Source of the DNA: Bradyrhizobium sp. 1(2017)
Lineage (GTDB): Bacteria; Pseudomonadota; Alphaproteobacteria; Rhizobiales; Xanthobacteraceae
Assembly: GCF_011602485.2 (NCBI RefSeq)
Contig: NZ_CP050022.2
Span: 7,770,001 to 7,834,000, forward strand
DNA: 64,000 bases
Direction: 5' to 3'
Part shown: positions 1 to 64,000 of the stretch, one piece after another
How the letters are laid out: every line of letters starts with the position of its first letter
Numbering within the stretch: the first letter of the stretch is position 1
The notes under the pieces: model-generated
Told to the model about the DNA's origin: nothing
The model's input: the letters and a program-made list of their open reading frames with translations, nothing else
The model's database searches: none
Position numbers and translations under genes: made by a program

Positions 1-47
1 CTGAGGAAGGTCGGCGACCAGGGCATCAAGTGAGCACGGGATACCAT
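1..47 (-). CDS. 5' end of a small gene running off the window edge
   Basis: Only the first 15 codons are visible (MVSRAHLMPW and onward) before the window ends. The start at 47 is chosen because it lies 17 nt from the end of the conserved leader element just upstream, the same spacing seen for the other copies, and a GAGG sits about 9 nt before it. An in-frame ATG at 56 is an alternative. No function can be given. Confidence 0.35.
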   Translation of the reverse strand, partial: MVSRAHLMPWSPTFL

Positions 48-64
48 AATGCGCATCCTCGGTT

Positions 65-124
65 GGGCGTGAGCGCTGCCTGGGGCTCACAGTCACCGAT
101 AGAAGCCAATACCCGCGCGATGAT
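65..124 (-). promoter_or_regulatory. conserved small-gene leader element, copy 1
   Basis: On the minus strand this reads ATCATCG, a spacer, TATCGGTGACTGTGAG, a spacer, then GCGCTCACGCCC. It is a slightly diverged member of the 14-copy family and ends just before the partial gene at the window edge. Confidence 0.65.
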
Positions 125-204
125 GTTTAGACAGTGCGCTTCTTATCCTTGGAAAGCAAACTCAATTTCAGAAGGACCCCAGTGTGTCACGCCTCGCAAG
201 CCAC

Positions 205-390
205 TCATCCTAGTCTCGCAATATGAGAACAAGTGGTCATGAGCAGCATGGATCGACTGCATTGCCAATCTTGCCCCAAGGTCGGCTCAAACACCCTGCG
301 GGGGGTACCGATTGCAATAATGGCGCCAGCCGCAACCAGAAAAACGGCCGTCAAAGCGAGCATTCGCGAGGTCGTCCAATCAAATTCCAT
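205..390 (-). CDS. small single-pass membrane protein
   Basis: A 61 aa protein with one predicted membrane helix (about residues 10-27, MLALTAVFLVAAGAIIAIG) followed by a short polar tail containing PRRVFEPTLG. The start is supported by GGAGGAAAG directly upstream of the ATG. Similar short membrane proteins recur in Bradyrhizobium, but no function is known. It stands alone between the leader-driven gene at the window edge and an empty stretch to about 613. Confidence 0.6.
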   Translation of the reverse strand: MEFDWTTSRMLALTAVFLVAAGAIIAIGTPRRVFEPTLGQDWQCSRSMLLMTTCSHIARLG

Positions 391-613
391 CGCGCTTTCC
401 TCCAGCTTGAGGCGCGCACTCTATACCTGGGGATACCTGCCAATTGTGAACTACATCATACGGCTGCCTCCATGCTCAAGGATTTTTGCTGATTCCCTAG
501 GGGCTGTGGAATGAACATCGTCGCATTTCGAGGCCGGCGACGGTTTTGTTCGCTACTGCCGCCGCATCGGCCCGCCAGCTTGAACCGGCGGGCCTATTGT
601 CGAAAGTCGAATG

Positions 614-1492
614 TTAAGCGGCGGCGACGCCGCACACGACATCACAAACGAGCTTGTCGTAGTCGTTCAATTCTTGTTCGTCGGATCTGTCCTCAAAGAA
701 CCACTCCACCAGCAAGGCCGCCTTTGCCTGCGTAGCACCGGGCGTAGACGGGTCCGCGTCGATAATTACTTTTTGGATGGGGATAATCTGATTGAAGTAG
801 ACGTCGTTCAGGTGGTCCTCGGCTTCCCGGAAACCTGTCTTGATCTTGAGCGCATCGCAGACGGCGCGGTGCTCATCAGCAGCTTTCAGAGCCTCGTCGA
901 GACGCCGCTGTTTCAGTTCGTCAGGCTTGCTCTTGAACAGATGCAGAAACCCGTCTTTCGGTCGAGCTAGACCGGCGTCCCACATGTCGGCAGCCTCGGC
1001 GTCCTCTGGACCAATGTACTCCCACGAGAGTTGCGGAACGTCTCGCATTTTCCCCAGATCGGTTGGGTCCAAGATGGTGCCATCTTTCGTCTTCCAAGGG
1101 CGAATGTTCAAGCCGTCCATAGGACGCCAGCGCAATGCGGCGGGCCAAGCGGGTCGGCTACTGTTGTACACGGACCATGTCTCGTCAAAGCGGGCTTGTG
1201 CCTCATCGTAGACCGGTTTGAGCTCGCGAAGCTTTTCGAGGGCGGCAATCAGTGTCGCATCGACACCAGCATGAACCGGGGTTGATGTTGCGGTAAGCGC
1301 AGCTGCGCCGACGAAAACATTCATGATTGATCTCCTGCTGATCTGCGCCCCGCGCTCAGAAATGCTTGAAGGGGCGGTTGGTTCTGATCGCGCTGATCCG
1401 GGCTGACATGCGTCAGGCCCGCTTTCCTGCTTGTGGGATGATGATGAAAATAGTCCGGCGCCCGTGGCGCACTTAGCTACCGCGTTGCTCAT
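614..1492 (-). CDS. hypothetical protein with Tat-like signal
   Basis: 292 aa from the ATG at 1492, which has AGAGAAAG just upstream. Residues about 50-72 read ISRRSIMNVFVGAAALTATS and end in a VHAG-type cleavage region, resembling a twin-arginine signal, so the mature part may be exported. A second in-frame ATG at 1324 has an even better Shine-Dalgarno site (CAGGAG) and would give a 236 aa protein beginning MNVFVGAAAL without the arginine pair. The mature part is soluble, rich in Trp, Asp and Lys, and has no motif I recognise. Confidence 0.6.
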   Translation of the reverse strand: MSNAVAKCATGAGLFSSSSHKQESGPDACQPGSARSEPTAPSSISERGAQISRRSIMNVFVGAAALTATSTPVHAGVDATLIAALEKLRELKPVYDEAQARFDETWSVYNSSRPAWPAALRWRPMDGLNIRPWKTKDGTILDPTDLGKMRDVPQLSWEYIGPEDAEAADMWDAGLARPKDGFLHLFKSKPDELKQRRLDEALKAADEHRAVCDALKIKTGFREAEDHLNDVYFNQIIPIQKVIIDADPSTPGATQAKAALLVEWFFEDRSDEQELNDYDKLVCDVVCGVAAA

Positions 1493-1563
1493 GTCTTTCT
1501 CTATATTGCGGATTGATGATTGACCGAACACCGCCCGTGCTCGGTCCGTGAAAGGCGGCAAGC

Positions 1564-2175
1564 CTAAGGTTGCTTCACCTCCTTCCGAGCTTGCCAGCCG
1601 AATAGCTGGGACCACAGGGGATCGAAGTGCTCGCAAAGGTCATGAAACGCGACCTGAGCTGCGCTCTCGATCAGCTCGACTTGCAGGCGCGGCCAAACAG
1701 CCGTCGCCTGAACCTGGGGCGTCCAGTGGGCTGAGTTGAAGCCCTTGCGCACGCCTTCAATGGTGTCGTGGAAGTAGCCCTCACACTGGCCAACCGTGCC
1801 GAGCCTGACTGCGAGCATGCCGATTACTCGCTGCTGTTCGGGAGAGAGCAGGTCCCATGCCTTGCCAGCATCGAAGCTGGCCAGCTCATTAAATGTAGGC
1901 AGCCGATCAGATAGGGGGATTTCGGCGGTATCGTTGGCCACCTCAAGTGCGGTGGCATTGGAAGTGCTGCGGCGCACGACGATGATTGTACCGGCGTTCC
2001 ATATCGCCACACGACCGTGCTCGCCCTTGCTTAGAGACACTTCGACCTTGCCGCGCGGCGTTGCAACGCCAGCGCTCACACTGAGGACGGTTTCGCCGGA
2101 GCCGGTGACATCGCCCTTAAGCAGCAGGCGAGCCGGGACGCGAACGCGGTCGGTGTTGGTGGTAGGGGAAAGCAT
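1564..2175 (-). CDS. hypothetical protein, possibly phage/ICE derived
   Basis: 203 aa, no membrane segment or signal. The start at 2175 is preferred over 2196 because AAAGGA lies 8 nt before it and the ribosome would come straight from the upstream gene, whose stop is at 2187. The N-terminal half is beta-rich (VRVPARLLLKGDVTG), and the C-terminal half is helical with many Trp and Gln. No family recognised. It forms a two-gene unit with the 116 aa gene upstream, and both are downstream of the divergent XRE regulator. Confidence 0.6.
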   Translation of the reverse strand: MLSPTTNTDRVRVPARLLLKGDVTGSGETVLSVSAGVATPRGKVEVSLSKGEHGRVAIWNAGTIIVVRRSTSNATALEVANDTAEIPLSDRLPTFNELASFDAGKAWDLLSPEQQRVIGMLAVRLGTVGQCEGYFHDTIEGVRKGFNSAHWTPQVQATAVWPRLQVELIESAAQVAFHDLCEHFDPLWSQLFGWQARKEVKQP

Positions 2176-2186
2176 GCCCTGGTCCT

Positions 2187-2537
2187 TTATGCCCAATGCT
2201 GCGGGGGAAGTTCGAAAGCCGGCGCCGTGCCAGTGCGCGCAACGCGGGCCTCAGCGAAGCCGCTGCGCATCTGGAGCGCGAGGTAATAGCTATAGGGTCG
2301 GTTGACGTGGTGGGCGCGACCGCGGCTGGCGAGCTCGTCGGCATAGTCTGCCTTGGCGCGGGCGTGGGCCTCGGTCATGAGCTTGGAGCGGAGCGCGTTG
2401 GCCGATGAGCGCGGCTTGGTGCTAACGGAAGCTTCACGGCGGCCCAAAGCTGGGGTGGGGATGGATTGCCTTACCTGCTCGGTGAGGAAAGAGGCGGACA
2501 TAGCTCCGCCGTTCACCGGAGAGGTGCTGTTGCTCAT
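2187..2537 (-). CDS. hypothetical protein, short helical
   Basis: 116 aa, start MSNSTSPVNG at 2537 with AAAGGCA upstream. The centre (SANALRSKLMTEAHARAKA) is strongly helical and charged. It ends 11 nt before the next gene and is likely co-transcribed with it. It is transcribed divergently from the small XRE regulator at 2616, which leaves about 80 bp for both promoters and makes regulation by that protein plausible. No function recognised. Confidence 0.55.
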   Translation of the reverse strand: MSNSTSPVNGGAMSASFLTEQVRQSIPTPALGRREASVSTKPRSSANALRSKLMTEAHARAKADYADELASRGRAHHVNRPYSYYLALQMRSGFAEARVARTGTAPAFELPPQHWA

Positions 2538-2615
2538 CTGGGTTGCCTTTGTGCTGCGGTCTTGATACAAAATGGATCATAGAGATGATCCAAAAAGTGT
2601 CAAGTAGGAATTGAG

Positions 2616-2867
2616 ATGATTTCGATCGAACAGATAAGAGCTGCGCGGGGACTACTGGGTTGGTCTCAGACCGACCTCGCGGAAGCTGCAGGAAGGTCGT
2701 TGCCAACCATCAAACGCCTAGAGCGCGAGAGCGATGACGGATCGGCCGTGTCCGAAGATGTTCGGGATGCAGTCCGCGCTGCGCTCGAGAAAGCCGGCGT
2801 CGAGTTCATCCCGGAAAATGGCGGCGGTGCCGGCGTGAGACTGGCGAGGAGAGGAAAGCGAAAGTAG
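2616..2867 (+). CDS. XRE-family HTH regulator, small
   Basis: 83 aa DNA-binding protein made of little more than a Cro/CI-type helix-turn-helix. Residues 1-60 (IRAARGLLGWSQTDLAEAAG, then LPTIKRLE) match the XRE fold. The tail GVEFIPENGGGAGVRL is the C-terminal segment typical of short rhizobial XRE proteins. It probably acts as a local repressor. Divergent to the 2187-2537 gene and 16 nt upstream of the 244 aa gene on the same strand, so it may control both. Confidence 0.85.
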   Translation: MISIEQIRAARGLLGWSQTDLAEAAGRSLPTIKRLERESDDGSAVSEDVRDAVRAALEKAGVEFIPENGGGAGVRLARRGKRK

Positions 2868-2883
2868 AAGACGAGATAGGTCC

Positions 2884-3618
2884 ATGGAATACGATCTTCC
2901 ACAGAACTTTCAAAGGCTCCATGAAGCCGAGGAGTTATTGCGAGGCAAATCACTGGACATCATCCGCGACAACGACTTGAAAGCACATCTCGCAATCGTC
3001 GAGCTGGCAATGGACTTGGCCGACATATTGAGACAGTTCCCAACCGACGATGAAGATCTCAAGGTTGTCCAACTCCTCGGAATGCGGACGTTCAACGCCT
3101 TCGCCTCATCTCTCAAGCTGGCGTTGTCCGGGTATATGCAGAACAGCGCACTTGTGATGCGCGACATACTTGAAACTGTTTTTCTCCTTGATCTCTTCAG
3201 AGGCGAGCCATCCTTGATCAGGGAGTGGAGATTTGCAGACAAGCAACAGATCAGAAAAAAATTCTCACCAGTGAAGGTGAGGGAGGCCCTCGACAAAAGG
3301 TATGGGCACACTGCGAAAAGAAGAGCGGAGCTTTATCAACTATTTTCGGAGCTGGCCGCTCATCCAACAATGAAATCTGCTCTTATGCTCCGCCCTGAGA
3401 TTGGCGGAGATGCCGTCATCGGACCGTTCGTCGAGAAAGGGGCGTTGATGGTGCAGCTCTCGGAAATAGGGAGGCTGGCCGTTCAGGTTGGGGAGATATT
3501 AGGTTCATTCATTCCAGGCTGGTGGGGGCCGGCCTCAGCTTGCCGAACTTCCTTCATCCAAGCCAAATCAAACTGGCTCAGCCGGTTCTACCCCGGCAGT
3601 CGCACGAGCAAAAAATAG
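2884..3618 (+). CDS. hypothetical protein downstream of XRE regulator
   Basis: 244 aa, soluble, helical, rich in Leu, Glu and Arg, and more AT-rich than its surroundings, which suggests horizontal origin. It follows the XRE gene by 16 nt and could be its target. The last ~30 residues (SACRTSFIQAKSNWLSRFYP) differ in composition from the rest, so a late frameshift may have replaced the original C-terminus. No catalytic motif is visible and no toxin or antitoxin family is recognised. Confidence 0.6.
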   Translation: MEYDLPQNFQRLHEAEELLRGKSLDIIRDNDLKAHLAIVELAMDLADILRQFPTDDEDLKVVQLLGMRTFNAFASSLKLALSGYMQNSALVMRDILETVFLLDLFRGEPSLIREWRFADKQQIRKKFSPVKVREALDKRYGHTAKRRAELYQLFSELAAHPTMKSALMLRPEIGGDAVIGPFVEKGALMVQLSEIGRLAVQVGEILGSFIPGWWGPASACRTSFIQAKSNWLSRFYPGSRTSKK

Positions 3619-3630
3619 CGCTCCTCGAGC

Positions 3631-3705
3631 CCTTAAGAAAGTCAGTGTCCAGTTCATCCGGAGAACGGCTGTGGGGCCAGCGTGAGGTTGAAGAAGCGGA
3701 AGCGC
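3631..3705 (+). pseudogene. remnant of XRE regulator C-terminus
   Basis: About 75 bp resemble the 3' end of the XRE gene at 2616: KVSVQFIRRTAVGPA here against KAGVEFIPENGGGAG there, followed by a similar basic tail on another frame. No helix-turn-helix part remains. It looks like the scar of a former tandem XRE copy. Confidence 0.5.
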
Positions 3706-3730
3706 TGATTTTTTTTATTTGCAACGCCGC

Positions 3731-3868
3731 TCACGGACGCCTCCGATGCTTGCGCAGGATCGTGCTTGCGCCGAAGAGCATGACCCCGGCATAGGCGAAC
3801 AGAAGGCAGGCAATCGCCCAGCGGGCCCATTCGGGCGCGTCGGGCCCTAACGTGGATGTGAGGAGCAA
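3731..3868 (-). CDS. tiny single-helix membrane protein
   Basis: A 45 aa frame from a TTG at 3868, containing one clear membrane helix (ARWAIACLLFAYAGVMLFGA) and a basic end (RKHRRRP). It begins 6 nt after the stop of the secreted protein upstream (stop at 3875), so translational coupling is likely. The hydrophobic pattern supports coding; the start codon is less certain. Confidence 0.45.
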   Translation of the reverse strand: MLLTSTLGPDAPEWARWAIACLLFAYAGVMLFGASTILRKHRRRP

Positions 3869-3874
3869 TGGGCA

Positions 3875-4507
3875 TCAGGCGTGCTCCTGACACTTAGCGA
3901 CGACCGGATAGGTCCGCACCACTCGATCGCCATCAAGTCGAAGCGGGAGGGGCTTCAGGCGCCAGTGCAGCGCAGGATCGAAAGGCTGATTGTCCTCGTT
4001 CTCGATTGGCAGCCACACGCCGCCGCGGTCATCCTCGGCCGGCCTGAAGCTAGTTGAGATCAGCTCGCCGTCGATGACCAGGCAGTATTGCTGCTCGCCG
4101 AACGTACGCGATTGCCGCGCCCGTCCCAATACTTCGCCAGCACCCGACTTAACCGTCACCTCATATTGGTAGACACCGGGGTTGCAAGGCCCGAACGTCC
4201 GAAGAGCGCCAGCCGGAAGGATGCCGTTCTTTGGCAGGGGAACTTCCTGGCCGCCGTATTCTTGATCAGCTTGGGTAAGCTGCACGAGGATTGAAGCCGC
4301 TCCCTGCGGAACGTCCTTAAGTCGGATTTCTGGATTATCGAAGAGGCTAACGCAAGGCCTTGAGCTGAGAAAGGAGAAGCTCATTGTCATTCCTGCGCTA
4401 GCCTGGCGTGAGACCAGGCCCTGCTGAAGCTGCTGTCGCGCGGCCGTTTGGGCCGCTGCCGAGGTGGCCCAGATCAGGACCAAACATGTGACTGGAATTG
4501 CTCTCAT
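3875..4507 (-). CDS. secreted hypothetical protein
   Basis: 210 aa with a signal peptide (about residues 1-20, MRAIPVTCLVLIWATSAAAQ). The mature part contains the stretch PEIRLKDVPQGAASILVQL and a GPCNPGVYQYEV segment that faintly recall the phosphatidylethanolamine-binding protein fold (YbhB-like); this is weak and should be tested. The ATG at 4507 is preferred over a GTG at 4522 because it gives a standard signal peptide. A decayed copy of its 5' end lies near 31.9 kb on the plus strand. Confidence 0.65.
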   Translation of the reverse strand: MRAIPVTCLVLIWATSAAAQTAARQQLQQGLVSRQASAGMTMSFSFLSSRPCVSLFDNPEIRLKDVPQGAASILVQLTQADQEYGGQEVPLPKNGILPAGALRTFGPCNPGVYQYEVTVKSGAGEVLGRARQSRTFGEQQYCLVIDGELISTSFRPAEDDRGGVWLPIENEDNQPFDPALHWRLKPLPLRLDGDRVVRTYPVVAKCQEHA

Positions 4508-4543
4508 TGGTTTCGATAGCACAGGCCGAGAGACGAGTCTGAT

Positions 4544-4714
4544 CTATTCTCGATCGGTCGCTCCCTTGAGGGCGATCCGTCTTCTGATCTCGTCCTCGAT
4601 GTTTTTAAGCAAGTTCAGGATCTCGGGGCTATCCAAGTCCTCGACCGCGGCGCGCTTATAGCGCTCCACGATCGTCAGCTCAGTCTTTGAAAAAGGTCCG
4701 GCGCCGTTTTGCAT
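4544..4714 (-). CDS. small helical protein with leader element
   Basis: 56 aa (MQNGAGPFSKTELTIVERY at the start), helical and charged, ending in ALKGATDRE. GGAG lies 6 nt before the ATG, and the conserved leader element ends 22 nt upstream, which argues strongly that this unannotated-size gene is real. An in-frame ATG two codons upstream is possible. Upstream of the leader is a near-match to an EcfG promoter. No function known. Confidence 0.65.
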   Translation of the reverse strand: MQNGAGPFSKTELTIVERYKRAAVEDLDSPEILNLLKNIEDEIRRRIALKGATDRE

Positions 4715-4736
4715 CACCATCTCCAGTCCGTACGAA

Positions 4737-4793
4737 GCGGGAGCATTCGGCTCTCAGTCACAGATAGATGCCTAGGGCATCCAAAAAGGTGAT
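4737..4793 (-). promoter_or_regulatory. conserved small-gene leader element, copy 2
   Basis: Minus strand ATCACC, spacer, TATCTGTGACTGAGAG, CCGAA, TGCTCCCGC. Ends 22 nt before the 56 aa gene. Both potential hairpins (ATCAC/GTGAC, and GAG.GC/GCTC) are preserved. Confidence 0.75.
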
Positions 4794-4799
4794 TAGCTT

Positions 4800-4824
4800 A
4801 AAGCTATTCTCCCAGCGGCGTTCC
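4800..4824 (-). promoter_or_regulatory. EcfG-like promoter (near match)
   Basis: Minus strand GGAAC, 16 nt, CTTT, 6 nt before the leader element. The general-stress sigma EcfG of Alphaproteobacteria recognises GGAAC-N16/17-CGTT; one position of the -10 differs here. Confidence 0.45.
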
Positions 4825-4888
4825 TAGAAAGCCAAAGGGATCGGGATCAGCAGCTGGACGCCGCGTGCAACGGCTTTCCCTCTCAAGC

Positions 4889-4974
4889 AAAAACGCCGCC
4901 CGCTTAAATAAAAGCGCAGGCGGCGGCTTACCAGCCCCGGGAGGGTGAGCGTAAAATCCCGATAAAGGTTGGTC
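4889..4974 (-). ncRNA. small RNA with CCUCCC loop and terminator, copy 1
   Basis: On the minus strand a conserved start (AACCTTTATCGGGATTTTAC) leads into a hairpin whose loop is CTCCCGGGGCT, then a GC-rich terminator stem (GCCGCC.GCGCTT / AAGCGGGCGGC) and TTTTT. A second copy at 45916-46000 is almost identical, and the small stem shows compensatory changes (GCTCACC/GGTAAGC here, TCACC/GGTGA there). Loops exposing CCUCC are typical of rhizobial anti-Shine-Dalgarno 'cuckoo' sRNAs; membership in that group is inference. Transcript ends are estimated. Confidence 0.6.
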
Positions 4975-5026
4975 TCGCCGTGGCATGCTGAAGTTCATCA
5001 CGTCGGACAAAAAACGAGACCTAAAT

Positions 5027-5227
5027 TCAAGATGGCGGCTGTAGTCCCGGCGAGGTCAGCCACTTGTTGACCTCTCCGGCAACATCGATCTGCCTGGCCT
5101 TTCGCAGAAGCTCCGTGCGGCGGACGCCAGCGGGCATCCCCTTCGCCTGTAGGCGGAGGTTGATCGCCTCCTGCGCGAGGCGGTATTCGAATGTCAAGGA
5201 TTGTCCTGGGGACCGTTGAGCCGGCAT
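5027..5227 (-). CDS. small KARQ-family protein
   Basis: 66 aa from MPAQRSPGQS. The family core reads LLRKARQIDVAGEVNKW and ends SPGLQPPS; two paralogues lie at 49892 and 50804. Start at 5227 has AAGCGGAG upstream and sits 24 nt from the leader element. Probably cytoplasmic, all-helical; function unknown. The linked leader suggests co-regulation with the other tiny genes. Confidence 0.75.
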   Translation of the reverse strand: MPAQRSPGQSLTFEYRLAQEAINLRLQAKGMPAGVRRTELLRKARQIDVAGEVNKWLTSPGLQPPS

Positions 5228-5251
5228 GTTTGACGCTCCGCTTGGGGTTGA

Positions 5252-5307
5252 GCGGGAGCGCATTTTGCGTTCACGCCACCGATAGATGCTGAGGGCCGCT
5301 CGGTGGT
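5252..5307 (-). promoter_or_regulatory. conserved small-gene leader element, copy 3
   Basis: Minus strand ACCACCG, spacer, TATCGGTGGCGTGAACG, CAAAA, TGCGCTCCCGC. The second hairpin is kept by a different base set (GAACGC/GCGCTC). Ends 24 nt before the 66 aa gene. Confidence 0.7.
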
Positions 5308-5455
5308 AGTGAGACAGTGCGCCTTTATTTGCCCAATAGCGAGCGCTTTGTTTCGATTCTGGCAGGAACTATCTGCAAGCTGCTTGACGTCACTGGCTGG
5401 CTGACTGCTCTCGCTTCAAGCTGGGCGCGATTACTATTGTCGCCTTGAAGCCGAT

Positions 5456-5644
5456 CTAACTCATCTTGGCCGCCGCGTCGTCTCGGCGAGCCCTGATCTC
5501 GACGCGCGCCATCGCGCTTTCAAGAACAGCGCGTCGGAGTTCCGATCGCTCAAGCCGTTGTTCGTCAACCAGCAGCTGGCGCTCGTCTTGGAGGGATTGG
5601 CTGTCAGCGATAGCGCGCGTGGCGCGGCTTAGAAGCTCATTCAT
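5456..5644 (-). CDS. small coiled-coil protein
   Basis: 62 aa from MNELLSRATR: entirely helical, many Glu, Arg and Gln (SQSLQDERQLLVDEQRLERS), likely a short coiled coil. Related in layout to the 58 aa protein at 36959. About 22 nt before the start lies GATGCGCTCCCACGC, the tail of a leader element whose 5' half is degraded. A longer frame from 5722 is possible but would translate the leader remnant. Confidence 0.6.
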   Translation of the reverse strand: MNELLSRATRAIADSQSLQDERQLLVDEQRLERSELRRAVLESAMARVEIRARRDDAAAKMS

Positions 5645-5877
5645 GGCGGCCCCAGTCTGCTTGCGTGGGAGCGCATCTCCAATAACTTGGGTTAGGTCAA
5701 GTGGAATAACTGTACCACGCATCGGCGCGGGCGAGCAGCGAGAGCGACACGGTAACGCCGAGAGCGTTCGCCGCCGCCGAGCGGCCTTGCCACCGTTCGA
5801 CAATGACTGTTCCCCGTGCGGTGGATGCCAGGGGGCATCCCGTTGCAAACTGGCCCGGGGTTTCGCAGCTGGCTAGA

Positions 5878-6087
5878 TTACTCGTCGCCCCTCGATCTCT
5901 TGCTAGAACGATCAACGCGGTCCGCTCGAAATTCCGCAGGCCCTTCAAGCAGACGCTGCTTTCTCGTCGATTGAACCTTGGAGCTCGCGGAGGCGTCTGC
6001 TCTTTCATCTATCACAGTGCCAGCCAGGTGAAGAGCACGCTTTCGCTGGCGGCCCACTCGACGAACTTTAGCATCCTCTTTCGTCAT
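5878..6087 (-). CDS. small Arg-rich RKRAL-family protein
   Basis: 69 aa, start MTKEDAKVRR with AGAGGG upstream. Core: RKRALHLAGTVIDERAD, then RKQRLLEGPAEFRADRVDRS. Paralogues at 46328 (69 aa) and 55770 (67 aa). Strongly basic and predicted helical, so nucleic-acid binding is possible but unproven. It lies 46 nt after the secreted CYDAAYPP protein, the same order as in the 46-47 kb segment, showing both came from a segmental duplication. Confidence 0.75.
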   Translation of the reverse strand: MTKEDAKVRRVGRQRKRALHLAGTVIDERADASASSKVQSTRKQRLLEGPAEFRADRVDRSSKRSRGDE

Positions 6088-6133
6088 TCTACTGGCCCTC
6101 TGAATCGGAGATGTTCGGAACACACCGGCGCAC

Positions 6134-6406
6134 TTAGCAACCGCGACAAATATTCTTCAGCTTTGCGGCGGTTCGGGCTTCTTCCGCAAGGAATGGGTCC
6201 TTGTAGCCTGACGATGAATCGGTACCGGTCTCGGCGGGCTTCCTCGTTTTTGGAGGATACGCAGCGTCGTAACAGGAGAGGCGCGCGCTGGGGATTTCGA
6301 TAGCACGGCAGTTCGGGTCCGCGGCGAAAGCGGCTGGCGTGGCTGCACCGAATACTGATGCCAGGAAAAGCGCCGCCGTCCATGTCCGTGTTCGGGCCAT
6401 CGTCAT
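6134..6406 (-). CDS. secreted CYDAA-motif protein
   Basis: 90 aa with a signal peptide (ARTRTWTAALFLASVFGAAT) and a mature part with three Cys, two of them in PNCRAIE and LSCYDAAYPP, and a C-terminal KNICRGC. The SxRLxCYDxA motif occurs in many short proteobacterial periplasmic proteins. The start at 6406 has GAGGGG 8 nt before it. Paralogue at 46598-46870 is closely similar, including an identical ARTAAKLKNICRGC tail. Likely periplasmic; function unknown. Confidence 0.8.
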   Translation of the reverse strand: MTMARTRTWTAALFLASVFGAATPAAFAADPNCRAIEIPSARLSCYDAAYPPKTRKPAETGTDSSSGYKDPFLAEEARTAAKLKNICRGC

Positions 6407-6420
6407 GCTGAACATCCCCT

Positions 6421-6615
6421 CTATTTAATTTTACTTGCCCAAGAGGGCCGCTCGCCGGCCCAGGCCGGAAGAGCATCCCATTCGGACCAACGCATCCGGC
6501 GCTCCTCATCTCCGACCCTGACGAAAACAAAGGGCGCATCGTCCCGTCCTGTTTTCGAACCAACAAAAACTGCCGGGAGCCCATAGGCATCCCTGATGAT
6601 TGCTGTGTTTGCCAT
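6421..6615 (-). CDS. small conserved protein (SKTGRDDAPFVFV)
   Basis: 64 aa from MANTAIIRDA, with GGAGACAGAA before the ATG. The core VGSKTGRDDAPFVFVRVGDE and the end WAGERPSW are shared with the 65 aa paralogue at 46884. Compact alpha/beta composition, no signal, no known domain. Lies between the secreted protein and the tiny membrane protein in the same order as the second copy of this segment. Confidence 0.75.
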   Translation of the reverse strand: MANTAIIRDAYGLPAVFVGSKTGRDDAPFVFVRVGDEERRMRWSEWDALPAWAGERPSWASKIK

Positions 6616-6674
6616 TTCTGTCTCCAGTCTCGGCTTGGGGCTGGGTACTCGGCCGCGATTGAGGGGACCTACCG

Positions 6675-6776
6675 CTATAGAATGGCCACGACCGCGATCA
6701 GCAGTACAAGGAAGATCGGCACCAATAACGGTGGTACGAGCCACTCACGAATGTTGAATTTGCCGGGATCGGACAT
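6675..6776 (-). CDS. 33 aa membrane protein, EWLVPP family
   Basis: Thirty-three residues: a short charged start (MSDPGKFNIR), the signature EWLVPPLLVP, and one membrane helix ending VVAIL. GAAGGCGGTCAG precedes the ATG and a leader element ends 23 nt upstream. Paralogues at 14784, 47161 and 57280. The shared sequence and shared leader make coding very likely despite the size. It probably sits in the inner membrane; partner unknown. Confidence 0.8.
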   Translation of the reverse strand: MSDPGKFNIREWLVPPLLVPIFLVLLIAVVAIL

Positions 6777-6799
6777 CTGACCGCCTTCTTTTGGGTTGA

Positions 6800-6853
6800 G
6801 GCGGGAGCGCAATGCTCTCAGTCACCGATAGATGCCACGGATCGAGCGGTGAT
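6800..6853 (-). promoter_or_regulatory. conserved small-gene leader element, copy 4
   Basis: Minus strand ATCACCG, spacer, TATCGGTGACTGAGAG, CAT, TGCGCTCCCGCC: a consensus copy. GAGAGC/GCGCTC can pair with an ATT loop. Ends 23 nt before the 33 aa membrane protein. Confidence 0.85.
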
Positions 6854-6925
6854 GGATGACACCCTAGGCTTAGATAGCGCGCAGCGATATCGAAAAATGC
6901 ACACAGGAACGCGGCGAAATGGCTG

Positions 6926-7099
6926 TCAGCGGCCTAGTTCTGACCACGGCAGAACGATGGGATGCATTGCGTCCCGTTCCCGCTGTAGGTCGCAGATCAC
7001 GCCGGTAATACGTTCCGCGGTGAGGGGATCGAAGGGGAAGGCTGCCAGCCGCCAGTAGTGCGCGATTGTCTCGTCTAGCTCTTTGCACTTTTCACACAT
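6926..7099 (-). CDS. small CxxC protein with leader element
   Basis: 57 aa, starting MCEKCKELDETIAHYWRLA. The N-terminal CEKC pair could bind a metal or form a disulfide; the rest is helical (LTAERITGVICDLQRERDAM). Start 7099 lies 20 nt from the leader element, and an EcfG promoter sits just before that, so general-stress control is the best guess. Function unknown. Confidence 0.75.
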   Translation of the reverse strand: MCEKCKELDETIAHYWRLAAFPFDPLTAERITGVICDLQRERDAMHPIVLPWSELGR

Positions 7100-7119
7100 C
7101 GGCTCACCGCTGAAGTTTA

Positions 7120-7174
7120 GGCGGGAGCACACGGGCTCTCAGTCACCGATAACAGCAGAGGATCGGGCGGTGAT
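7120..7174 (-). promoter_or_regulatory. conserved small-gene leader element, copy 5
   Basis: Minus strand ATCACCG, spacer, TATCGGTGACTGAGAG, CCCG, TGTGCTCCCGCC. The change to GTGCTC is balanced by possible G-U pairing. Ends 20 nt before the 57 aa CxxC gene. Confidence 0.85.
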
Positions 7175-7181
7175 GCAGGCC

Positions 7182-7206
7182 AACGGCTGCCGGTCCTTTC
7201 AGTTCC
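7182..7206 (-). promoter_or_regulatory. EcfG-type promoter
   Basis: Minus strand GGAAC, exactly 16 nt, CGTT, then 7 nt to the start of leader copy 5. This matches the alphaproteobacterial general-stress sigma consensus and places the transcript start at about the first base of the leader. Confidence 0.65.
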
Positions 7207-7270
7207 TAGGTCACGTCACCCGGCGCGGACTGTGGATGCACGAAAGCGTCGCGCCGAATGTGCGGTAGGG

Positions 7271-7627
7271 TCAAAAGCGCTCCTCGCGGATCTTCCGGCG
7301 CATGTCCGGTCCGCCTCGGATTGCGGAAGGATTTGGCCTAGGCAGACCGAAGCGCTCAAAGTACGCAGCAACTTCCGAACTCGAATGGTCGCCCGCATGG
7401 TACGCAGTGAGAGCCGCCATATCGCCGTCCAGGAACATCGCCAGAGCGACTTGGCTGACAACCCAAACGCCGCCTCCGACACGACGCCCGAGCCCATGCT
7501 GAGGGCACCAATTCCGGATGGTCGTTTCTGACTTGCCGGCCCTCTTGGCCGCCGTCGCTAAGCTAATGCCCTCCCGAGGATCGTACGGGGTCAGCACCCT
7601 CCATGTGGTCTCCTCAGCGGATTGCAT
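7271..7627 (-). CDS. HTH-containing protein of mobile element
   Basis: 118 aa. Residues about 20-45 (ISLATAAKRAGKSETTIRNW) look like the helix-turn-helix of excisionase or MerR-type proteins that reads tandem sites. GCGGAGG lies 6 nt before the ATG. Its 5' end overlaps the 3' end of the 218 aa gene by 14 nt, so it is the last gene of the primase operon. Likely a DNA-binding accessory factor of the integrative element, such as a replication or excision regulator. Confidence 0.6.
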   Translation of the reverse strand: MQSAEETTWRVLTPYDPREGISLATAAKRAGKSETTIRNWCPQHGLGRRVGGGVWVVSQVALAMFLDGDMAALTAYHAGDHSSSEVAAYFERFGLPRPNPSAIRGGPDMRRKIREERF

Positions 7628-8270
7628 GCTGACCTCCGCAAAGGAGCGCGGCGTCCGACATGGGCTTCCGTCGATACGTTAGTGTCGATGCTGACGGCCG
7701 GCGGAAAGCCGCCGTCTGCTCGGTCATCGCGAATACAGCTCCGCCTCCAAGCAACATCACCAAGCCCATGGCGTCGTATCGGCACCCCGGCGCGGCGACG
7801 TGAACACCGAATAGATCCATAGCGCTCCAGCCGAGATCGCAAGCCGCGCGGCCCCAGTTCGACAGGAAGGCATCGGCGCCTTCGATCATCTGAAACCATC
7901 GCTCTGCTCCGGCCCACTCGGGTACTTGCATTCGCTTCAGTTCCTGCAGAATTGCATGCCATCCGGAGGTGTCGTCCTCGAAGATTTGGGCCGTTCGCCC
8001 CTCTTCAAAATTAGTGGTGGCAGTGGGGACACTGGGGACACTCCGCGTAACCAGTTCAATTCCCGACGTTTTCCTGTCCCCACTCGCCACCAGGGGCTGT
8101 CCCCACTCGTTTTTGAGTGGGGACACGGTCGTCTCTTGAGTGGGGACAAAAAAGTCGTTGTGCTGCAGCGACTTCTCGGAAGTGTCCCCACTGCCACCAC
8201 TGTCCCCACTCGTTTTCATGAGGGCCGCGATGTCCCGGGAGAAGGCTTGCAAGTCATGCTTCATTTGCAT
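7614..8270 (-). CDS. hypothetical protein of primase operon
   Basis: 218 aa. The N-terminal third is low-complexity because its DNA holds a cluster of GTGGGGACA-type decamers. The middle (WHAILQELKRMQVPEWAGAE) is conserved-looking and amphipathic. The start overlaps the end of the primase-helicase gene by 17 nt, so translation is coupled. Met at 8264 is an alternative start. Found beside DUF927 primases in integrative elements of related bacteria as far as I recall; role unknown. Confidence 0.6.
   Translation of the reverse strand: MQMKHDLQAFSRDIAALMKTSGDSGGSGDTSEKSLQHNDFFVPTQETTVSPLKNEWGQPLVASGDRKTSGIELVTRSVPSVPTATTNFEEGRTAQIFEDDTSGWHAILQELKRMQVPEWAGAERWFQMIEGADAFLSNWGRAACDLGWSAMDLFGVHVAAPGCRYDAMGLVMLLGGGAVFAMTEQTAAFRRPSASTLTYRRKPMSDAALLCGGQHAIR
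8017..8215. repeat. cluster of GTGGGGACA decamers in both orientations
   Basis: At least seven copies of (A)GTGGGGACA or its complement TGTCCCCAC lie in 200 bp inside the 218 aa gene, some as close as 12 nt. Iteron-like spacing raises the possibility of a replication or control site for the mobile element. Simple repeat expansion is the alternative. Confidence 0.6.
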
Positions 8271-10275
8271 CCTCCAGGAACGTCGAGCGGATGTGGTAGA
8301 GCCGCATCTTCCCGTACTCGGGGACGCGAACTGACTTGGCCATGTGGGAGCCTTCGCCCTCGATGTAGCCCTTCTGCCTCAGCGTCGCTGCTACGCGCCG
8401 CGGGTCGAGCCCGGCGCAGATTTCCTTCCATGCCGTGGTGGTGACGTAGAAGTCCCAACCATCGCCCATCTGCTCTCTGAAGCCGGCGACGTCGCGAGCT
8501 TGCATCCCCTTGGGGGCGTTGTCCTCCCATGCCGGGATGAAGCGAGACATACCGTCCTTCAGCAGGAAGGTTCTCACCTGCTCCATTCCGGCCGCCGTCT
8601 CCGCCGCTTCATGCCCACCGCGCGCTGCGAGCCACTGCTCGAAGCACAGGGCGGCTGCCTTCACGGCGCCTCCTCGCGACCAGGGCAAGATCTCGTACAG
8701 CGTCGCGATCTCGCCGCCGGCAGCGATGAGCCCGAACCGCTGAGCCACGCGGCCAACCTGCCCGTCTGCTCCTGCCGGCACATAGGTGTCGCAGAAGCTC
8801 TTCACGACATCCTTCACGGTCTTCCGGATCTCTTCGATGTGCGGAACGATGGCGTCGAGGTATTGTCTGGAGGCGACGCCGTAGTGCTGTTGGGTTGCGG
8901 TCTTCAGGTGAACAGCGAGGGCGTCCGCTGAGGTGAACCCGTGCAGCTGTTCGAACATCCCCATCCCGGCGCCGGCATCTGCCGACACATCCACGATCCG
9001 GATCTGCTGACCGGCTGCCAGACGCTTGCCGCGGCCATCCTCAGCCACCTTGTCGGAGAGGCCGATTTCACCCGACGACAGGAAGAGGACACGCCACTTC
9101 GCCGCCCGACGGGCCGAGCCGTCGCGTGTGCTGCGGGACTTACCCGAGCCGTTCGCGAGCATGTAGGCGGCTTCGCCGGCATCCTTCGCCGCCAGCTGGG
9201 ACAGCTCGTCCAGGCACAGCAGCGTGTCGCAGTGCGCCAGTGAGACGCCCTCCAGGCCGTTGGCCGTCGATCGCCATGAGCGGATGTAGCCATTGGTATC
9301 GCCGCCGCCCCAGACGCTGCCGGCGACATGCAAGGCCGTGCTCTTGCCCGTGGATGAGGCGCCCTTGAAGTGGACGCCACCACCCTCGGCCGCGCAGGGG
9401 CCGACCAGCGGTCCGGCAAAGGCCGCCGACAGCGCCAGCACGAGCCGACTGTTACCGACGGCGTACCGAGCAACGTTCTGTTGCCAGCTCTCCAGGCTGC
9501 CTGCCTGCCGGAACGGGTGTTCGTGGGCAGACGCGCTCTGCAGCAGCAAGAGGTCTCGATCGTCAACGGCGAAGCACTCATCCGGCATGACGAACGAGTT
9601 GCCGTGCCAGCCCACCCGCTGGGTAGCCCTGGCCCGCTTCGGCGATCTCACCTGAAGCAAGAATGAGTTGAACAGGTTGCGAGCGGTGTTGCTGGGCGAG
9701 ATGAAGAACCCGCCATCCATCAGGATCCGACGCGCCTCCGAGCCGTCTCCAGCCAAGGTCGCCCGCGGCAGCGCGAATTGGTGCTCGCGACCATCGTGAT
9801 CGCGCCAGCGCAACAACACGCCCCAGCTTGCGCCATCCGTGTCACGGGTCTCCGCCACGACGTCGAAGTGGCCGGCTACCAAGATCGCAGGCTTGTCCAG
9901 ATCGTCCGGATTGCTCCACATCAGTCCCCGGTCAGAGAAGCTGTAGCCCACCGGCAGGGCGGACTTCTTCTTCTCGGCCCGGGCCTGAACGTCCTCCTCC
10001 TGGCTCGGCTCTTCCGTTGAGGGCTTCCATTCCTCAGTCGCCCGAGCCTTCTCCTCGAGATCCTGGAATGAGCGCCCGGCTTCGAACCAGTCGGACACGT
10101 CCTGCTTCTTTTCCAGCTCTGGGAACCGCACGACACGGATGCTCTCGACGACGCCGAATGCGAGGGCCGCCTTTGCATCGGCGTGATCCGATCCCTCGTC
10201 ATCGTTGTCGGCCAGGATCACGAGATGCTTGCCCGCGAAGTACTGCTCGCAACGCGCCGGCAGCCCATCGCCCAC
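8254..10275 (-). CDS. DUF927 primase-helicase, N-terminally truncated
   Basis: 673 aa from the first GTG in the frame. The start of the frame keeps the end of a TOPRIM primase domain (HLVILADNDDEGSDHADAKA, residues 18-37), then a linker, then a DUF927 helicase with Walker A GASSTGKST (305-313) and Walker B LLCLDELSQ (352-360). The TOPRIM homology continues upstream of the GTG (AVTFGG) until an in-frame stop, and the zinc-finger and catalytic N-terminus are gone. DNA replication of a phage or ICE; probably not functional as primase. It follows the cut recombinase gene at 10307. Confidence 0.85.
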   Translation of the reverse strand: MGDGLPARCEQYFAGKHLVILADNDDEGSDHADAKAALAFGVVESIRVVRFPELEKKQDVSDWFEAGRSFQDLEEKARATEEWKPSTEEPSQEEDVQARAEKKKSALPVGYSFSDRGLMWSNPDDLDKPAILVAGHFDVVAETRDTDGASWGVLLRWRDHDGREHQFALPRATLAGDGSEARRILMDGGFFISPSNTARNLFNSFLLQVRSPKRARATQRVGWHGNSFVMPDECFAVDDRDLLLLQSASAHEHPFRQAGSLESWQQNVARYAVGNSRLVLALSAAFAGPLVGPCAAEGGGVHFKGASSTGKSTALHVAGSVWGGGDTNGYIRSWRSTANGLEGVSLAHCDTLLCLDELSQLAAKDAGEAAYMLANGSGKSRSTRDGSARRAAKWRVLFLSSGEIGLSDKVAEDGRGKRLAAGQQIRIVDVSADAGAGMGMFEQLHGFTSADALAVHLKTATQQHYGVASRQYLDAIVPHIEEIRKTVKDVVKSFCDTYVPAGADGQVGRVAQRFGLIAAGGEIATLYEILPWSRGGAVKAAALCFEQWLAARGGHEAAETAAGMEQVRTFLLKDGMSRFIPAWEDNAPKGMQARDVAGFREQMGDGWDFYVTTTAWKEICAGLDPRRVAATLRQKGYIEGEGSHMAKSVRVPEYGKMRLYHIRSTFLEDANEA

Positions 10276-10306
10276 CCCGCCGAACGTGACGGCGCAGCCG
10301 CCGCGC

Positions 10307-11008
10307 TTAGCCGTGGCTGTTCAGCCACTTCGTCGTTTCCTTCACGCCGAGCGGGCCGGTTGTGCCATCCCCGTCCAAGTACAGCTTGAAGATCAGCCTG
10401 ACGGTTTCAGCTTCCACCGGATCGGTATCGAGCTTCTTCTTGATCTTCTGACCGCGTCGCTCCGCTTCAACGATCTTGTACCCGAGCGGAGGCGTTGCCC
10501 CATTCCAGAATCCCTGCCGCGCCGACTCCAACATTGCTCGTTTCGTATTTTTAGAAATTTCGCGTGAGGTGTGCTCGTCGAACGCTCCAATGATCTGTCG
10601 CACGAGAATTTGGCTAGGATCGTCGCCGGTAGGTTGCGTGACCGAAACCACTTCGACGCCGTGCTTGCGTAGTTTCCGGATCGTCAGCTCCATTTCGGCG
10701 ACGTTGCGGAAAAATCGATTGAAGGCGTAAAAAACGATCGCGTCGTACGGATGATCAGATGCGCAAGCGCGGTCGATCATCTCCTGCAGCACGGGCCTGC
10801 GATCGTCGGTCGCGGTCTTCGCTTCGACGAATTCATCGACGATCAAATAGCTGTTCTGATCACAGAAACTGGCCGTGATTTTTCGTTGGCTCGGGATGCT
10901 GGCTTCGGTGGTGAGTTGTCGGCCCGTGCTAACTCTATAATACGTGGCGGCGCGCTTCGTTGCGTTTGATTGCTTCGGGATCGAATTGCGAAAAACGTGC
11001 TTGTTCAT
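10307..11008 (-). CDS. large serine recombinase, C-terminally truncated
   Basis: 233 aa with the resolvase catalytic domain: YYRVSTGRQ puts the nucleophile at Ser27, followed by SIPSQ, DDRRP and FNRFFRN motifs. The recombinase domain begins (ESARQGFWNGATPPLGYKI) but the frame stops right after KWLNSHG, where the family normally goes on with YRTR and a zinc-ribbon/coiled-coil part. Such enzymes integrate and excise mobile elements. The missing end suggests a deletion that fused this gene to the primase remnant; activity is unlikely. Confidence 0.85.
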   Translation of the reverse strand: MNKHVFRNSIPKQSNATKRAATYYRVSTGRQLTTEASIPSQRKITASFCDQNSYLIVDEFVEAKTATDDRRPVLQEMIDRACASDHPYDAIVFYAFNRFFRNVAEMELTIRKLRKHGVEVVSVTQPTGDDPSQILVRQIIGAFDEHTSREISKNTKRAMLESARQGFWNGATPPLGYKIVEAERRGQKIKKKLDTDPVEAETVRLIFKLYLDGDGTTGPLGVKETTKWLNSHG

Positions 11009-11106
11009 GAGAAGTATCTGCGGTTGGATTGCAGTGAAAAAGAGCCTCTTGGATAGATTCTGCGCAGCTCGTGAGGCATTCTGTCAACGAAAATCAGCTT
11101 GCGAAA

Positions 11107-11211
11107 TCAGCTGTCTTTTCTGCCGTTACTGAGCAGCTTTAGGAGCTCATTGCCGAGCAGAATCTCGATCGCGCGCAGCTCCTTATCCAGGATGGGAATG
11201 GGCTGCGGCAT
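11107..11211 (-). CDS. tiny protein between relaxase and recombinase
   Basis: 34 aa beginning MPQPIPILDKELRAIEILLG, followed by NELLKLL. CAGGTGAC lies about 8 nt before the start. It sits between the relaxase tail and the recombinase start on the same strand and could be a small accessory gene of the integrative element. The short length and degraded surroundings keep confidence low. Confidence 0.4.
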   Translation of the reverse strand: MPQPIPILDKELRAIEILLGNELLKLLSNGRKDS

Positions 11212-11368
11212 CTCAGTCGTCACCTGAAGATCCGTCGCCTGCGACTGGCAGCGCCCTCGCGTCTTTGTTGCTGAGAGTGCCGGCCGCGTGCCGGGCCGAT
11301 CGACGTTTGGATGGAGCGCGGTCGCGTTCTGTGATCGCCGATCGTTTGGCGAGTGCCGGTTTGTCTGC

Positions 11369-11725
11369 CTAGAGCTCATGGCTGAGCTCGCGCTTCTTGC
11401 GACGCTGGCGGTCGCGGACGCTGGCCACCTCGGCTTTTGCAAACTCGGTCGGTTCGATCGTGCTGGTCTTGATGCTCTCGCGCGAGAGCAATTTCAGCAG
11501 GAGGGCTCGGCGCTCCTCGGCAGTGACGTCGTTTTGTCTCGTCTCTTGCGAACGAGCGGCTCTGACATGGGCATCGACTTCGGCGACATCGATGACGAGC
11601 GACAACGGACCACGGGCCCGGCTGGCGGCCACATAGAGCGAATTCCGATCGTAACGCGGATCGACCACTGCCGTGCAGCTCTCGGCCGTCAATCCCTGCG
11701 CTTGATAGACGGTCGTCGCGTACCG
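11369..11725 (-). pseudogene. MobF/TraA-type relaxase, C-terminal fragment
   Basis: Reading the minus strand from the junction at about 11720, the frame gives RRYATTVYQAQGLTAESC, then NSLYVAASRARGPLSLVID: the last RecD-like helicase motif (UvrD_C_2) of conjugative relaxases. It ends in a basic tail at 11369. All N-terminal domains (relaxase, motor motifs I-IV) are missing. The cut point abuts a truncated DUF932 gene on the other strand. Confidence 0.75.
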
Positions 11726-12387
11726 GCGACACCCGATGGAAGGTGCCGGGCGTGCTGGATTGGTCGACCATGACCCACAATCCCTTTGTCGACGTGACCA
11801 ACGACACGACGACGCTCTACGCCAGTGACCGCGACGTGTTTTTGTTTCTGGTCGACGACACCAATCCGATCGAGGCGGGCCGTTTGCCGGACGGATCGCC
11901 GGATTTGTATTTCCGTGGCTTCTACTGCTGGAATAGCGAGGTCGGGAGCAAAACTCTCGGCATTGCCAGTTTCTATCTTCGCGCTGTCTGCATGAATCGC
12001 AACCTCTGGGGCGTCGAGAATTTTGAGGAGATCACCATCCGGCATTCCAAATTTGCGGCGCAGCGGTTTGCCCATGAAGCGGCTCCCGCGCTGACAAGCT
12101 TCGCGAATTCCTCGCCTGCGCCGTTCGTCGCCGGCATCAAGGCCGCGCGGCAGCGGATCGTTGCCCGCACCGACGAAGACCGCGAAAGTTTCCTGCGCAA
12201 GGGCGGATTTTCCAAGTCGGAAGCCACCAAGATCATCGAGACGGTTCTCGGCGAAGAAAACCGCAAGCCGGAAAGCATCTTTGATTTCGTGCAGGGCATC
12301 ACGGCGCTGGCGCGTACCAAGTCGCATCAGGACACGAGGCTTGAACTGGAGGGAAAAGCCAGGCGGTTGATGGAACGCGCAATCTGA
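11722..12387 (+). pseudogene. DUF932 protein, 5' part missing
   Basis: The homologous frame starts in GDTRWKVPGVLDWSTMTHNP with no start codon of its own; the first Met gives a 214 aa product from 11743. The stretch DLYFRGFYCWNSEVGSKTLG and the later FEEITIRHSKFAAQRFAHE are typical of DUF932 (phage/plasmid-toxin-related family, usually near 400 aa). The N-terminal half is absent. Part of the decayed mobile element. Confidence 0.75.
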
Positions 12388-14404
12388 TACGCCGCGCAGC
12401 CATCACGGTTGCGCGGCCCTTGCTTCCAAGCTTGGTGTACGCCGCCGATCCGGCAAGCCGGATCGGCGGCTCGGCGCGTGTCCGCGTCCCGGGCTCGCCG
12501 GGCGTTAGGCCCGGCTCGCGAGACTCCACGGTTTAACACCTGTTATGTTTCTAACCCTTGCAGAGCCGATCTACTAAGTCGCGAAAGTTAGCAGTTTGAG
12601 CGTCGCGAGTGTACACGAACCCCGACTCGGTGAGTGGCTGACTTGGAAGTTTGACGATGACCCGCATGCTCGATCGTGAGCCGATCGTTAGGTCGTCGCC
12701 ATCGAAGATCCGACCGTCTTCGTGTAGAACAAGCGTACCGGTTGGAATAGTTCACCGCGAGCTGCGTATCCAGGAAGTGCACCTTTCACTCGCGGTCAAT
12801 CCGACCTAAACTCGTGGAGGAGGCCCGCGCTCGCGCCGGCCGGTGGTCATCTGGAACTGCATACACCGCAGATCTGCGCCGATTGCAAACCACTACTCCT
12901 TCCGGAAGACGATCTGATCCGGACGTGATCAAGGCCGCGCTCAAACGTATCTTGACAGCTTGCGGCGGCCCGGAGATGAGGCCGGATCGTTGTGGCCCTG
13001 GCTGCATCCTGCGCTTCTCAAACTGGGCTTGATGGCGGTGTGCTGGAGACTCTTCACGTCCGCGCAGCGCTGAAGGCGCAGCGCAACAGGACCGACAAAA
13101 ACAAACGCGTTCGGAATCGCCCCTCTGATGCGGACCGGCTGGTTCCACAAGGCCCATATCAGAGCGAGCCCCGAACCGGATCGAGCGGGAAGGTTTTGCC
13201 TAGGCCGCGCGCGACGGTGGCGGATGATGGGCCGGCGGCCGATCGATGCCGCGCCAAATGCGCACGCCGCGCTGTGGAAAGAGTACCCGGCTGCATGATT
13301 TGGTTGTGAAGCTGGTCGCCGGTAAGCGCTGCAAGACGATCATGACGCTAAGACTTTTTGGTTCGCCACTAGAGCGCCCTCACTTAAGCGTGCACGAGTT
13401 CGTGGTGGAGTGCGATAGTTGCTTGCCGATGGCATATGGGCGATGCCTTCGGCCCGCGCTCTACTCGTCGCTTCGCTCCTCACCGAGCCACCCTACGGGT
13501 GTCTCGGCCCTTCGGGTAACGATCGCTATCGCAAACGTTCGCAAACAGTCGGGGCTTCGCAAGCTAACTGCCAAGTCGCTGCGGCTTTTCGCAATGAATC
13601 CGGCGACCCGGACGCCCCCAGGCCGACGTGAACGCGCGCACCGCCGCCCAAAGAACGTAAGTTGCTGAAGGCCCACGCATGAGGGCCCGAGGCGCACCTT
13701 GAGAGGTCGATCGAGGTCATCGACGCGATGCTTTGAACAGGGAGCTTCGCTCTGGCGTATGAGACCTGATGCAGATCCACGACGTCGCGCGTTCGGCGAC
13801 CCCAAGCCCTTCTCTCTCGCGACCAGAGTATTTGGGCCTGGTTCCGCGCCAGGGCTATGATGGAGGCTGCTTCGCCGTGCGGGTAGCCAGCAGCAGGCTG
13901 TCCGTCAGCAGAGTGGCTGAAGATCGACAAGCCAGCGGACCGACGCCGGCAGCACAGTCCGCCGTTCGTTCAAGCGCAACAAAGTGCAACAAAATGCAAG
14001 GTTGCGAAAAGTTGCTACCACACCTGTGCATCTGGGAGGCGAAACCGCTCCGGCCGCGCATTGGTAAAGACGACGTCTGGATCTTGGGCCGGCGTCTCCG
14101 CAATGTTCAGTAGCGCGCTTTTGACCCTGGAATCGTCCCAGCCCGCAAGTGTGCTTGATGCCTAAATCCCAAGGATACGTTAGCTCGAGTGCTATTTGAA
14201 ACTGAGCAATATTGAACAGCGATCTCGGAACCGGAAGGACAAAATAGCCCATTATCGTCGCAAATCGGCGTCAATAGGATGTAACGCTTCCGAACTCGGG
14301 ATCACAGAGCTTTCGCGCGATCCAACGGCAGCACCAACCGTTGGCTCCGCCCGAATTCCGAGCGCCGGTATAAGCCTACTTAATATCAGGATTCGGAGAA
14401 CGGC
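12388..14404. other. about 2 kb without a convincing gene
   Basis: Frames on both strands are short, overlapping and of poor composition. The stretch 13430-13560 looks like a scrambled coding remnant but I cannot name it. The only clear structure is the hairpin at 12441. Probably debris of the integrative element. Confidence 0.5.
12441..12470. terminator. perfect 13-bp hairpin after DUF932 fragment
   Basis: GCCGCCGATCCGG, CAAG, CCGGATCGGCGGC: a perfect 13-bp stem with a 4-nt loop, about 50 nt after the DUF932 stop codon. No T-run follows, so it may be a weak terminator or a palindromic repeat unit. Confidence 0.5.
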
Positions 14405-14650
14405 ATGACGATCACGGAGAACCTGCTTACCACCCTGACGGAGCGTGAGCACCAGATCGCGCGCTTGGTGTCCCAAGGGTTATCGAACAAAGGAATTGGG
14501 CGACTGCCGAATGTCACCGATGGCACCATTAAAGTACATCTTCATAACATCTTCCAGAAGCTCGAAATCAGTAACCGGACGATGCTCGCGATTTTCGCAC
14601 AACGATCGCTCGGATCCCCCGAGAACAAGCTGCGCTGCCCACCTGTTTAG
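14405..14650 (+). CDS. stand-alone LuxR-type HTH protein
   Basis: 81 aa, nearly all of it a LuxR/GerE helix-turn-helix (LTEREHQIARLVSQGLSNKG, TIKVHLHNIFQKLEISNRT). No receiver or ligand-binding domain precedes it; upstream frames do not encode one. It could act as a small constitutive DNA-binding protein or be the remnant of a FixJ/NarL regulator. The HTH consensus has LPNVTDGTIK where AxxLxxSxxTVK is usual, so recognition may be altered. GGAGAACGGC precedes the ATG. Confidence 0.75.
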   Translation: MTITENLLTTLTEREHQIARLVSQGLSNKGIGRLPNVTDGTIKVHLHNIFQKLEISNRTMLAIFAQRSLGSPENKLRCPPV

Positions 14651-14783
14651 ATTGAGCGCAGTACGCGTGACGGTCATACCTAATCGCACCAACTGCCAGC
14701 GCCCCGACACCCAGCTCGTTTGTCATTCATCGGAGCCAACTAGCTCTATGCTTGAGCCTATGGCGCGGGTCCGCCGAGGCGGA

Positions 14784-14891
14784 CTACCACTGAATAACTA
14801 TCGCAGCGATGATCAACAGCCCGAAAAAGATCGGCAGCAATACCGGAGGCACGAGCCACCCACGAACATTGAATCTATCGGTATTCGACAT
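14784..14891 (-). CDS. 35 aa membrane protein, EWLVPP family
   Basis: Thirty-five residues: MSNTDRFNVR, then GWLVPPVLLP, then a membrane helix. The usual Glu before Trp is Gly here. It is the most diverged of the four paralogues (others at 6675, 47161, 57280). A leader element ends 21 nt before the ATG. Confidence 0.75.
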   Translation of the reverse strand: MSNTDRFNVRGWLVPPVLLPIFFGLLIIAAIVIQW

Positions 14892-14912
14892 TTGGGACCG
14901 CCTTTCCAGAAC

Positions 14913-14965
14913 GGCGGGAGCGCAACACTCTCAGTCACCGATAATAGCCAGGGACGCGCGGTGAT
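14913..14965 (-). promoter_or_regulatory. conserved small-gene leader element, copy 6
   Basis: Minus strand ATCACCG, spacer, TATCGGTGACTGAGAG, TGT, TGCGCTCCCGCC. GAGAGT/GCGCTC pairs with one G-U in place of C-G. Ends 21 nt before the 35 aa membrane protein. Confidence 0.85.
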
Positions 14966-15126
14966 ATGAGGAACATGGTGACGCCCCCGCCGAGTAACGA
15001 GGCCGGTCGCAACTTAATTGTCGTGGGCAGGTTGTATCCGATTCCAGAGTAGCCATTTACGTCCTAGCGCACCCAGATCGCTTTCAGCATCCTCTTGCCG
15101 TTGCGCAAACTTGATCGGATCCAACC

Positions 15127-15387
15127 GTGATCGAGTTTCCAAACTATAGTCGTTCATATGACCGAACGCGCCATGCCGTGCGTTTCTGGGGATACGATAG
15201 CGCGCTAGAGGCATCGTTTTTCATAGAGGAAGACGCGCTGAGGCGACTTCAACCCGACGCTCACCTCAATGAATCGGGTTTCCTGAACGCATTCGATTCC
15301 AATCGTGATGTGATATGTGCCGCCGCTGCCAGGGTGTACGTCCGCGGCAGCAGGGGTTCCTACGATCTGGTCGCCGCAAATTTTTGA
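15127..15387 (+). CDS. DUF1488-type protein
   Basis: 86 aa from a GTG at 15127. FPNYSRSYDRTRHAVRFWGY and the end GSYDLVAANF match the short DUF1488-type proteins common in Rhizobiales; another member is at 56134. Soluble, no catalytic motif known. It lies about 100 bp before groES on the same strand and may be expressed separately, since no clear operon spacing exists. Confidence 0.75.
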   Translation: MIEFPNYSRSYDRTRHAVRFWGYDSALEASFFIEEDALRRLQPDAHLNESGFLNAFDSNRDVICAAAARVYVRGSRGSYDLVAANF

Positions 15388-15490
15388 AACGAAGACTTAC
15401 GTCTTAATGGACGCGGAAGAGTTCGTTTACGGCACGTAGTGCATTACGACTGCCAATCCAGAAATAATCACAAAAGCCAGAGAGAATTGC

Positions 15491-15808
15491 ATGAAATTCC
15501 GTCGCTCCATGACCGTGTCGTGGTCAAGCGCATTGAGGCCGAAGACAAGACCGCTGGTGGCATCATCATTCCCGGACACTGCCAAGGAGAAGCCCTCCGA
15601 GGGCGAAGTCATCGCCGTCGGCCGCGGCGGCCGCGACGAAGCCGGCAAGCTGATCTCGATCGACGTGCAGGTCGGCGACCGCGTGCTGTTCGGCAAGTGG
15701 TCGGGAACCGAGGTCACGATCGACGGCCAGGAGCTGTTGATCATGAAGGAGCGCGACATCATGGGCGTTCTCACTGATCTGCCCGCCGCCAAGAAGAAGG
15801 CCGCGTAA
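15491..15808 (+). pseudogene. groES: groES with two compensating frameshifts
   Basis: The 105-codon frame starts MKFR and ends in normal co-chaperonin sequence ([28 protein letters not shown]), but residues 5-27 are nonsense. The normal sequence [19 protein letters not shown] is found one frame over. One base is missing near 15503 (CGTCGCTCC where CGTCCGCTCC is expected) and one G is added near 15574 (CCCGGACACT), restoring the frame. The scrambled part covers the first strand and mobile loop that contacts GroEL, so the product should not work. A sequencing artefact is possible. Confidence 0.85.
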
Positions 15809-15921
15809 GCGCCAGCCAGTTTTCCTTATCCTGGGGATTCGGCGTAGCCGGGTTCTCGAAGGATGAGGCTCAAAATCTCATCCCTCAAGTGCTCGCCAGT
15901 TGCGCGGTCTTTCGGATTTGA

Positions 15922-17592
<1,671 letters not shown>

Positions 17593-17620
17593 GTCCAGCC
17601 GTGCAGCGCTCAAAGAAAAA

Positions 17621-17649
17621 GAAAGGTCCGGCAGCGATGCCGGCCTTTC
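17621..17649 (+). terminator. terminator after groEL
   Basis: GAAAGG(T)CCGGC, loop AGCGAT, GCCGGCCTTTC, 28 nt after the groEL stop, followed by a T-containing stretch. Stable stem with one bulged T. Confidence 0.75.
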
Positions 17650-17689
17650 TGCATTTTCTTGCGCCTGATCGCGGTTGCCCTGCTCAATT

Positions 17690-17859
17690 TGCCACAGGCC
17701 GCAATACTGATACGTCAGTACGGCTGTCAGCCCGAGCTCATACCAGCCCTCCGAGAACTTGGAGTTGCCGAGCTTGCGATGGGAATAGCCAATCAGACTG
17801 CCCGCGTTCAGGGGATCCTCGTGGCCAAATGCCTTTAGCTGATTGCCTGCGTCCGGCAC
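17690..17859 (-). pseudogene. C-terminal fragment of an unidentified protein
   Basis: About 55 codons of coding-like sequence on the minus strand (SLIGYSHRKLGNSKFSEGWY, ELGLTAVLTYQY), with the aromatic, alternating pattern of an outer-membrane beta-barrel end. No proper start, and the frame runs into the groEL terminator. Likely a leftover from a deletion; the porin idea is a guess. Confidence 0.35.
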
Positions 17860-17980
17860 TGAGTTGAATTGCCAATCCCAAGGTCAAGTCTCCTAACTTG
17901 AATTGGCCAGGAGTCAAATTAGCTCTAGACGAGGATTGTCGTCCCACTTGGAGGACCAAGGTGTGGGTAAAGATAAATCA

Positions 17981-18154
17981 ATGTCGTTTTGGACGCCTGA
18001 AATACTGGACGAAAAAGCTAAACAAGACGCTGTGAACGACAACTACAGTCCACCACATTCATGGTGGCCCGGCCGATACAGCATTGGTACCGAAGCCCGC
18101 GACAGGTACGATCGGGCTTTCAACCTTCATCACACCGACAAGGACGAGTACTAG
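17981..18154 (+). CDS. small WWPGR-family protein
   Basis: 57 aa from MSFWTPEILD. Signature: SWWPGRYSIGTEARDRYDRA, ending NLHHTDKDEY. A damaged paralogue lies at 23759-23972. Hydrophilic, no signal; function unknown. No leader element of the 14-copy family precedes it. Confidence 0.65.
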   Translation: MSFWTPEILDEKAKQDAVNDNYSPPHSWWPGRYSIGTEARDRYDRAFNLHHTDKDEY

Positions 18155-18203
18155 GACCAATGATTGGCTGCCGAATTGCGAAGCGCATTCGGCGAATGCG
18201 GCC

Positions 18204-18587
18204 CTAATAGCGGCAAAACTCAATGGGCTTGTTGGCATACCGCCATCCGTACACTGCTCGCGCAATAGGGTCGCGCGGCGCGAACGTAGCAGGAGTAGGG
18301 TGGCTAGGCTTGGCAGCATTTTCGTCGCTCATCGAACACCAACCATCCGCCTTGATACAGGTCTCCACCCGCTCATCTCTCTGCCGTTGATACGGATTGA
18401 ATACACCATCATGGTGAGCTTCGGCCGATTTTGCAGTATCCGCCACCATGAGTTTATCGGAATCGTTCTCACAACGCGTAATAACCTCTATCAGGCGATC
18501 ACGAGGAAAAACGTAGTATCTCGTGAGGTGAGATATCCAGAGGAGCGCAGCAACCACCGCTGCAGTGAGTTTAATAAATTTCAGCAC
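18204..18587 (-). CDS. membrane-anchored secreted protein
   Basis: 127 aa from a GTG at 18587. An N-terminal helix (KLTAAVVAALLWISHLTRYY) is followed by a soluble domain with three Cys that are also present in the 124 aa paralogue at 58676 (YVFPRDRLIEVITRCE, ETCIKADGWCS, then FCRY), probably a periplasmic disulfide-containing module. The paralogue starts with TTG at the aligned position, which supports this GTG start. Function unknown. Confidence 0.75.
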   Translation of the reverse strand: MLKFIKLTAAVVAALLWISHLTRYYVFPRDRLIEVITRCENDSDKLMVADTAKSAEAHHDGVFNPYQRQRDERVETCIKADGWCSMSDENAAKPSHPTPATFAPRDPIARAVYGWRYANKPIEFCRY

Positions 18588-18721
18588 GTGCACCTCAGCC
18601 CGCGAACGGAACGGCGCGTGACGGACAGGAGCGCCTTCCCTCTCGTGGCGATCGACCACAGGCGGTTGCAACGCGCCCTACCTACAGGTGACGTTTCCGG
18701 CAATTTCGTAGAGTTCATCTG

Positions 18722-18970
18722 TCAGTCACTGCACTGCGCTTGCATAGGCAGCCCGCGCATTAGCAAGATCGATCGACCCGATCGAGAGCATCTCCATGGT
18801 CCGAGGGCACCGCGATCATCGTAGCGACGCGGCGATAGGCTGGTGAGGCCCTCGATCGACTTCTCGTCTGAAAGACATCATATGCTCCGGCGGCCAGCAG
18901 CCTCTCGATGCCGCGGATCCGAAAGAAATGCTTGAACGTGACAGTTTCTCGCCGCGAGCGGGATGGTCAT
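18722..18970 (-). pseudogene. decayed copy of the 86 aa operon gene at 56763
   Basis: Reading from the ATG at 18970, pieces of the family appear in different frames: a conserved start, then SIEGL, then RYDDRGALG and MEMLSIGSIDL-like sequence. At least two frameshifts break it. Intact relative at 56763-57023, a second remnant at 22917. Confidence 0.65.
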
Positions 18971-18987
18971 GCACGCCTACCTTTCGA

Positions 18988-19607
18988 GAAGAGGGGCCCA
19001 ACCGACGCTTGGAGTACGACCATGCGCCCGTTACGCGGCAATAGCCAGGACTACTGTCAACAGACCTCGAACGGAGACGACCCTTACTTCTTTACAACGA
19101 CTATTTTCTCAACAGAAAGAGCGAGCAAGTTGAGACCCGCCTGCCTACCCCGCGGTCCGACGAACCTTTCCAAGAAGCTTGTTCTCGCTTGCCGAGACGC
19201 CGAGGTGAGGCTGCTGCTCCATCGGCCTCGACCGCGAACGGCCTCCCAAGCGAAAAGCCCGGCCACGAGGGCCGGGCTGATCGGTAATATATTCCAAGTC
19301 AGGCAATGCACGGAATAAATCGGGGAGAGTCGTCGCCGTCTGTTCAAAAAGGAACACCTGAACCGATTATTGGCACCGCCCGCGCTCAACTTCGGATGCA
19401 GAGAATCTCACAAAGGCTCTGCATTTCCAGGAGCATCGCGGGGCAGATGCTCGTCGTCGCCAGACTGCAGCGGAGCCGGCGCATCAGGCCATCCCGAGAG
19501 TGTCCGCACGCGCTGAGTGAGCAATTTGGTACAGACGCCGATCCCTAGACGTGTCTAGCCTCACCAACGGATGAAGCTCAACATACCTCTTAGTCAGGTG
19601 AAAATCA
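18988..19607. other. 620 bp with no clear gene
   Basis: Only a hairpin (19256-19278) stands out. Frames on both strands have poor composition and lack good starts. Confidence 0.45.
19256..19278 (-). terminator. terminator-like hairpin
   Basis: Minus strand AGCCCGGCC, CTCGT, GGCCGGGCT then TTTTCG: a perfect 9-bp stem with a short U-run, suited to transcripts running leftward. No gene was identified that ends here. Confidence 0.5.
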
Positions 19608-19941
19608 TGGAAATCTCCAGGGAGACAAAAGCTGCCGTGCGGCCGGCACTGTGGGGAGCTGCGGCCGGAGCGGGGCCGCCGAGACCCTCGCGACGAACCG
19701 CGCTGCAACGGCTGTCGTCGCAGCTCTCACACCTATCTGCATTGACAGGTTCCGACAAGCCGCTGATGCGTCGGCGAACTTGGTCGAAATGAAGAAGGCG
19801 ACCTATGCATGGGATCAGAGCAAGTTCGTCGAAAAAGGCGGTTGGGCCACGATGCCGGGAAGCTCTAAGCCAAACTCAGCCGTTGCAAAAGCTTGTGCCG
19901 AATCGCTTGGTAGCAAGAAAGCTGTGGAGCTGGGAGGATAG
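19608..19941 (+). pseudogene. broken membrane-anchored protein gene
   Basis: The 5' frame starts MEISRETKAAVRPALWGAAA and then leaves frame; the 3' part AAETLATNRAATAVVAALTP, QAADASANLVEMKKATYAWD continues in the next frame to a stop at 19941. The hydrophobic segment expected between them is mostly missing. So a deletion plus frameshift removed the membrane helix. The 3' part keeps good coding composition, hinting at recent damage. Confidence 0.7.
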
Positions 19942-20136
19942 TCAGGCAAGTCGCGCGGCGCAAATCCGCGCATAGACGCCAGTCTGCATCTCGCGCAGTC
20001 GAAGGGGCTCTTGCAAAGCTGGCCAGACAGCCGTCGCCAGATGGTCAAGCATGACCTCGTATCGACTTTGAACGAAGAACTCGAAGAAGCCGAAATCCGT
20101 GAAGCCCACGTCGAGCCGAAGGCTTCCTCTCGTCAT
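19942..20136 (-). CDS. small protein divergent from Crp/Fnr gene
   Basis: 64 aa from MTRGSLRLDV, with GGAACTGAA before the ATG. Contains FGFFEFFVQSRYEVMLDHLA and ends in a basic segment. It is divergent from the Crp/Fnr gene at 20252 and may share its control region. Unknown family; could be a fragment of a longer phage-like protein. Confidence 0.45.
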   Translation of the reverse strand: MTRGSLRLDVGFTDFGFFEFFVQSRYEVMLDHLATAVWPALQEPLRLREMQTGVYARICAARLA

Positions 20137-20251
20137 TTCAGTTCCAATTTGCCGCACGCCACGCCGCCTTCCAACCGGTGAATATCCTTTCAAATTGTCG
20201 TAGGTGGTAGTATGATAGCGTGTTAGCGATCCAGCGAACGAGAGTCCTGCC

Positions 20252-20929
20252 TTGGTGAAAGCGGCGAAGGACTTGTTTGATCCCAGCGCCTTCCTTGCCA
20301 AGGTCGGGGCCGGAAAATCGATTTCTAAATTTGGCAAAGGTCAGAACGTGTTCGCACAGGGAGATGTCGCGGATGCGGTGTTCTACATTCAAGAGGGAAA
20401 GATCAAGCTCACGGTCGTTTCGGACCAAGGTAAGGAAGCGGTCGTCGGAATTCTGGAGCCGGGACAATTCTTTGGCGAGGGCTGCCTCAATGGTCATCCA
20501 TTGCGTATTGCCACGACTACGGCAATGGAGCCCTGTATCATCACGAGAATATCGAAGACCGCCATGATTGCAGCGCTCGAAGGCAAGCCGAAGTTCTCTC
20601 AGTTGTTCATGGCATATTTGCTCGCGCGCAATAGCCGGATTGAAGAAGACCTGATCGACCAACTCTTCAATTCGAGCGAGAAACGCTTGGCGCGCCTGCT
20701 GCTTCTGCTGGCGAATTTCGGCAAGGAAGCCAGCTCGCAACCCATAGGCGTCACTATCAGCCAGGAAACGCTGGCCGAAATGATCGGTGCGACCCGATCA
20801 CGGGTGAGCTTCTTCATGAACAAGTTCCGCAAGCTTGGCTTCATCAGCTACAATGGAAAGATCGAGGTTCATAGCTCGCTTCTGAACGCGGTGCTGCGCG
20901 ACAAATCCGAGATAGACCGGAAGGATTGA
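20252..20929 (+). CDS. Crp/Fnr-family transcription regulator
   Basis: 225 aa from a TTG that aligns with the start of the paralogue at 32808. Cyclic-nucleotide-type sensor domain (about 25-140: FAQGDVADAVFYIQEGKIKL, EPGQFFGEGCL) and winged HTH (about 165-215: SQETLAEMIGATRSRVSFFM). There is no N-terminal Cys cluster, so it is not an oxygen-sensing FNR with an Fe-S cluster; ligand unknown. Orphan regulator; target genes unknown. Confidence 0.92.
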   Translation: MVKAAKDLFDPSAFLAKVGAGKSISKFGKGQNVFAQGDVADAVFYIQEGKIKLTVVSDQGKEAVVGILEPGQFFGEGCLNGHPLRIATTTAMEPCIITRISKTAMIAALEGKPKFSQLFMAYLLARNSRIEEDLIDQLFNSSEKRLARLLLLLANFGKEASSQPIGVTISQETLAEMIGATRSRVSFFMNKFRKLGFISYNGKIEVHSSLLNAVLRDKSEIDRKD

Positions 20930-21003
20930 CCGCCGCGCGGTCAATCCAATGCATGGCCGATTGCCCAGGCCAAACGCGTGCCATCAGCCCACGCGATAGC
21001 GGA

Positions 21004-21249
21004 TCAGGGCGAACTGGGGCCGCCGCCAGTTTGTCCCTGCTGGTTCCAGCGAATAGCGGACCAGGCTCTTTCGTGCAGATAGTAGAGGATCATTTTCGTA
21101 ATGGCCTCAGCACCGGCGATCGAACCTGCAACCTTGACGCTACCGGTGAAGATAAGACTCAGCACGAAGGTGTCGATACTACCGGTGATCCTCCAGCTGA
21201 CAGCTTTGACCAAGGAGCGAAAATGGGAATCTCGCGTCCGAATGAACAT
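21004..21249 (-). CDS. DUF2061 membrane protein
   Basis: 81 aa with the DUF2061 pattern: SLVKAVSWRITGSIDTFVLS, then AITKMILYYLHERAW. Two membrane segments. GGAGGGACGG precedes the ATG. Members are often found near sulfate-assimilation genes elsewhere; no such context is present here. Confidence 0.85.
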   Translation of the reverse strand: MFIRTRDSHFRSLVKAVSWRITGSIDTFVLSLIFTGSVKVAGSIAGAEAITKMILYYLHERAWSAIRWNQQGQTGGGPSSP

Positions 21250-21431
21250 CCGTCCCTCCCGTCCCTCCTAAGCTCGATCACGTCGGCTATCCCCGCAAAG
21301 GCAGGCTGTAGCTGATGCTGCTTCGGGGGCGGGAATTGAATCGTAGTCGCATTATCCTCCTTGAGGGGGCCTGGCTATCACGACTGGGTCTTGTCCGGCG
21401 ACTTTTTCGCGGTATTCTCGTGGTGCAGATC

Positions 21432-21803
21432 TCAAGCCAGCCTATGAAATGCTGGCGGCAAAACCTCTCGCACGAGCTGACTTAGATCTAAAGCCTCGCC
21501 GCTTTCTGCAATGTCCGAGAACAGAACCTCGATAAATGGATGTTGCCGGTTGAATGCAGCCCCTCGCTGGTATTTCGCGCTCACAATCCGTTGGATCGCC
21601 GCAAGATTTAGCTTTCCGAGCGCATTGTATTGATCGCGGAACAGACTTTGCCGTCCGCCATGGTGCTCGGTAGATTTGGCCCAGACGTCCATCACTTTGC
21701 GGCCGACGAACGCCTCGACGCGTTCAGTTCCATCCTGAGCAAAAAGCCGTAGCCCATCCATACTATGGGGGCCGTCATCGACGCTAAACTGTGTAAGTGA
21801 CAT
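21432..21803 (-). CDS. conserved rhizobial 123 aa protein
   Basis: 123 aa from MSLTQFSVDD. Conserved centre: GRKVMDVWAKS, GGRQSLFRDQYNALGKLNLA, AFNRQHPFIEVLFSDI, and a shared C-terminal SQLVRE.LPPAFHRLA. Paralogue at 34207 is closely similar. No known function. With the damaged gene upstream (21833) it forms one of two inverted duplicates in the window. Confidence 0.75.
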   Translation of the reverse strand: MSLTQFSVDDGPHSMDGLRLFAQDGTERVEAFVGRKVMDVWAKSTEHHGGRQSLFRDQYNALGKLNLAAIQRIVSAKYQRGAAFNRQHPFIEVLFSDIAESGEALDLSQLVREVLPPAFHRLA

Positions 21804-21832
21804 TAGGAGTCCTCCTGTCTTTCCGCGTTTAC

Positions 21833-22096
21833 TCACATCGGCAGTTCGTCGCGGACTGAGCCTCCCTCGTTCTCCCACCGCGACAGAGCGGCAGCGCCCG
21901 ATCTCGTAGCGCTAGGCCTATCCTTTGCTAAAGGTAGCTTGTTGCGACCGACTTCATTCTTGTCCCCGAGCTCCGTCAATAAGACGAAGCCAGCCCTCCA
22001 AGCCTTGAATTTACGGCTTTCCTCAGCGCGGGTCGAACCCTTGACGAGTTCGCCGGACGCGGTTGCTCTTGCGCGATGTTGCTGAGATTTGAACAT
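21833..22096 (-). pseudogene. damaged paralogue of the 33740 gene
   Basis: The C-terminal part (NKLPLAKDRPSATRSGAAAL, SRWENEGGSVRDELPM) matches the end of the 33740-34180 protein, but the N-terminal part is unrelated and Arg-rich, so the 5' half has been replaced or frameshifted. It precedes its neighbour in the same order as in the other copy. Confidence 0.6.
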
Positions 22097-22916
22097 ATGC
22101 AGAGCTCTTTCGTTGGAAGTCTCCGCGCAATCCGGCCAATCTCGATGGTTGACCAGGGTAGATTTGGATATGGGGATCGAACGGCTGAATAACGAGTCCG
22201 TGGCATAAATAAGATTGCCAAAGGAGAGCGCGGATAAGCTTTGCCGTGCGTCCAGCCGTCCCGCCTTGGAAAAGGGCCGCTGCGGCGGACTGCAATCAGA
22301 AACAAGTCACTCCTATCTTCGACCGCATCGTAGTTGCGAGCGATAGCGTCAGCTGCAATTTGCGGCGAAGAAGCAGGTGCCCGACAGCGTCCGACCAGAA
22401 CGAGAGGCCCGTCAGGCACGGCCTGATCAGTGGTGCTGACAGACGGAACCACGGCAATCGCGGCCCGGCGCCGGTTCGCACGCTAAGCTTCTGTTCTATC
22501 GATCCAAAGAGATTCGCTGCGGGATGGTAAGAGAAGCTGTCCGTCTTAGCTTCGGATGCCGCGGAACGGCTCTTCTGCTCGTCGAGCGAGAGACGATGGC
22601 CCGTGCTCGCATGAACTGGAGCTCGGTCTCTGATGAATGACTCGGTTAGCCAAAGAAAGGGATAGCTATTCCAGCAAAAGGCGTGCACCGTCCCGTGTTC
22701 TTCAATTGTGGTGTCGGCGCGGAGGTGTATCCTGCGTAGAGGCGTCGCAATGAAAAAAATGGCTCCCGCGCCGTCCGCGCACCGCCAACGTCAATCAAGT
22801 TTGCAATCGAGGCCGTGACGTCCTCAATGCGGACTGCCACTTGCGCCCGACGAGATATCCAGGTCCAGCGTCCGTCCGCTACGCGGCGCCTCATGAGCCA
22901 ATGCGTGAGAATGACC
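22097..22916. other. 820 bp with no convincing gene
   Basis: Several long frames exist but their composition is that of shadow frames. No RNA or repeat recognised. Confidence 0.4.
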
Positions 22917-23100
22917 ATGACGACGACCCGATCGCGACAGAAATCGGTGGTGCTTAAGCACCCGTTCCGGATCGAACGGTTGTTACCGGCCCGCTCTGCC
23001 GACGAAGAGTCGATGGAGGCATTTGTCCTCTCCGGACTTTACGTTGCCACAAGGATCGTGGTGCCAGCGCCGGCGCCCCGCAGCCTTTCCTCGAGATGGT
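22917..23100 (+). pseudogene. second decayed copy of the 56763 family
   Basis: Reads MTTTRSRQKSVVLKHPFRIE, then ERLLPARSADEESMEAFVLS and ATRIVVPA, matching the 86 aa protein at 56763 with internal deletions and a lost C-terminus. Confidence 0.6.
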
Positions 23101-23450
23101 AACGATCAGTTCTTGACGGTGAAATGCGTGTCGAGCTTGACGGGCATCGCGATATACCGCGCCGAGCACTTACGCGCGACGGATGGCACTCTAAATCGAA
23201 AGGCGGCGTTCTGCTTGCGCTTGCCAGCCACATCGCCTGCTCAACATCTCCAATGAGCTTGCGATGCAGATCGCGCCCAGCCTCGCTGGCATTTTGGTTA
23301 CGATCGCGGCCGCATTGCTGTTGAGACCCGATCGAGACCAAGCCGGGGCGGCGACCATGACGACATGAAGACCACGACGTCCGAATGACCCGTGGTAAGT
23401 GATATTTCATACGGAAAGATCGATCAAAGTCGACCCAGCGAGGTGAGACA
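23101..23450. other. 350 bp without a gene
   Basis: No coding-like frame and no clear structure between the decayed copy and the 103 aa gene. Confidence 0.4.
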
Positions 23451-23762
23451 ATGGGAAACTTCAAGATAGGGGTCGCACGCATCGAGATGATTTCGCCGAA
23501 CGAACGAGGCATGGACATCCGTTTGACGTTTCAATTCGAGGGCGATCAGACCAGTTTTGCCTTGCCAATCTTTCTGAACTCTTGCGAATTCGACGACACC
23601 GAAATCGTCAAGGTCGCTCGAAGCAAGTTATATGACGTGTTCTGGCAGCTTTGCGGTCAGTGCGAGGATTGGCAGTTGTCGGACGACGAAAGTCGCGAGC
23701 TCGCAAAGATCAACGTGAGGCCTGCGGGACAATGTCGATTGGTCCGTGAATCAAAGAGCTAA
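23451..23762 (+). CDS. hypothetical protein, 103 aa
   Basis: 103 aa, GAGGTGAGACA before the ATG. Beta-rich start (FKIGVARIEMISPNERGMDI, RLTFQFEG), acidic middle, one C..C pair (QLCGQCEDW). More AT-rich than the genes around it. No family recognised. It converges on the WWPGR pseudogene. Confidence 0.6.
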   Translation: MGNFKIGVARIEMISPNERGMDIRLTFQFEGDQTSFALPIFLNSCEFDDTEIVKVARSKLYDVFWQLCGQCEDWQLSDDESRELAKINVRPAGQCRLVRESKS

Positions 23763-23972
23763 TCGCCAGTTTGGAGCGGCAAAGAGGACGATGCACTGCT
23801 TGTACTCTTCTCTATCCCTGTGGTGAAGGTTGAAAGCTTGATCATACCTGTCGTGGGCTTCGGTACCAACGGTGTGTCGGCCGGGCCACCATCCCTTTGG
23901 TGGATTGTAGTTGTCGGTCCCGCTGTCATCCGCTTCCGGTAAGCCAGCGATGTCCATGCGCTGGAGCACCAC
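23759..23972 (-). pseudogene. damaged WWPGR-family gene
   Basis: The frame contains NYNPPKGWWPGRHTVGTEAH and NLHHRDREEY, but the normal stop after EEY is lost and the N-terminus differs from the paralogue at 17981. IS701-type sequence begins 30 bp upstream of its 5' end, so insertion or deletion beside the IS may have removed the original start. Confidence 0.6.
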
Positions 23973-24001
23973 CAGGCCCTCTCGGCTTCATTGTACGCAC
24001 T

Positions 24002-24348
24002 TCTGCGCACCCTGGCCGCCACCATCAAGGCACGGTGGATTTGTGAGCAGGCGCATCAGCAGCTGAAGGAGGAGCTTGGACTTGATCACTTCGAAGGGCG
24101 ATCTTGGCAAGGTCTTCATCGCCACGCTTTGATGACAATGATTGCCTACGCCTTCCTGCAACATCGTCGCCTCGCATACGCGGGGCGGAAAAAAAGAATC
24201 AACGGGCCTCCGCCTCAGCCAACCATGCCAGCCGTACGTCACGCCATCGTCGATCTCATCCTTCGGCCGCCGTCTCAGCAGTGCCCATATTGCCGAAAGA
24301 AAATCCGTGAAAAACAGCCGCGAAAACACAATCTGCCAAAGTAGTGCT
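24002..24348 (+). mobile_element. IS701-type element, 3' fragment
   Basis: From TCTGCGCACCC on, this is practically identical to 39215-39564 of the full IS701-type element, up to the terminal CTAG. It encodes the transposase C-terminus ([36 protein letters not shown]). The A-run here has 7 As against 8 in the longer copy, so the frame is open to the end. Confidence 0.9.
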
Positions 24349-25149
24349 AGGGCGCGGACTCATAACGCGCGGCCAGCGATAGGCGGATAAATGCGAGTTG
24401 GACGAAGGCAAGGTAATTTCCTGCAAGCCTGTCGTAGCGCGTCGCCACCCGACGGCACTGCTTGATCCTGTTGAAGAACCGTTCGACGAGGTTGCGAGCG
24501 CGATAGAGGTAGGGGCTAAAGCAGATCGGATCGCTGCGATTGCTTTTCGGCGGGATGTTGGCCCACGCGCCCTTCTTCATGGCAAGCTCCCTGATCCAGT
24601 CGGCGTCATAGCCACGGTCGGCAAGCAGCATTGATCCGGATTTGAGACGAGACAGCAGTTTTCCGGCAAGTCGAACATCGTGCGCCTCGCCGGGGCGCAA
24701 CGCGAGCCGTATCGGTAAACCATTGCTATCGACTACCGCGTGGATCTTGCTCGTCAGACCGCCGCGTGACCTTACCATCGATTGGCGCTGGTTCCTGTGA
24801 TACAGGCCCCATGTTGATGGACTCGAACAATGGACGTATCGATCATCTGCACGGCAGAATCATGGGCACCGGCCAGTGCGCTCATGAGCTTGGCCCACAC
24901 GCCCGCCCGTCGCCAGCGAACGAACCGATTGTAGCAGGTCGTGTACGGACCGAAGCTTTCCGGCAGGTCGCGCCACGGTGCCCCGGATCGCAAGACCCAG
25001 AAGATGCCATTGAGGACACGACGGTCATTCACCCGTGGCACGCCGCGCGACTTATTGGGCAGTATCGGCTTAATGGCAAACCACTCATAGTCCTTGAGTT
25101 CGTAGCGCATGATTCGACCCCTTCCGATGGGTGGCTTGAATCATGGCTC
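24345..25149 (-). mobile_element. IS5-type element, damaged copy
   Basis: Transposase coding region on the minus strand in two frames (25110-24772 and 24778-24347). Right end shows GAGCCATGATTCAAGC, shared with the copy at 37317. The left inverted repeat is missing because the element abuts IS701-type sequence at CTAG, just at its transposase stop codon. Confidence 0.85.
24347..25110 (-). pseudogene. IS5-family transposase with frameshift
   Basis: DDE transposase: RGVPRVNDRRVLNGIFWVLR and APWRDLP in the first frame, then SRGGLTSKIHAVVDSNGLPI, LADRGYDADWIRE and YLYRARNLVERFFNRIKQCR in the second. One base is missing after HGACITGTS relative to the single-frame copy at 37354. Some IS5-family members use programmed frameshifting, but the intact copy here does not, so this is a mutation. 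Confidence 0.85.
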
Positions 25150-25419
25150 GGCTGGCAAGCTCAACTGGTCGCTATGCACCCGAAAGCGGACCTATTATGC
25201 TCTCCTTGAATTTTGTCGTTCATGACCCTTAACGGACTCCGGCCGCCCCACCCTCGAAGAGAGTCGACTGTCTTATCACGGGTGAATGCGGCCTCTAGGT
25301 TGTCGGCTAGAGTTCTATCCGATGACGGTTGATGTACACCAACGGGCGCGCTCCTCCGGGGAGAAAGCCGACGGCTGCGGTTAGAAGGCCGCCTTCTCTA
25401 GGCCGTCACGCAGACGCAC

Positions 25420-25590
25420 GTGGCGACGGTCCGAACGGCTCGCCTCGAAGTGATTTCGACGAAGGCTGAGGTCTGCGCCCCTAGAGTTGAGCAAGCCTTG
25501 ATAGAGCCGAGCGAATTACAACGCATGAAGTCCCCTAGGAAGCCTCGGAAACTCAAAAAGCCGCCGGAGCCGGTTAAAGCGTCGAACTGA
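25420..25590 (+). CDS. possible small basic protein
   Basis: A 56 aa frame from a GTG (VATVRTARLEVISTKAEV, ending in a Lys/Pro-rich KPRKLKKPPEPVKASN tail). Composition is coding-like, but there is no good ribosome site. Could be the end of a longer lost gene. The bases around it (25150-25847) hold nothing else I can name. Confidence 0.3.
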   Translation: MATVRTARLEVISTKAEVCAPRVEQALIEPSELQRMKSPRKPRKLKKPPEPVKASN

Positions 25591-25847
25591 CGCGACAGGA
25601 CAGGTGGTCGCCGAGTACATCGAGGATCAGCGTAAAATCCTGCAGAAGCTGGCTTCGCCGGCCCTATCACTGATAGCTGGCCCTGAAGGAGGGATAGATC
25701 ACATTTCCGGCTTGCCGAAAGTCACGTTTCCGATCGGCCCAACGGGCTTGATCCAGATCAAGAAGTCCGTCGCGATTGTGCAGCATGTGTGAGACAACGT
25801 CGTAGAGCTTGCCTAGGGCAACGTTGCGGGGCACGGGAGCGACCGGC

Positions 25848-26303
25848 ATGCCGCTGTTGGCATATCTCTGGAAGGTCGGAGCGGCGTTGCTCTTACTTCT
25901 CTTTGTGGCTGACTACTGTCTTCCGAGGTCGCCAATCTCTGAACAGGCGCTGGCCGATCGACCAACGATACGCATTCACTCCGATCGCAAATGGCCGGAG
26001 CGAATCGTCTTCGATACCCGGTCGCCGACAATCGTTGCCGCCGCTCCCGCGGTGAAGCTCCCCGATGTCGCGATGTCGTCAGACGTCACCGAACTGCCTG
26101 TTAACCGGACGGATAACCCGACGGTCGCAAATGCGCTCGCAATGCTGCCGCGTCCGGATATGCGCCCGCCTGAATCCATCGATCGCAAGCGACAACCCAA
26201 GATATCAAGCGTCGCCGCCCGGCCGAGACGACACGTCAAGCCGCAGACGCTTCTGGCGGCACGACAAGGGCAGTTCACTTGGCTCGGCTTCAGATCCTGG
26301 TGA
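25848..26303 (+). CDS. single-pass membrane protein with Pro-rich tail
   Basis: 151 aa from MPLLAYLWKV. One helix (residues about 5-25, GAALLLLLFVADYCLP), then a long polar region with RIHSDRKWPERIVFDT and basic C-terminal part. The N-terminus is likely cytoplasmic with the tail in the periplasm. The type recurs in Bradyrhizobium; function unknown. Confidence 0.65.
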   Translation: MPLLAYLWKVGAALLLLLFVADYCLPRSPISEQALADRPTIRIHSDRKWPERIVFDTRSPTIVAAAPAVKLPDVAMSSDVTELPVNRTDNPTVANALAMLPRPDMRPPESIDRKRQPKISSVAARPRRHVKPQTLLAARQGQFTWLGFRSW

Positions 26304-26564
26304 TCGGCGTCCGGACACGATCCGAATGCCGACGTCGTAGCGCCTATTCGTACGCCGCACAGGTACTTCCCTGCCATCCCCTGCGGATGGCGCGACGGGT
26401 CTGGCGGATTGTCGTTCGCGCTACGCAAACGCCGTTGACGCGCGTTCGACCCGGACCGCACGTGGCCGCGACCGGCGTGATCACGCTTTCCGATTGAGCG
26501 AGCGGTGCGGGCGCACCATAGCCGCTCCCGATCTGGCAACAGATGTATGTAGACGAGAACGTGC

Positions 26565-26831
26565 TTATTCCGCGTCGGGACCTGTATCTCGCTCAGCGTT
26601 CCATTGTTCATCGACAAGCCAAGCTTGGATGCGGGACGACGGAACGAGTTGCCTGGGGGCGTGCGGATTGATCGTACCCGCAAATACAGCGAGATCTTCG
26701 TCGAGCTTTGCACGAACGAACGCCTTGGCCTCTGCTTCCGTAGCGAAGGTCCTCGTTTCTCGAGGGCTCCGCTGCTTCGGCAGCGTGCCGCGTTTACGAA
26801 CTTCGAAGGTGACATACCAGGTTGGCGTCAT
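26565..26831 (-). CDS. small conserved protein (YVTFEVRKRGTLPKQR)
   Basis: 88 aa from MTPTWYVTFE. Conserved core: TWYVTFEVRKRGTLPKQ, RTFATEAEAKAFVRAKLDE, AGTINPHAPRQLVPSS. Looks like a short DNA- or RNA-associated alpha/beta protein, perhaps related to a phage integrase N-terminal beta-sheet, but it stands alone. An ATG four codons upstream is possible. Confidence 0.7.
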   Translation of the reverse strand: MTPTWYVTFEVRKRGTLPKQRSPRETRTFATEAEAKAFVRAKLDEDLAVFAGTINPHAPRQLVPSSRIQAWLVDEQWNAERDTGPDAE

Positions 26832-26980
26832 CGCACGCACCAAACACGGATAATCTTCGGCGGAGTTAATGAACAGCCTAGCTCACCCTTGATCTACGTC
26901 AATGTCGCTCATCTCTCGGCGCACACACTATTCGTAAGCCGTAGGAATGCGGCTTCCGCTACGCATAGAGGAGGACCATC

Positions 26981-27244
26981 ATGAAACCTAAGACGCGACT
27001 TTCGATCAAGCCAGTGACGCTTACAGGCATCGCTGCCAGCGCACTTCTGGGACTTGCAGGGGCCACGCTTGCTCCATCACCGGCCCGCGCGATCGTGTAT
27101 TGCCAGTACGTCGACTATCCGGTGGGTTGCGCTGCCCGGGCTGGCGTTGTCCTCCGGCCACGGCCCGTTGCGCGCGCTGCAGTCCGTCATAACGTAGGCG
27201 GTAATGCCAATGGCGGCGTTAATCGCGTCGGAGCGCGTCGATAG
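26981..27244 (+). CDS. small secreted protein
   Basis: 87 aa: a long signal peptide (LTGIASALLGLAGATL-like, cleaved after SPARA), then IVYCQYVDYPVGCAARAGV and a basic Arg/Gly/Asn tail. GAGGAGGACC before the ATG. Two Cys may pair in the periplasm. Function unknown. Confidence 0.75.
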   Translation: MKPKTRLSIKPVTLTGIAASALLGLAGATLAPSPARAIVYCQYVDYPVGCAARAGVVLRPRPVARAAVRHNVGGNANGGVNRVGARR

Positions 27245-27785
27245 AGTGATTTGCCTACGGGCCACTAGCCTTGGTGTGTAAACCAACCTCGTGACCCGCG
27301 GCAGCATTCAGCACCACTTCTCGGCCAAGCCAGCGTACCTCCCTTTCCAGGCCGGTTATTGGCCCCATTGCCGACTTTGCCGCCGACGCCGCTCGCGTTT
27401 GGTCTTGGAGGGAAAGCGGACCAAAACGCGCTTCGTCGGCGACGGCGCTTATGACGCAAATCGGAAGCCGCGCCTACTCGTGATGGCTGTTATTTTCGCC
27501 GCGCAGCAACGGCGGCTGGCCGCGGGAAAATCAATCCGGATGTATAAAAAAGAACATCCTGCGCGACCTTTTCGTGCCCTAATGCTGCGAGTTCCGATAT
27601 GGAGCCGCAGAAAGTGACGATTACTCCTAGACGGCTTGGTTCTCTCTGCCGGAACAGGTAAGGCGACCTCAGGCGGAGCCTCTCGCGCTCTATCCTGGCG
27701 GCGATCTCAGGCCGACAAATAGGCATACAGACCAGACAGCTTTTGTTGGTGGCACGGCCATGGTGGACAATAGGGAGTAGGTGCA
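27245..27785. other. 540 bp without an intact gene
   Basis: Near 27288 the plus strand reads TRGSIQHHFSAKPAYL, like the recognition part of a TetR-type HTH, but nothing follows in frame; this may be a small remnant. Otherwise no feature. Confidence 0.35.
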
Positions 27786-27995
27786 ATGAGAGTCTCCTCG
27801 ATTGTCGGACTGCTGTTTGCAGCAGTGATGTTGGCGATCATTCCGGTCTCGCCGCAGGTGACACCGCGCGGCGTGGAGTTAAGCGCTGATCAAGCGCAGG
27901 CCGTCACGTACCGGCGCGCCCGCGTGACTGCGCGTCGTGTCGACCGTCGCGATTACCGCTATACGCGTCGCGCTGTGCGACGTGGTGCGTATTAG
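27786..27995 (+). CDS. small secreted Arg-rich protein
   Basis: 69 aa: signal peptide (VGLLFAAVMLAIIPVS) followed by a very Arg/Tyr-rich mature part (RRARVTARRVDRRDYRYTRR). GGGAGTAGGTGC before the ATG. Probably a periplasmic or surface-bound cationic peptide; function unknown. Confidence 0.65.
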   Translation: MRVSSIVGLLFAAVMLAIIPVSPQVTPRGVELSADQAQAVTYRRARVTARRVDRRDYRYTRRAVRRGAY

Positions 27996-28344
27996 CGGAG
28001 CGCGACGCGGGCAGAGAGCCAGAACCGGTTCCAGTCGTCGCAACGCGCGAGGCATGCTATGACCCGTCTACCAGCGGGCGACGCGTTCCTTACGGTCGCC
28101 ATTATGAGCGCCACGTTCCTGACAGAGGTCGCTATTTTCATCCTGATTGGAATGATCTGAACTCTGGGCCCCACGCGGAAGTCCTGAAACGTCCGCTTTG
28201 CCCCGCTATCAGAGGTATAGCGGACGTCGAACGGCGTCCCCGACTTATGGGCACACGCCCAAGCCCGCAATATGCAGGAACCCGCTGGGCTGGGGCTGCA
28301 AAGAAAGCAAACCTCAATAAGGTTGGCCAAGCGGAGGAGCACAA
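27996..28344. other. 350 bp with no gene
   Basis: No coding-like frame; it contains scattered sequence of the sort AACGTCCGCTTT that often follows rhizobial genes. Confidence 0.4.
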
Positions 28345-28671
28345 ATGCCGTCAATCGAACAATGCAGAGCCTATGCTGCGGAATACAAAATCCTAGGAGC
28401 TGATCCGAAAAATTCAGCCCGCCTGTCTACCGTGCTTAGGAACATTTCACGTAGCTGGATAGCACTAGGGCACCAGCTTGAGAGCCTTGCGGATATCGCA
28501 AAATCGGAAAGAAGTAAGACCGCCTCGGTTGGCGGCTTCCCTCATTTAGAATGTCGCCTGTTGGCCCTTCTCGGAAGTCCGACAACGTCCGCTTTCGCGC
28601 CGCAGTTGGAGCACAAGCGGACATCACGCGCGCCTACTCTTAGCAGCAGATTTTATGAGTACGCACCCTAG
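28345..28671 (+). CDS. small helical protein, RAYAAEY type
   Basis: 108 aa; only the first ~55 residues look conserved (MPSIEQCRAYAAEYKILGAD, NISRSWIALGHQLESLADI), resembling the N-terminal part of the 33740 protein (YRAKAAEYEELIK). The rest is probably translated non-coding sequence after a lost stop. Strong ribosome site GGAGGAGC. Confidence 0.55.
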   Translation: MPSIEQCRAYAAEYKILGADPKNSARLSTVLRNISRSWIALGHQLESLADIAKSERSKTASVGGFPHLECRLLALLGSPTTSAFAPQLEHKRTSRAPTLSSRFYEYAP

Positions 28672-29125
28672 CTAGCTAGATTGCGGACCTCAAACGATAT
28701 CCGTCTCACGGCGGAAACGTGCGTCAATCGGACAACTCCGACGACTGTTCCGAATTTTTTGGGTTTAGCCCCGAGGAGGCGCGGCCAAGAGCTGGGGCTA
28801 GTTGGTGTGCGCTTGCGCCGAAGCAATGATACCATCGCCGACGGCTGATCAAAGATCTCTTGTCAGAACGCCATCCTGGAACTGCCCCTTTGTTGTCATG
28901 CATCTTTCCACATGGGTGACCGTTAGCGCTGCAACTTGGCCAGTCGGAAACTACACGCGCCAGCGACATATGCGCGCAGAACTGCATTTAACGGCTAGTT
29001 CGCGCAAACAGCGGGAATGAACTCGCGTGGACCACCATGAGCAATTTTATACAGACTGTGGTCATGCCCCTGCGCAAGTTATCGTCACTCACCGCGCGTG
29101 ACCTGCAAGTTTTTCCTGTCTCCAT
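28672..29125. other. 450 bp with no gene
   Basis: Intergenic; no coding-like frame or clear structure seen. It must hold the promoter of the FixJ-like gene. Confidence 0.4.
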
Positions 29126-29755
29126 ATGGGAGAAGTATTGTTGCCTAGCGTGGTCTACATCGTCGACGACGACCGTTTTTTCCAAACCGCTATCCGGCGG
29201 CGACTACAGCTATCCGGATATGAGGTGCAGATATATTCGTCCGCCGAACAGTTCATTGATCAGCAACCTGACGATAGCCGACTTGGCTGTCTTGTCGTCG
29301 ATGCCAAGATACCCAGACTTGGCGGCCCGAAGCTACAAGCCCGTCTGCACGAAGCCGGTTCGACGCTCCCAGTTGTGTTTGTTTCCTACTACAACGATAT
29401 CAACACGGTCGTGCAGACGGTGAAGGCCGGCGCGGAAGATTTTCTGCTGAAGCCGGTGACATCTAACGTACTGATCGCGGCAATCGAACGCGCGATAGCT
29501 CGGCATGATGTTTCAAGAAAGCTCCAGAGCGAGCTGAACCTCCTGCGCGCTCATGTTGCTACGTTGACCCCGCGTGAACGGCAGGTCTTCGGACTTCTGG
29601 TTCAAGGCAAGCCCAACAAGCAGATTGCGTATGCATTGGGCCCGACTGAACGGACGATCAAGGCGCACCGACACATGGTCATGGAGAAAATGAACGTACG
29701 ATCAGTGGCCGAACTGGTCCTGATCGCTAACCGGCTGGGTCATTCGGCGGTATGA
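29126..29755 (+). CDS. FixJ/NarL-type response regulator
   Basis: 209 aa. Receiver domain with acidic pocket VDDD (13-16), phospho-acceptor Asp59 in CLVVDAKIPRLGG and Lys in FLLKPV; then LuxR-type HTH (LTPRERQVFGLLVQGKPNKQ, ERTIKAHRHMVMEKMNV). FixJ-like layout. No histidine kinase is adjacent, so it is an orphan. Two usual details differ: YYNDINTVV where G.GDVPMAV is common. Likely activates transcription when phosphorylated. Confidence 0.92.
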   Translation: MGEVLLPSVVYIVDDDRFFQTAIRRRLQLSGYEVQIYSSAEQFIDQQPDDSRLGCLVVDAKIPRLGGPKLQARLHEAGSTLPVVFVSYYNDINTVVQTVKAGAEDFLLKPVTSNVLIAAIERAIARHDVSRKLQSELNLLRAHVATLTPRERQVFGLLVQGKPNKQIAYALGPTERTIKAHRHMVMEKMNVRSVAELVLIANRLGHSAV

Positions 29756-29807
29756 GGCAGACAGCGGCTCAATGGCGTGCGCGGAAATGCCCTTCCGACT
29801 TCGATGA

Positions 29808-30086
29808 TTAGTGAACCCGGTCTATGTTGCCGTTGTGCTCGATGACGAGCCGCGCGGTCTTATTGTTTTGGCTGACGACCGTGATTTTCATGGGCAGCAT
29901 GAACGCGTTGTTATCGCAGTGCTTGATCAATACGACAAGCTCCGCACCTTCGTTGAAGTTCGCCACCAGCACGCTGCCGTTGTCAGCCACGGCGCGAAAG
30001 GCGAGCGGTAGCTGCATGTCATGCTCGTAGAGGCACTGATCGATGATCGTCGCCAAGAACTCCTCGAAGCCGTCGTTCATGTTCAT
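29808..30086 (-). CDS. hypothetical protein, 92 aa
   Basis: 92 aa, GGGAGAAGGAC before the first ATG (a second Met two codons later is possible). EEFLATIIDQCLYEHDMQLP, then beta-rich ADNGSVLVANF, ITVVSQNNKTARLVIE. Convergent with the response regulator. No family recognised, composition clearly coding. Confidence 0.65.
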   Translation of the reverse strand: MNMNDGFEEFLATIIDQCLYEHDMQLPLAFRAVADNGSVLVANFNEGAELVVLIKHCDNNAFMLPMKITVVSQNNKTARLVIEHNGNIDRVH

Positions 30087-30199
30087 GTCCTTCTCCCCAA
30101 TCGAGCGCGACGATCTAGACTGCCGAACGATCGATGGCTTCGAGCGGAGATGCGCCGCGCCAAAGCGCGCCCCTCGTCACCCGCCAACAGACTTCTACC

Positions 30200-30430
30200 C
30201 CACTGGCATTCCTATTTGATCTGGATCAAGGTTCCAACGAGAACCCGCAACCCGGTCATAGTGCTGTTGCGGTTGCTGATGCTCGCGCCGGTCTCGTCCA
30301 AGTGCAACTGGAAGCGGCGGATGTCCTCGAGTGTGGCCCTGTGTGGGGAGCGCTCGAGAAACGCGGCGAACCGCTTGCAGCTGCTGATGTCGCCGAGCAG
30401 CGAGACTAGCGTGCTGTTCGAACTCATCGG
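30200..30430 (-). pseudogene. tyrosine recombinase, N-terminal fragment
   Basis: The minus strand encodes DISSCKRFAAFLERSP, then LEDIRRFQLHLDETGASISN and TMTGLRVL, the SAM-like core-binding domain of XerC/phage-type integrases. The catalytic domain is absent. Confidence 0.7.
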
Positions 30431-30605
30431 CGCACGCTGCGAGCGCCGCTCGATGTTGATCACCGCCAATCAGCCCTTCGGCGATGACGCTCGCCGCCAT
30501 CGATGGTCGCGTGGTGAACGAGACCATCGTTGAGATGAACGTTGAGAGCTATCGCAGGCGCACCGCGGTCCGGGACGATCGGCCCCGCACACCACACCCA
30601 AACCA
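30400..30605 (+). pseudogene. IstB (IS21) fragment
   Basis: Plus strand: VLFELIGARCERRSMLITAN, then QPFG and, in another frame, VVNETIVEMNVESYRRRTA: the C-terminal part of the IS21 helper ATPase. Frameshifted; the rest of the IS is not present. Confidence 0.75.
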
Positions 30606-30734
30606 TCGCTGATTGACGCTCCGCGACAATCAGACTTCAACAAAACTCTTGCGCATGACAATCTGCGCGGCAATCATCGCCGCGACACTGACTCGCCATC
30701 TAGATTGCCGCTTCCGATCCAGATCGACGCGCTA

Positions 30735-30965
30735 CACCAGTCTGCGAGTCGAAGCCATAGCCGTATTGTTCCTTCTCCAGGGCCTTACGGATCACGAGCG
30801 GGCTGTCCTCGCCCGCGTTTTATCGCGATCTTGCGGGCCGGTCAGGACAGCGCCTTGCGCGCGATGTCGATGCCGGTCTTTTTGGTTATCGTTCTCGGTG
30901 CGCGGCTCCTTGAGACGCTGCGAGGCAACGCAGCAATGCTCGGCAGCAGCCAGCGCGGTGCTGAC
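30735..30965 (-). pseudogene. groEL fragment
   Basis: The minus strand resembles GroEL codons near 400-500 of the intact gene, with many mismatches and frameshifts; the run from AGTCTGCGAGTCGAAGCC to the bases encoding the PGGG-flanking region can be followed. No start, no tail. A dead duplicate of a chaperonin gene. Confidence 0.75.
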
Positions 30966-31138
30966 CTTAGGCCCAGACTTTGAACCGGCCGAGCACTGGC
31001 TAGTGCCTTGGTCCGCCCGTTTGCATTAACCGATCAAGGTGCCGACGACACGTTAAAGGACTCGCATTTGGTGCGGGCCAAGCGCCTAATGGCGCATGTT
31101 AATGTTCCAAGCCGCACGTTGAGGCCGGAGGCCATAAA

Positions 31139-31372
31139 ATGAGTGAGGATCAGGAACGATCCCTTCGCCGAGCTGCCCAAGCGAACAGAGAACGCCTTGC
31201 GGTCGCGCATCGCGAGGGGGTCATGCAAGAAGAGGCAGAAAAGGCCGCTGATGTTCGCCAAAACATGGCGCGCCTCAAGGAGCGACGGTTAGCCAAGGAA
31301 GCGCAAGGGGCTCGGACGGCAATCTCCAAGGCAAACCAGCCCCAAGCGTTCAAGCCAAGGCGATTCAGATAA
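31139..31372 (+). CDS. small helical NMARLxxRRLAKE protein
   Basis: 77 aa, highly charged and helical (RERLAVAHREGVMQEEAEKA, RQNMARLKERRLAKEA). Relative of the protein at 54148, sharing the VR.NMARLRE.R.AKE core. Probably a short coiled coil. GGCCGGAGGCC before the start. Function unknown. Confidence 0.7.
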   Translation: MSEDQERSLRRAAQANRERLAVAHREGVMQEEAEKAADVRQNMARLKERRLAKEAQGARTAISKANQPQAFKPRRFR

Positions 31373-31534
31373 AAGGATGCGGAGACGAGGCCGCCGCCCG
31401 TGTCCAGACGGGACCGAAGTCATCAGAAAAACGGTCGCGCGCTGCACTCGCTCCTAAAAGTGAGGCAGGCCGCGCCGGCGTAAACCGAGCCCAAATTGAC
31501 TCGCACTTCGGGTCAACCAGGCGCATGCTCGTGC

Positions 31535-31590
31535 CATCACCGTTCTGCATCCTGGCATTTGCCGGTGACTGAGAGTGTTGCGCTCCCGCC
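31535..31590 (+). promoter_or_regulatory. conserved small-gene leader element, copy 7
   Basis: ATCACCG, spacer, TGCCGGTGACTGAGAG, TGT, TGCGCTCCCGCC. Ends 19 nt before the zinc-ribbon gene at 31610. Confidence 0.85.
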
Positions 31591-31609
31591 TATGCGTAGG
31601 GAGGTATTC

Positions 31610-31855
31610 ATGGCCCAACCTCAAAGCCCGTCACCTGCCGTTGCACCGATCACAATCCAGCGCCCCCTCTGTCCAAGGTGCAAGGCTTCGATGATGCTCC
31701 TCAGCGTCGAGCCAGAGCGCCCAGGCGTGGACTTGCATAGGTTTCAGTGCGCACTCTGCAATGACGTACTTACGTTGCGTGCCGCCTACGAAGATCCTAT
31801 GTGTTCCAGGTCCCTTGGCCGCTGGCTACAAGGCGATTTGCATCCACCGAAGTGA
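31610..31855 (+). CDS. small zinc-ribbon protein
   Basis: 81 aa from MAQPQSPSPA with GGGAGG before it. CPRCKASMMLL and FQCALCNDVLTL form a CxxC...CxxC zinc ribbon; the C-terminus is basic. Similar in outline to the 52 aa protein at 44977. Possibly nucleic-acid binding. The leader element links it to the tiny-gene regulon. Confidence 0.75.
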   Translation: MAQPQSPSPAVAPITIQRPLCPRCKASMMLLSVEPERPGVDLHRFQCALCNDVLTLRAAYEDPMCSRSLGRWLQGDLHPPK

Positions 31856-31861
31856 GGTCAT

Positions 31862-32080
31862 GTAGTCCCCAAAAAAGCAGTTTCAGTCACGGGTTTGGCG
31901 CTGATCTGGGCCACGTCGGGAGCGACCCAAACAGCCGCGCAACAACAGGTGCAGCGCGATTTCACTCAGCTTTTCGGTGTACCGAATCTCGACTTCGCGT
32001 CCCTGGCGGAACGAACACTGTCGGCGCGACTTGGTGAGGGGCGACCGGATGCATATGCCCCCAAGCATACGATGAAATGA
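31862..32080 (+). pseudogene. decayed copy of the secreted protein at 3875
   Basis: Signal-peptide sequence GLALIWATSGATQTAAQQQV matches VLIWATSAAAQTAARQQL of the intact gene. The start is followed at once by a stop (ATGTAG) and the mature part diverges within 20 codons. Confidence 0.65.
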
Positions 32081-32128
32081 CGGCCTCAGCGCGCCCCGCA
32101 CGCCCTGGGGTCGTTTTTTGCGACGGGC

Positions 32129-32808
32129 CTACTGATCTCGCTCTCTCAGCAGGGGCTTCTCATGCAAAACCGCGCTCAATAGCGAATTGTGGACCTCGAT
32201 GTGTCCATTATAGCTGATGAAGCCCAGCCTGCGAAACTTGTTCATGAATAGCTGACGCGGGATCGCGTGGTCCCGATCATCTCCGCCAATGTTTCCTGAC
32301 TAATGTTCGCGCTGATCGGCTGCGGATTGCCTTCCTTGCCGAAATTGGCGAGCAGCAACAGGAGTCGAGCAAGCCGCCGCTCGCTCGAATTGAAGAGCTG
32401 GTCGATCAGGTCCTCCTCAATCCGACTGTTCCGGGTCAGGAGATACGACATGAAGAGCTGTGAAAAGTTCGGCTCGTCACGAATAGCCCCCATCATCGCG
32501 TCTTTGGTGATCGACGTGATGACGCAATCCTCCATCGTCGTTGTCGTCGCGATGCGTAACGGATGACCGTTCATGCATCCTTCGCCAAAGAATTGGCCGG
32601 GCTCCAGAATTGCGACAACCGCCTCCTTACCCTGCTCAGATACGACCGTTAGCTTCACTTTGCCTTTTTGAATGTAAAACACCGAGTCTGCGACATCGCC
32701 TTGCTGGAACACGCGCCGGTTCTTGGGAAGCTCGAGAATCGTTTTCCCCGCGCCCACTTTGGCGAGGAATTTTTTGGGGTCAAAGATGTCCTTGGTTGGC
32801 TTGGCCAC
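32129..32808 (-). pseudogene. Crp/Fnr regulator with late frameshift
   Basis: The first 185 codons are intact and closely similar to the regulator at 20252 (LAKVGAGKTILELPKNRRVF, EPGQFFGEGCMNGHPLRIAT). One base is missing where the copy has AGCTTCTTCATG (here AGCTATTCATG), so translation stops at 188 aa inside the HTH wing. The remaining 3' codons (MNKFRRLGFISYNGHIEVHN) are still readable in the next frame to 32129. DNA binding is probably lost. Confidence 0.85.
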
Positions 32809-33279
32809 GAGAGCCTCCCCTGACTCACAAACTTGTCCGATCTCGGTTAACTGACAAACGCACAGGTATTTTGAACGAGTGGCGAGTGTTGTTTAGCCAG
32901 CTAATCGCTTGCGGCGCTAACCCCATTTTCAAACATTACCTGTTGATTTTCACCAGTTCTACAGAAAAGCCCGACTTTTGAGCGCGTCAGTTTGCTGCCC
33001 GCCGGGCGGCATCCGCCGGCAGTCCCGCAAACGCATCGAGCATAGGCTGCCACTCACCAGATCAGGCGACGGCCACGATCTGAACGTGAGCGCGGTTGAC
33101 ATGTTGAAGTGGACGGATATTGAAACCGGTAGGCCCTGCGTAACCTGCGGATGCTCGCCTCAACTCAACCCTGAGGTCGGGAGAGCGAGGCAGCTCGGGA
33201 TTCCGAGTTTGATAGACGTCTTATGGGAGCGGCTCGCCGTCAGCCTGTCGTCTTTGCCGTACCGTTGGCCGTTTCGGTA
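32809..33279. other. 470 bp with no convincing gene
   Basis: Upstream region of the broken Crp/Fnr gene; a long frame on the plus strand from 32978 has poor composition. Confidence 0.4.
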
Positions 33280-33435
33280 TCAGCCATTCCTTCCTGTTTG
33301 CTGCGAGGCGAAGCTGCGCGGCGCTTCTGATGGCTTTGCATCGCATCGGGTAGCAACTTCTGCCTGTGCCAAAGCCTCGGATGCCCGGGCAGCCCAATCG
33401 CGACGGTCGAGATCGTGCGGCGGTGAGTCTGTCAT
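33280..33435 (-). CDS. possible small protein, shortened
   Basis: 51 aa from MTDSPPHDLDRRDWAARASE. The RDWAARASEALAQA stretch resembles the N-terminal part of a common rhizobial small family, but the usual C-terminal half is missing. Confidence 0.4.
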   Translation of the reverse strand: MTDSPPHDLDRRDWAARASEALAQAEVATRCDAKPSEAPRSFASQQTGRNG

Positions 33436-33739
33436 TTCATCCTTGTTACTTTGGCTCTCACATCGCTGCACCATGAATCTGGATAAGGCGGAATAGCGAT
33501 CGCACTCTCCTGTGCTCATGAATGCTGATGGTCGCGAGGTGACGCGGCAGTATGCTGGCTCGGCAGCTCAACGCGCAGGTCAATATTGCTCACTCTCGTG
33601 CCCTCTTATTTGTGCGCCGGGGCTCGTTATTTGAACCTTCGATCCCCATGTCTATCTAAGTCTGACGGTCCGGAGTGGCCGGAGATTTAAATCTCTGCAA
33701 TACCGCGCAAAGGCAGCCGAGTACGAGGAACTGATTAAG

Positions 33740-34180
33740 GTGTCGGCCGACCCGGATGAGATCCGTAGATTTCAAGAGCTGCAGAACCGATTTGCCTCGC
33801 TCGCCGATAACGCGCAAGGACTGGCGGGCGAGTATGACAATGCGGTGGCGGAACAGGGCCGATCGCACGGCGTAGCCTTTGCGGCCGAAGAAGAGCTTGT
33901 TCTGCGGTGTCTTGGCGCAGCTATCATCATGCAATGGAACGCTCCACCGACGACGTTGCAACGGGAAATCTTCGACACCGCCGGGTCGATTGGCAAATTG
34001 CTGGAGACGGCGGCGCTCCGCGGCCAAATCGCCCGATTTCTTCATAACCACAAGGATGACGCCGGTCACGGCAAATTGCCTCTAACAGAAGACATGCCTG
34101 CCGATGCAAGATCGAGCACTTTGGCTTTCTCTCGGTGGGACAACGAGGGAGGCGCAGTTCGCGACGCGCTGCCGATCTGA
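33740..34180 (+). CDS. conserved protein with displaced start
   Basis: 146 aa from the first available GTG. The family sequence begins before it in frame (YRAKAAEYEELIK), where no start codon exists, so the N-terminus has been cut. Centre: FQELQNRFASLADNAQGLAG; C-terminus KLPLTEDMPADARSSTLAFS, RWDNEGGAVRDALPI, shared with 21833. It lies 26 nt before the 123 aa gene, so the pair is probably one operon. Function unknown. Confidence 0.6.
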   Translation: MSADPDEIRRFQELQNRFASLADNAQGLAGEYDNAVAEQGRSHGVAFAAEEELVLRCLGAAIIMQWNAPPTTLQREIFDTAGSIGKLLETAALRGQIARFLHNHKDDAGHGKLPLTEDMPADARSSTLAFSRWDNEGGAVRDALPI

Positions 34181-34206
34181 CCGGACGCCCATTACAGGAG
34201 GTTTCC

Positions 34207-34578
34207 ATGTCACTTACACAGTTTCGGGTCGATGACTGTCCACATACCATGGACGGGTTGCGGCTTCTTGCTCAGGATGCAAATCAACAGATCGAGGCGT
34301 TCATGAGCCGGAAAGTGATGGACATTTGGGCGGAGTCTGTGGAGCATCGTGGAGGACGACAAAGTCTATTTCGCGATCAATACAACGCCCTTGGTAGACT
34401 GAACCTTGCCGCCCTTCAGCGGATTGTGAGCGCGAAATATCAGCGAGGCCCTGCATTCAACCGCCAACATCCCTTTGTCGAGATACTATTCTCTGACATT
34501 ACGGAAAGCCGCGAGGCTCTAAATCTGAGTCAACTCGTGCGAGAAGCGTTGCCGCCAGCATTTCATAGGCTGGCCTGA
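34207..34578 (+). CDS. conserved rhizobial 123 aa protein, second copy
   Basis: 123 aa from MSLTQFRVDD with AGGAGG upstream. Closely similar to the 21432 protein throughout (GGRQSLFRDQYNALGRLNLA, AFNRQHPFVEILFSDITES). Part of the inverted duplication with the 20-22 kb region. Confidence 0.75.
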   Translation: MSLTQFRVDDCPHTMDGLRLLAQDANQQIEAFMSRKVMDIWAESVEHRGGRQSLFRDQYNALGRLNLAALQRIVSAKYQRGPAFNRQHPFVEILFSDITESREALNLSQLVREALPPAFHRLA

Positions 34579-34815
34579 GATCGATCTACACCACGAAAGT
34601 GCTGCCGACCAACAGGGGGATCGGTGGGCGGTTATGGCGAAAGTCAAAACCTGCAAAACAAGAATAGCCGGAGTTTCTACTCGACGAATCGCGAGATCGA
34701 TAAGAAGAGCAATGAATCCGCCCACCGGTGAAGAGCGGAAGGAATGCAAGCGTCAACTGGCGGATCGACCGAATTGCGAAGGGCGCCTCGACCAGCCGAG
34801 GAGAGGGTGGTTAAG

Positions 34816-35169
34816 ATGATGATGCCAGCGAAAGCCGAGGCCCCACCTCTGCCTGTCTTCGTGCTGGAGATCGATGGTCAGCCAATTCTGGCGTTCAGAG
34901 CGGCGACGTTTCGTCAGGCCAGAGAACTCGGCAAGGAGGACTGGTTGCAAGAAGACTTGAAGCGAATGATGATTGGGTACAGGCCGCTTTGGGATGGGAA
35001 GTCTCCGATCCGGGTGCGTCGGGCCGGCCCGGCAGAAGAAGTGTACTACGTTGACGCCAAAACGGAGAACGCTCCGGGCGACTTGCCTTTGGTCTATCTG
35101 ATCCAGCGCGACGATGAAATGGATACAACTGGTCCCGTTACTCGTGGATCATTTCCGCCCCGGAGATGA
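34816..35169 (+). CDS. hypothetical protein, 117 aa
   Basis: 117 aa from a triple Met with GAGGAGAGGG upstream. PPLPVFVLEIDGQPILAFRA, RQARELGKEDWLQEDLK, PLWDGKSPIRVRRAGPAE: compact alpha/beta protein, cytoplasmic. Type seen in rhizobia; function unknown. The IS110-type element begins about 115 bp downstream. Confidence 0.65.
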   Translation: MMMPAKAEAPPLPVFVLEIDGQPILAFRAATFRQARELGKEDWLQEDLKRMMIGYRPLWDGKSPIRVRRAGPAEEVYYVDAKTENAPGDLPLVYLIQRDDEMDTTGPVTRGSFPPRR

Positions 35170-35284
35170 GCTCGAACTGACACCTTATCGGTGGACTGTG
35201 TCAGATTGGTAGACGAGCGAACCGGGACCTGCTGCAGTGATGGATCCTTCAAACGACCTCCTCAGTTAGGCCGTGTACTCATCT

Positions 35285-36640
35285 GTGGACGCCCCGCCAG
35301 ATGCAAGCGGTTTTTGAAGAAGATTGGCACGTAGTCGGATGCTGCCATCTGTCCGGCCTCTGATGCAGCGATGGAGCTGCGGGCCCGTATGGGAGTTCGC
35401 GGACCGGAACCAAATCATAAATGCGTGCTCTGGGCACGATGAGTACATCTGGTTCTTCCGGCCCCGTCTCGCCGACTGTTGCGCCATACTCTCCTTCGAC
35501 CGACTGCACCTGCGACGACCTCAGGCCCGCCAGGCTCACGCCATGGCCGCGACCGGAGCTCTGTAGTTTTCCTGCTTTACAAGCAGCGCCCAGACGATCC
35601 GCGCCATCTTGTTCGCGAGCGCCACGGTTACCAGCATGCGCGGTTTGCGTGCCAGCATCTGCTCGAGCCACGAACCTCTTGGCGCGCCCCGTTTGCTCGC
35701 CTGCTGCACGACGGCGCTGCTGCCGATGATGAGGAGGCGCCTGAGCGTGCGTTCGCCCATTTTGGACGTCGCGCCAAGCTTCTGTTTGCCACCCGTCGAT
35801 CGTTGAAGAGGCGTAAGCCCCAGCCAGGCGGCAAAGTCGCGGCCCTTGGCGAAGGTCTCGATCGGCGGCGCTAGGGCGGCGATCGCTGTGGCGGAGATCG
35901 GGCCGATGCCAGGAACGGTCATCAGCCTGCGCGATACTTCGTCCTCGCGAGCACGTCGCGCGATTTCCTGGTCGAGGTCCGCGACCTTGCCATTGAGGTC
36001 GGTCAGCAGGTCCAACATCAATCGGAACATGGCGTGGGCCGCTTTGGGGAGCGAGCTGGCCATCTCTTCTTCCTCGATCAGGTCGGTAAGCATCGTCACG
36101 TGCGACGGCCCCTTAGGTGCGACCCATCCATATTCAGTGAGGTGTCCCCGGATCGCGTTGATGAGCTGCGTTCGCTGCCGCACTAACAGGTCACGGGTCC
36201 GAAACACCAGACCCGCCGCCTGTTGCTGTTCGCTCTTCACGGCCACGAACCGCATGCTCGGCCGCTGCGCTGCTTCGCAGATCGCCTCGGCATCGATCGC
36301 GTCATTCTTTTGCCGCTTCACAAACGGCTTTACGTAGGCGGGAGGGATCAGCCGAACTTCATGGCCAAGCTGGGTCAGTTGACGGGCCCAGTGATGCGCT
36401 CCGCCACATGCCTCCAGAGCTACCGTGCAACTCGGCTGAGCTGCGAAGAAATCCAGCAGCTTTCCTCGGCTGATCCGTTTGCTGAATATTGCTCGCCCTT
36501 TCCCGTCTGCTCCATGAGCGTGGAAAACATGCTTGGCGATATCCAGACCGATTATGATAACCTCTGACACGGACGCCTCCCTTAAGTGGTGCTCAACACC
36601 TCCACTTTGGCACATCGATGCCGTCGGGCGGGGCGTCCAC
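35285..36640 (-). mobile_element. IS110/IS1111-type element
   Basis: Bounded by the 14-bp inverted repeat GTGGACGCCCCGCC (35285-35298) and its complement (36627-36640). One transposase inside. Subterminal inverted repeats point to the IS1111 group. About 1.36 kb. No target duplication is visible, as expected for the family. Confidence 0.8.
35536..36570 (-). CDS. IS110-family transposase
   Basis: 344 aa from a GTG (VSEVIIIGLDIAKHVFHAHG). DEDD catalytic residues are present: GLDIAK, VALEACGG, and KNDAIDAEAICEAA. The C-terminal Tnp_20 domain (RLMTVPGIGPISATAIAALA) is complete, including TPLQRSTGGK. The frame has no defects, so the element may be active. Confidence 0.92.
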   Translation of the reverse strand: MSEVIIIGLDIAKHVFHAHGADGKGRAIFSKRISRGKLLDFFAAQPSCTVALEACGGAHHWARQLTQLGHEVRLIPPAYVKPFVKRQKNDAIDAEAICEAAQRPSMRFVAVKSEQQQAAGLVFRTRDLLVRQRTQLINAIRGHLTEYGWVAPKGPSHVTMLTDLIEEEEMASSLPKAAHAMFRLMLDLLTDLNGKVADLDQEIARRAREDEVSRRLMTVPGIGPISATAIAALAPPIETFAKGRDFAAWLGLTPLQRSTGGKQKLGATSKMGERTLRRLLIIGSSAVVQQASKRGAPRGSWLEQMLARKPRMLVTVALANKMARIVWALLVKQENYRAPVAAMA

Positions 36641-36718
36641 CCCATCATAAATCAGAGCGCTTGCGTCAGGACGTCTGAAGTCCGCTTGCGAGACGACAGC
36701 AGAGCAACAGGCGGACGT

Positions 36719-36919
36719 TTACTGACTCTCGGAGGATGGGTCGGACTGACTCGAAGCTGGGTCAGCTTTGTACCGGCCCAACAGGATGGATGGATCAGAC
36801 TCCGCCAAAACCTTTTTTGCGAATCTGATAAACTCCCGGGCGCGTTCGATCTCATCGCGATCATAGTCGCGTGGTCGAAAAATCGGGATTTGAGGCGCCG
36901 GGCGAGGTTTTTCGGGCAT
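36719..36919 (-). CDS. hypothetical protein, 66 aa
   Basis: 66 aa: a Pro-rich start (MPEKPRPAPQIPIFRPRDYD), a helix (RDEIERAREFIRFAKKVLAE) and a Ser-rich tail. No membrane segment. The IS110-type element lies 79 bp downstream. Function unknown. Confidence 0.6.
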   Translation of the reverse strand: MPEKPRPAPQIPIFRPRDYDRDEIERAREFIRFAKKVLAESDPSILLGRYKADPASSQSDPSSESQ

Positions 36920-36958
36920 GGGTCGTCGAGCCGTGACCGAATGGGAAACGCAGAAAAG

Positions 36959-37135
36959 CTATTTAGGTTTCTTTATTTCACGGAGGAAGGCAAGACGGAT
37001 TTCCTGGCGGTGCCGGGTCCTCTCGCATTGCGCCATCATCTCTTTGCGCTGTTCAGCAAGGTCACGACTGCGGGCAATCGCCCGGTCGGCAGCATCCAAT
37101 AATTCCTGGGTTTCCAGGCTAAACGCGTCAACCAT
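36959..37135 (-). CDS. small coiled-coil protein with leader element
   Basis: 58 aa from MVDAFSLETQ. Helical: LLDAADRAIARSRDLAEQRK, then EIRLAFLREIKKPK. Similar in plan to the 62 aa protein at 5456. The leader element ends 23 nt before the start. Function unknown. Confidence 0.7.
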   Translation of the reverse strand: MVDAFSLETQELLDAADRAIARSRDLAEQRKEMMAQCERTRHRQEIRLAFLREIKKPK

Positions 37136-37158
37136 CGCGTGCTCCTTCTGCGTATGCA

Positions 37159-37219
37159 GGCGGGAGCGCAATCGGTCTCTCGGCCACCGACGCCTACGGG
37201 CAGAGCCGAAGCCGGTGAT
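37159..37219 (-). promoter_or_regulatory. conserved small-gene leader element, copy 8
   Basis: Minus strand ATCACCGG, spacer, GCGTCGGTGGCCGAGAG, ACCGAT, TGCGCTCCCGCC. Closely similar to copy 11 at 50269, and similarity extends about 40 nt further upstream (CTCTGGCAA, TATTGTCT). Confidence 0.8.
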
Positions 37220-37316
37220 GGCGAGACAATATACCGTTTGCCAGAGGGTTCCTAGCTCGGATTAGAATGGTCCGGTTCCAGTCGTCATTTGGCCGGCCAG
37301 GTTGAGCCTGTCTACC

Positions 37317-38115
37317 GAGCCGTGATTCAAGCTCCTGATCGGGGGAGCGAATCATGCGCTACGAACTCACTGACGACGAGTGGGCAGCCATCAAGGCAAT
37401 GCTGCCGAGCAAGCCGCGCGGCGTGCCACGAGTGAATGACCGACGAGTTCTTAATGGAATCTTCTGGGTCTTGCGATCCGGAGCACCATGGCGCGACCTG
37501 CCACGCAACTTCGGTCCTTATACGACCTGCTACAATCGATTCGTTCGCTGGCGAAGAGCTGGTGTATGGGCCAAGATCATGAACGCATTGGCAGCCGCAC
37601 ATGACGCTGCTGTGCAGATGATTGACACCTCGATTGTCCGCGTGCATCAGCACGGCGCCTGCATCAACCGGAGCAACAGACAGTCGATTGGACGGTCTCG
37701 AGGTGGGTTGACCAGCAAGATTCATGCGCTCGTGGACACCAATGGCCTGCCAGTACGCTTGGCGCTGTCAGCAGGTGAGGCCCACGACAATCGGCTTGCC
37801 GGAAAGCTCATGTCTAACCTACAGCCCGGATCAATGCTGCTTGCTGACCGCGGCTACGACGCCGATTGGATTAGAGAGCTTGCCGTGAAGAGGGGCGCAT
37901 GGGCCAACATCCCTCCCAAAAGCAATCGCACCAGCCCAATTTGCTTCAGTCCTTATCTCTACCGCGCCCGCAACCGGGTCGAACGATTCTTCAACAGCTT
38001 CAAGCAATGTCGCAGGGTCGCCACGCGCTACGACAAGCTTGCCGCCAACTACCTGGCCTTCGTCCAACTCGCGTCAATCCGGCTATGGCTGCGCGTTAAT
38101 GAGTCCACGCCCTAG
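37317..38115 (+). mobile_element. IS5-type element, second copy
   Basis: Starts with GAGCCGTGATTCAAGC as in the other copy and carries an intact transposase. The 3' inverted repeat is missing: the transposase stop (TAG) is part of CTAG, where the IS701-type element begins. Confidence 0.85.
37354..38115 (+). CDS. IS5-family transposase, intact
   Basis: 253 aa in one frame. DUF4096-type N-terminus (LTDDEWAAIKAMLPSKPRGV), DDE core: first Asp in MIDTSIVRVHQHGA, second in LADRGYDADWIREL, Glu in RNRVERFFNSFKQCRR. The frame is complete, but the element may be immobile for lack of its right end. Confidence 0.93.
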   Translation: MRYELTDDEWAAIKAMLPSKPRGVPRVNDRRVLNGIFWVLRSGAPWRDLPRNFGPYTTCYNRFVRWRRAGVWAKIMNALAAAHDAAVQMIDTSIVRVHQHGACINRSNRQSIGRSRGGLTSKIHALVDTNGLPVRLALSAGEAHDNRLAGKLMSNLQPGSMLLADRGYDADWIRELAVKRGAWANIPPKSNRTSPICFSPYLYRARNRVERFFNSFKQCRRVATRYDKLAANYLAFVQLASIRLWLRVNESTP

Positions 38116-39564
38116 CACTACTTTGGCAGAATGTTGATTTTGCCGTGTTTTATAGGATTCCCGAATCAATTTTTCAATGATTCATGGGTGGTCGGCTCTT
38201 GGAGGGCTGACCATGCCGGGATGGGAAGACGAACTTGAACGCTGGCTGATGCCGTTCTTGGACCGGCTGGGTCATAAGGCCCGGCAGCGTATGTGTCCTC
38301 TGTATGTTGCGGGATTGATCGGTCCGGGCGATCGCAAGAGCGTTCAGCCAATGGCGGAACGCCTTGCCACGAGCAACTACGACCAGTTGCACCATTTTAT
38401 TGCGGACGGTGTCTGGGATGCGACGTCGCTGGAGACGGAGTTGCTCAACCAAGCGGACCGACTTGTGGCGGCAGGGATGCGGTGCTCGTTATTGATGACA
38501 CCTCACTGCCGAAGAAAGGTGAGCGATCGGTCGGTGTTGCGGCTCAATACGCGTCGGCTCTCGGTAAGACTGCAAATTGCCAAACGCTGGTGTCTTTAAC
38601 GCTTGCGCGCGGCGAAGTGCCAGTGATGGTCGCGTTACGTCTCTTTCTGCCTGACAGCTGGACAGGCGACATGTCTCGTTTGAAGCGCGCTCGCGTGCCA
38701 ATCGAACACCGAACGCCAAGGTCCAAGCCGGAGATCGCATTGGCCGAGATTGACCGCGCGATGGCAGCCAACATGCGCTTTGGATGTGTTCTGGCGGATG
38801 CGGGATACGGCCTCAGCGCACCGTTTCGCCAAGGGCTAACAGAGCGCGGGCTGACCTGGGCTGTCGGTATCCCTCGGCACCAGAAAGTGTATCCGGTCGA
38901 TGTGAAGCTCATTTGGCCGATCACCAAAGTCCGTGGCAAGCCACGAAAGCACCACGTGCTCGATATCTTATCGATTGCCGCAGAACAAATGCTGGCCAGC
39001 GCCAAAAGGGAAACCGTGAGTTGGCGTAGCGGGACGAAAGGTCGGCTTAAAGCTCGTTTTGCTGCTCTCCGTGTCCGCACCGCCGACGGCCCTCCGCAGC
39101 GAATATGGGATAAAGGTCAGCAGCATCTCCCAGGCGACGAAGCCTGGCTCATTGGCGAGCAACGTACCTCCGGGAGAAGAAATACTATCTTGCCAATCTT
39201 CCGGCTGCGACGGATCTGCGCACCCTGGCCGCCACCATCAAGGCACGGTGGATTTGTGAGCAGGCGCATCAGCAGCTGAAGGAGGAGCTTGGACTTGATC
39301 ACTTCGAAGGGCGATCTTGGCAAGGTCTTCATCGCCACGCTTTGATGACAATGATTGCCTACGCCTTCCTGCAACATCGTCGCCTCGCATACGCGGGGCG
39401 GAAAAAAAAGAATCAACGGGCCTCCGCCTCAGCCAACCATGCCAGCCGTACGTCACGCCATCGTCGATCTCATCCTTCGGCCGCCGTCTCAGCAGTGCCC
39501 ATATTGCCGAAAGAAAATCCGTGAAAAACAGCCGCGAAAACACAATCTGCCAAAGTAGTGCTAG
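38112..39564 (+). mobile_element. IS701-type element, full length
   Basis: Terminal inverted repeats start CACTACTTTGGCAGA on both sides, flanked by CTAG, which fits the YTAR target duplication of IS701. About 1.45 kb. The right 350 bp is also present at 24002. Inserted directly at the stop codon of otsA on one side and of the IS5 transposase on the other. Confidence 0.9.
38213..39560 (+). pseudogene. IS701-family transposase with three frameshifts
   Basis: Starts MPGWEDELERWLMPFLDRLG with GGAGG upstream. Frame breaks: near 38467 (before VLVIDDTSLPKKG, the first catalytic Asp), near 39160 (before [18 protein letters not shown]) and at an 8-A run at 39402-39409. DDE residues and the LADAGYG motif are readable in the combined frames. 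Inactive as read; the last slip could be a homopolymer error. Confidence 0.85.
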
Positions 39565-40925
39565 TTGCCGAGGGCCCCAAGGAAACTCTCGCGCCACGCC
39601 GTAATGCTATTGCGGCGGAGGACCGCCATCATGGCCCGCCAACGTTCGGATCTCTCTTCAAGTGGCATTTCCAGCGCAGTCTTCAATGCTTCGGCGACGG
39701 CCTCGGGGTCATACGGGTTGGCGATCACCGCAGCGTCGAGTTCGTAGGCTGCGCCTGCAAAGGGCGAGAGAATGAGCACGCCGGGGTCGTCGGAGATCTG
39801 TGCAGCGACATACTCTTTGGCGACCAGGTTCATCCCGTCGCGCAACGGAGTGACAAGAGCCACGCGGCTGAGCCGAAAGAACCCAGCGAGCGAGCGCTGG
39901 GAGAAGCTCCTGTTCAGATACTGGATTGGCGCCCAATCGAGTTCCGCGAAGCGTCCGGCCACATCTCCCGCCAGCGCGCCGAGTCTCTGCCTCAGCTCAC
40001 GATATTCAGGAACCTCGCTGCGCGTCGCGGTGGCGATCTGCAGCAAGCGGACATGGTTGCGGTACGCGGGATAGGCTTCGAGAAAGCGGGCGAATGCTTT
40101 GAACCGGTGCTCGAGCCCCTTACTGTAATCCAGCCGGTCCACCCCAATGATAAGCTGGCGCCCCCGGAGACTCTCCTGCAGCCGGCGCGCCGTTCGGGAT
40201 TTCACAGCGCCACTGGCCATTTCGGCAATGGCTTCAGTATCGATACCGATCGGGAAGGCACCGGCGCGTAGAACCCGATCGAAAGCGTGAACGTGGCCAT
40301 CGGTCGAAATCTTGCCGCCTGCACGGCGCGAGATGGCGTCATGGAACGCGGTCAAATCCTCCGTTGTCTGGAAGCCGACGAGATCATAGGCGCAGAGTGA
40401 TTTCAGCAGGTCGTCGCAGTGAGGAAGGGTCGCCATTACCCCCAAAGACGGAAACGGCGTATGCAAGAAGAACCCGATCCGTTGTGTGGTCCTGGCGCGG
40501 CGAAGTTCCTCGGCCATGGGGATCAGGTGATAGTCATGCACCCAGACGAGATCACTCGGGTTGAGCAGCGGCGCCAGGGCGTTGGCGAGCAGTGCGTTCA
40601 CCCGTCGATAGGCGGCCAAGTCGCGGCGGGTAAAGTTCATGAGATCGAGTCGATAGTGGAATAGAGGCCACAGTGCCGCGTTGGAAAAGCCGCTGTAGTA
40701 GCCGTCATAATCCGCGCGGCTAAGATCGACGGTGGCGTACGTCACGCCCTCGGTCTCGAAAACATTCGGCTCCGGTGCCGTTTCTCCTAGCCTGCCACTC
40801 CACCCAAACCATAATCCTCCAGCCTGATGCAGAGCATCGACGAGGCCGGTCACGAGCCCGCCGCTGCGCTGCGCAGCTTCTCCCGGCAAGGCGACACGGT
40901 TGGAGACGACGACCAAGCGGCTCAA
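39561..40925 (-). CDS. otsA: alpha,alpha-trehalose-phosphate synthase
   Basis: 454 aa GT20 enzyme making trehalose-6-phosphate from UDP-glucose and glucose-6-phosphate, for osmotic and drying stress. Motifs: RSGGLVTGL (20-28), WVHDYHLIP (128-136), GVDRLDYSKGLEHR (261-274), LRDGMNLVAKEY (361-372). Starts at a TTG with GGGGAACCC before it. The stop codon lies in the CTAG at the IS701 border, so the natural 3' flank is lost; otsB is not next to it. Full family length. Confidence 0.96.
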   Translation of the reverse strand: MSRLVVVSNRVALPGEAAQRSGGLVTGLVDALHQAGGLWFGWSGRLGETAPEPNVFETEGVTYATVDLSRADYDGYYSGFSNAALWPLFHYRLDLMNFTRRDLAAYRRVNALLANALAPLLNPSDLVWVHDYHLIPMAEELRRARTTQRIGFFLHTPFPSLGVMATLPHCDDLLKSLCAYDLVGFQTTEDLTAFHDAISRRAGGKISTDGHVHAFDRVLRAGAFPIGIDTEAIAEMASGAVKSRTARRLQESLRGRQLIIGVDRLDYSKGLEHRFKAFARFLEAYPAYRNHVRLLQIATATRSEVPEYRELRQRLGALAGDVAGRFAELDWAPIQYLNRSFSQRSLAGFFRLSRVALVTPLRDGMNLVAKEYVAAQISDDPGVLILSPFAGAAYELDAAVIANPYDPEAVAEALKTALEMPLEERSERWRAMMAVLRRNSITAWRESFLGALGN

Positions 40926-41049
40926 GCGGGTTCCCCGGTCCTTTCAGATTACCTTAACCGGGAAATGGTGGTCGTTGCACGGAACATGTCGTCGCCACCG
41001 ACAAGATCTTCGGGAGAACGCCGGGCCAACGCAGCCCTCACATACAGGA

Positions 41050-41214
41050 TCAAAGCCGACCCAGCAGCAGCAATACGAGGAGGATGACCACGATGGTACC
41101 AATGACACCCATGCCACCGTGGCCATAGCCGTAGCCGTAGCCGCCAAAGCGGCCGCTGAAGCCGCCAAGCAGGAAGATGACGAGAACAATGATGATGATA
41201 AGTCCGATCGACAT
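41050..41214 (-). CDS. small hydrophobic Gly/Tyr protein, DUF3309-like
   Basis: 54 aa: two membrane helices (LIIIIVLVIFLLGG and GTIVVILLVLLLLGRL) joined by a Gly/Tyr-rich loop (GRFGGYGYGYGHGGMG). This is the layout of DUF3309-type proteins. GAGGAGCC before the ATG. Often found with stress genes in rhizobia; function unknown. Confidence 0.75.
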   Translation of the reverse strand: MSIGLIIIIVLVIFLLGGFSGRFGGYGYGYGHGGMGVIGTIVVILLVLLLLGRL

Positions 41215-41256
41215 TATGCGGCTCCTCGGGCTGGACGTAAGGATCTGACCGTCGCG

Positions 41257-42073
41257 TCAACTGGTCGCGGCGTTTGGCGAAAGCGGCTGAACGACCGCTG
41301 CAGAAAACAGCACGGTAAATCGTGCGCCCTGACCGTCGGCGCCCCGCTCGATCCGCAACTCACCGCCAATCTGATCGATAAATGATCGAACAATTTTCAT
41401 TCCCAGCCCTCTGCTTGCGCAGGGGTCGAAGCCCTGGGGCAAAGCCGGGCCATCATTGGAGACGGACAGCGCATAGCCATGTTCCGGATCCGGCTCCAGC
41501 CTGATGGCGATCTGGCCCTTGCCGTATTTTGCCGCATTCGTGATCAACTCGTTGGCGATGAAGCCGAGCGGAATGGCGGTGACAGCAGGCAGATCGATCT
41601 GACTACCTTCGACGCTAACTTTTCCGTTGCAGGTGTCCGACGATGACATCGCAGAAAATTCGCGTCCAAAATCCTGAAGGAATTTCTTGAACTCAATTGT
41701 TCTCACGCCCTCGAAGGAATGAACGCGATGGTGGATGCGCGCAATCATCAAGACCCGATTGGCCGCCGCGCTCAATTGTGAGGCCGCTTCGGGATTGATC
41801 GAATTGCGGCTCTGCAGCGAAAGCAGGCTGATGGTCGGTCATCTGGAGATCGTTCAACAGCCGATGGTCGGACTCCTCCTTCAATAGTTGCTGTCTGTGG
41901 ATCAATTCGTCCTTTTGAAGAAGCCGCGCCTCGCTCTTCGCAAGCGCCTTTCGCAATCGAACCGCGATGAGCCGGTAATCCGTCAGCTCCGCAGCAGGCA
42001 GGCGTTGTTCCGGATCCTGAAAAATCACGCCCGGAGGTCGGCCCGAACTGCCTGACGCGTCTTCGTCAATCAT
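41257..42073 (-). pseudogene. HWE/HisKA_2 histidine kinase with frameshift
   Basis: The 5' frame starts MIDEDASGSS and has a helical region ending in EESDHRLLNDLQM, the phospho-acceptor His motif. One extra C near 41838 (GACCATC for GACATC) throws the frame; the rest (SLLSLQSRNSINPEASQLSA, GFIANELITNAAKYGKG, GLGMKIVRSFIDQIGG) is the ATPase domain in the next frame. Such kinases feed the general-stress response through PhyR. Intact apart from this base, so a sequencing error is a real option. Confidence 0.8.
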
Positions 42074-42162
42074 GACATCGGTCCCCTGATTAGCTCGCAA
42101 CCGCATTGAGTGCGACGGTCTATGATATAGACCGTCGCACTCGAACAGCGTCACTCGTGCGC

Positions 42163-42519
42163 TCAATACGGGGCGTAGTATTGGCGGCGATAGGGATACG
42201 GGCCGCCGTAGTAGCCTGGCGCGTAGTAGCCCGGTGCATAGCCCCGCCCGTAATAGCCCTCGCCGTAGGCTCCATAGGCAGCGGCTCCAGCCGCAGCACC
42301 CAGGATGCCAAGACCGATTGCGGCCCCCGGAGCGCCGTAGTAGCCGCGACGGTAGTGACGTCGGTAGTAGACCTCTGTCACTCCGGATGAAGAAGCGGCT
42401 TGCTCTGGAAGACTCGTGCTCGGCGAGATCGGAGCAGCCCCCGAAGGGAGCACCGAGCCGAGCATCGCCGCACCGAAGACCGCGACGGCAACCGCGCCTT
42501 TTATTATCTGGTGGTTCAT
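42163..42519 (-). CDS. secreted Gly/Tyr-rich protein
   Basis: 118 aa. Signal peptide (GAVAVAVFGAAMLGSVLPSG), a Ser-rich linker, RRHYRRGYYG, a hydrophobic Gly/Ala helix, and a C-terminal YYGRGYAPGYYAPGYYGGPY repeat. Likely exported, perhaps membrane-associated. The ATG has GAGAGGATACGA before it. Function unknown. Confidence 0.75.
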   Translation of the reverse strand: MNHQIIKGAVAVAVFGAAMLGSVLPSGAAPISPSTSLPEQAASSSGVTEVYYRRHYRRGYYGAPGAAIGLGILGAAAGAAAYGAYGEGYYGRGYAPGYYAPGYYGGPYPYRRQYYAPY

Positions 42520-42564
42520 AGTCGTATCCTCTCGAATTTGAAGTACGCCGTTCCTTGATGCGGT

Positions 42565-42720
42565 TCAACGCGGCAAGAGAACGCCTCTTTTCGGCTGAGG
42601 CTCTTTCGCCTCCTCATCCGCCAGCAACTTCAAGAGCACGTCGCGCTCCGCGTCACTGTGCGGCTCTGCAAGACGTTTCTTGAATAAAATGAGGTTCTGT
42701 AGGTGAATGTATTCCTCCAT
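42565..42720 (-). CDS. small helical protein
   Basis: 51 aa from MEEYIHLQNLILFKKRLAEP, then DVLLKLLADEEAKEPQ. Cytoplasmic helix-turn-helix-like coil; common in Bradyrhizobium. Precedes the secreted protein by 45 bp on the same strand. Function unknown. Confidence 0.7.
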   Translation of the reverse strand: MEEYIHLQNLILFKKRLAEPHSDAERDVLLKLLADEEAKEPQPKRGVLLPR

Positions 42721-42822
42721 GGGTGACCTCGCTGATTGGAGCGAAAGACGACGTTTTTGCGCGGGAGGCACGTTCGATCCATCCGCGCAATGCCTCCGAA
42801 TTCATGGGATTCTCCGAACTTC

Positions 42823-42975
42823 CTAAGTCCGGATAGGGCGCTGCGCCTTCGGGCATCGCTTGCATCCCGGGAAATCAAACGCGCAGAACTCCTCGTCTGA
42901 AAGCGCGCCTGCCGCCAGTTCGAAGCGGCACCACAACGCGACGGGTTGAAATTTAGCGGGCTGAATGTCGGGCAT
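42823..42975 (-). CDS. small Cys-containing protein with leader element
   Basis: 50 aa: MPDIQPAKFQPVALWCRFEL, then EEFCAFDFPGCKRCPKAQRP. Four Cys could bind a metal. Leader element ends 20 nt before the start. Probably co-transcribed with the 51 aa gene 102 bp downstream. Confidence 0.7.
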   Translation of the reverse strand: MPDIQPAKFQPVALWCRFELAAGALSDEEFCAFDFPGCKRCPKAQRPIRT

Positions 42976-42995
42976 GATGCTCTTCCCAAGACCAA

Positions 42996-43048
42996 ATGGG
43001 AGCAACACGCTCCCACTCACCGATGGATGCCGAGAATGCAGCGGTGAT
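42996..43048 (-). promoter_or_regulatory. conserved small-gene leader element, copy 9
   Basis: Minus strand ATCACCG, spacer, CATCGGTGAGTGGGAGC, GTGTT, GCTCCCA. The second hairpin is a perfect 7-bp stem (TGGGAGC/GCTCCCA) formed by different bases from the consensus, the best covariation evidence in the set. Confidence 0.8.
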
Positions 43049-43152
43049 GAGGATATCGTGCCGCAGTGCAGTTCGAGCTTATGGTCAAAGTTGCTCATTC
43101 ACGACAAATTAATGGACGGGATTTTGCCATCCCGAAGCTCCATTGCGTCGCG

Positions 43153-44015
43153 CTAGGATGTGACGAGAACTTCTACGGACATCCCGGGGAAGGCACCGGT
43201 GCTGCCGACGAAGCTGCCGGATACCGGGATCGTTTGCCGGATGTCGCGCGCGACCGCGACCGGGATCAGATTGAAGCCCCCGAGACTGCGATTGGTCGGG
43301 TCGAAAGTGATCCAGCCGGCTCCCGGTACGAAGACCTCCGCCGACGCATGGGTTGATCCCGCACCGGTCGATCCGACGCCGCCTTGTTCTGGATTGTAAA
43401 GGTAGCCGGAGACAATCCTGGCTCCGAAGCCGAGCATGCGTGCTGCTTCAGTGAATAAGACCGCGAAATCCCGGCATGATCCCCAACCACGATTCAGGGT
43501 TTCTACTGGCGTTTGGGTGCCCTCATCCTCACGGCTCTGATACCGAACAGCCTCGGAAACGCCGACGCTGAGGTCCTTTAGCAGCGACAGCGTGTCAGTC
43601 TGGCTGCCTCGAACGAACATTTGTGCCCAGTTTTTCAGGACTCCTGCTCCGTCCGGGAATTGAGGGGAGGACAGGGCGCCGAGATCGGTCCAATCGTCGT
43701 CAGAATAGCGGAATGGGTAAGCCATGGCCGAGACCGCGATGTCGAACACCGGCCACGCAACTGCGTCGAGCTGCAGCTCCGCGGTGTTGACGATCACCAG
43801 GTTGGAAGCCGCCATCTGAAACGTGGCCGTCGCGATCGTATTGCCGAACACATCGTGCGCCCAGGTCAGGTCCGCATGCGGCGTCACCGTGACGCTGCTC
43901 GAAATCAAACGAAGCTCGCGGCTTTCGCGCGGACGAAGCATCAAGCGGTGCGGCAACAGGCGCCATGTTCGTTGAATCGATAGGTCGTCGTGTAAAGAAC
44001 CTTCAGCGTCGTCAA
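43153..44015 (-). pseudogene. transglutaminase-like protein, N-terminal frameshift
   Basis: Normal N-terminus MTTLKVLYTTTYRFNE starts at a TTG (44015, CGGAG before it); one base is missing near 43965, after which LLPHRLMLRPRESRELRLIS continues in another frame to the end. Core with Cys161, His203 and Asp219 (counted from Met 43956: GWGSCRDFAVLF, STHASAEVF, WITFDPTNR) intact. A shortened product from 43956 may still be made. Bacterial transglutaminase-like/cysteine peptidase fold. Confidence 0.75.
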
Positions 44016-44152
44016 CGGAAAGCTCCGATCGGCGCAGCTACGGCCAGGCCCGTTATCCGGTGGTCCCCTTCGGGAAGTGTGGCCGAGTTGATGAGGCTAT
44101 GCAAATGTCGCTCCAGATGACCGAAACCCGAGGCGACCAGGAGGAACGCGCC

Positions 44153-44941
44153 ATGAAGAACCGGCCACCGCTTCCGCAAGATTTGAGCCGCCATACATAT
44201 CACATGCTGCTGGTCCGGCTGCAGATCGAGCTCGTGAAGCTGCAGCGCAGCGTGATTGATCGCCGCCAACGCATCCTTGTCATCGTCGAAGGTCGCGACG
44301 CCGCCGGCAAGGATGGCATGATCAAGTCGATTGTCGAACATCTGAGCCCACGCGATACCCGCGTTGTGGCGCTGGGCCCGCCAAGCAACCGGGAACAGTG
44401 TTCATGGTACTTCCAGGGACACGTTCCGCACTTGCCCGCGGCGGGAGAAATCGTGCTTTTCAATCGAAGCTGGTACAACCGTGCCGGAGTTGAACGTGTC
44501 ATGGGCTTTTGCACCAAGGAGGAAACCGAAGAATTCCTGGAGACCGTGCCGGCCTTCGAGGCAATGATCGGGCGTTCGGGGATAACTCTGCTCAAGTACT
44601 ACCTTGATATTTCGAAACAAGAGCAGAAGCGGCGGCTCGCCGACCGCCAAAGGGATCCCCTGAAGCAGTGGAAGCTGAGTCCCATCGATGCCAAGGCGCA
44701 GAAGTATTGGAAGGCCTATTCCGAAGCACGGGACAAGATGCTGGAGCGGACGCACACCGTCACCTCGCCTTGGACCGTGGTCCGGGCTGGTGACAAGGAA
44801 CATGCGCGGCTCAATGTCATACGCGATGTGCTGTGGCGGCTGAACTATCCGGGAAAGCACCGTCGTCTCCAGAGACCAGATCCGGCGGTCGTTTTTCCCT
44901 ACGATAAAGCCTGTTATGAGCGTGGCTTGATCGAGGGATAG
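44153..44941 (+). CDS. ppk2: polyphosphate kinase 2
   Basis: 262 aa. Moves phosphate between polyphosphate and nucleoside di- or monophosphates. Walker A EGRDAAGKDGM (46-56), Walker B LFNRSWYNRAGVERVMGF (102-119), lid with RQRDPLKQWKLSPID. Start at 44153 chosen for the strong CAGGAGGAAC; an upstream in-frame start lacks family sequence. Divergent from the transglutaminase gene. Complete, and fits with the stress genes nearby. Substrate class (ADP or GDP) cannot be read from the sequence. Confidence 0.93.
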   Translation: MKNRPPLPQDLSRHTYHMLLVRLQIELVKLQRSVIDRRQRILVIVEGRDAAGKDGMIKSIVEHLSPRDTRVVALGPPSNREQCSWYFQGHVPHLPAAGEIVLFNRSWYNRAGVERVMGFCTKEETEEFLETVPAFEAMIGRSGITLLKYYLDISKQEQKRRLADRQRDPLKQWKLSPIDAKAQKYWKAYSEARDKMLERTHTVTSPWTVVRAGDKEHARLNVIRDVLWRLNYPGKHRRLQRPDPAVVFPYDKACYERGLIEG

Positions 44942-44976
44942 ATGGAGCCCCGTGATGCCTCAGTTCGCATCACTCT

Positions 44977-45135
44977 TCAGACATAAGCCGTCCCCGACGA
45001 CTGCCGGACGCGCTCACGATTCTCTGAAGCGACGTGGCTGCAATTATCGCAACGAGCTGGGCGGGCGCCAACACTGCGAAGATCGGCCAGATGCCTCATC
45101 GACACGCCACATTGATCGCAGAGCCGTGGCGGCAT
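44977..45135 (-). CDS. small zinc-ribbon protein
   Basis: 52 aa: MPPRLCDQCGVSMRHLADL, then PARCDNCSHVASENRE, a CxxC...CxxC zinc ribbon. Related in outline to the 31610 protein. Lies 37 bp after the gene at 45173; the two may form an operon. Function unknown. Confidence 0.6.
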   Translation of the reverse strand: MPPRLCDQCGVSMRHLADLRSVGARPARCDNCSHVASENRERVRQSSGTAYV

Positions 45136-45172
45136 CTCCGACGCTCTATCAGGAGAGTGGGCGGCATCTCGG

Positions 45173-45382
45173 TCACTTCTCAATGCTTGAGATTCCGTTG
45201 ATCCAGCCAAACCAGATGACTGACCGGATTGGGTCTTCCAGAGTGCGAGCTTGGTCAAATTCCAACTTTGGATCTTCAGGGGGAGGGAACTCAAAGCCCC
45301 CAAAAAAGTCGTCGCGAACAAATCTGTGGCTATTGGGGATGGTTGGGAAGCGAGTCGTTGAGAGCGGGGAAATCTGCGACAT
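45173..45382 (-). CDS. hypothetical protein, 69 aa
   Basis: Starts MSQISPLSTTRFPTIPNSHR, then FVRDDFFGGFEFPPPEDPKL and VIWFGWINGI; aromatic-rich. Composition looks coding; the start is uncertain, with no good ribosome site. Could be a fragment. Confidence 0.4.
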   Translation of the reverse strand: MSQISPLSTTRFPTIPNSHRFVRDDFFGGFEFPPPEDPKLEFDQARTLEDPIRSVIWFGWINGISSIEK

Positions 45383-45659
45383 CCTCAACAATGGACTGAC
45401 CAGAGTTCCGCCGCTGTACCGTTTTGCTCACTCGCCAAGAAGTCCGATGCCAAACCTGCGATGGTGGAGGATCCTCAAAGGTGGCCGGATCATCCATCCG
45501 CAGTCCGTGCTCCAGATCGCCCGTTGTCAGCGCCGATACCGGGGGACGCCGGCCTATACGTTGTTGGACCAGTCATCCGGCTTCGTATGCTTGGCTTCTT
45601 CTCACCACCCGCTTCTCGGACAGTGGGGCCTGCCGCTCAAGGATGGACGAGCGCGCACT

Positions 45660-45869
45660 TGGGCTGATCTCATGTTTGATGAGAGCCGCGTTATCGTTGC
45701 TGCCATGCAAGGGTTGATGCGGGATGGCGTCCCTAGCTTAGCGGTGCATGATAGCCTAATTTTGCCTGAACAGCATGAGCGCCGGGGAGCAATGGCGTTG
45801 ATGGCGGCTTTCGGGGGGCATTTCCGCGTGGGCCATATCCCAGCGCAACATATGGCGATGCGCCGATAG
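45660..45869 (+). pseudogene. fragment resembling a replication-protein C-terminus
   Basis: Reads TWADLMFDESRVIVAAMQGL, then MRDGVPSLAVHDSLILPEQH. The PxLxVHDSxxxP motif occurs near the end of plasmid/phage replication or polymerase-like proteins. The long frame upstream has shadow-like composition. Weak call. Confidence 0.4.
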
Positions 45870-45915
45870 CAAACCCAAACATCTGTCAGAGAGTCGTCGC
45901 TTGGGACAAAGGAAC

Positions 45916-46000
45916 AAAAACGCCGCCCGCTTAAATAAAGCGCAGGCGGCGGATCACCAGCCCCGGGAGGGTGAGAGTAAAATCCCGATAAAGGTTAGTC
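45916..46000 (-). ncRNA. small RNA with CCUCCC loop and terminator, copy 2
   Basis: Same layout as 4889-4974: AACCTTTATCGGGATTTTAC, stem TCACC/GGTGA around CTCCCGGGGCT, then a GC-rich terminator and TTTTT. Conservation continues about 30 nt upstream (GATGAAC, CACG.CG.GAC), likely part of the promoter. Transcript ends estimated. Confidence 0.6.
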
Positions 46001-46062
46001 CCGACGTGTCGCCCTAAGGTTCATCGGCATCGAGTGGCAACGCCCGAGGTCAAAGATAAAAT

Positions 46063-46275
46063 TCAAGAATCGGCAGGTCGCAGACCGAGCGTATTTGATT
46101 GAAGCTGCTTTTCCCTGAGCCATTGGATGATGGCACGTTGAGCTGTGATGATAGCCTCTGCTCGATTGAAGCCGATCCCTGTTTTCGATGACCGACCGGC
46201 TCGCTCAAACGACCATTTCCAGCCAGGTGGATTGATCGTTTGGACCACCGTATACTCAATACCCTGATGTTCCAT
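46063..46275 (-). CDS. small conserved protein, 70 aa
   Basis: 70 aa: MEHQGIEYTVVQTINPPGWK, then WSFERAGRSSKTGIGFNRAE and AIITAQRAIIQWLREKQL. A beta hairpin followed by a helix, common in rhizobia. Cytoplasmic. Sits just upstream of the sRNA copy on the same strand. Confidence 0.7.
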   Translation of the reverse strand: MEHQGIEYTVVQTINPPGWKWSFERAGRSSKTGIGFNRAEAIITAQRAIIQWLREKQLQSNTLGLRPADS

Positions 46276-46327
46276 GCACCGTCATCACTCTGCGACGAAT
46301 CAACACGTAGACAGCGAGAAATGTTGG

Positions 46328-46537
46328 TTACTCAGCATCGCTTGAAGTCTTCTCTGAACGATCGACTCGAACTTCCCTAAACTCCGCGGGCCCGTCGAGA
46401 AGACACTGCTTGCGCATCTGGTGCTCCTGCGAGCTCGCGGGGCTGTCGGCCCTGTCATCCAGCACCGCACCCGCCAAACGAAGGGCTCGCCTTCGTTTGC
46501 GGCCCGTCCGACGACCTCTTGCATCCTCGTTCGTCAT
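46328..46537 (-). CDS. small Arg-rich RKRAL-family protein
   Basis: 69 aa from MTNEDARGRR with GAGGGTCC upstream. RRRALRLAGAVLDDRAD and RKQCLLDGPAEFREVRVDRS match the 5878 paralogue. Follows the secreted CYDAAFPP protein by 60 nt, as in the other segment. Confidence 0.75.
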   Translation of the reverse strand: MTNEDARGRRTGRKRRRALRLAGAVLDDRADSPASSQEHQMRKQCLLDGPAEFREVRVDRSEKTSSDAE

Positions 46538-46597
46538 CAAATTGGACCCTCAAATTGGAGCGCACATGATCGGACACGCCCGCTCGGTCGGCGAAGC

Positions 46598-46870
46598 TCA
46601 GCAACCGCGGCAAATGTTCTTCAGCTTTGCGGCGGTTCGGGCCTCTTCCGCAACGAATGGGTCCTTGTAACCTGACGACGAGGCACTATCGGTTTCGGCG
46701 GGCTTCTTGGCCTTTGGCGGAAACGCCGCATCGTAACAGGAGAGGCGGGCACTGGTGCTCTCGATCGCGCTGCAATTCGGTTCCGCTACGGAAGCGGCTA
46801 ACGCAGATGTGCTTAAGCCCGACGCGAGCAGGAGCGCCGCCGTCCGCATACCGGATCGAGTTCTGCTCAT
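46598..46870 (-). CDS. secreted CYDAA-motif protein
   Basis: 90 aa from MSRTRSGMRTAALLLASGLS (signal peptide), then PNCSAIESTSARLSCYDAAF and a KNICRGC end. Closely similar to the protein at 6134, with the same three Cys. Periplasmic; function unknown. Confidence 0.8.
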   Translation of the reverse strand: MSRTRSGMRTAALLLASGLSTSALAASVAEPNCSAIESTSARLSCYDAAFPPKAKKPAETDSASSSGYKDPFVAEEARTAAKLKNICRGC

Positions 46871-46883
46871 ACTGAAGGTCCCG

Positions 46884-47081
46884 TCACGATCCACCTTTGT
46901 TGACCCAAGAAGGACGCTCGCCGGTCCAGATTGGAAGAGCATCCCACTCCGAGCAGCGCATCCGGCGCTCCTCACCTCCGACGCTCACGAAAACAAAAGG
47001 CGCATCGTCCCGGCCTGTTTTCGAGCCAACGAAAATTGCCGGAACGCCGTAGGCATCCCTGATGATTGCAGTGTTTGCCAC
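46884..47081 (-). CDS. small conserved protein (SKTGRDDAPFVFV)
   Basis: 65 aa from a GTG (VANTAIIRDAYGVPAIFVG) that replaces the ATG of the 6421 paralogue. Shares FVGSKTGRDDAPFVFVSVGG and the GERPSW end. No known domain. Confidence 0.75.
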   Translation of the reverse strand: MANTAIIRDAYGVPAIFVGSKTGRDDAPFVFVSVGGEERRMRCSEWDALPIWTGERPSWVNKGGS

Positions 47082-47160
47082 TATCGGCTCCCATGGGGCC
47101 CAAACTAGCTCCAGGCATTCGATTTGCATTTTGAACGCATGGTGACTGAACCGCTTGCAG

Positions 47161-47262
47161 CTACAGAATAGCCACAACCGCAATCAGCAGTGCGAGGAAG
47201 ACCGGCACCAATAGCGGCGGCACAAGCCACTCACGGATTTCGAATTTGTCGGATTTTGACAT
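47161..47262 (-). CDS. 33 aa membrane protein, EWLVPP family
   Basis: MSKSDKFEIREWLVPPLLVP followed by one membrane helix ending VVAIL; nearly identical to the 6675 protein. Leader element ends 22 nt before the ATG. Confidence 0.8.
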   Translation of the reverse strand: MSKSDKFEIREWLVPPLLVPVFLALLIAVVAIL

Positions 47263-47284
47263 CTTACCGCCTTCACTGGGTTGA

Positions 47285-47338
47285 GGCGGGAGCGCAAAGC
47301 TCTCAGTCACCGATAACAGCCACGAAGCGCGCGGTGAT
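47285..47338 (-). promoter_or_regulatory. conserved small-gene leader element, copy 10
   Basis: Minus strand ATCACCG, spacer, TATCGGTGACTGAGAG, CTT, TGCGCTCCCGCC: a consensus copy. Confidence 0.85.
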
Positions 47339-47440
47339 GCCCATCCTATAGCAGTCTTCTTACCACCGAGCCAGATCAATCTTGGCCCATTGCTGCCGAA
47401 AGTAGATTGGCAGTCGATTGCGTCTCCGGATCGGGCGGGT

Positions 47441-47527
47441 TCACCTCCAAAAAACGGCGATCACCAACACGACCGGGATAGTCCCGAGTACGATCACGCC
47501 TATGCGGAAGCCAATTTCGCCAAGCAT
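47441..47527 (-). CDS. 28 aa hydrophobic peptide
   Basis: MLGEIGFRIGVIVLGTIPVV followed by LVIAVFWR: a single membrane helix. GGCGGGAGC precedes the start. It lacks the EWLVPP signature. The purely hydrophobic pattern and ribosome site support it, but it could be chance. Confidence 0.45.
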   Translation of the reverse strand: MLGEIGFRIGVIVLGTIPVVLVIAVFWR

Positions 47528-47942
47528 TGGGAGCTCCCGCCAAGGCAAGAGTGCAAGCTGTCCTTCTGACCCAGATAGACGCTTTAAGCACGCTGCATGA
47601 TTGACCATAGTCGAAACCTTCGCAGGCGCCGCGTCGAAATCGAAACACAGCGCCTTCAAACGCCGCCGCCGCCCCGCGAACACTCACGTCGTTCTGCTCG
47701 GTTACGCCCCGATGGAACCTTCCATCGGAACGTTACCCGCAGCTCAACGCACCTTGACAGCTCCTTCGATCGAAAGAAACCCAATGTCGAGTAGTCGGTG
47801 GGCAAATGCGTATCCCTTGCCGGTTGGAGATGACAACGTCCTGCGCTGGTGCTCGCCGGTGGGCACGCGAACCCCTCGACAGGCGCTTCTACTTCCAGGT
47901 ACTTCCATCGCTGGTGCGCGTAACGCGACGGGCGGCTGGCCA
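47528..47942. other. 415 bp with no gene seen
   Basis: Frames here are shadows of each other; no structure recognised. Confidence 0.4.
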
Positions 47943-48305
47943 TCATCCGGTGAGAGCATGGAGATGCTGGCCGAGTTGCCCTTGCACATAGGGCTTGGCC
48001 AGGAAGCGGGCTCCGGCGGGAAGATCCTCGACGGCAGGTTCTACCTGGCCCGAAGTCACCAGCAGTGCGATCGGAGGCCAACGGTTGCGAACAATGGCCA
48101 GAAGTCCCAGGCCGTCCATCGAGCCGGGCATCTGGATATCGGTAAATACGATCGCGACGTCGGCGGTGGTCTCCAAGAGCTCGATTGCATGATCCGCATC
48201 GACGGCCTCTACAACCTCAAAGCCCAGCTCGCGCACCATCTCAGCCGCGCTCAGGCGAATGAGAAACTCGTCCTCGACTATCAAAACAAGGAATTTGTGA
48301 GCCAC
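47943..48305 (-). CDS. single-domain response regulator
   Basis: 120 aa from a GTG (VAHKFLVLIVEDEFLIRLSA); a longer start at 48377 is possible. Asp56 in VFTDIQMPGSMDG is the phosphorylation site, and LAKPY has the conserved Lys. No output domain, so it likely relays phosphate or binds a partner. Divergent from the GAF histidine kinase at 48406, a probable partner. Confidence 0.88.
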   Translation of the reverse strand: MAHKFLVLIVEDEFLIRLSAAEMVRELGFEVVEAVDADHAIELLETTADVAIVFTDIQMPGSMDGLGLLAIVRNRWPPIALLVTSGQVEPAVEDLPAGARFLAKPYVQGQLGQHLHALTG

Positions 48306-48405
48306 CGAATCGGGTACTTTACTCTGGAGGTTGACAGGTAACTGCCTCCGCCTCGCATTGTTCCGAGAACGTTTCACCTCTTCGGGCGTTGGCCTTGGAA
48401 CCCGA

Positions 48406-49686
48406 ATGCTCCCTGACTATAGTTTAATGATGACCGACCTCAGCGCCGACATCATTGCTGTTCAGCAAATCAACGCTGTTCCGAAGATTTTGGATGCCGT
48501 AACCCGAATGACGGGCATGGGCTTTGTAGCGGTCGCCAGAGTGACCAGCGATCGCTGGTTGTGCTGTGCCGTTCGTGACAGCATCGATTTCGGCCTCGTG
48601 GAAGGGAGCGAGCTTCGCGTCGAAACGACGATCTGCAATGAGATTCGCGACCATGGCGAACTGGTCGTCATCGATGACGTCGAGACGGATGCCGGATTTT
48701 GCAATCACCCCACGGCGCGCATGTATGGTTTCAGAAGCTACATCTCGGCTCCGATCAAGCGTGCGAACGGAGAGATCTGGGGCACGCTCTGCGCGATCGA
48801 TCCGCGACCGCGAGAAATAGATCGACCTGAGATCGTTGATAGCGTTCGGCTCTTCGGAGAATTGATCGCTGCGCAACTCGATCTCAATGAGCGCTTCGAG
48901 CGCTCTCAAGCCGACCTTGCCGCGAGGTCGCAAAGCCTGCTGGCCAGTGAGGTGGGGCGGCAGTCTGCCGAAGCGGATCTGAAAAGCACCCGAGCCGATC
49001 TGCTTGACGAACGAAGGACGTCGGAGCTGCGCGAGCAGTTTATCGGCGTCCTGGGACACGACCTCCGCAATCCGCTGGCGTCAATAGCCGGCGGCATGCG
49101 CGTTCTCCTCAAAAATGCGAATAGCGAGCGAGCGCCCGACATCGTCGCATCAATCCAGAAATCCGTGATGCGAATGGCGGGTCTGGTGGACAACATCATG
49201 GATTTTGCCCGCGGCCGCCTCGGTGGCGGATTGACGATCAGGCCCGACGCAAACGAGCCGCTTACCCCCGTGATCGAGCACGTTGTCAACGAAATGCGTC
49301 TGGCGTGGCCAAGCCTTAACATCGAGACCGATATTGCCCTGAACGAGCTGGTTCGATGCGACCGCATCAAGATCAGCCAATTGTTCTCCAATTTACTCGG
49401 GAATGCGATCACCTATGGCGACATCGACAAGCCAATCATTGTTTCGGCGAAGACGGGGGATGGAAGATTTACCCTCAGGGTGACAAACTACGGTACGCCG
49501 ATCTCGAATAAGGCGATGCAAAGCCTGTTTCTGCCTTACACCCGCGGCGATCGTCCCAGCCAGCAAGGTCTAGGTCTCGGCCTCTACATCGCATCCGAGA
49601 TTGCGCGAGCCCATGACGGGACGCTTGAGGCCGTCTCGAGCGGCAAAGAGACAATTTTTGAGTTCAGTATGCCTGCAACGACTTAG
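48406..49686 (+). CDS. GAF-domain histidine kinase
   Basis: 427 aa. GAF sensor (about 25-160: AVTRMTGMGFVAVARVTSDR, GTLCAIDPRPREI), coiled coil, HisKA with His218 in LGHDLRNPLASIAGG, and HATPase (LFSNLLGNAITYGDIDKPII, GLGLGLYIASEIARAHDGTL). No membrane segment, so cytoplasmic. Start chosen at 48406 for GGAACCCG; the next Met is at 48427. Partner is likely the divergent receiver protein. Signal unknown. Confidence 0.92.
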   Translation: MLPDYSLMMTDLSADIIAVQQINAVPKILDAVTRMTGMGFVAVARVTSDRWLCCAVRDSIDFGLVEGSELRVETTICNEIRDHGELVVIDDVETDAGFCNHPTARMYGFRSYISAPIKRANGEIWGTLCAIDPRPREIDRPEIVDSVRLFGELIAAQLDLNERFERSQADLAARSQSLLASEVGRQSAEADLKSTRADLLDERRTSELREQFIGVLGHDLRNPLASIAGGMRVLLKNANSERAPDIVASIQKSVMRMAGLVDNIMDFARGRLGGGLTIRPDANEPLTPVIEHVVNEMRLAWPSLNIETDIALNELVRCDRIKISQLFSNLLGNAITYGDIDKPIIVSAKTGDGRFTLRVTNYGTPISNKAMQSLFLPYTRGDRPSQQGLGLGLYIASEIARAHDGTLEAVSSGKETIFEFSMPATT

Positions 49687-49891
49687 GCCGCTCTTGCGAG
49701 TAAGCAAAGTAGATTGAGTATGCATTAGAACGGAGAGCTGCTGTGTGCGGCTTGCGCCAGATTTTTTCGGTCACGTTGATCTTTGTTATGGTTTGAACCT
49801 ATCTGTTTTGTAGCGTTATGTTCATCGTGAGTCCGTGGCTATCGCCCGGAGCGGATCGCCAGTTGTCGACATCAACTTGGAGATGAACGCC

Positions 49892-50092
49892 ATGCAGAAC
49901 CGACGTCGTTTCAAACAACAACTCACGTTGCAGGAGCGACTAACAGCGTGGTCCAAAGAGGTTCTTGACCAGGCCGCCAAGCTCCCGCCGGGACCAGAAA
50001 GGGATGCGCTGATCAAGAAGGCCCGTCAGGCCGATGTCGCCTGTCACCTGGATGAATGGGCGCATTCGCTGGAATTACAGCCACCGGTCTGA
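49892..50092 (+). CDS. small KARQ-family protein
   Basis: 66 aa from MQNRRRFKQQ with TTGGAG upstream. LQERLTAWSKEVLDQAAKLP, LIKKARQADVACHLDEW and a LELQPPV end match the 5027 and 50804 proteins. No leader element precedes this member, so regulation within the family differs. Confidence 0.7.
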   Translation: MQNRRRFKQQLTLQERLTAWSKEVLDQAAKLPPGPERDALIKKARQADVACHLDEWAHSLELQPPV

Positions 50093-50268
50093 TAGTCTTG
50101 TCGTCGGAACAATCCATTGACCAAGTCAGGTGATGGTGGTCGATGCCCGATGGCTCGAATTCGATTCTGCGGCGCTTACGGAGGCAGCCTGTCCAAGTTG
50201 CCGCTGCTTAGACCCGGATGGCCCCGGAATCTCTGGCAACCAAGTTAGAGCTGGCGTATTGTCTTCCG

Positions 50269-50329
50269 ATCACCGGCCGAGGCTTGTCCCGTAGGCGTCG
50301 GTGACTGAGAGACCGAGAGCGCTCCCGCC
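50269..50329 (+). promoter_or_regulatory. conserved small-gene leader element, copy 11
   Basis: ATCACCGG, spacer, GCGTCGGTGACTGAGAG, 8 nt, GCGCTCCCGCC. Near twin of copy 8, including upstream bases. Ends 22 nt before the DUF6894 gene. Confidence 0.8.
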
Positions 50330-50351
50330 TGCACGGAACTGGAGTGCTCTT

Positions 50352-50588
50352 ATGGAACGCTATTTCTTTGACATCCAGAGTGGCCGCGAGTTTTTCGCCG
50401 ACGAGGAAGGACAACGACTGCCCAATCAGAAGGCTGCTGAAGTTGAAGCGATGCAAACGCTGACCGGGATCGCCAGAGAGTCCGTGTTCAAAGGCAGTCG
50501 TCCAGATTTGGCGGTGGAAGTGCGCTCGATGACTGAACGGCTTTTCTGCGTATCGATCGTCTATCGAAGTGAGAGCACCAAACATTGA
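50352..50588 (+). CDS. DUF6894-type protein
   Basis: 78 aa: MERYFFDIQSGREFFADEEG, then AAEVEAMQTLTGIARES and RPDLAVEVRSMTERLFCVSI. Small alpha/beta fold widespread in Rhizobiales; paralogues at 51068 and 57833. The leader element suggests control with the other tiny genes. Function unknown. Confidence 0.85.
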   Translation: MERYFFDIQSGREFFADEEGQRLPNQKAAEVEAMQTLTGIARESVFKGSRPDLAVEVRSMTERLFCVSIVYRSESTKH

Positions 50589-50728
50589 GGCTGCCTGTGA
50601 GAACAGACACCTCCATCTCGACTGGGTCTCCCGCTCCAGTTGGAGTACTCGACTAGCCGTGAGGCTGTCCAAAAACATTTCTTCAATCATGTCTGGTCGG
50701 AGTGCCTTCGCGCACATATGTTGGGGTC

Positions 50729-50785
50729 GTCACCGCCCCACCCGAGGCAACCATCGGTGATGAGAACGCCTGTCGCGCTCCCGCC
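50729..50785 (+). promoter_or_regulatory. conserved small-gene leader element, copy 12
   Basis: GTCACCG, spacer, CATCGGTGATGAGAACG, CCTG, TCGCGCTCCCGCC. Somewhat diverged; ends 18 nt before the GTG of the KARQ-family gene. Confidence 0.75.
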
Positions 50786-50803
50786 CATTCAAGGGAGAAA
50801 GCC

Positions 50804-51001
50804 GTGCAGGTTCGTAGCGAGTCTCAATCTTCGACATTCGAATACCGTCTCACTCAAGAGGCGATCAATTTGCGCCAGCAGGCTCAAGGAATGCCTGTTT
50901 GCGTCCGGCTCGCCGAACTACTTCAGAAGGCCCGGCAGATCGATGTTGCCCTGGAGGTGAACAGGTGGCTCAGTTCTCCGGGACTTCAGCCGCCAATGTA
51001 A
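50804..51001 (+). CDS. small KARQ-family protein
   Basis: 65 aa from a GTG with GGGAGAAAG before it. FEYRLTQEAINLRQQAQGMP, LLQKARQIDVALEVNRWLSS, PGLQPPM: closest to the 5027 protein. Leader-driven. Helical; function unknown. Confidence 0.75.
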   Translation: MQVRSESQSSTFEYRLTQEAINLRQQAQGMPVCVRLAELLQKARQIDVALEVNRWLSSPGLQPPM

Positions 51002-51067
51002 TTTGAAGGCCTGGACCTGCTTTCGGGCCTCTCGCGCTGGCGCAGACATCTTTCCAACAGGGCGCTC

Positions 51068-51307
51068 ATGATGATCCGATATTTCTTCGATATCAGAGAC
51101 GATCGGGAGCTCTACCCGGACGAAGACGGAATAGAGTTTTCAACGCAACGTGAGGCCGAGATGGAGGCGGCTCACACATTGGCGGGATTGGCCCGCGATT
51201 TGGTGGGTCAGGAAGACCGGCCGGACGTTGCTATCGAGGTTCGAACGGAAGCCGGGCACGTATTTCAAGCTGCATTGACCTTCGAGGCCAATAAAGCCGG
51301 TCAATAG
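51068..51307 (+). CDS. DUF6894-type protein
   Basis: 79 aa: MMIRYFFDIRDDRELYPDED, EAEMEAAHTLAGLARDLVG, RPDVAIEVRTEAGHVFQAAL. Paralogue of the 50352 protein but without the leader element; the KARQ gene 66 bp upstream may drive it. Confidence 0.85.
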   Translation: MMIRYFFDIRDDRELYPDEDGIEFSTQREAEMEAAHTLAGLARDLVGQEDRPDVAIEVRTEAGHVFQAALTFEANKAGQ

Positions 51308-51366
51308 GGGGTTTGTCGCGGTTCCGCGGGCTCGACATGGACTGTCGCATTGCAGCCCTCTTGCGA

Positions 51367-52176
51367 TCAGCCAACGAGTTGGTCGGTCCAAACCCTGAAA
51401 CTCAGCAACGTGTTGGGTCCAAATGTCTGGGTGATTGGAACGTCGGCGGCATCGCGGCCCTGCGCGATCAGGACGCGACCGATCCGGGGAATGTTGTTAC
51501 GTGGATCGAATGTGTACCAGCGACCACCGATATAAGCCTCGAACCAGCCGGCGAAATCGCCGGCGGCATATGGAGGCGCCATGCCGATGTCACCGAGATA
51601 GCCGGTGCAGTAGCGCGCAGGAATGTTCATGCAGCGGCAGAACGCCATAGCCAGATGTGCATAGTCCCGGCAAACGCCTTTGCCTTCGTTGAACACTTCC
51701 CAGGCGGTCTTGGTCGGGCGGGCGTGCTCGTAGCCGAAAGCGATGTGGTTATGCACGAAGTCGCAGATCGCCTTGACCCGTGCCCAACCGGGCGCGGTCC
51801 TCTCGAACAACTTCCACGCCACGTCGGTAAGTCGGTCAGTCTCGACGTACCGACTACCGAGCAAATATACGATGGTGTCCGACGGAAGATCTTCCACTGC
51901 ATGCTGCTGCGCCGATGGTGCGATCGCGTCGGGTAGACCGCTGTCTCGGACAGTGCCGTCCGCTGTGAGGCGCATGCGGCCGGCGGGCGCGACAAGACGA
52001 CTACACCAATTCCCGAAACCGTCGCGGTATGGCGTGATCGGCACTGACGGCTCGCTGACAAGATGATCGGGCAGGACAATGTCGGATGCCCGTGTGAAGT
52101 GAGTGCCGACAACTGCGATAAGAGGGGTCGGTTGCGGAAAGTCGTAGATCATCTCGAAGCCGACGCGGATCTTCAT
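51367..52176 (-). CDS. transglutaminase-like protein
   Basis: 269 aa, complete. Transglutaminase-like core with Cys169 in GKGVCRDYAHLAMAFCR and Asp224 in WYTFDPRNN. Where the catalytic His is expected (DFHAWFE-type) it has FAG (residues 208-210), so the triad is incomplete, as in some members of this subfamily. Divergent to a gene pair with a zinc peptidase; such pairs occur with ATP-grasp/alpha-E operons elsewhere. Cytoplasmic; substrate unknown. Confidence 0.88.
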   Translation of the reverse strand: MKIRVGFEMIYDFPQPTPLIAVVGTHFTRASDIVLPDHLVSEPSVPITPYRDGFGNWCSRLVAPAGRMRLTADGTVRDSGLPDAIAPSAQQHAVEDLPSDTIVYLLGSRYVETDRLTDVAWKLFERTAPGWARVKAICDFVHNHIAFGYEHARPTKTAWEVFNEGKGVCRDYAHLAMAFCRCMNIPARYCTGYLGDIGMAPPYAAGDFAGWFEAYIGGRWYTFDPRNNIPRIGRVLIAQGRDAADVPITQTFGPNTLLSFRVWTDQLVG

Positions 52177-52400
52177 GGAAGTAGCTCCAAAGAGATGATT
52201 GCGATCGTCGCGAAACCCGTTTGGGCATCGTCACCGATGAAGGCTGCGAGCGCTCGGGTGTGAACAGTATGCCATCGCAGTCCCGACCGCCAGCCGTATG
52301 CTCGATTGCGTTGAGAACATCCGCCCAGCGCCTGACGGGAACCCGTTCAAACTGAAGGCATTGTTGAAGGAAGATGAAAATCCGATCCGGAGTCGCGCCC

Positions 52401-52571
52401 ATGTCCGTTCAACCGGCGCAAGACTGGCGGGCACAGCCTGTATCCAAGAAGGCCTCCTACCAGGGCGCGTGTCGCACTGTGGGCGAGGCCGATGCTGACA
52501 TTCTGAGGAAGCGCGCGTTGAAGAGGCAACGTGCGCTGATCGACACCCTCAATGGTCGTGCGCCATCATGA
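52401..52571 (+). CDS. small protein before zinc peptidase
   Basis: 56 aa: MSVQPAQDWRAQPVSKKASY, then ADADILRKRALKRQRALID. Its stop overlaps the start of the peptidase gene by 4 nt (ATGA), so they are coupled. Basic helical end; function unknown. Confidence 0.55.
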   Translation: MSVQPAQDWRAQPVSKKASYQGACRTVGEADADILRKRALKRQRALIDTLNGRAPS

Positions 52572-53575
52572 GAGATTTCAAATGTCCTCATTGCGGGCAG
52601 CTATCGGCGTTCGAGCTCTCCAAATGCAACGGCTGCATGCAGCCGTTGATCTTCGATCCCGAGAACATGGCAATGATCGGTGCGGAAAGTGCCCTTGTAT
52701 GCGTCAACCGGAATATCATCGGTTGCAACTGGTGCGCGGTTGCGACGACTCCCTACTGCATGTCCTGCTCCCTGACTCATGTCATTCCCGCCACGCAGAA
52801 TCCGCGTAACGTAGCCCTTTGGAAGCGCGTGGAGGAAGCCAAGCGCAGGCTGATCTACGACCTGCGACGGCTCCGCGTGCCCATCGTGTTCGCGGGTGGA
52901 TTTCGTCTGGCATTCGAGATTCTGTCGGACGAGCATGGGCCGGTCATGACCGGTCACGAATCCGGCCTGATAACGCTCAATCTTGCGGAGGCCGACGATG
53001 TGCAGCGCGAGATCAGGCGCGTTTCCTTTCGCGAACCCTATCGCACCCTGCTTGGTCACTTTCGACACGAAATAGGGCACTTTTACTGGAATGCCCTGAT
53101 CTACGAAGCGGGCTTTCGAGCGCCGTTTCGGCTGGTGTTTGGCGACGAGACCGAGAACTACCAAGCTGCGCTTGCCGACTATTATGCCCGTCAAGATTGG
53201 TCTTGCGATCCGGCGAGTCACATCAGCATGTATGCGACATCTCATCCCTGGGAAGATTGGGCAGAGACTTTCGCTCACTTCCTGCACATCGTCTCGACCT
53301 TGGATTCCCTGGCAGGACTTCCGTTGTCGTTGGACGCGCGCGGGAAGCACACGCTGAACGACCCGTATCTGGAAAGCGATTTCGGTGCGCTCCTTGAGTT
53401 ATGGACCCCGCTCGCTCTGACGATCAACCGCCTCAACCGCTCACTTGGTCTTGCCGACGCGTACCCGTTCGACATTTCACCCGCAGTCGAGGGCAAGCTA
53501 CACTTGGTGCATATGGCGATTACCGCCTTCAGGAATCGGCAAGGAAACGCGCACACAACGCAGATGATGTGCTAA
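52568..53575 (+). CDS. putative zinc-binding metallopeptidase
   Basis: 335 aa. N-terminal zinc ribbon (CPHCGQ, CNGCMQ), a second Cys cluster (CNWCA, CMSCS), then a peptidase domain with HEIGHFYW (167-174) as active-site helix and HPWEDWAETFAHFLHI as the likely third ligand region. Full length for the family. Found beside transglutaminase-like genes, as here. Probably cytoplasmic; substrate unknown. Confidence 0.88.
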   Translation: MRDFKCPHCGQLSAFELSKCNGCMQPLIFDPENMAMIGAESALVCVNRNIIGCNWCAVATTPYCMSCSLTHVIPATQNPRNVALWKRVEEAKRRLIYDLRRLRVPIVFAGGFRLAFEILSDEHGPVMTGHESGLITLNLAEADDVQREIRRVSFREPYRTLLGHFRHEIGHFYWNALIYEAGFRAPFRLVFGDETENYQAALADYYARQDWSCDPASHISMYATSHPWEDWAETFAHFLHIVSTLDSLAGLPLSLDARGKHTLNDPYLESDFGALLELWTPLALTINRLNRSLGLADAYPFDISPAVEGKLHLVHMAITAFRNRQGNAHTTQMMC

Positions 53576-53885
53576 CTGAATTCCGGTCGAAGCGCTTAGC
53601 TCGTGAGCAGCGCCACACCTGGTTGGGATTTTAGCTGAACGTCTGGCAGACGAGCGGCGGCGTGGGCTTCGGTTCGCCACTCGGGAACCTGCGTCCTGCG
53701 AAAGCGTTGATAACCATAGGCAGCGTCCGCTTGCCGTCGTTTCGGCAACGCGCTGGGCCCTCGCGAAAGATCTGGCGCGAAGCGGAGCGTTCACGCTTAT
53801 CCGCTCCCGGGCGAATATCTCTTGGGGCCGCCATGGCGACTATCCGAGCTCCAGACCGGCGCTGATCCAATTTCTGGAGATCAAA
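53576..53885. other. 310 bp with no clear gene
   Basis: No coding-like frame with a start; no repeat seen. Confidence 0.4.
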
Positions 53886-54071
53886 ATGATGAAAAACGAA
53901 GCGAAGGCTGCCCGGCATCTGCGGGAGGCGAACAACGCGTTCAAAGCGGTGCGGACAGAAAAACCAATGACCGATTACGCGAAAGATCAGCAATCCCTGC
54001 ACGACAATCACGAGCGCCTGAAGGCGGCCCGATTGGCGCGTGAAGCCAAGCCGAAAGACGGCCAGGCATAA
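53886..54071 (+). CDS. small charged helical protein
   Basis: 61 aa: MMKNEAKAARHLREANNAFK, then HERLKAARLAREAKPKDGQA. CTGGAG before the double Met. Highly charged helix; function unknown. Confidence 0.65.
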   Translation: MMKNEAKAARHLREANNAFKAVRTEKPMTDYAKDQQSLHDNHERLKAARLAREAKPKDGQA

Positions 54072-54085
54072 TCGTCGCTCTCGAT

Positions 54086-54301
54086 TTAGAGCATCGAGAG
54101 CACGACGATTCCGTTTTCGAGCTCGCCGGAGGCGAGCCGCGCACGGGCTATATGCTCGAATTCTTTTCGATATTTGTGGAGATAACTGAAGGCCTGCTTG
54201 TCAGTCTGAAACGTCGTCGTAAGCCTGCACATCTGTCGTGCTGCGCCAAGCGCAAGCATGAAAGTGATCGTTCCCCCGCCGTCTGCTTTGACTCTAGGCA
54301 T
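54086..54301 (-). CDS. hypothetical protein, 71 aa
   Basis: MPRVKADGGGTITFMLALGA, then TDKQAFSYLHKYRKEFEHIA, RARLASGELENGIVVLSML. GCAGGGTGG before the start. Good coding composition; overlaps the tail of the next frame, which supports that tail being non-native. Function unknown. Confidence 0.6.
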   Translation of the reverse strand: MPRVKADGGGTITFMLALGAARQMCRLTTTFQTDKQAFSYLHKYRKEFEHIARARLASGELENGIVVLSML

Positions 54302-54597
54302 CCACCCTGCTCGTGTAATTCGGTTTCACGATGATGCCGTGTGATCGCGAGTTCGACTATCGCACCGACCTGTTTTTGCGTTTCGTCGGTGCGGGCGCAG
54401 GCAGCGATGCCGCGAAACGCGGTGTCGGCAACTTCCTTGGCCTCACGCAGCTCGCGGAGGCGCGCCATGTTCTTTCGCACCTCGATGGCCTGCCGTTCCG
54501 CGTCAGCCAATGCCCGCGCGCCGTCTTCAGCAGCCAATCGCTTGCGGTTCGAGCGCGCGATGCCTTCGGGCGACGGCTCTGCCGATTTCCTGGCCAT
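54148..54597 (-). CDS. helical NMARLRELREAKE protein, extended frame
   Basis: 149 aa from MARKSAEPSP, but only the first ~75 residues look native (RKRLAAEDGARALADAERQA, VRKNMARLRELREAKE), related to the 31139 protein. The rest overlaps the 71 aa gene in another frame and is Arg/Ser-rich, so the original stop was probably lost by a frameshift. Confidence 0.55.
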   Translation of the reverse strand: MARKSAEPSPEGIARSNRKRLAAEDGARALADAERQAIEVRKNMARLRELREAKEVADTAFRGIAACARTDETQKQVGAIVELAITRHHRETELHEQGGCLESKQTAGERSLSCLRLAQHDRCAGLRRRFRLTSRPSVISTNIEKNSSI

Positions 54598-54623
54598 CAT
54601 CCTCAACCCGCATTAGGATAAAC

Positions 54624-54654
54624 AAAACCCGCTCCATCCGAAGATCGAGCGGGC
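54624..54654 (-). terminator. terminator after cspA
   Basis: Minus strand CCCGCTC, loop, GAGCGGG then TTTTGTTT, 43 nt after the cspA stop codon. Good Rho-independent terminator. Confidence 0.8.
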
Positions 54655-54696
54655 AGCGTGCCGTTTCAGTACATCCGTGAAAACGGCGTCGACAAA

Positions 54697-54906
54697 TCAA
54701 GCCAGCGAGAGGTTTTCGGCGCTCACTTTGCCGCGCATCTTGTCGGTCTTGACCTCAAAGCTGACCTTTTGGCCCTCGGCGAGACCCGCAAGGCCAGCCC
54801 GTTCGACCGCGCTGATATGAACGAACACATCATTGGTGCCGTCGGTCGGTTGGATAAATCCAAAGCCTTTTTGGCCGTTGAACCACTTAACAGTGCCTGT
54901 CGTCAT
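54697..54906 (-). CDS. cspA: cold-shock protein
   Basis: 69 aa CSD single-strand nucleic-acid chaperone. [18 protein letters not shown] holds RNP1 (KGFGFI), and [13 protein letters not shown] holds RNP2. Start at MTTGTVKW with TTGGAGAACG before it. Divergent from rpsU, an arrangement common in Rhizobiales. A long 5' region (about 450 bp to rpsU) may carry cold-responsive RNA structure. Confidence 0.95.
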
Positions 54907-55356
54907 TTTCGTTCTCCAAGGCGCACGAGCGCGTACCGCGTGACAATCACGCGATTGCTTCAACTTCGTCGATGTCTTTGGAAAAGGAGCCCGCGGGCGC
55001 GTTCAACAAGGCACAGCGGCTAATCGAATTTCTCTGATATATATCATTTTCGGCTTTTTGCAAGGCAACACTCAAAATTGTTTCCGAGAGCGCTGCTACT
55101 CGAGCGCGTTTGGGCGAACGTTCCTTTGCGATCGAGGGGCTCCAAACGACGTGTGGGAACGGCTCTATCCATTGACAGCGCGGCTTACAGTAGTCACGTT
55201 GCTCTACCGAACTTGATTGCCGTGACGCATAGACCGGCTTGTTCGAGGCCGGCGGAAGAAGACGCCGTCACTCCCATCATCACAATCGCCACGAGACTCC
55301 TGCGCAATTGGCTGCATGCAGGAATTGCGCATTCGCAGCCCAGCGAGGAATTTCAA

Positions 55357-55635
55357 TTGCAGGTACTTGTTCGCGACAACAATGTCGACCAGGCCCTTCG
55401 TGTTCTGAAGAAGAAGATGCAACGCGAGGGTGTCTTTCGCGAAATGAAGCAGCGGCGCTCATACGAAAAGCCTTCGGAAAGAAAGACGCGCGAAAAATCC
55501 GAGGCTATTCGCCGGGCCCGTAAGCTCGCTCGGAAGCAGGCCATCAGGGAAGGTTTGCTGCCGGCGTCCCCCAAGAAGAAGCTTCCAGAGCGCAAGCCGC
55601 CGTTGCCGCAGATCGCCGGCAAGGAACGCGCGTAA
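55357..55635 (+). CDS. rpsU: 30S ribosomal protein S21
   Basis: 92 aa from a TTG with GAGGAATTT before it. [54 protein letters not shown] are S21 sequence. The C-terminal extension is basic, as usual for this group. Rhizobia often carry extra S21 genes beside csp genes. An upstream frame in phase lacks conserved residues. Confidence 0.92.
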
Positions 55636-55769
55636 CGGGAATGCCGCGCGTAGAGGAACGTTGTTGCTATAGATTCATTGCCATGGTGGTTGCGCCGGGT
55701 TCGACGCAGCGAAAGCCAGGGTCCGTAGCTGCCAAATTCCAGTCGCGGTCTCTAATCCAGGAGATTGAG

Positions 55770-55973
55770 ATGGCGAAGACGGATACGAGTGATCATCGCA
55801 TTCTGGTCCAACGCGCGCGTGCCGCCCACCTGGCTGGCAAAGCCATAGACGAGAGGGCGGACAATTCTGCGAATGGCGATGATCAAGCGATGCGAAGGCA
55901 GCGTTTGATCGAGGGACCATCAGAATTCAGGGCCGCCCGAGTCGATCGTTCAAGAAAGGCTCTTGATCGTTGA
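55770..55973 (+). CDS. small Arg-rich RKRAL-family protein
   Basis: 67 aa from MAKTDTSDHR with AGGAGATTGAG before it. RARAAHLAGKAIDERAD and RRQRLIEGPSEFRAARVDRS match the 5878 and 46328 proteins, though here without the segment neighbours. Function unknown. Confidence 0.75.
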   Translation: MAKTDTSDHRILVQRARAAHLAGKAIDERADNSANGDDQAMRRQRLIEGPSEFRAARVDRSRKALDR

Positions 55974-56133
55974 CTGGCTATCAGTCGCTTACGGGTTCCT
56001 TGCGACTTCCGGAACGCGTTGACATTGTCTTGAGCATCGGCCTGTCCGTCTCTGCTCGGCGAGTTATGGGGCGGCGGGGTCAACTTGTTAAGAATTCGCC
56101 TAAGCGGCTCCAGTATCACGACGTGGCAAGTTG

Positions 56134-56412
56134 TTAGGTTCTGAAATCGATGCCACGCAACACGATGCCCCGTGGATCGCCTTCAAGTTCCGTCGCTCGA
56201 TACTTGCTGGCCGCGCGGGCCTCGATGCGGTCGCGTAGGCGGATGAACTGAGCTTCGCGCTGCTCGGGGCGGACCTGCGGGCCGCGCTCGAGATAGTCCA
56301 TCGCGGTGGTCGAGATCGCGCAGGGAATTTCCTTACCGCCGTCCTGCATCGAGAACAGTACGATCATCCGGTCATATTCGTGGCCGATGTAGCGACCGCT
56401 CGTGAGCGTCAT
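56134..56412 (-). CDS. DUF1488-type protein
   Basis: 92 aa from MTLTSGRYIG. MIVLFSMQDGGKEIPCAIST, then FIRLRDRIEARAASKY and a GIVLRGIDF end: DUF1488-like. Last gene of a three-gene leftward unit (57023 to 56134). Function unknown. Confidence 0.75.
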   Translation of the reverse strand: MTLTSGRYIGHEYDRMIVLFSMQDGGKEIPCAISTTAMDYLERGPQVRPEQREAQFIRLRDRIEARAASKYRATELEGDPRGIVLRGIDFRT

Positions 56413-56473
56413 GGTTTCCTCCTTTACGCGATGGTTGCTGGCACGATCGCGCGTGCGGAAAGTTGCTCTGCCG

Positions 56474-56770
56474 TCAGCCCTCGCCGGAGAGCCGAACGAA
56501 GTCGTCGAGCAACGCCGCCACCAGCGCCCGATGCCTCGTATCCTCGGCAGGCAGGCTCGCGGCATAGAGGTTGAGCAGATGCCGCGCCTTGACGGCCGCC
56601 TCCGGCCAGGAGGCGGCGGGCACCGTCATCATGCGATGTTCAAGCTCGGCCTCCCGCTCGCGCAATTCCCTGACATGGGCCTCGACCTCGGCCAGCGCGC
56701 GGCGCAGATCGGTAGCCTTCTGCGCAGCCATCCCGCGATGCTTGTCGAGATCGACGGGATGGTCAGTCAT
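56474..56770 (-). CDS. small coiled-coil protein
   Basis: 98 aa from MTDHPVDLDK. Residues 15-50 (ATDLRRALAEVEAHVRELRE) are a coiled coil; the end LVAALLDDFVRLSGEG is helical. Start overlaps the stop of the upstream gene by 8 nt, so translation is coupled. Function unknown. Confidence 0.7.
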   Translation of the reverse strand: MTDHPVDLDKHRGMAAQKATDLRRALAEVEAHVRELREREAELEHRMMTVPAASWPEAAVKARHLLNLYAASLPAEDTRHRALVAALLDDFVRLSGEG

Positions 56771-57023
56771 GGCTCGCATCCGCAGCCTGCGCATTGGCAA
56801 GGTCGACCGAGCCGATCGAGAGCATCTCCATGGAGTCGCGAACGCCTTCGGCGGGCACCATGATCATCGTAGCGACGCGTCGATAGGCCGAGAAGGTGAG
56901 ACCCTCGATTGTCTCTTCATCGGTGACGACCTCGTAGGCGCCGGCGGGCAGCACTCGCTCGATGCCGCGGATTCGGAACGGATGTCTGAACGTGACGGTC
57001 TCTCGCCGTGAGCGGATGGTCAT
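56763..57023 (-). CDS. 86 aa family protein, intact copy
   Basis: From MTIRSRRETVTFRHPFRIRG, then GIERVLPAGAYEVVTDEETI, ATMIMVPAEGVRDSMEMLSI. Beta-rich. Two decayed relatives at 18722 and 22917 show the family has been copied around. First gene of the three-gene unit. Function unknown. Confidence 0.8.
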   Translation of the reverse strand: MTIRSRRETVTFRHPFRIRGIERVLPAGAYEVVTDEETIEGLTFSAYRRVATMIMVPAEGVRDSMEMLSIGSVDLANAQAADASHD

Positions 57024-57200
57024 GCACGCCTGCCTTTTTTGCAAGAGGGCCCCTGACCGACCGACAGCAACGACCATGCGCTCATCATTGAGCAATAGCC
57101 AGCACATTCGTCATTCCCGCGCGCTGACGCCGCAGTGCAGCCTTGCCCGAACTGCGTTTTAGTACTCGCTATTGGTGCCTCGCAGGCGTAGGTTTGTCGC

Positions 57201-57257
57201 ATCACCGCTCTTCTCAACGGCATCGACCGGTGACTGAGGGTCACGTGCGCTCCCGCC
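57201..57257 (+). promoter_or_regulatory. conserved small-gene leader element, copy 13
   Basis: ATCACCG, spacer, GACCGGTGACTGAGGG, TCACG, TGCGCTCCCGCC. Ends 22 nt before the 32 aa membrane protein. Confidence 0.85.
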
Positions 57258-57279
57258 GACGGAGTTGCAGGAGCGCTCG

Positions 57280-57378
57280 ATGTCGCGTTTTCGCGCCTCG
57301 GAATGGATCGTCCCGCCGGTGATCGTTCCGTTATTCCTTTTGCTTCTGGTGTGTGCTGCGGCCATCCTCAATGGCTAG
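57280..57378 (+). CDS. 32 aa membrane protein, EWLVPP family
   Basis: MSRFRASEWIVPPVIVPLFL followed by the rest of one membrane helix and AAAILNG. GCAGGAGCGC before the ATG. The last bases overlap the start of the next gene (ATGGCTAG), so the two are translationally coupled. Confidence 0.8.
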   Translation: MSRFRASEWIVPPVIVPLFLLLLVCAAAILNG

Positions 57379-57718
57379 GGCAAAGCGCGTGCCTTACCTG
57401 GTCACGGGAACCAACGAATATGGCAGCGCAAATCTCGGGCGCGGCAGCGCGACCGTTGCACTGCGGCTCGCGCGAAAGCTGCTGCGTGACGGCTACATGG
57501 ATGTCCGCGTCTGTACGCCGCGCGGGCGCATCCTGCAGTCGGACGAACCGAATGAACTTGAATTCCAACGGGAGATGGACGTCATGGCCAAGGGACAGCA
57601 ACGCGGCAATCGCGAAGCCAAGAAGCCGAAGAAGGAAAAAGCCAAGGTGATCGCGGCACAGCCCAGCCGGAAAGAGGTCGTCTGGCAGCCGGATTTCGGG
57701 TCTGCGAAAAAGAGGTAG
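57371..57718 (+). CDS. two-part small protein, possible in-frame fusion
   Basis: 115 aa. Part one: VPYLVTGTNEYGSANLGRGS, then LARKLLRDGYMDVRVCTPRG; part two, from an internal Met at 57584, is MAKGQQRGNREAKKPKKEKA with a WQPDFGSAKKR end, which resembles a free-standing rhizobial small protein. A strong GGGAG lies 9 nt before 57584, so a second product may start there. No leader of its own. Confidence 0.65.
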   Translation: MARAKRVPYLVTGTNEYGSANLGRGSATVALRLARKLLRDGYMDVRVCTPRGRILQSDEPNELEFQREMDVMAKGQQRGNREAKKPKKEKAKVIAAQPSRKEVVWQPDFGSAKKR

Positions 57719-57832
57719 GCGGCGCAGTCAAGCGTGAGGCGGACGCTTGACCGCTATTGCGGCGCGACGAGGGGCCACCTCATGGATGCTCGAAGGTGGA
57801 TCGAGGAGCAACGCCGGGACCCACAAGCCGTG

Positions 57833-58078
57833 TCACTGTTGCCGCCCTCCGTCCCCAAATTCGAACCCGACATGCATCACGGGACCGGCGTCGTCCCGTA
57901 CCTCAATTGCCAAATGGCGCTTTGAAGAGCTGCCAGAGTCATACGTCGCATCCCGTGCCATGTCGGCCAATGACTTTGCCGCCTCAACCTGCACCGCCCG
58001 AAAGTCCGAAAGTTCCAGACCTTCCTCGTCAAGGAACAGGCCGTCATCGTCGACGAGATCGAAGTAGTACCGGGTCAT
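57833..58078 (-). CDS. DUF6894-type protein
   Basis: 81 aa: MTRYYFDLVDDDGLFLDEEG, then VQVEAAKSLADMARDA and LAIEVRDDAGPVMHVGFEF. Third DUF6894 member in the window. A diverged leader element ends 17 nt before the start. Confidence 0.85.
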   Translation of the reverse strand: MTRYYFDLVDDDGLFLDEEGLELSDFRAVQVEAAKSLADMARDATYDSGSSSKRHLAIEVRDDAGPVMHVGFEFGDGGRQQ

Positions 58079-58095
58079 GACGCGCTCCGGAGACA

Positions 58096-58151
58096 GACGG
58101 GAGCTCCATGTGTCAGCGACCGATGCCCCTTGTGCAGCCTCGATCGGTGAT
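58096..58151 (-). promoter_or_regulatory. conserved small-gene leader element, copy 14 (diverged)
   Basis: Minus strand ATCACCG, spacer, CATCGGTCGCTGACAC, ATGG, AGCTCCCGTC. First stem kept; second weak. Confidence 0.6.
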
Positions 58152-58356
58152 GGAGGACAACAGATGTGGCAGCAAATGGTTGCTGGTCCGACGGCCCGCA
58201 CGAGGATCCGAAAGTCAGCTGCGTAAGCTGCACGGCAGCCTTCGGGGGACTATCACTGCGTCGACTGCGTTGCGTGGAAGGCGATCGTTGTTGTTAGCTC
58301 CGCGCTGGGGCCGGAGATAAATCGGACAACAACGGGTGATCGTGCTATCGGCATTG

Positions 58357-58593
58357 ATGAAAAAGATCTTAGGGGTCGGCGCGATCCTCTTCCTGTCATC
58401 CAGTGCTATTGTTCGATCGGCCGAGCAAGCGACTGCTGCAGCCGAAACGTCAATTCGCGACAAGATCAAGGCCGCGCGCGCTAAAGATGTATTGGAAGAG
58501 AAAGCAGGATCGGTTGCGCGCCCATGGGATCGTGACGCGTCCGGCAAACGCCCATGGGATACCGCGAAACCTACTGAGCCTGTGAAGCGGTGA
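58357..58593 (+). CDS. small secreted protein
   Basis: 78 aa: signal peptide (MKKILGVGAILFLSSSAIVR, cleaved after RSA), a helical middle, and a twice-repeated RPWD motif (ARPWDRDASGKRPWDTAKP). Periplasmic; function unknown. A GTG-started longer frame is less likely. Confidence 0.65.
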   Translation: MKKILGVGAILFLSSSAIVRSAEQATAAAETSIRDKIKAARAKDVLEEKAGSVARPWDRDASGKRPWDTAKPTEPVKR

Positions 58594-58675
58594 AATATTT
58601 CGGTGCAGCGAGCGGCCCCGAGGTGAAGCCTGTCGAGCATTCTTCTGTTGTTTTGCTTGCCGGCTGGGGCGCCAT

Positions 58676-59050
58676 TTGCTGAGATTGATCAAGATCACGT
58701 TGGCAGCAGCCATTGCGCTCGCGCTGATCCCCCATGCGGTGAGATACTATGCTTTTCCCCGCGACCGTCTGATTCAGATCGCAAAGCAGTGCGAGACCGA
58801 CTCAGACAAGTTAACGGCCTCCGACGCGGCAGAATGGACGGAAGCTCACAACGGAGGGACAAATAATCCGTATCGAGCGCAAAGGGATGCTCGAGTCGAG
58901 GTCTGCATTAAGCCGGACGGCTGGTGTTCATTGGGTGATGACCGGCCGGCATTCAGTAATCCAGCCATGTTCGCGCCGCGTGATCCGGTCGCCCGAGCGC
59001 TATATCGTTGGCGATACGCCGACGAATCTGGAATCGTCTGTCACGATTGA
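58676..59050 (+). CDS. membrane-anchored secreted protein
   Basis: 124 aa from a TTG. N-terminal helix (ITLAAAIALALIPHAVRYYA), then PRDRLIQIAKQCETDSDKLT, RVEVCIKPDGWCSLGDDRP, MFAPRDPVARALYRWRYADE. Paralogue at 18204 shares the Cys pattern. Function unknown. Confidence 0.75.
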   Translation: MLRLIKITLAAAIALALIPHAVRYYAFPRDRLIQIAKQCETDSDKLTASDAAEWTEAHNGGTNNPYRAQRDARVEVCIKPDGWCSLGDDRPAFSNPAMFAPRDPVARALYRWRYADESGIVCHD

Positions 59051-59141
59051 GCTACTGGGACAATCGGCCGGACTATCGACACGACAATCAATTGCGTCGC
59101 AAGACAATGAAGACAAGACGATCTTCATGCGCTGATGTTCG

Positions 59142-59316
59142 TTACTTAAAAGTAGAGGCTTCCTTGGTGATAGCCGAGATCGAAATGCCCGATTTGCGAA
59201 GGACGCTGGTAAATTGCTCATCCGTCAGCTTGAGCGCGCTTGCGCAGGATCTTGACCTGCACCTTGTCTCTCAAATTCAACGAATTGCGGAAATGGGTTG
59301 GCTTCGACCTGTTCAT
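59142..59316 (-). pseudogene. DUF3606-like gene with frameshift
   Basis: First frame MNRSKPTHFRNSLNLRDKVQ, then VKILRKRAQADG and a stop; the next frame continues LTDEQFTSVLRKSGISISAI, TKEASTFK. One extra base lies near 59225. The length is one over a multiple of three. Confidence 0.65.
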
Positions 59317-59925
59317 GATGTTTCTCTTGCTTGGAGGGATGGCTTGATCGCGACCAAGCGGCGTTACGCCGCTCCGGCCGCGATGGTGACTGTCCCGCTC
59401 CTCGCGAAGATTCCGCCACCGCAGAGGCAACAGTCCCCCCAAACCGGCGTTCCGCCATTCCGGGAAATATCTCGGGGCGTAGCGCTAAGGTGGGCTTGGC
59501 CGGGGGCTGCCTGCAAATCTCGCGGTTCAGAAAAGCCGCCCTTGGACACAACACAATGTCCGTGCCCACATTTCGGTCCCGCGGCCGATAGTTGGGCAAT
59601 TCAACAGCTGCTCAAATTGAGCTGCGCTCCGCTCACAATCGCCCCCTAAACTCAATCACTTGTCAGGCATATTGATTTTATATAATAACTTCAATGATAT
59701 ACGAGTTCGTCGTTTTGTTCTGAATGGCGCGCCAGTCGGCACGAGAATATGCACTCCAAAACCTGTCGATTTTGCGCTTGAAGCCGCGTTGCGATGCGCC
59801 TGAAACCAACCGCTTCGCCGATGGAGATGTTCTTTTCCGAGGGCCGTTAGCGTGCCTGCTCGCGGCGCCGGTGACGCGTCCGAGACCGGTCGCGAGCCGC
59901 GGCTCGCACAACCGCGGGCCACCGA
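59317..59925. other. 600 bp with no intact gene
   Basis: Contains an AT-rich patch (about 59660-59700, TTTTATATAATAAC) unusual for this window. No gene or RNA recognised. Confidence 0.45.
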
Positions 59926-60459
59926 TCATTTCGACCGCCATGGGGTCATCCGCGGTATCCAGCGCGGGACGGCGGCGCGGAACGCCTCGTACTCTCTCCC
60001 AAACGTCTGCTCGAGCGCGGGTTCTTCGTACGCCACGACGAAGACGTGGAAGAAGAGCCACAACAGCGCGCCGTAGACGATGAGGCGCCAATCGCCCATC
60101 AGCACCGCTTGACCCAGGATGATGGCAACCACCGCGACGTATATTGGGTTACGCACATAACGGTATAGACCGGTCACCACGAGATTCCGAGTCGGCGCGA
60201 TGGGCGCGGGGGTGCCGAGACCCTGCAGCGCAAAACGCGCAAATGCGTCAACGAGGCCAGGCACGCCTGCGAGAATCATGATCGCGCCGACGCCGCGCGT
60301 CAGCTCCAGACCAAGGAACGGCGGCTGGAGTTGCCAACCCGTGATCAACCACGGAACGAGCCCCGCCAGCGTACAAGGGGCGACCACGAAGAAAGCCGCC
60401 GAGCCCAGCACGGCAATGGTTCGTTGCACGGCGGTTCCCGACACTCGCTGCGAGGTCAT
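59926..60459 (-). CDS. isoprenylcysteine methyltransferase-like membrane protein
   Basis: 177 aa with four to five membrane helices. The C-terminal GLYRYVRNPIYVAVVAIILG and EEPALEQTFGREYEAFRAAV match ICMT/PEMT-type S-adenosylmethionine-dependent methyltransferases. Likely last gene of the ECF sigma operon, about 100 bp after the 79 aa membrane gene. Substrate unknown in bacteria. Confidence 0.85.
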   Translation of the reverse strand: MTSQRVSGTAVQRTIAVLGSAAFFVVAPCTLAGLVPWLITGWQLQPPFLGLELTRGVGAIMILAGVPGLVDAFARFALQGLGTPAPIAPTRNLVVTGLYRYVRNPIYVAVVAIILGQAVLMGDWRLIVYGALLWLFFHVFVVAYEEPALEQTFGREYEAFRAAVPRWIPRMTPWRSK

Positions 60460-60560
60460 TCCAACCTCCCCTCATGGCCTCTGGTCGTGAGACCCCAAAT
60501 GCCACTCGCAAGTGCCGCGCTGAGTGCAAGATAAGGATGCCACCTCACGCGCGCCAACAG

Positions 60561-60800
60561 CTATCTGGCCCTTGAATCGCGACGGCCTTTCGAAAGCGTC
60601 TCGATCAGGCCCACAGTCCAGCACATCGGACATCCGCGTAGCGCGACGAGGGCGGCAACGCCCGCGCCCAAGGATAGCCAAGGATGCGCGGTCTGGTGGA
60701 CGATGGCCAAAGCGAATAGCGCCGCCGCAGCTGCGCCGCGCATCAGGTGTGCGCCCAGGAAAGCGCTCCCGAATATGCCGACTCCACGAAAGAAATTCAT
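60561..60800 (-). CDS. small membrane protein with CPMC motif
   Basis: 79 aa, two membrane helices, with ALRGCPMCWTVGLIETLSKG at the C-terminal side; resembles DUF2892-type proteins. Start overlaps the sigma gene stop by 4 nt (ATGA), so coupled. The Cys pair could act in redox. Confidence 0.75.
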   Translation of the reverse strand: MNFFRGVGIFGSAFLGAHLMRGAAAAALFALAIVHQTAHPWLSLGAGVAALVALRGCPMCWTVGLIETLSKGRRDSRAR

Positions 60801-61351
60801 GTGCTCCCTCGTCCGCTGTCCTTTGTGCCGAGCAGGTATTCGCGCACCAATGTGCGGGCGCGGCGTAAGCGGCTCTTGGCCGCTTCGCGCGTCACGCCGA
60901 GCCGCCCGGCGATTTCCCCGATCGTCAGATCTTCGAGATCTCGCAGCAGCAACACTTCGCGATGGGACGGCGAAAGCGACTCGATCGCATTGACTAAGTC
61001 CATGCGTAACTCGTCCGGCGGGACCTTTGCGAGCGCGCGTGACTCTTCCAGGCTAGCGAGCTCCTCGACTCCGCGCATCAGCATCAGCGCCGGCAGCATG
61101 CAAAGGCGCGCGATGACGGTGAGCAGCCAGCCGGCGAGTGCGGTTGGACTGCGGATCGTGCCCACGCGCCGGTACACGACGATCAGTGCTTCTTGCACCA
61201 CATCTTCGATGACCGAGGTGCGGTGGCAAAGGCGCCGGGCGTAGCGTCGAATGTCCGGCTGCAGCGCCACCAGGAGCTGTGTGAGCGCGTGCCGGTCACC
61301 CGACTGTGCCGCGAGCACGAGATCGTCTGATACGCGGGCCAAGGCGGTCAC
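60797..61351 (-). CDS. ECF-type RNA polymerase sigma factor
   Basis: 184 aa from a GTG that overlaps the stop of the gene before it. Region 2: HALTQLLVALQPDIRRYARR, IEDVVQEALIVVYRRVGTIR; region 4: LSPSHREVLLLRDLEDLTIG, EIAGRLGVTREAAKSRLRRA. No zinc-finger anti-sigma gene is next to it; the small membrane proteins on both sides may play that part. Likely autoregulated. Confidence 0.92.
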   Translation of the reverse strand: MTALARVSDDLVLAAQSGDRHALTQLLVALQPDIRRYARRLCHRTSVIEDVVQEALIVVYRRVGTIRSPTALAGWLLTVIARLCMLPALMLMRGVEELASLEESRALAKVPPDELRMDLVNAIESLSPSHREVLLLRDLEDLTIGEIAGRLGVTREAAKSRLRRARTLVREYLLGTKDSGRGST

Positions 61352-61557
61352 CCCTTCATCGGCTCGCGCCCGGCGACGGCGCAGGCAGGACAATAGCCGA
61401 ACACGCCGGTGACCAGCGTCACGACACCCGCACCGCTGACCAGCAGCCCGAGCGGCGAAGCGTGCAGCGCAACCACACCGCAGATGAGCATCAAGCCCCC
61501 GCCGATCAGCCTGGCCGCGCGCTCCCACCCGCCAACGTTCCTCTTCCTATACCACAT
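61348..61557 (-). CDS. DUF2892/YgaP-like membrane protein
   Basis: 69 aa: MWYRKRNVGGWERAARLIGG, two helices, and FGYCPACAVAGREPMKG. The first gene of the sigma operon; CCGGAGCAC before its ATG. Two Cys in CPAC as in the second membrane protein of the operon. Confidence 0.8.
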   Translation of the reverse strand: MWYRKRNVGGWERAARLIGGGLMLICGVVALHASPLGLLVSGAGVVTLVTGVFGYCPACAVAGREPMKG

Positions 61558-62034
61558 GGTTCTGTGCTCCGGCTCGTGACGCGCCGCTATGGCGCATTCA
61601 CCCACACAAGAGGGCGCGAACCCGGCGCCGGGGTCGCGGAACAAAGATTAATTTGAGGGGGTGGGCAGCTTCAGCAGGATGGCGCGGGCGTCGGGTGCGG
61701 GCCTGGGCCCCTGAGGAACGCCGGCATCGGGTCGCCGGGGTGTGGACGCGCCGAAGAGGTGATCGAATAGGACGCTATTTGCCGCACTGCATTAGTCACC
61801 AGTGGCCCGTCGCGTCCATCTGGGAGCTGATCGAGATTACCGCTATGAAGGGGTAAGCGGACCACCCGGCAACATCGGGGGATACACGATGCGTCGTGCT
61901 AGATGGCAGAGCATCGCAGACTTGCTGACTGTAGCGCATCGCGGGCTTCGGCATCATAGGGGTATCGTGAGGGAGTAGTGCCCGTCTTCATCGGCCGCGG
62001 CGCGCCAGTATTGTCGCCGCTTTCACACCGGCAC
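61558..62034. other. 480 bp intergenic with a possible dispersed repeat
   Basis: The minus strand around 61740-61830 can be read as ASYSITSSARPHPGDP, a string often seen in spurious Bradyrhizobium proteins and therefore probably part of a dispersed genomic repeat. No gene seen. Confidence 0.4.
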
Positions 62035-62244
62035 TCACGTCAGCATCGAGACGATCGTCTGGATCTGGTCGGAGGCGGACGTCACCAGTCCGTCGTATGA
62101 CGTCTGGCCGTGTGCGGCGGCGTTCAGGATGCATTCGGCGACGGCCGCTTTCAGGCCGAATACCGATTGATGGGCCGGTACGCTCGCCATCACGGTTTCC
62201 AGCGCTTGACGCATCGTGTGAATGAGCTCGGAGCTGTATTGCAT
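62035..62244 (-). CDS. small helical protein
   Basis: 69 aa: MQYSSELIHTMRQALETVMA, then FGLKAAVAECILNAAAHGQT, SYDGLVTSASDQIQTIV. GGCGGAGGAC before the start. Common type in Bradyrhizobium; function unknown. Confidence 0.7.
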   Translation of the reverse strand: MQYSSELIHTMRQALETVMASVPAHQSVFGLKAAVAECILNAAAHGQTSYDGLVTSASDQIQTIVSMLT

Positions 62245-62339
62245 GGGTCTGTCCTCCGCCGGCTCATATTAGGTCGCGAGCCCCTGCTTGCCAGTCACAA
62301 GCCTGAGACTGCGCTTTGATCGGCTCTGGATTGAAGACC

Positions 62340-62783
62340 TCAATTCAAACGCCAGATTGCCGCATTGAGCACGCCGGCAAACGCGACCCAGGCTGCGTAG
62401 GGCACGAACAATGCGGCGGCGAGCCTGTCGCGTGACATCTCCAGACCGATGTAACCCACGATCGCGACGAACAGGCCGATGAGAATGACCAGCGCGGCGC
62501 CGATCTGGTGCATCGTGAACATGACCGGAGACCATGCAAAGTTCAGCGCCAGTTGCGCAGCCCAGGCCAACATCGCTTTGCCCCTGGGTTCACGGCGATA
62601 GGTCCGCCATCCCGCAATCGCGATCATGACATACAGGATCGTCCAGGCGATCGGGAACGCCCAGTTCGGCGGCACGAAGCCGGGTTTGGCGAGCCCGGCA
62701 TACCATTCCCCCGGCAGATTGGTCGCACCGATCAGCCAGCCGATGCCGACCACGGCTGCCACGAAGACCAACAAGTGCAGCAT
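62340..62783 (-). CDS. tspO: TspO/MBR family protein
   Basis: 147 aa with five membrane helices. GEWYAGLAKPGFVPPNWAFP, then MLAWAAQLALNFAWSPVMFT and AALFVPYAAWVAFAGVLNAA are TspO features. Outer- or inner-membrane tetrapyrrole/sterol-binding sensory protein. Divergent from dinB, with about 40 bp between the starts. Confidence 0.93.
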   Translation of the reverse strand: MLHLLVFVAAVVGIGWLIGATNLPGEWYAGLAKPGFVPPNWAFPIAWTILYVMIAIAGWRTYRREPRGKAMLAWAAQLALNFAWSPVMFTMHQIGAALVILIGLFVAIVGYIGLEMSRDRLAAALFVPYAAWVAFAGVLNAAIWRLN

Positions 62784-62826
62784 CCATCACCTCGCGCTTC
62801 CCTGTGCCCGATTGTATCATCTTTGC

Positions 62827-63927
62827 ATGAGCGATTCCGACACAGTGACCGGCGACGCCTCGCCCGTCCGCAAGATCATCCATATCGACATGGATGCCTT
62901 CTATGCGTCGGTGGAGCAGCGCGACAATCCGGAACTACGTGGAAAGCCGGTCGCGGTCGGAGGTTCCGCCGAACGCGGCGTCGTCGCGGCCGCCAGCTAC
63001 GAGGCCCGCAAATTCGGCGTCCGCTCCGCGATGCCGTCGGTGACGGCGAAGCGGCAATGTCCCGATCTGATCTTCGTCAAGCCGCGCTTCGAGGTCTACA
63101 AGGCGATCTCCAGGCAGATCCGCGACATCTTCGCCGAGCACACGCCGATGATCGAGCCGCTGTCGCTCGACGAGGCCTATCTCGACGTCACGGAAAATCT
63201 GCAAGGCATCCCGCTGGCACGCGACATCGCGCTGAAGATTCGCGAGAAGATCAAGGCCGAGACCGGGCTCAACGCGTCGGCCGGCATCTCCTACAACAAG
63301 TTTCTGGCCAAGCTCGCCTCCGACCATCGCAAGCCCAACGGACAGTTCGTGATCTCGCCGGAGACGGGGCCAGCTTTCGTCGAGACGCTTCCCGTCGGCA
63401 GGTTTCACGGCATAGGCCCGGCGACAGCCGCGAAGATGAATGCGCTCGGCCTGTTCACCGGTCTCGACATCCGCAACCAGACACTTGAGTTCATGAACGC
63501 GAATTTCGGCAAGTCAGGCGCGTATTATTACTGGATCTCACGCGGTGTCGACGAACGGCCGGTGCGGGCCAACCGGATTCGCAAGTCCATCGGCGCCGAG
63601 AACACGTTCTCGATCGACCTCGACGCATTCGACGCGCTGGTCGCCGAGCTCAGGCCTCTCGTCGACAAGGTCTGGCGCCATTGCGAGGCGACCGGCAATC
63701 GCGGCCGCACCGTCACGCTGAAGATCAAGTTTGCCGATTTCGAGATCATCACGCGCAGCCGGTCCGTCCCGGCGCCGGTTGCGGGGCGGGACGATCTGGA
63801 ACGGCTGGCCTGCGGCCTGCTCGAGATCGAGATGCCGCTGCCCACGCGCGTCAGGCTGCTGGGGGTCTCGCTGTCCGCGCTCCAGACCGGGGACGAGGCG
63901 GAGCCGCAGCTGACGCTGGGCATCTGA
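62827..63927 (+). CDS. dinB: DNA polymerase IV
   Basis: 366 aa Y-family translesion polymerase. Catalytic motifs IHIDMDAFYASVE (18-30) and PLSLDEAYLD (111-120, Asp115 and Glu116), helix-hairpin-helix GRFHGIGPATAAKMNALG, and little-finger domain. Start at MSDSDTVTGD; longer in-frame starts lie inside tspO. The C-terminal clamp-binding segment is expected near QLTLGI. Often LexA-controlled; no SOS box was clear upstream. Confidence 0.95.
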   Translation: MSDSDTVTGDASPVRKIIHIDMDAFYASVEQRDNPELRGKPVAVGGSAERGVVAAASYEARKFGVRSAMPSVTAKRQCPDLIFVKPRFEVYKAISRQIRDIFAEHTPMIEPLSLDEAYLDVTENLQGIPLARDIALKIREKIKAETGLNASAGISYNKFLAKLASDHRKPNGQFVISPETGPAFVETLPVGRFHGIGPATAAKMNALGLFTGLDIRNQTLEFMNANFGKSGAYYYWISRGVDERPVRANRIRKSIGAENTFSIDLDAFDALVAELRPLVDKVWRHCEATGNRGRTVTLKIKFADFEIITRSRSVPAPVAGRDDLERLACGLLEIEMPLPTRVRLLGVSLSALQTGDEAEPQLTLGI

Positions 63928-64000
63928 GCGAGGCCGCTCCCCGCCGAACGCGACATCTTTGTCCGCGACGTGGCTCAAAACCTGTCGTAGAGACACCAAA

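Follow-up and report, generated by a model that had tools for sequence, protein, structure and literature searches.

The genus Bradyrhizobium includes soybean symbionts. The window analysed here, a stretch of 64,000 nucleotides from a genome of this genus, carries a short repeated element in front of small genes. The original prediction had placed this element at 14 positions, and the described sequence or a recognisable variant of it lies at all 14, oriented as claimed: ten copies on the minus strand (65, 4737, 5252, 6800, 7120, 14913, 37159, 42996, 47285 and 58096) and four on the plus strand (31535, 50269, 50729 and 57201). An ORF was indeed present downstream of every copy, with the end of the element about 17-24 nt before the start codon, and the 13 complete targets in the window encode 32-81 aa, as had been proposed; the target of copy 65 leaves the window. 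As to the quality of the copies, 12 of the 14 are clear, whereas the copy at 4737 is weak and that at 58096 is degenerate.

The element comprises a helix, P1 (UCACCG/CGGUGA), and an almost invariant hairpin with an A-C mismatch, P2 (GAGAG/CUCCC). A pseudoknot joins GGC in the P1 loop with the terminal GCC directly after P2. This pseudoknot, the complementarity of the 3' strand of the second stem to the ribosome-binding site and a predicted promoter directly upstream had been overlooked in the original prediction. The top-scoring copy (6800..6853) and the elements at 14913..14965 and 47285..47338, all on the minus strand, precede ORFs of the REWLVPP family (33 aa, 6776-6675; 35 aa, 14891-14784; 33 aa, 47262-47161). 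On the same strand, copy 65 (66..124) has the P2 sequence GUGAGC/GCUCAC, a predicted +1 at 124 and a target ORF starting at 47, and the weak copy at 4737..4793, with a broken P1 (UCACCU/CUGUGA), precedes a 56-aa ORF (4714-4544) for which longer in-frame starts are possible. In the element at 5254..5307 P1 reads CCACCG/CGGUGG and AGC/GCU replaces GGC/GCC in the pseudoknot (66-aa ORF, 5227-5027), and the element at 7120..7174 (57-aa ORF, 7099-6926) has an EcfG-type promoter, GGAAC-N16-CGTT, in which CGTT begins 11 nt before the element does. The copy at 37159..37219 belongs to an AGGCG-loop class and has the pseudoknot GUAGGCG/CGCCUGC with one U-G pair (58-aa ORF, 37135-36959); that at 42996..43048 has lost the terminal GCC and has UGGGAGC/GCUCCCA as P2 (50-aa ORF, 42975-42823). 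Membership of the degenerate copy at 58096..58151, which lacks CUGAGAG and precedes an 81-aa DUF6894 ORF (58078-57833), is doubtful. On the plus strand, the element at 31536..31590 precedes an 81-aa ORF with CxxC pairs (31610-31855), that at 50269..50329, again of the AGGCG-loop class, a 78-aa DUF6894 ORF (50352-50588), and that at 50729..50785, with the P2 variant GAGAACG, a 65-aa ORF with a GTG start (50804-51001). The element at 57201..57257 contains GCGCUCC, complementary to the Shine-Dalgarno region GGAGCGC of a 32-aa ORF (57280-57378).

A covariance model (R1) was built from 12 window copies, leaving out 4737 and 58096. In the 7.86 Mb genome it found 32 copies at E<0.02, 13 inside the window and 19 outside, the latter absent from model building. 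Copy 4737 was recovered at E=0.015 genome-wide; copy 58096 was not among the 41 genome-wide matches at E<=10. Genome-wide there are 13 matches to the strict pattern CGGTGACTGAGAG-N2..16-GCTCCCGCC and none to its reversed form, which served as control; thus the element exceeds chance. The window-derived covariance model matched 71 of the 72 genomes sampled from the genus and 26 of the 47 genera sampled from the family; a broader model matched 16 of 141 sampled from the order. A search of Rfam 15 gave no match in the window at gathering score and none on the element at 27 loci at E<=1; membership in any Rfam 15 family was rejected for this lack of a covariance-model match. No earlier description of the element and no mention of DUF6894 were found in the literature searched, which left out most subscription papers and supplementary tables, and the leader class seems to be previously unnamed.

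Placement of the copies is far from random: 153 of 198 are followed by an ATG with a Shine-Dalgarno-like motif, as compared to 4-13 of 187-200 at control positions. The start codon lies about 20 nt past the element end, and the spacing of the element is maintained on both sides, to this codon and to the -10 box. Targets of at most 100 aa account for 180 of the 193 that are complete. The claim that only small proteins are targeted holds within the window and fails elsewhere, since a cluster of nine longer Crp/Fnr-like proteins carries the leader too. The 197 targets fall into 37 clusters and do not form the shared pathway that would point to a riboswitch. Among 18 target queries against Pfam, only DUF6894 (three queries) and cNMP_binding (one) scored above the curated cut-off; as most tested targets are without known function, no ligand or signal can be deduced from them.

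P1 shows strong covariation. In 48 diverged copies 97.1% of its cells are paired, with double changes in five of the six pairs, and slid registers all pair far less. Pairing reached 99.4% on 56 copies (alignment A5, including three probably false matches at E 0.17-0.36, which were omitted from A6 and R2) and 98.7% on 115 copies, all these alignments being fitted to the model and hence biased towards the structure. Over the whole structure, the 48 copies, which here include the probably spurious L296 and L330, hold 53 double-change cells (52 in P1) versus 19.7 for shuffles, none of 500 of which reached the observed number; by this test of the original prediction an RNA leader is favoured. In all three sets (48, 56 and 115 copies) the whole-structure covariation score was reached by none of 500 shuffles. 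Counting the pairs that show a double change in the 48 copies gave no significance (180 of 500 shuffles reached the count), nor was there any for P1 covariation in 19 related leaders aligned without the model (67 of 500), in which P1 was paired in 92.9% of cells. Non-Watson-Crick cells of P1 in the diverged set are G-U in 32 of 40 cases, which fits an RNA better than a DNA palindrome. In the 19 leaders P2 was paired in 95.5% of cells and did not vary, and covariation therefore says little about this hairpin; in the R1 register helix 2 is paired in only 71% of cells, because one position is the A-C mismatch and the inner pair is variable. Loop lengths of P1 and P2 vary widely. In pseudoknot-free ensembles the predicted formation of P1 averages only 0.55.

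The pseudoknot was assessed by permuting partners. After removal of the probably spurious L296 and L330 (leaving 46 copies) and reduction of near-identical copies, 36 non-redundant copies gave better duplex energies with their own partners than with permuted ones (z=-4.45, P=5e-5); a control loop half gave P=0.20 in the same test. The test on 48 copies, also evaluated without L296 and L330 (46), yielded P=5e-5. Changed but complementary pseudoknots are seen in L299 (CUUGG/CCAAG), in L328 (CAAGC/GCUUG) and at 5252 (AGC/GCU). Inside the AGGCG class alone, of which 12 of 31 copies were kept after redundancy removal, the test was not significant (P=0.59); before that removal the contiguous helix was longer than in shuffled pairs (P=0.0012) and total paired cells were not above shuffled (P=0.13). 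The outer pairs alone gave P=0.099.

Of the 187 copies that lack an EcfG box, 101 have a sigma70-type -10 hexamer, [TC]AnnnT, directly upstream at -11..-13, as compared to 7 and 3 at control positions; so do 25 of 46 of the diverged set without L296 and L330 (1-9 at controls). EcfG-type boxes at the same offset accompany 14 of 201 copies (shuffled mean 0.96). Transcription is thus predicted to start at the first base of the element from two promoter types, and P1 begins one base after the predicted start. The predicted starts do not lie downstream of the element, where they would have turned it into a promoter motif. Covariation, start placement and predicted starts favour the view that the element is a structured RNA leader, which we regard as supported.

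The Shine-Dalgarno region (GGAGC, GGGAG or GGCGG) has its complement in the CUCCCGCC strand of the second stem. A C follows GGAG in 64 of 109 targets with GGAG (of 197), as compared to 64 of 198 control genes, whose starts were computed rather than annotated (P=1e-5). Ensemble predictions for 197 leaders, computed free of pseudoknots, give CUC a mean pairing probability of 0.60 with the Shine-Dalgarno region and of 0.20 with the upstream GAG; in the majority of leaders the Shine-Dalgarno region comes out as paired. Own partners of Shine-Dalgarno and anti-Shine-Dalgarno were not clearly better than swapped ones (P=0.106 and P=0.068), and their covariation in the 19 related leaders was not significant (score reached in 39 of 500 shuffles).

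SAM-II and preQ1-II are H-type pseudoknot riboswitches acting on translation, SAM-II also in alphaproteobacteria. The element resembles them as a short leader with a hairpin and a pseudoknot whose 3' strand lies near the Shine-Dalgarno sequence; it differs in having no Rfam riboswitch match, in targeting many different small proteins instead of a metabolic pathway and in having P2 inside the pseudoknot. The alphaproteobacterial leader RNAs serC, speF, ybhL and metA, of which ybhL has a putative transcript start close to its hairpin, are likewise structured elements of the same bacterial class, but each is described for one gene type or pathway (Corbino 2005, PMC1273637), whereas the element precedes many different genes per genome and has no Rfam match. 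Rhizobiales-1 and Rhizobiales-2 are candidate RNAs of the same order (Weinberg 2010, PMC2864571). Rhizobiales-2 is RF01723, which gave no match on the element, and is listed there as 'y ? n'; Rhizobiales-1 is listed as '? n N' without an Rfam number. In both listings we take the second symbol to be the judgement about cis-regulation. Br-REP1 and Br-REP2 (Hahn 2016, PMC5082802) are also repeated and structured and occur in Bradyrhizobium; identity with them was rejected, as in the portion of that report available their sequence differs and they lie in 3' UTRs and intergenic regions.

We somewhat prefer to see the element as a pseudoknotted leader at the 5' end of the mRNA, acting as a switch for translation of the downstream gene. 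Its structure and position are well supported, the data indicating the position before the start codon, P1 and the pseudoknot; the Shine-Dalgarno pairing is predicted from folding models, and we infer the switching, the folded state as ON and a trigger or trans factor. Transcription would begin at the first base, and the RNA would fold P1, a conserved CU linker and P2, followed by the pseudoknot. In the folded state CUCCCGCC would complete P2 and the pseudoknot, leaving the Shine-Dalgarno sequence free; without them it would pair with the Shine-Dalgarno region and hide the site. Translation of all these small genes could then be set jointly by one shared factor, whether a ligand, a protein or a small RNA, through stabilising or disrupting the fold. 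More tentatively, an unnamed pseudoknotted riboregulator may stand at nucleotide 1 of short mRNAs, up to a few dozen in each genome, in Bradyrhizobium and its Hyphomicrobiales relatives, one signal setting translation of many unrelated tiny proteins in a post-transcriptional regulon independent of the sigma factor. Many rhizobial small proteins lack known function, and nothing linking them was found in the literature searched. A shared covarying leader offers a handle, as it marks tiny ORFs that are likely real, predicts start sites and gives one testable switch. Should the leader sense a ligand, it would represent a new class of riboswitch whose targets are unusual as a set; should it bind a protein or small RNA, a new post-transcriptional regulon would be defined.

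A possible but less probable reading is that a small RNA acting in trans, or an RNA-binding protein, docks on the element, for instance in the general stress response, with UAUCGGUGACUGAGAG and CUCCCGCC as contacts and binding opening or closing the start site. Sequence between and beyond the stems is conserved beyond structural need, some copies have EcfG-type promoters, and translation of katG in Caulobacter is activated via its 5' leader by GsrN, a small RNA of the general stress response (PMC5869019); however, 187 of 201 copies have no EcfG-type box, and the pseudoknot suggests a self-contained fold. It is rather improbable that hairpin and pseudoknot do no switching and only guard the transcript against 5'-end-dependent decay or insulate its start site. 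Short mRNAs for tiny proteins would presumably benefit, and P1 would sit at the very 5' end as predicted, yet in a simple stabiliser there is no need for CUGAGAG and CUCCCGCC to be conserved or for CUCCCGCC to be complementary to the Shine-Dalgarno region.

An RNA thermometer, in which heating melts the Shine-Dalgarno hairpin, would agree with the predicted pairing of that region and is very unlikely: between 10 and 50 C the predicted pairing keeps to 0.58-0.60, so temperature sensing by simple melting was rejected on the folding model. We also rejected, at still lower probability, a DNA operator or promoter part; a location no more than about 60 bp past the predicted promoter and the fixed orientation would suit it, whereas the widely varying loops, the G-U pairs of P1, covarying pseudoknot partners and the distance kept to the start codon do not. 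Least credible of all is a dispersed repeat (REP-like or a cassette end) standing before genes by chance. Copies do cluster at 7.284-7.301 and 7.768-7.828 Mb, and two match pairs lie at a 14.2-kb offset; against this, placement is tied to start codons and is not of the REP type, the target proteins are spread over many clusters, and covariation of P1 is also seen in copies outside the family, elsewhere in the order.

The element, in the form described or as a variant, could be read directly in the window at all 14 sites of the original prediction; at each of them it is oriented toward an ORF and ends approximately 17-24 nt before the start codon. Twelve of the 14 are clear copies, while in copy 4737 the first stem (P1) is broken and copy 58096 is devoid of the CUGAGAG core. 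Across the genome of 7,858,280 bases a strict element pattern is present 13 times and its reversed form 0 times. Searching the genome with R1, a covariance model built from twelve window copies, revealed 32 places at E<0.02 (13 in the window, 19 outside). Most genomic copies are concentrated in two stretches, 7.284-7.301 Mb and 7.768-7.828 Mb, and a few lie elsewhere. Copies 7285033/7299252 and 7285327/7299546 repeat at a 14.2-kb offset (G000:C1:7284128-7301056 on the contig of the source genome; within locus L262 up to 7303400), which suggests a recent duplication as their origin. In the window, a DUF927 protein adjoins a resolvase-domain protein (8257-11008), which suggests that a mobile element has integrated close to the cluster of small genes.

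Upstream sequences argue that the element is part of the RNA. An alignment of 201 unique upstream sequences, anchored at the first base of the element, shows C at -1 in 62% of them, a TATATT-like hexamer (-12 to -7) and a -35 region that is weak; a two-box promoter fit scored 654 as compared to about 100 in three shuffles. In 14 of the 201 copies an EcfG-type promoter (GGAAC/CGTT) stands in place of the hexamer at matching distance (shuffled mean 0.96, maximum 4; upstream control window 2). Among the 187 copies without EcfG box, 101 carry a [TC]AnnnT hexamer at -11 to -13, compared to 7 and 3 at control positions, as do 25/46 of the diverged set (1-9 at controls). The hexamer of window copies lies at -12 or -13 in 11/14 and at -10 in 47285; copy 7120 has an EcfG box and 58096 has neither. 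Thus two promoter types predict one common start, from which the element would be transcribed. Rather than the usual TTGACA, the -35 region about 30-45 nt upstream of many copies matches T[CA]GC.A, in many cases inside TTGACTCGCTATT, and could be the signature of a particular sigma factor or activator.

The P1 helix (UCACCG/CGGUGA) is supported. In alignments fitted to the model, 98.7% (115 distinct copies), 99.4% (56 copies) and 97.1% (48 diverged copies) of its cells are paired, and in each of these sets both sides have changed at five of six pairs, giving for example UCAUCG/CGAUGA, CCACUG/CAGUGG and GCGUCA/UGACGC. The covariation proposed as a check of the structure was indeed detected: in the 48 diverged copies both sides have changed in 53 cells of the whole structure (52 in P1), versus 19.7 after shuffling (0/500). 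Slid registers scored far lower than the true one in this set; the number of pairs with double changes was not significant (180/500 shuffles). G-U accounts for 32 of the 40 non-Watson-Crick P1 cells there, as expected for RNA. In a MAFFT alignment of 19 related leaders P1 is paired in 92.9% of cells, with too little variation to judge covariation (67/500).

The second hairpin, P2 (GAGAG/CUCCC), is nearly invariant, the commonest pair occurring in 47, 48, 45 and 48 of 48 copies at four positions, and in 19 leaders of the GAGAACG variant it is paired in 95.5% of cells with zero variation. At its second position 43/48 copies have an A-C mismatch. Exceptions are G-U (loci L304, L328), G-C (L309), A-U (L323, whose 3' strand is altered) and C-C (L324); in the window, copy 65 has U-A there and copy 42996 has G-C. 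A-C and G-U wobbles are isosteric, which is compatible with a real helix but falls short of proof.

In the P1 loop, close to its 3' side, a GGC is complementary to a GCC after P2, forming a candidate pseudoknot. Both are invariant in most copies, so that pairing there is uninformative. The match is kept despite change as AGC/GCU (5252 and relatives), CUUGG/CCAAG (L299), CAAGC/GCUUG (L328) and GCGGCG/CGCCGC (L331); it is not kept in 42996, which lacks GCC, and in 7120, with UGC against GCC. Among 36 non-redundant diverged copies, pairing is better between the two partners of one copy than after permutation (z=-4.45, P=5e-5); for the control, the other half of the P1 loop, it is not (P=0.20). 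The test fails within the AGGCG loop class alone (12 copies, P=0.59) and for the outer pairs alone (P=0.10).

CUCCCGCC, which makes up the 3' half of the fold, is also complementary to the ribosome-binding region downstream, which reads GGAGC in many targets and GGCGG in the REWLVPP family (including the targets of 6800, 14913 and 47285); copy 57201 sets GGAGCGC against GCGCUCC. A C follows GGAG in 64 of 109 targets (of 197), as compared to 64/198 control genes (P=1e-5). In thermodynamic ensembles of 197 leaders, which exclude pseudoknots, the mean probability is 0.55 for P1, 0.60 for CUC with the Shine-Dalgarno sequence and 0.20 for CUC with the upstream GAG, both CUC pairings being nearly constant from 10 to 50 C. 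For two REWLVPP leaders (L073, L160) the predicted fold joins the CUC of P2 to its upstream partner and CCGCC to GGCGG. From complementarity and ensembles we infer that CUCCCGCC would alternate between P2 plus pseudoknot and Shine-Dalgarno pairing, a putative translational switch of the target gene that would most likely be ON when the pseudoknot is formed. Since CUCCC covaries weakly with its Shine-Dalgarno partner, this pairing step is no more than plausible.

Placement is not random: 153/198 copies have an ATG with a Shine-Dalgarno-like motif within 12-45 nt downstream, compared to 4-13 of 187-200 at shifted or opposite-strand controls. The predicted restriction to small proteins holds for 180/193 complete targets (<=100 aa, median 62), but not for nine longer ones (median 230 aa), which form one cluster with the target of L083; the tested part of the latter has a cyclic-nucleotide-binding domain as in Crp/Fnr regulators, and a 60-aa part of the L090 target had no Pfam match. 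Clustering of the targets gave 37 clusters, 23 of which hold a single protein; the largest (84 proteins) may be several families chained. Ten of 13 complete window targets were tested against Pfam: those of 50269 and 58096 are DUF6894, the remaining eight had no match. A DUF6894 protein also follows the element in L101 (Microvirga bin), and DUF6894-like ORFs, recognised by eye, do so in other families of the order. In the REWLVPP family differences by codon position number 1150, 511 and 1611, and third-position differences are likewise most frequent in four other groups with few pairs; the target ORFs therefore look translated. A motif resembling W[LI]xSPGL[QR]xP recurs at the C-terminus of several small targets that otherwise differ, namely window ORFs 5227-5027 and 50804-51001 and related ones.

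R1 matched 71/72 sampled genomes of the genus, source genome included (E<=0.01; 1-38 copies each), and 0/48 sampled genomes outside it. In a family sample 90/198 genomes and 26/47 genera had matches (E<=0.001), in an order sample 15/297 (E<=0.001). R2, a broader model from 53 matches, detected 44/397 genomes and 16/141 genera of the order (E<=0.01) and 6/240 of a class sample, one being the source genome. A named scan gave at least 120 stretches. Bradyrhizobium predominates among the 80 listed, which also include Afipia, Nitrobacter, Tardiphaga, Rhodopseudomonas, Microvirga and several metagenome bins. Loci such as L093, L124 and L138 have near-identical leaders and target proteins.

The element has no match to any Rfam 15 family, either in the window or, at E<=1, in 27 further loci, and a literature search did not find it described. 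As far as the accessible parts of the papers go, the two repeats of Hahn 2016 (PMC5082802) and the RNAs of Corbino 2005 (PMC1273637) differ from it; for Rhizobiales-1 (Weinberg 2010, PMC2864571) no Rfam number is given there.

Searching for homologues of one small target protein gave 30 loci, 17 of them with the element (R1, E<0.05). In two of these, L273 and L282, the element is that of a neighbouring gene, so that 15/30 loci have it immediately before the matched ORF. Paralogues of one small-protein family without the element (L279, L280, L281, L282, L285) share a different leader, approximately CCCTACGGTTAGGACCCGTAAG..GGAGGTTGCG-ATG with variants, which lies in the 50 nt or so before the matched ORF.
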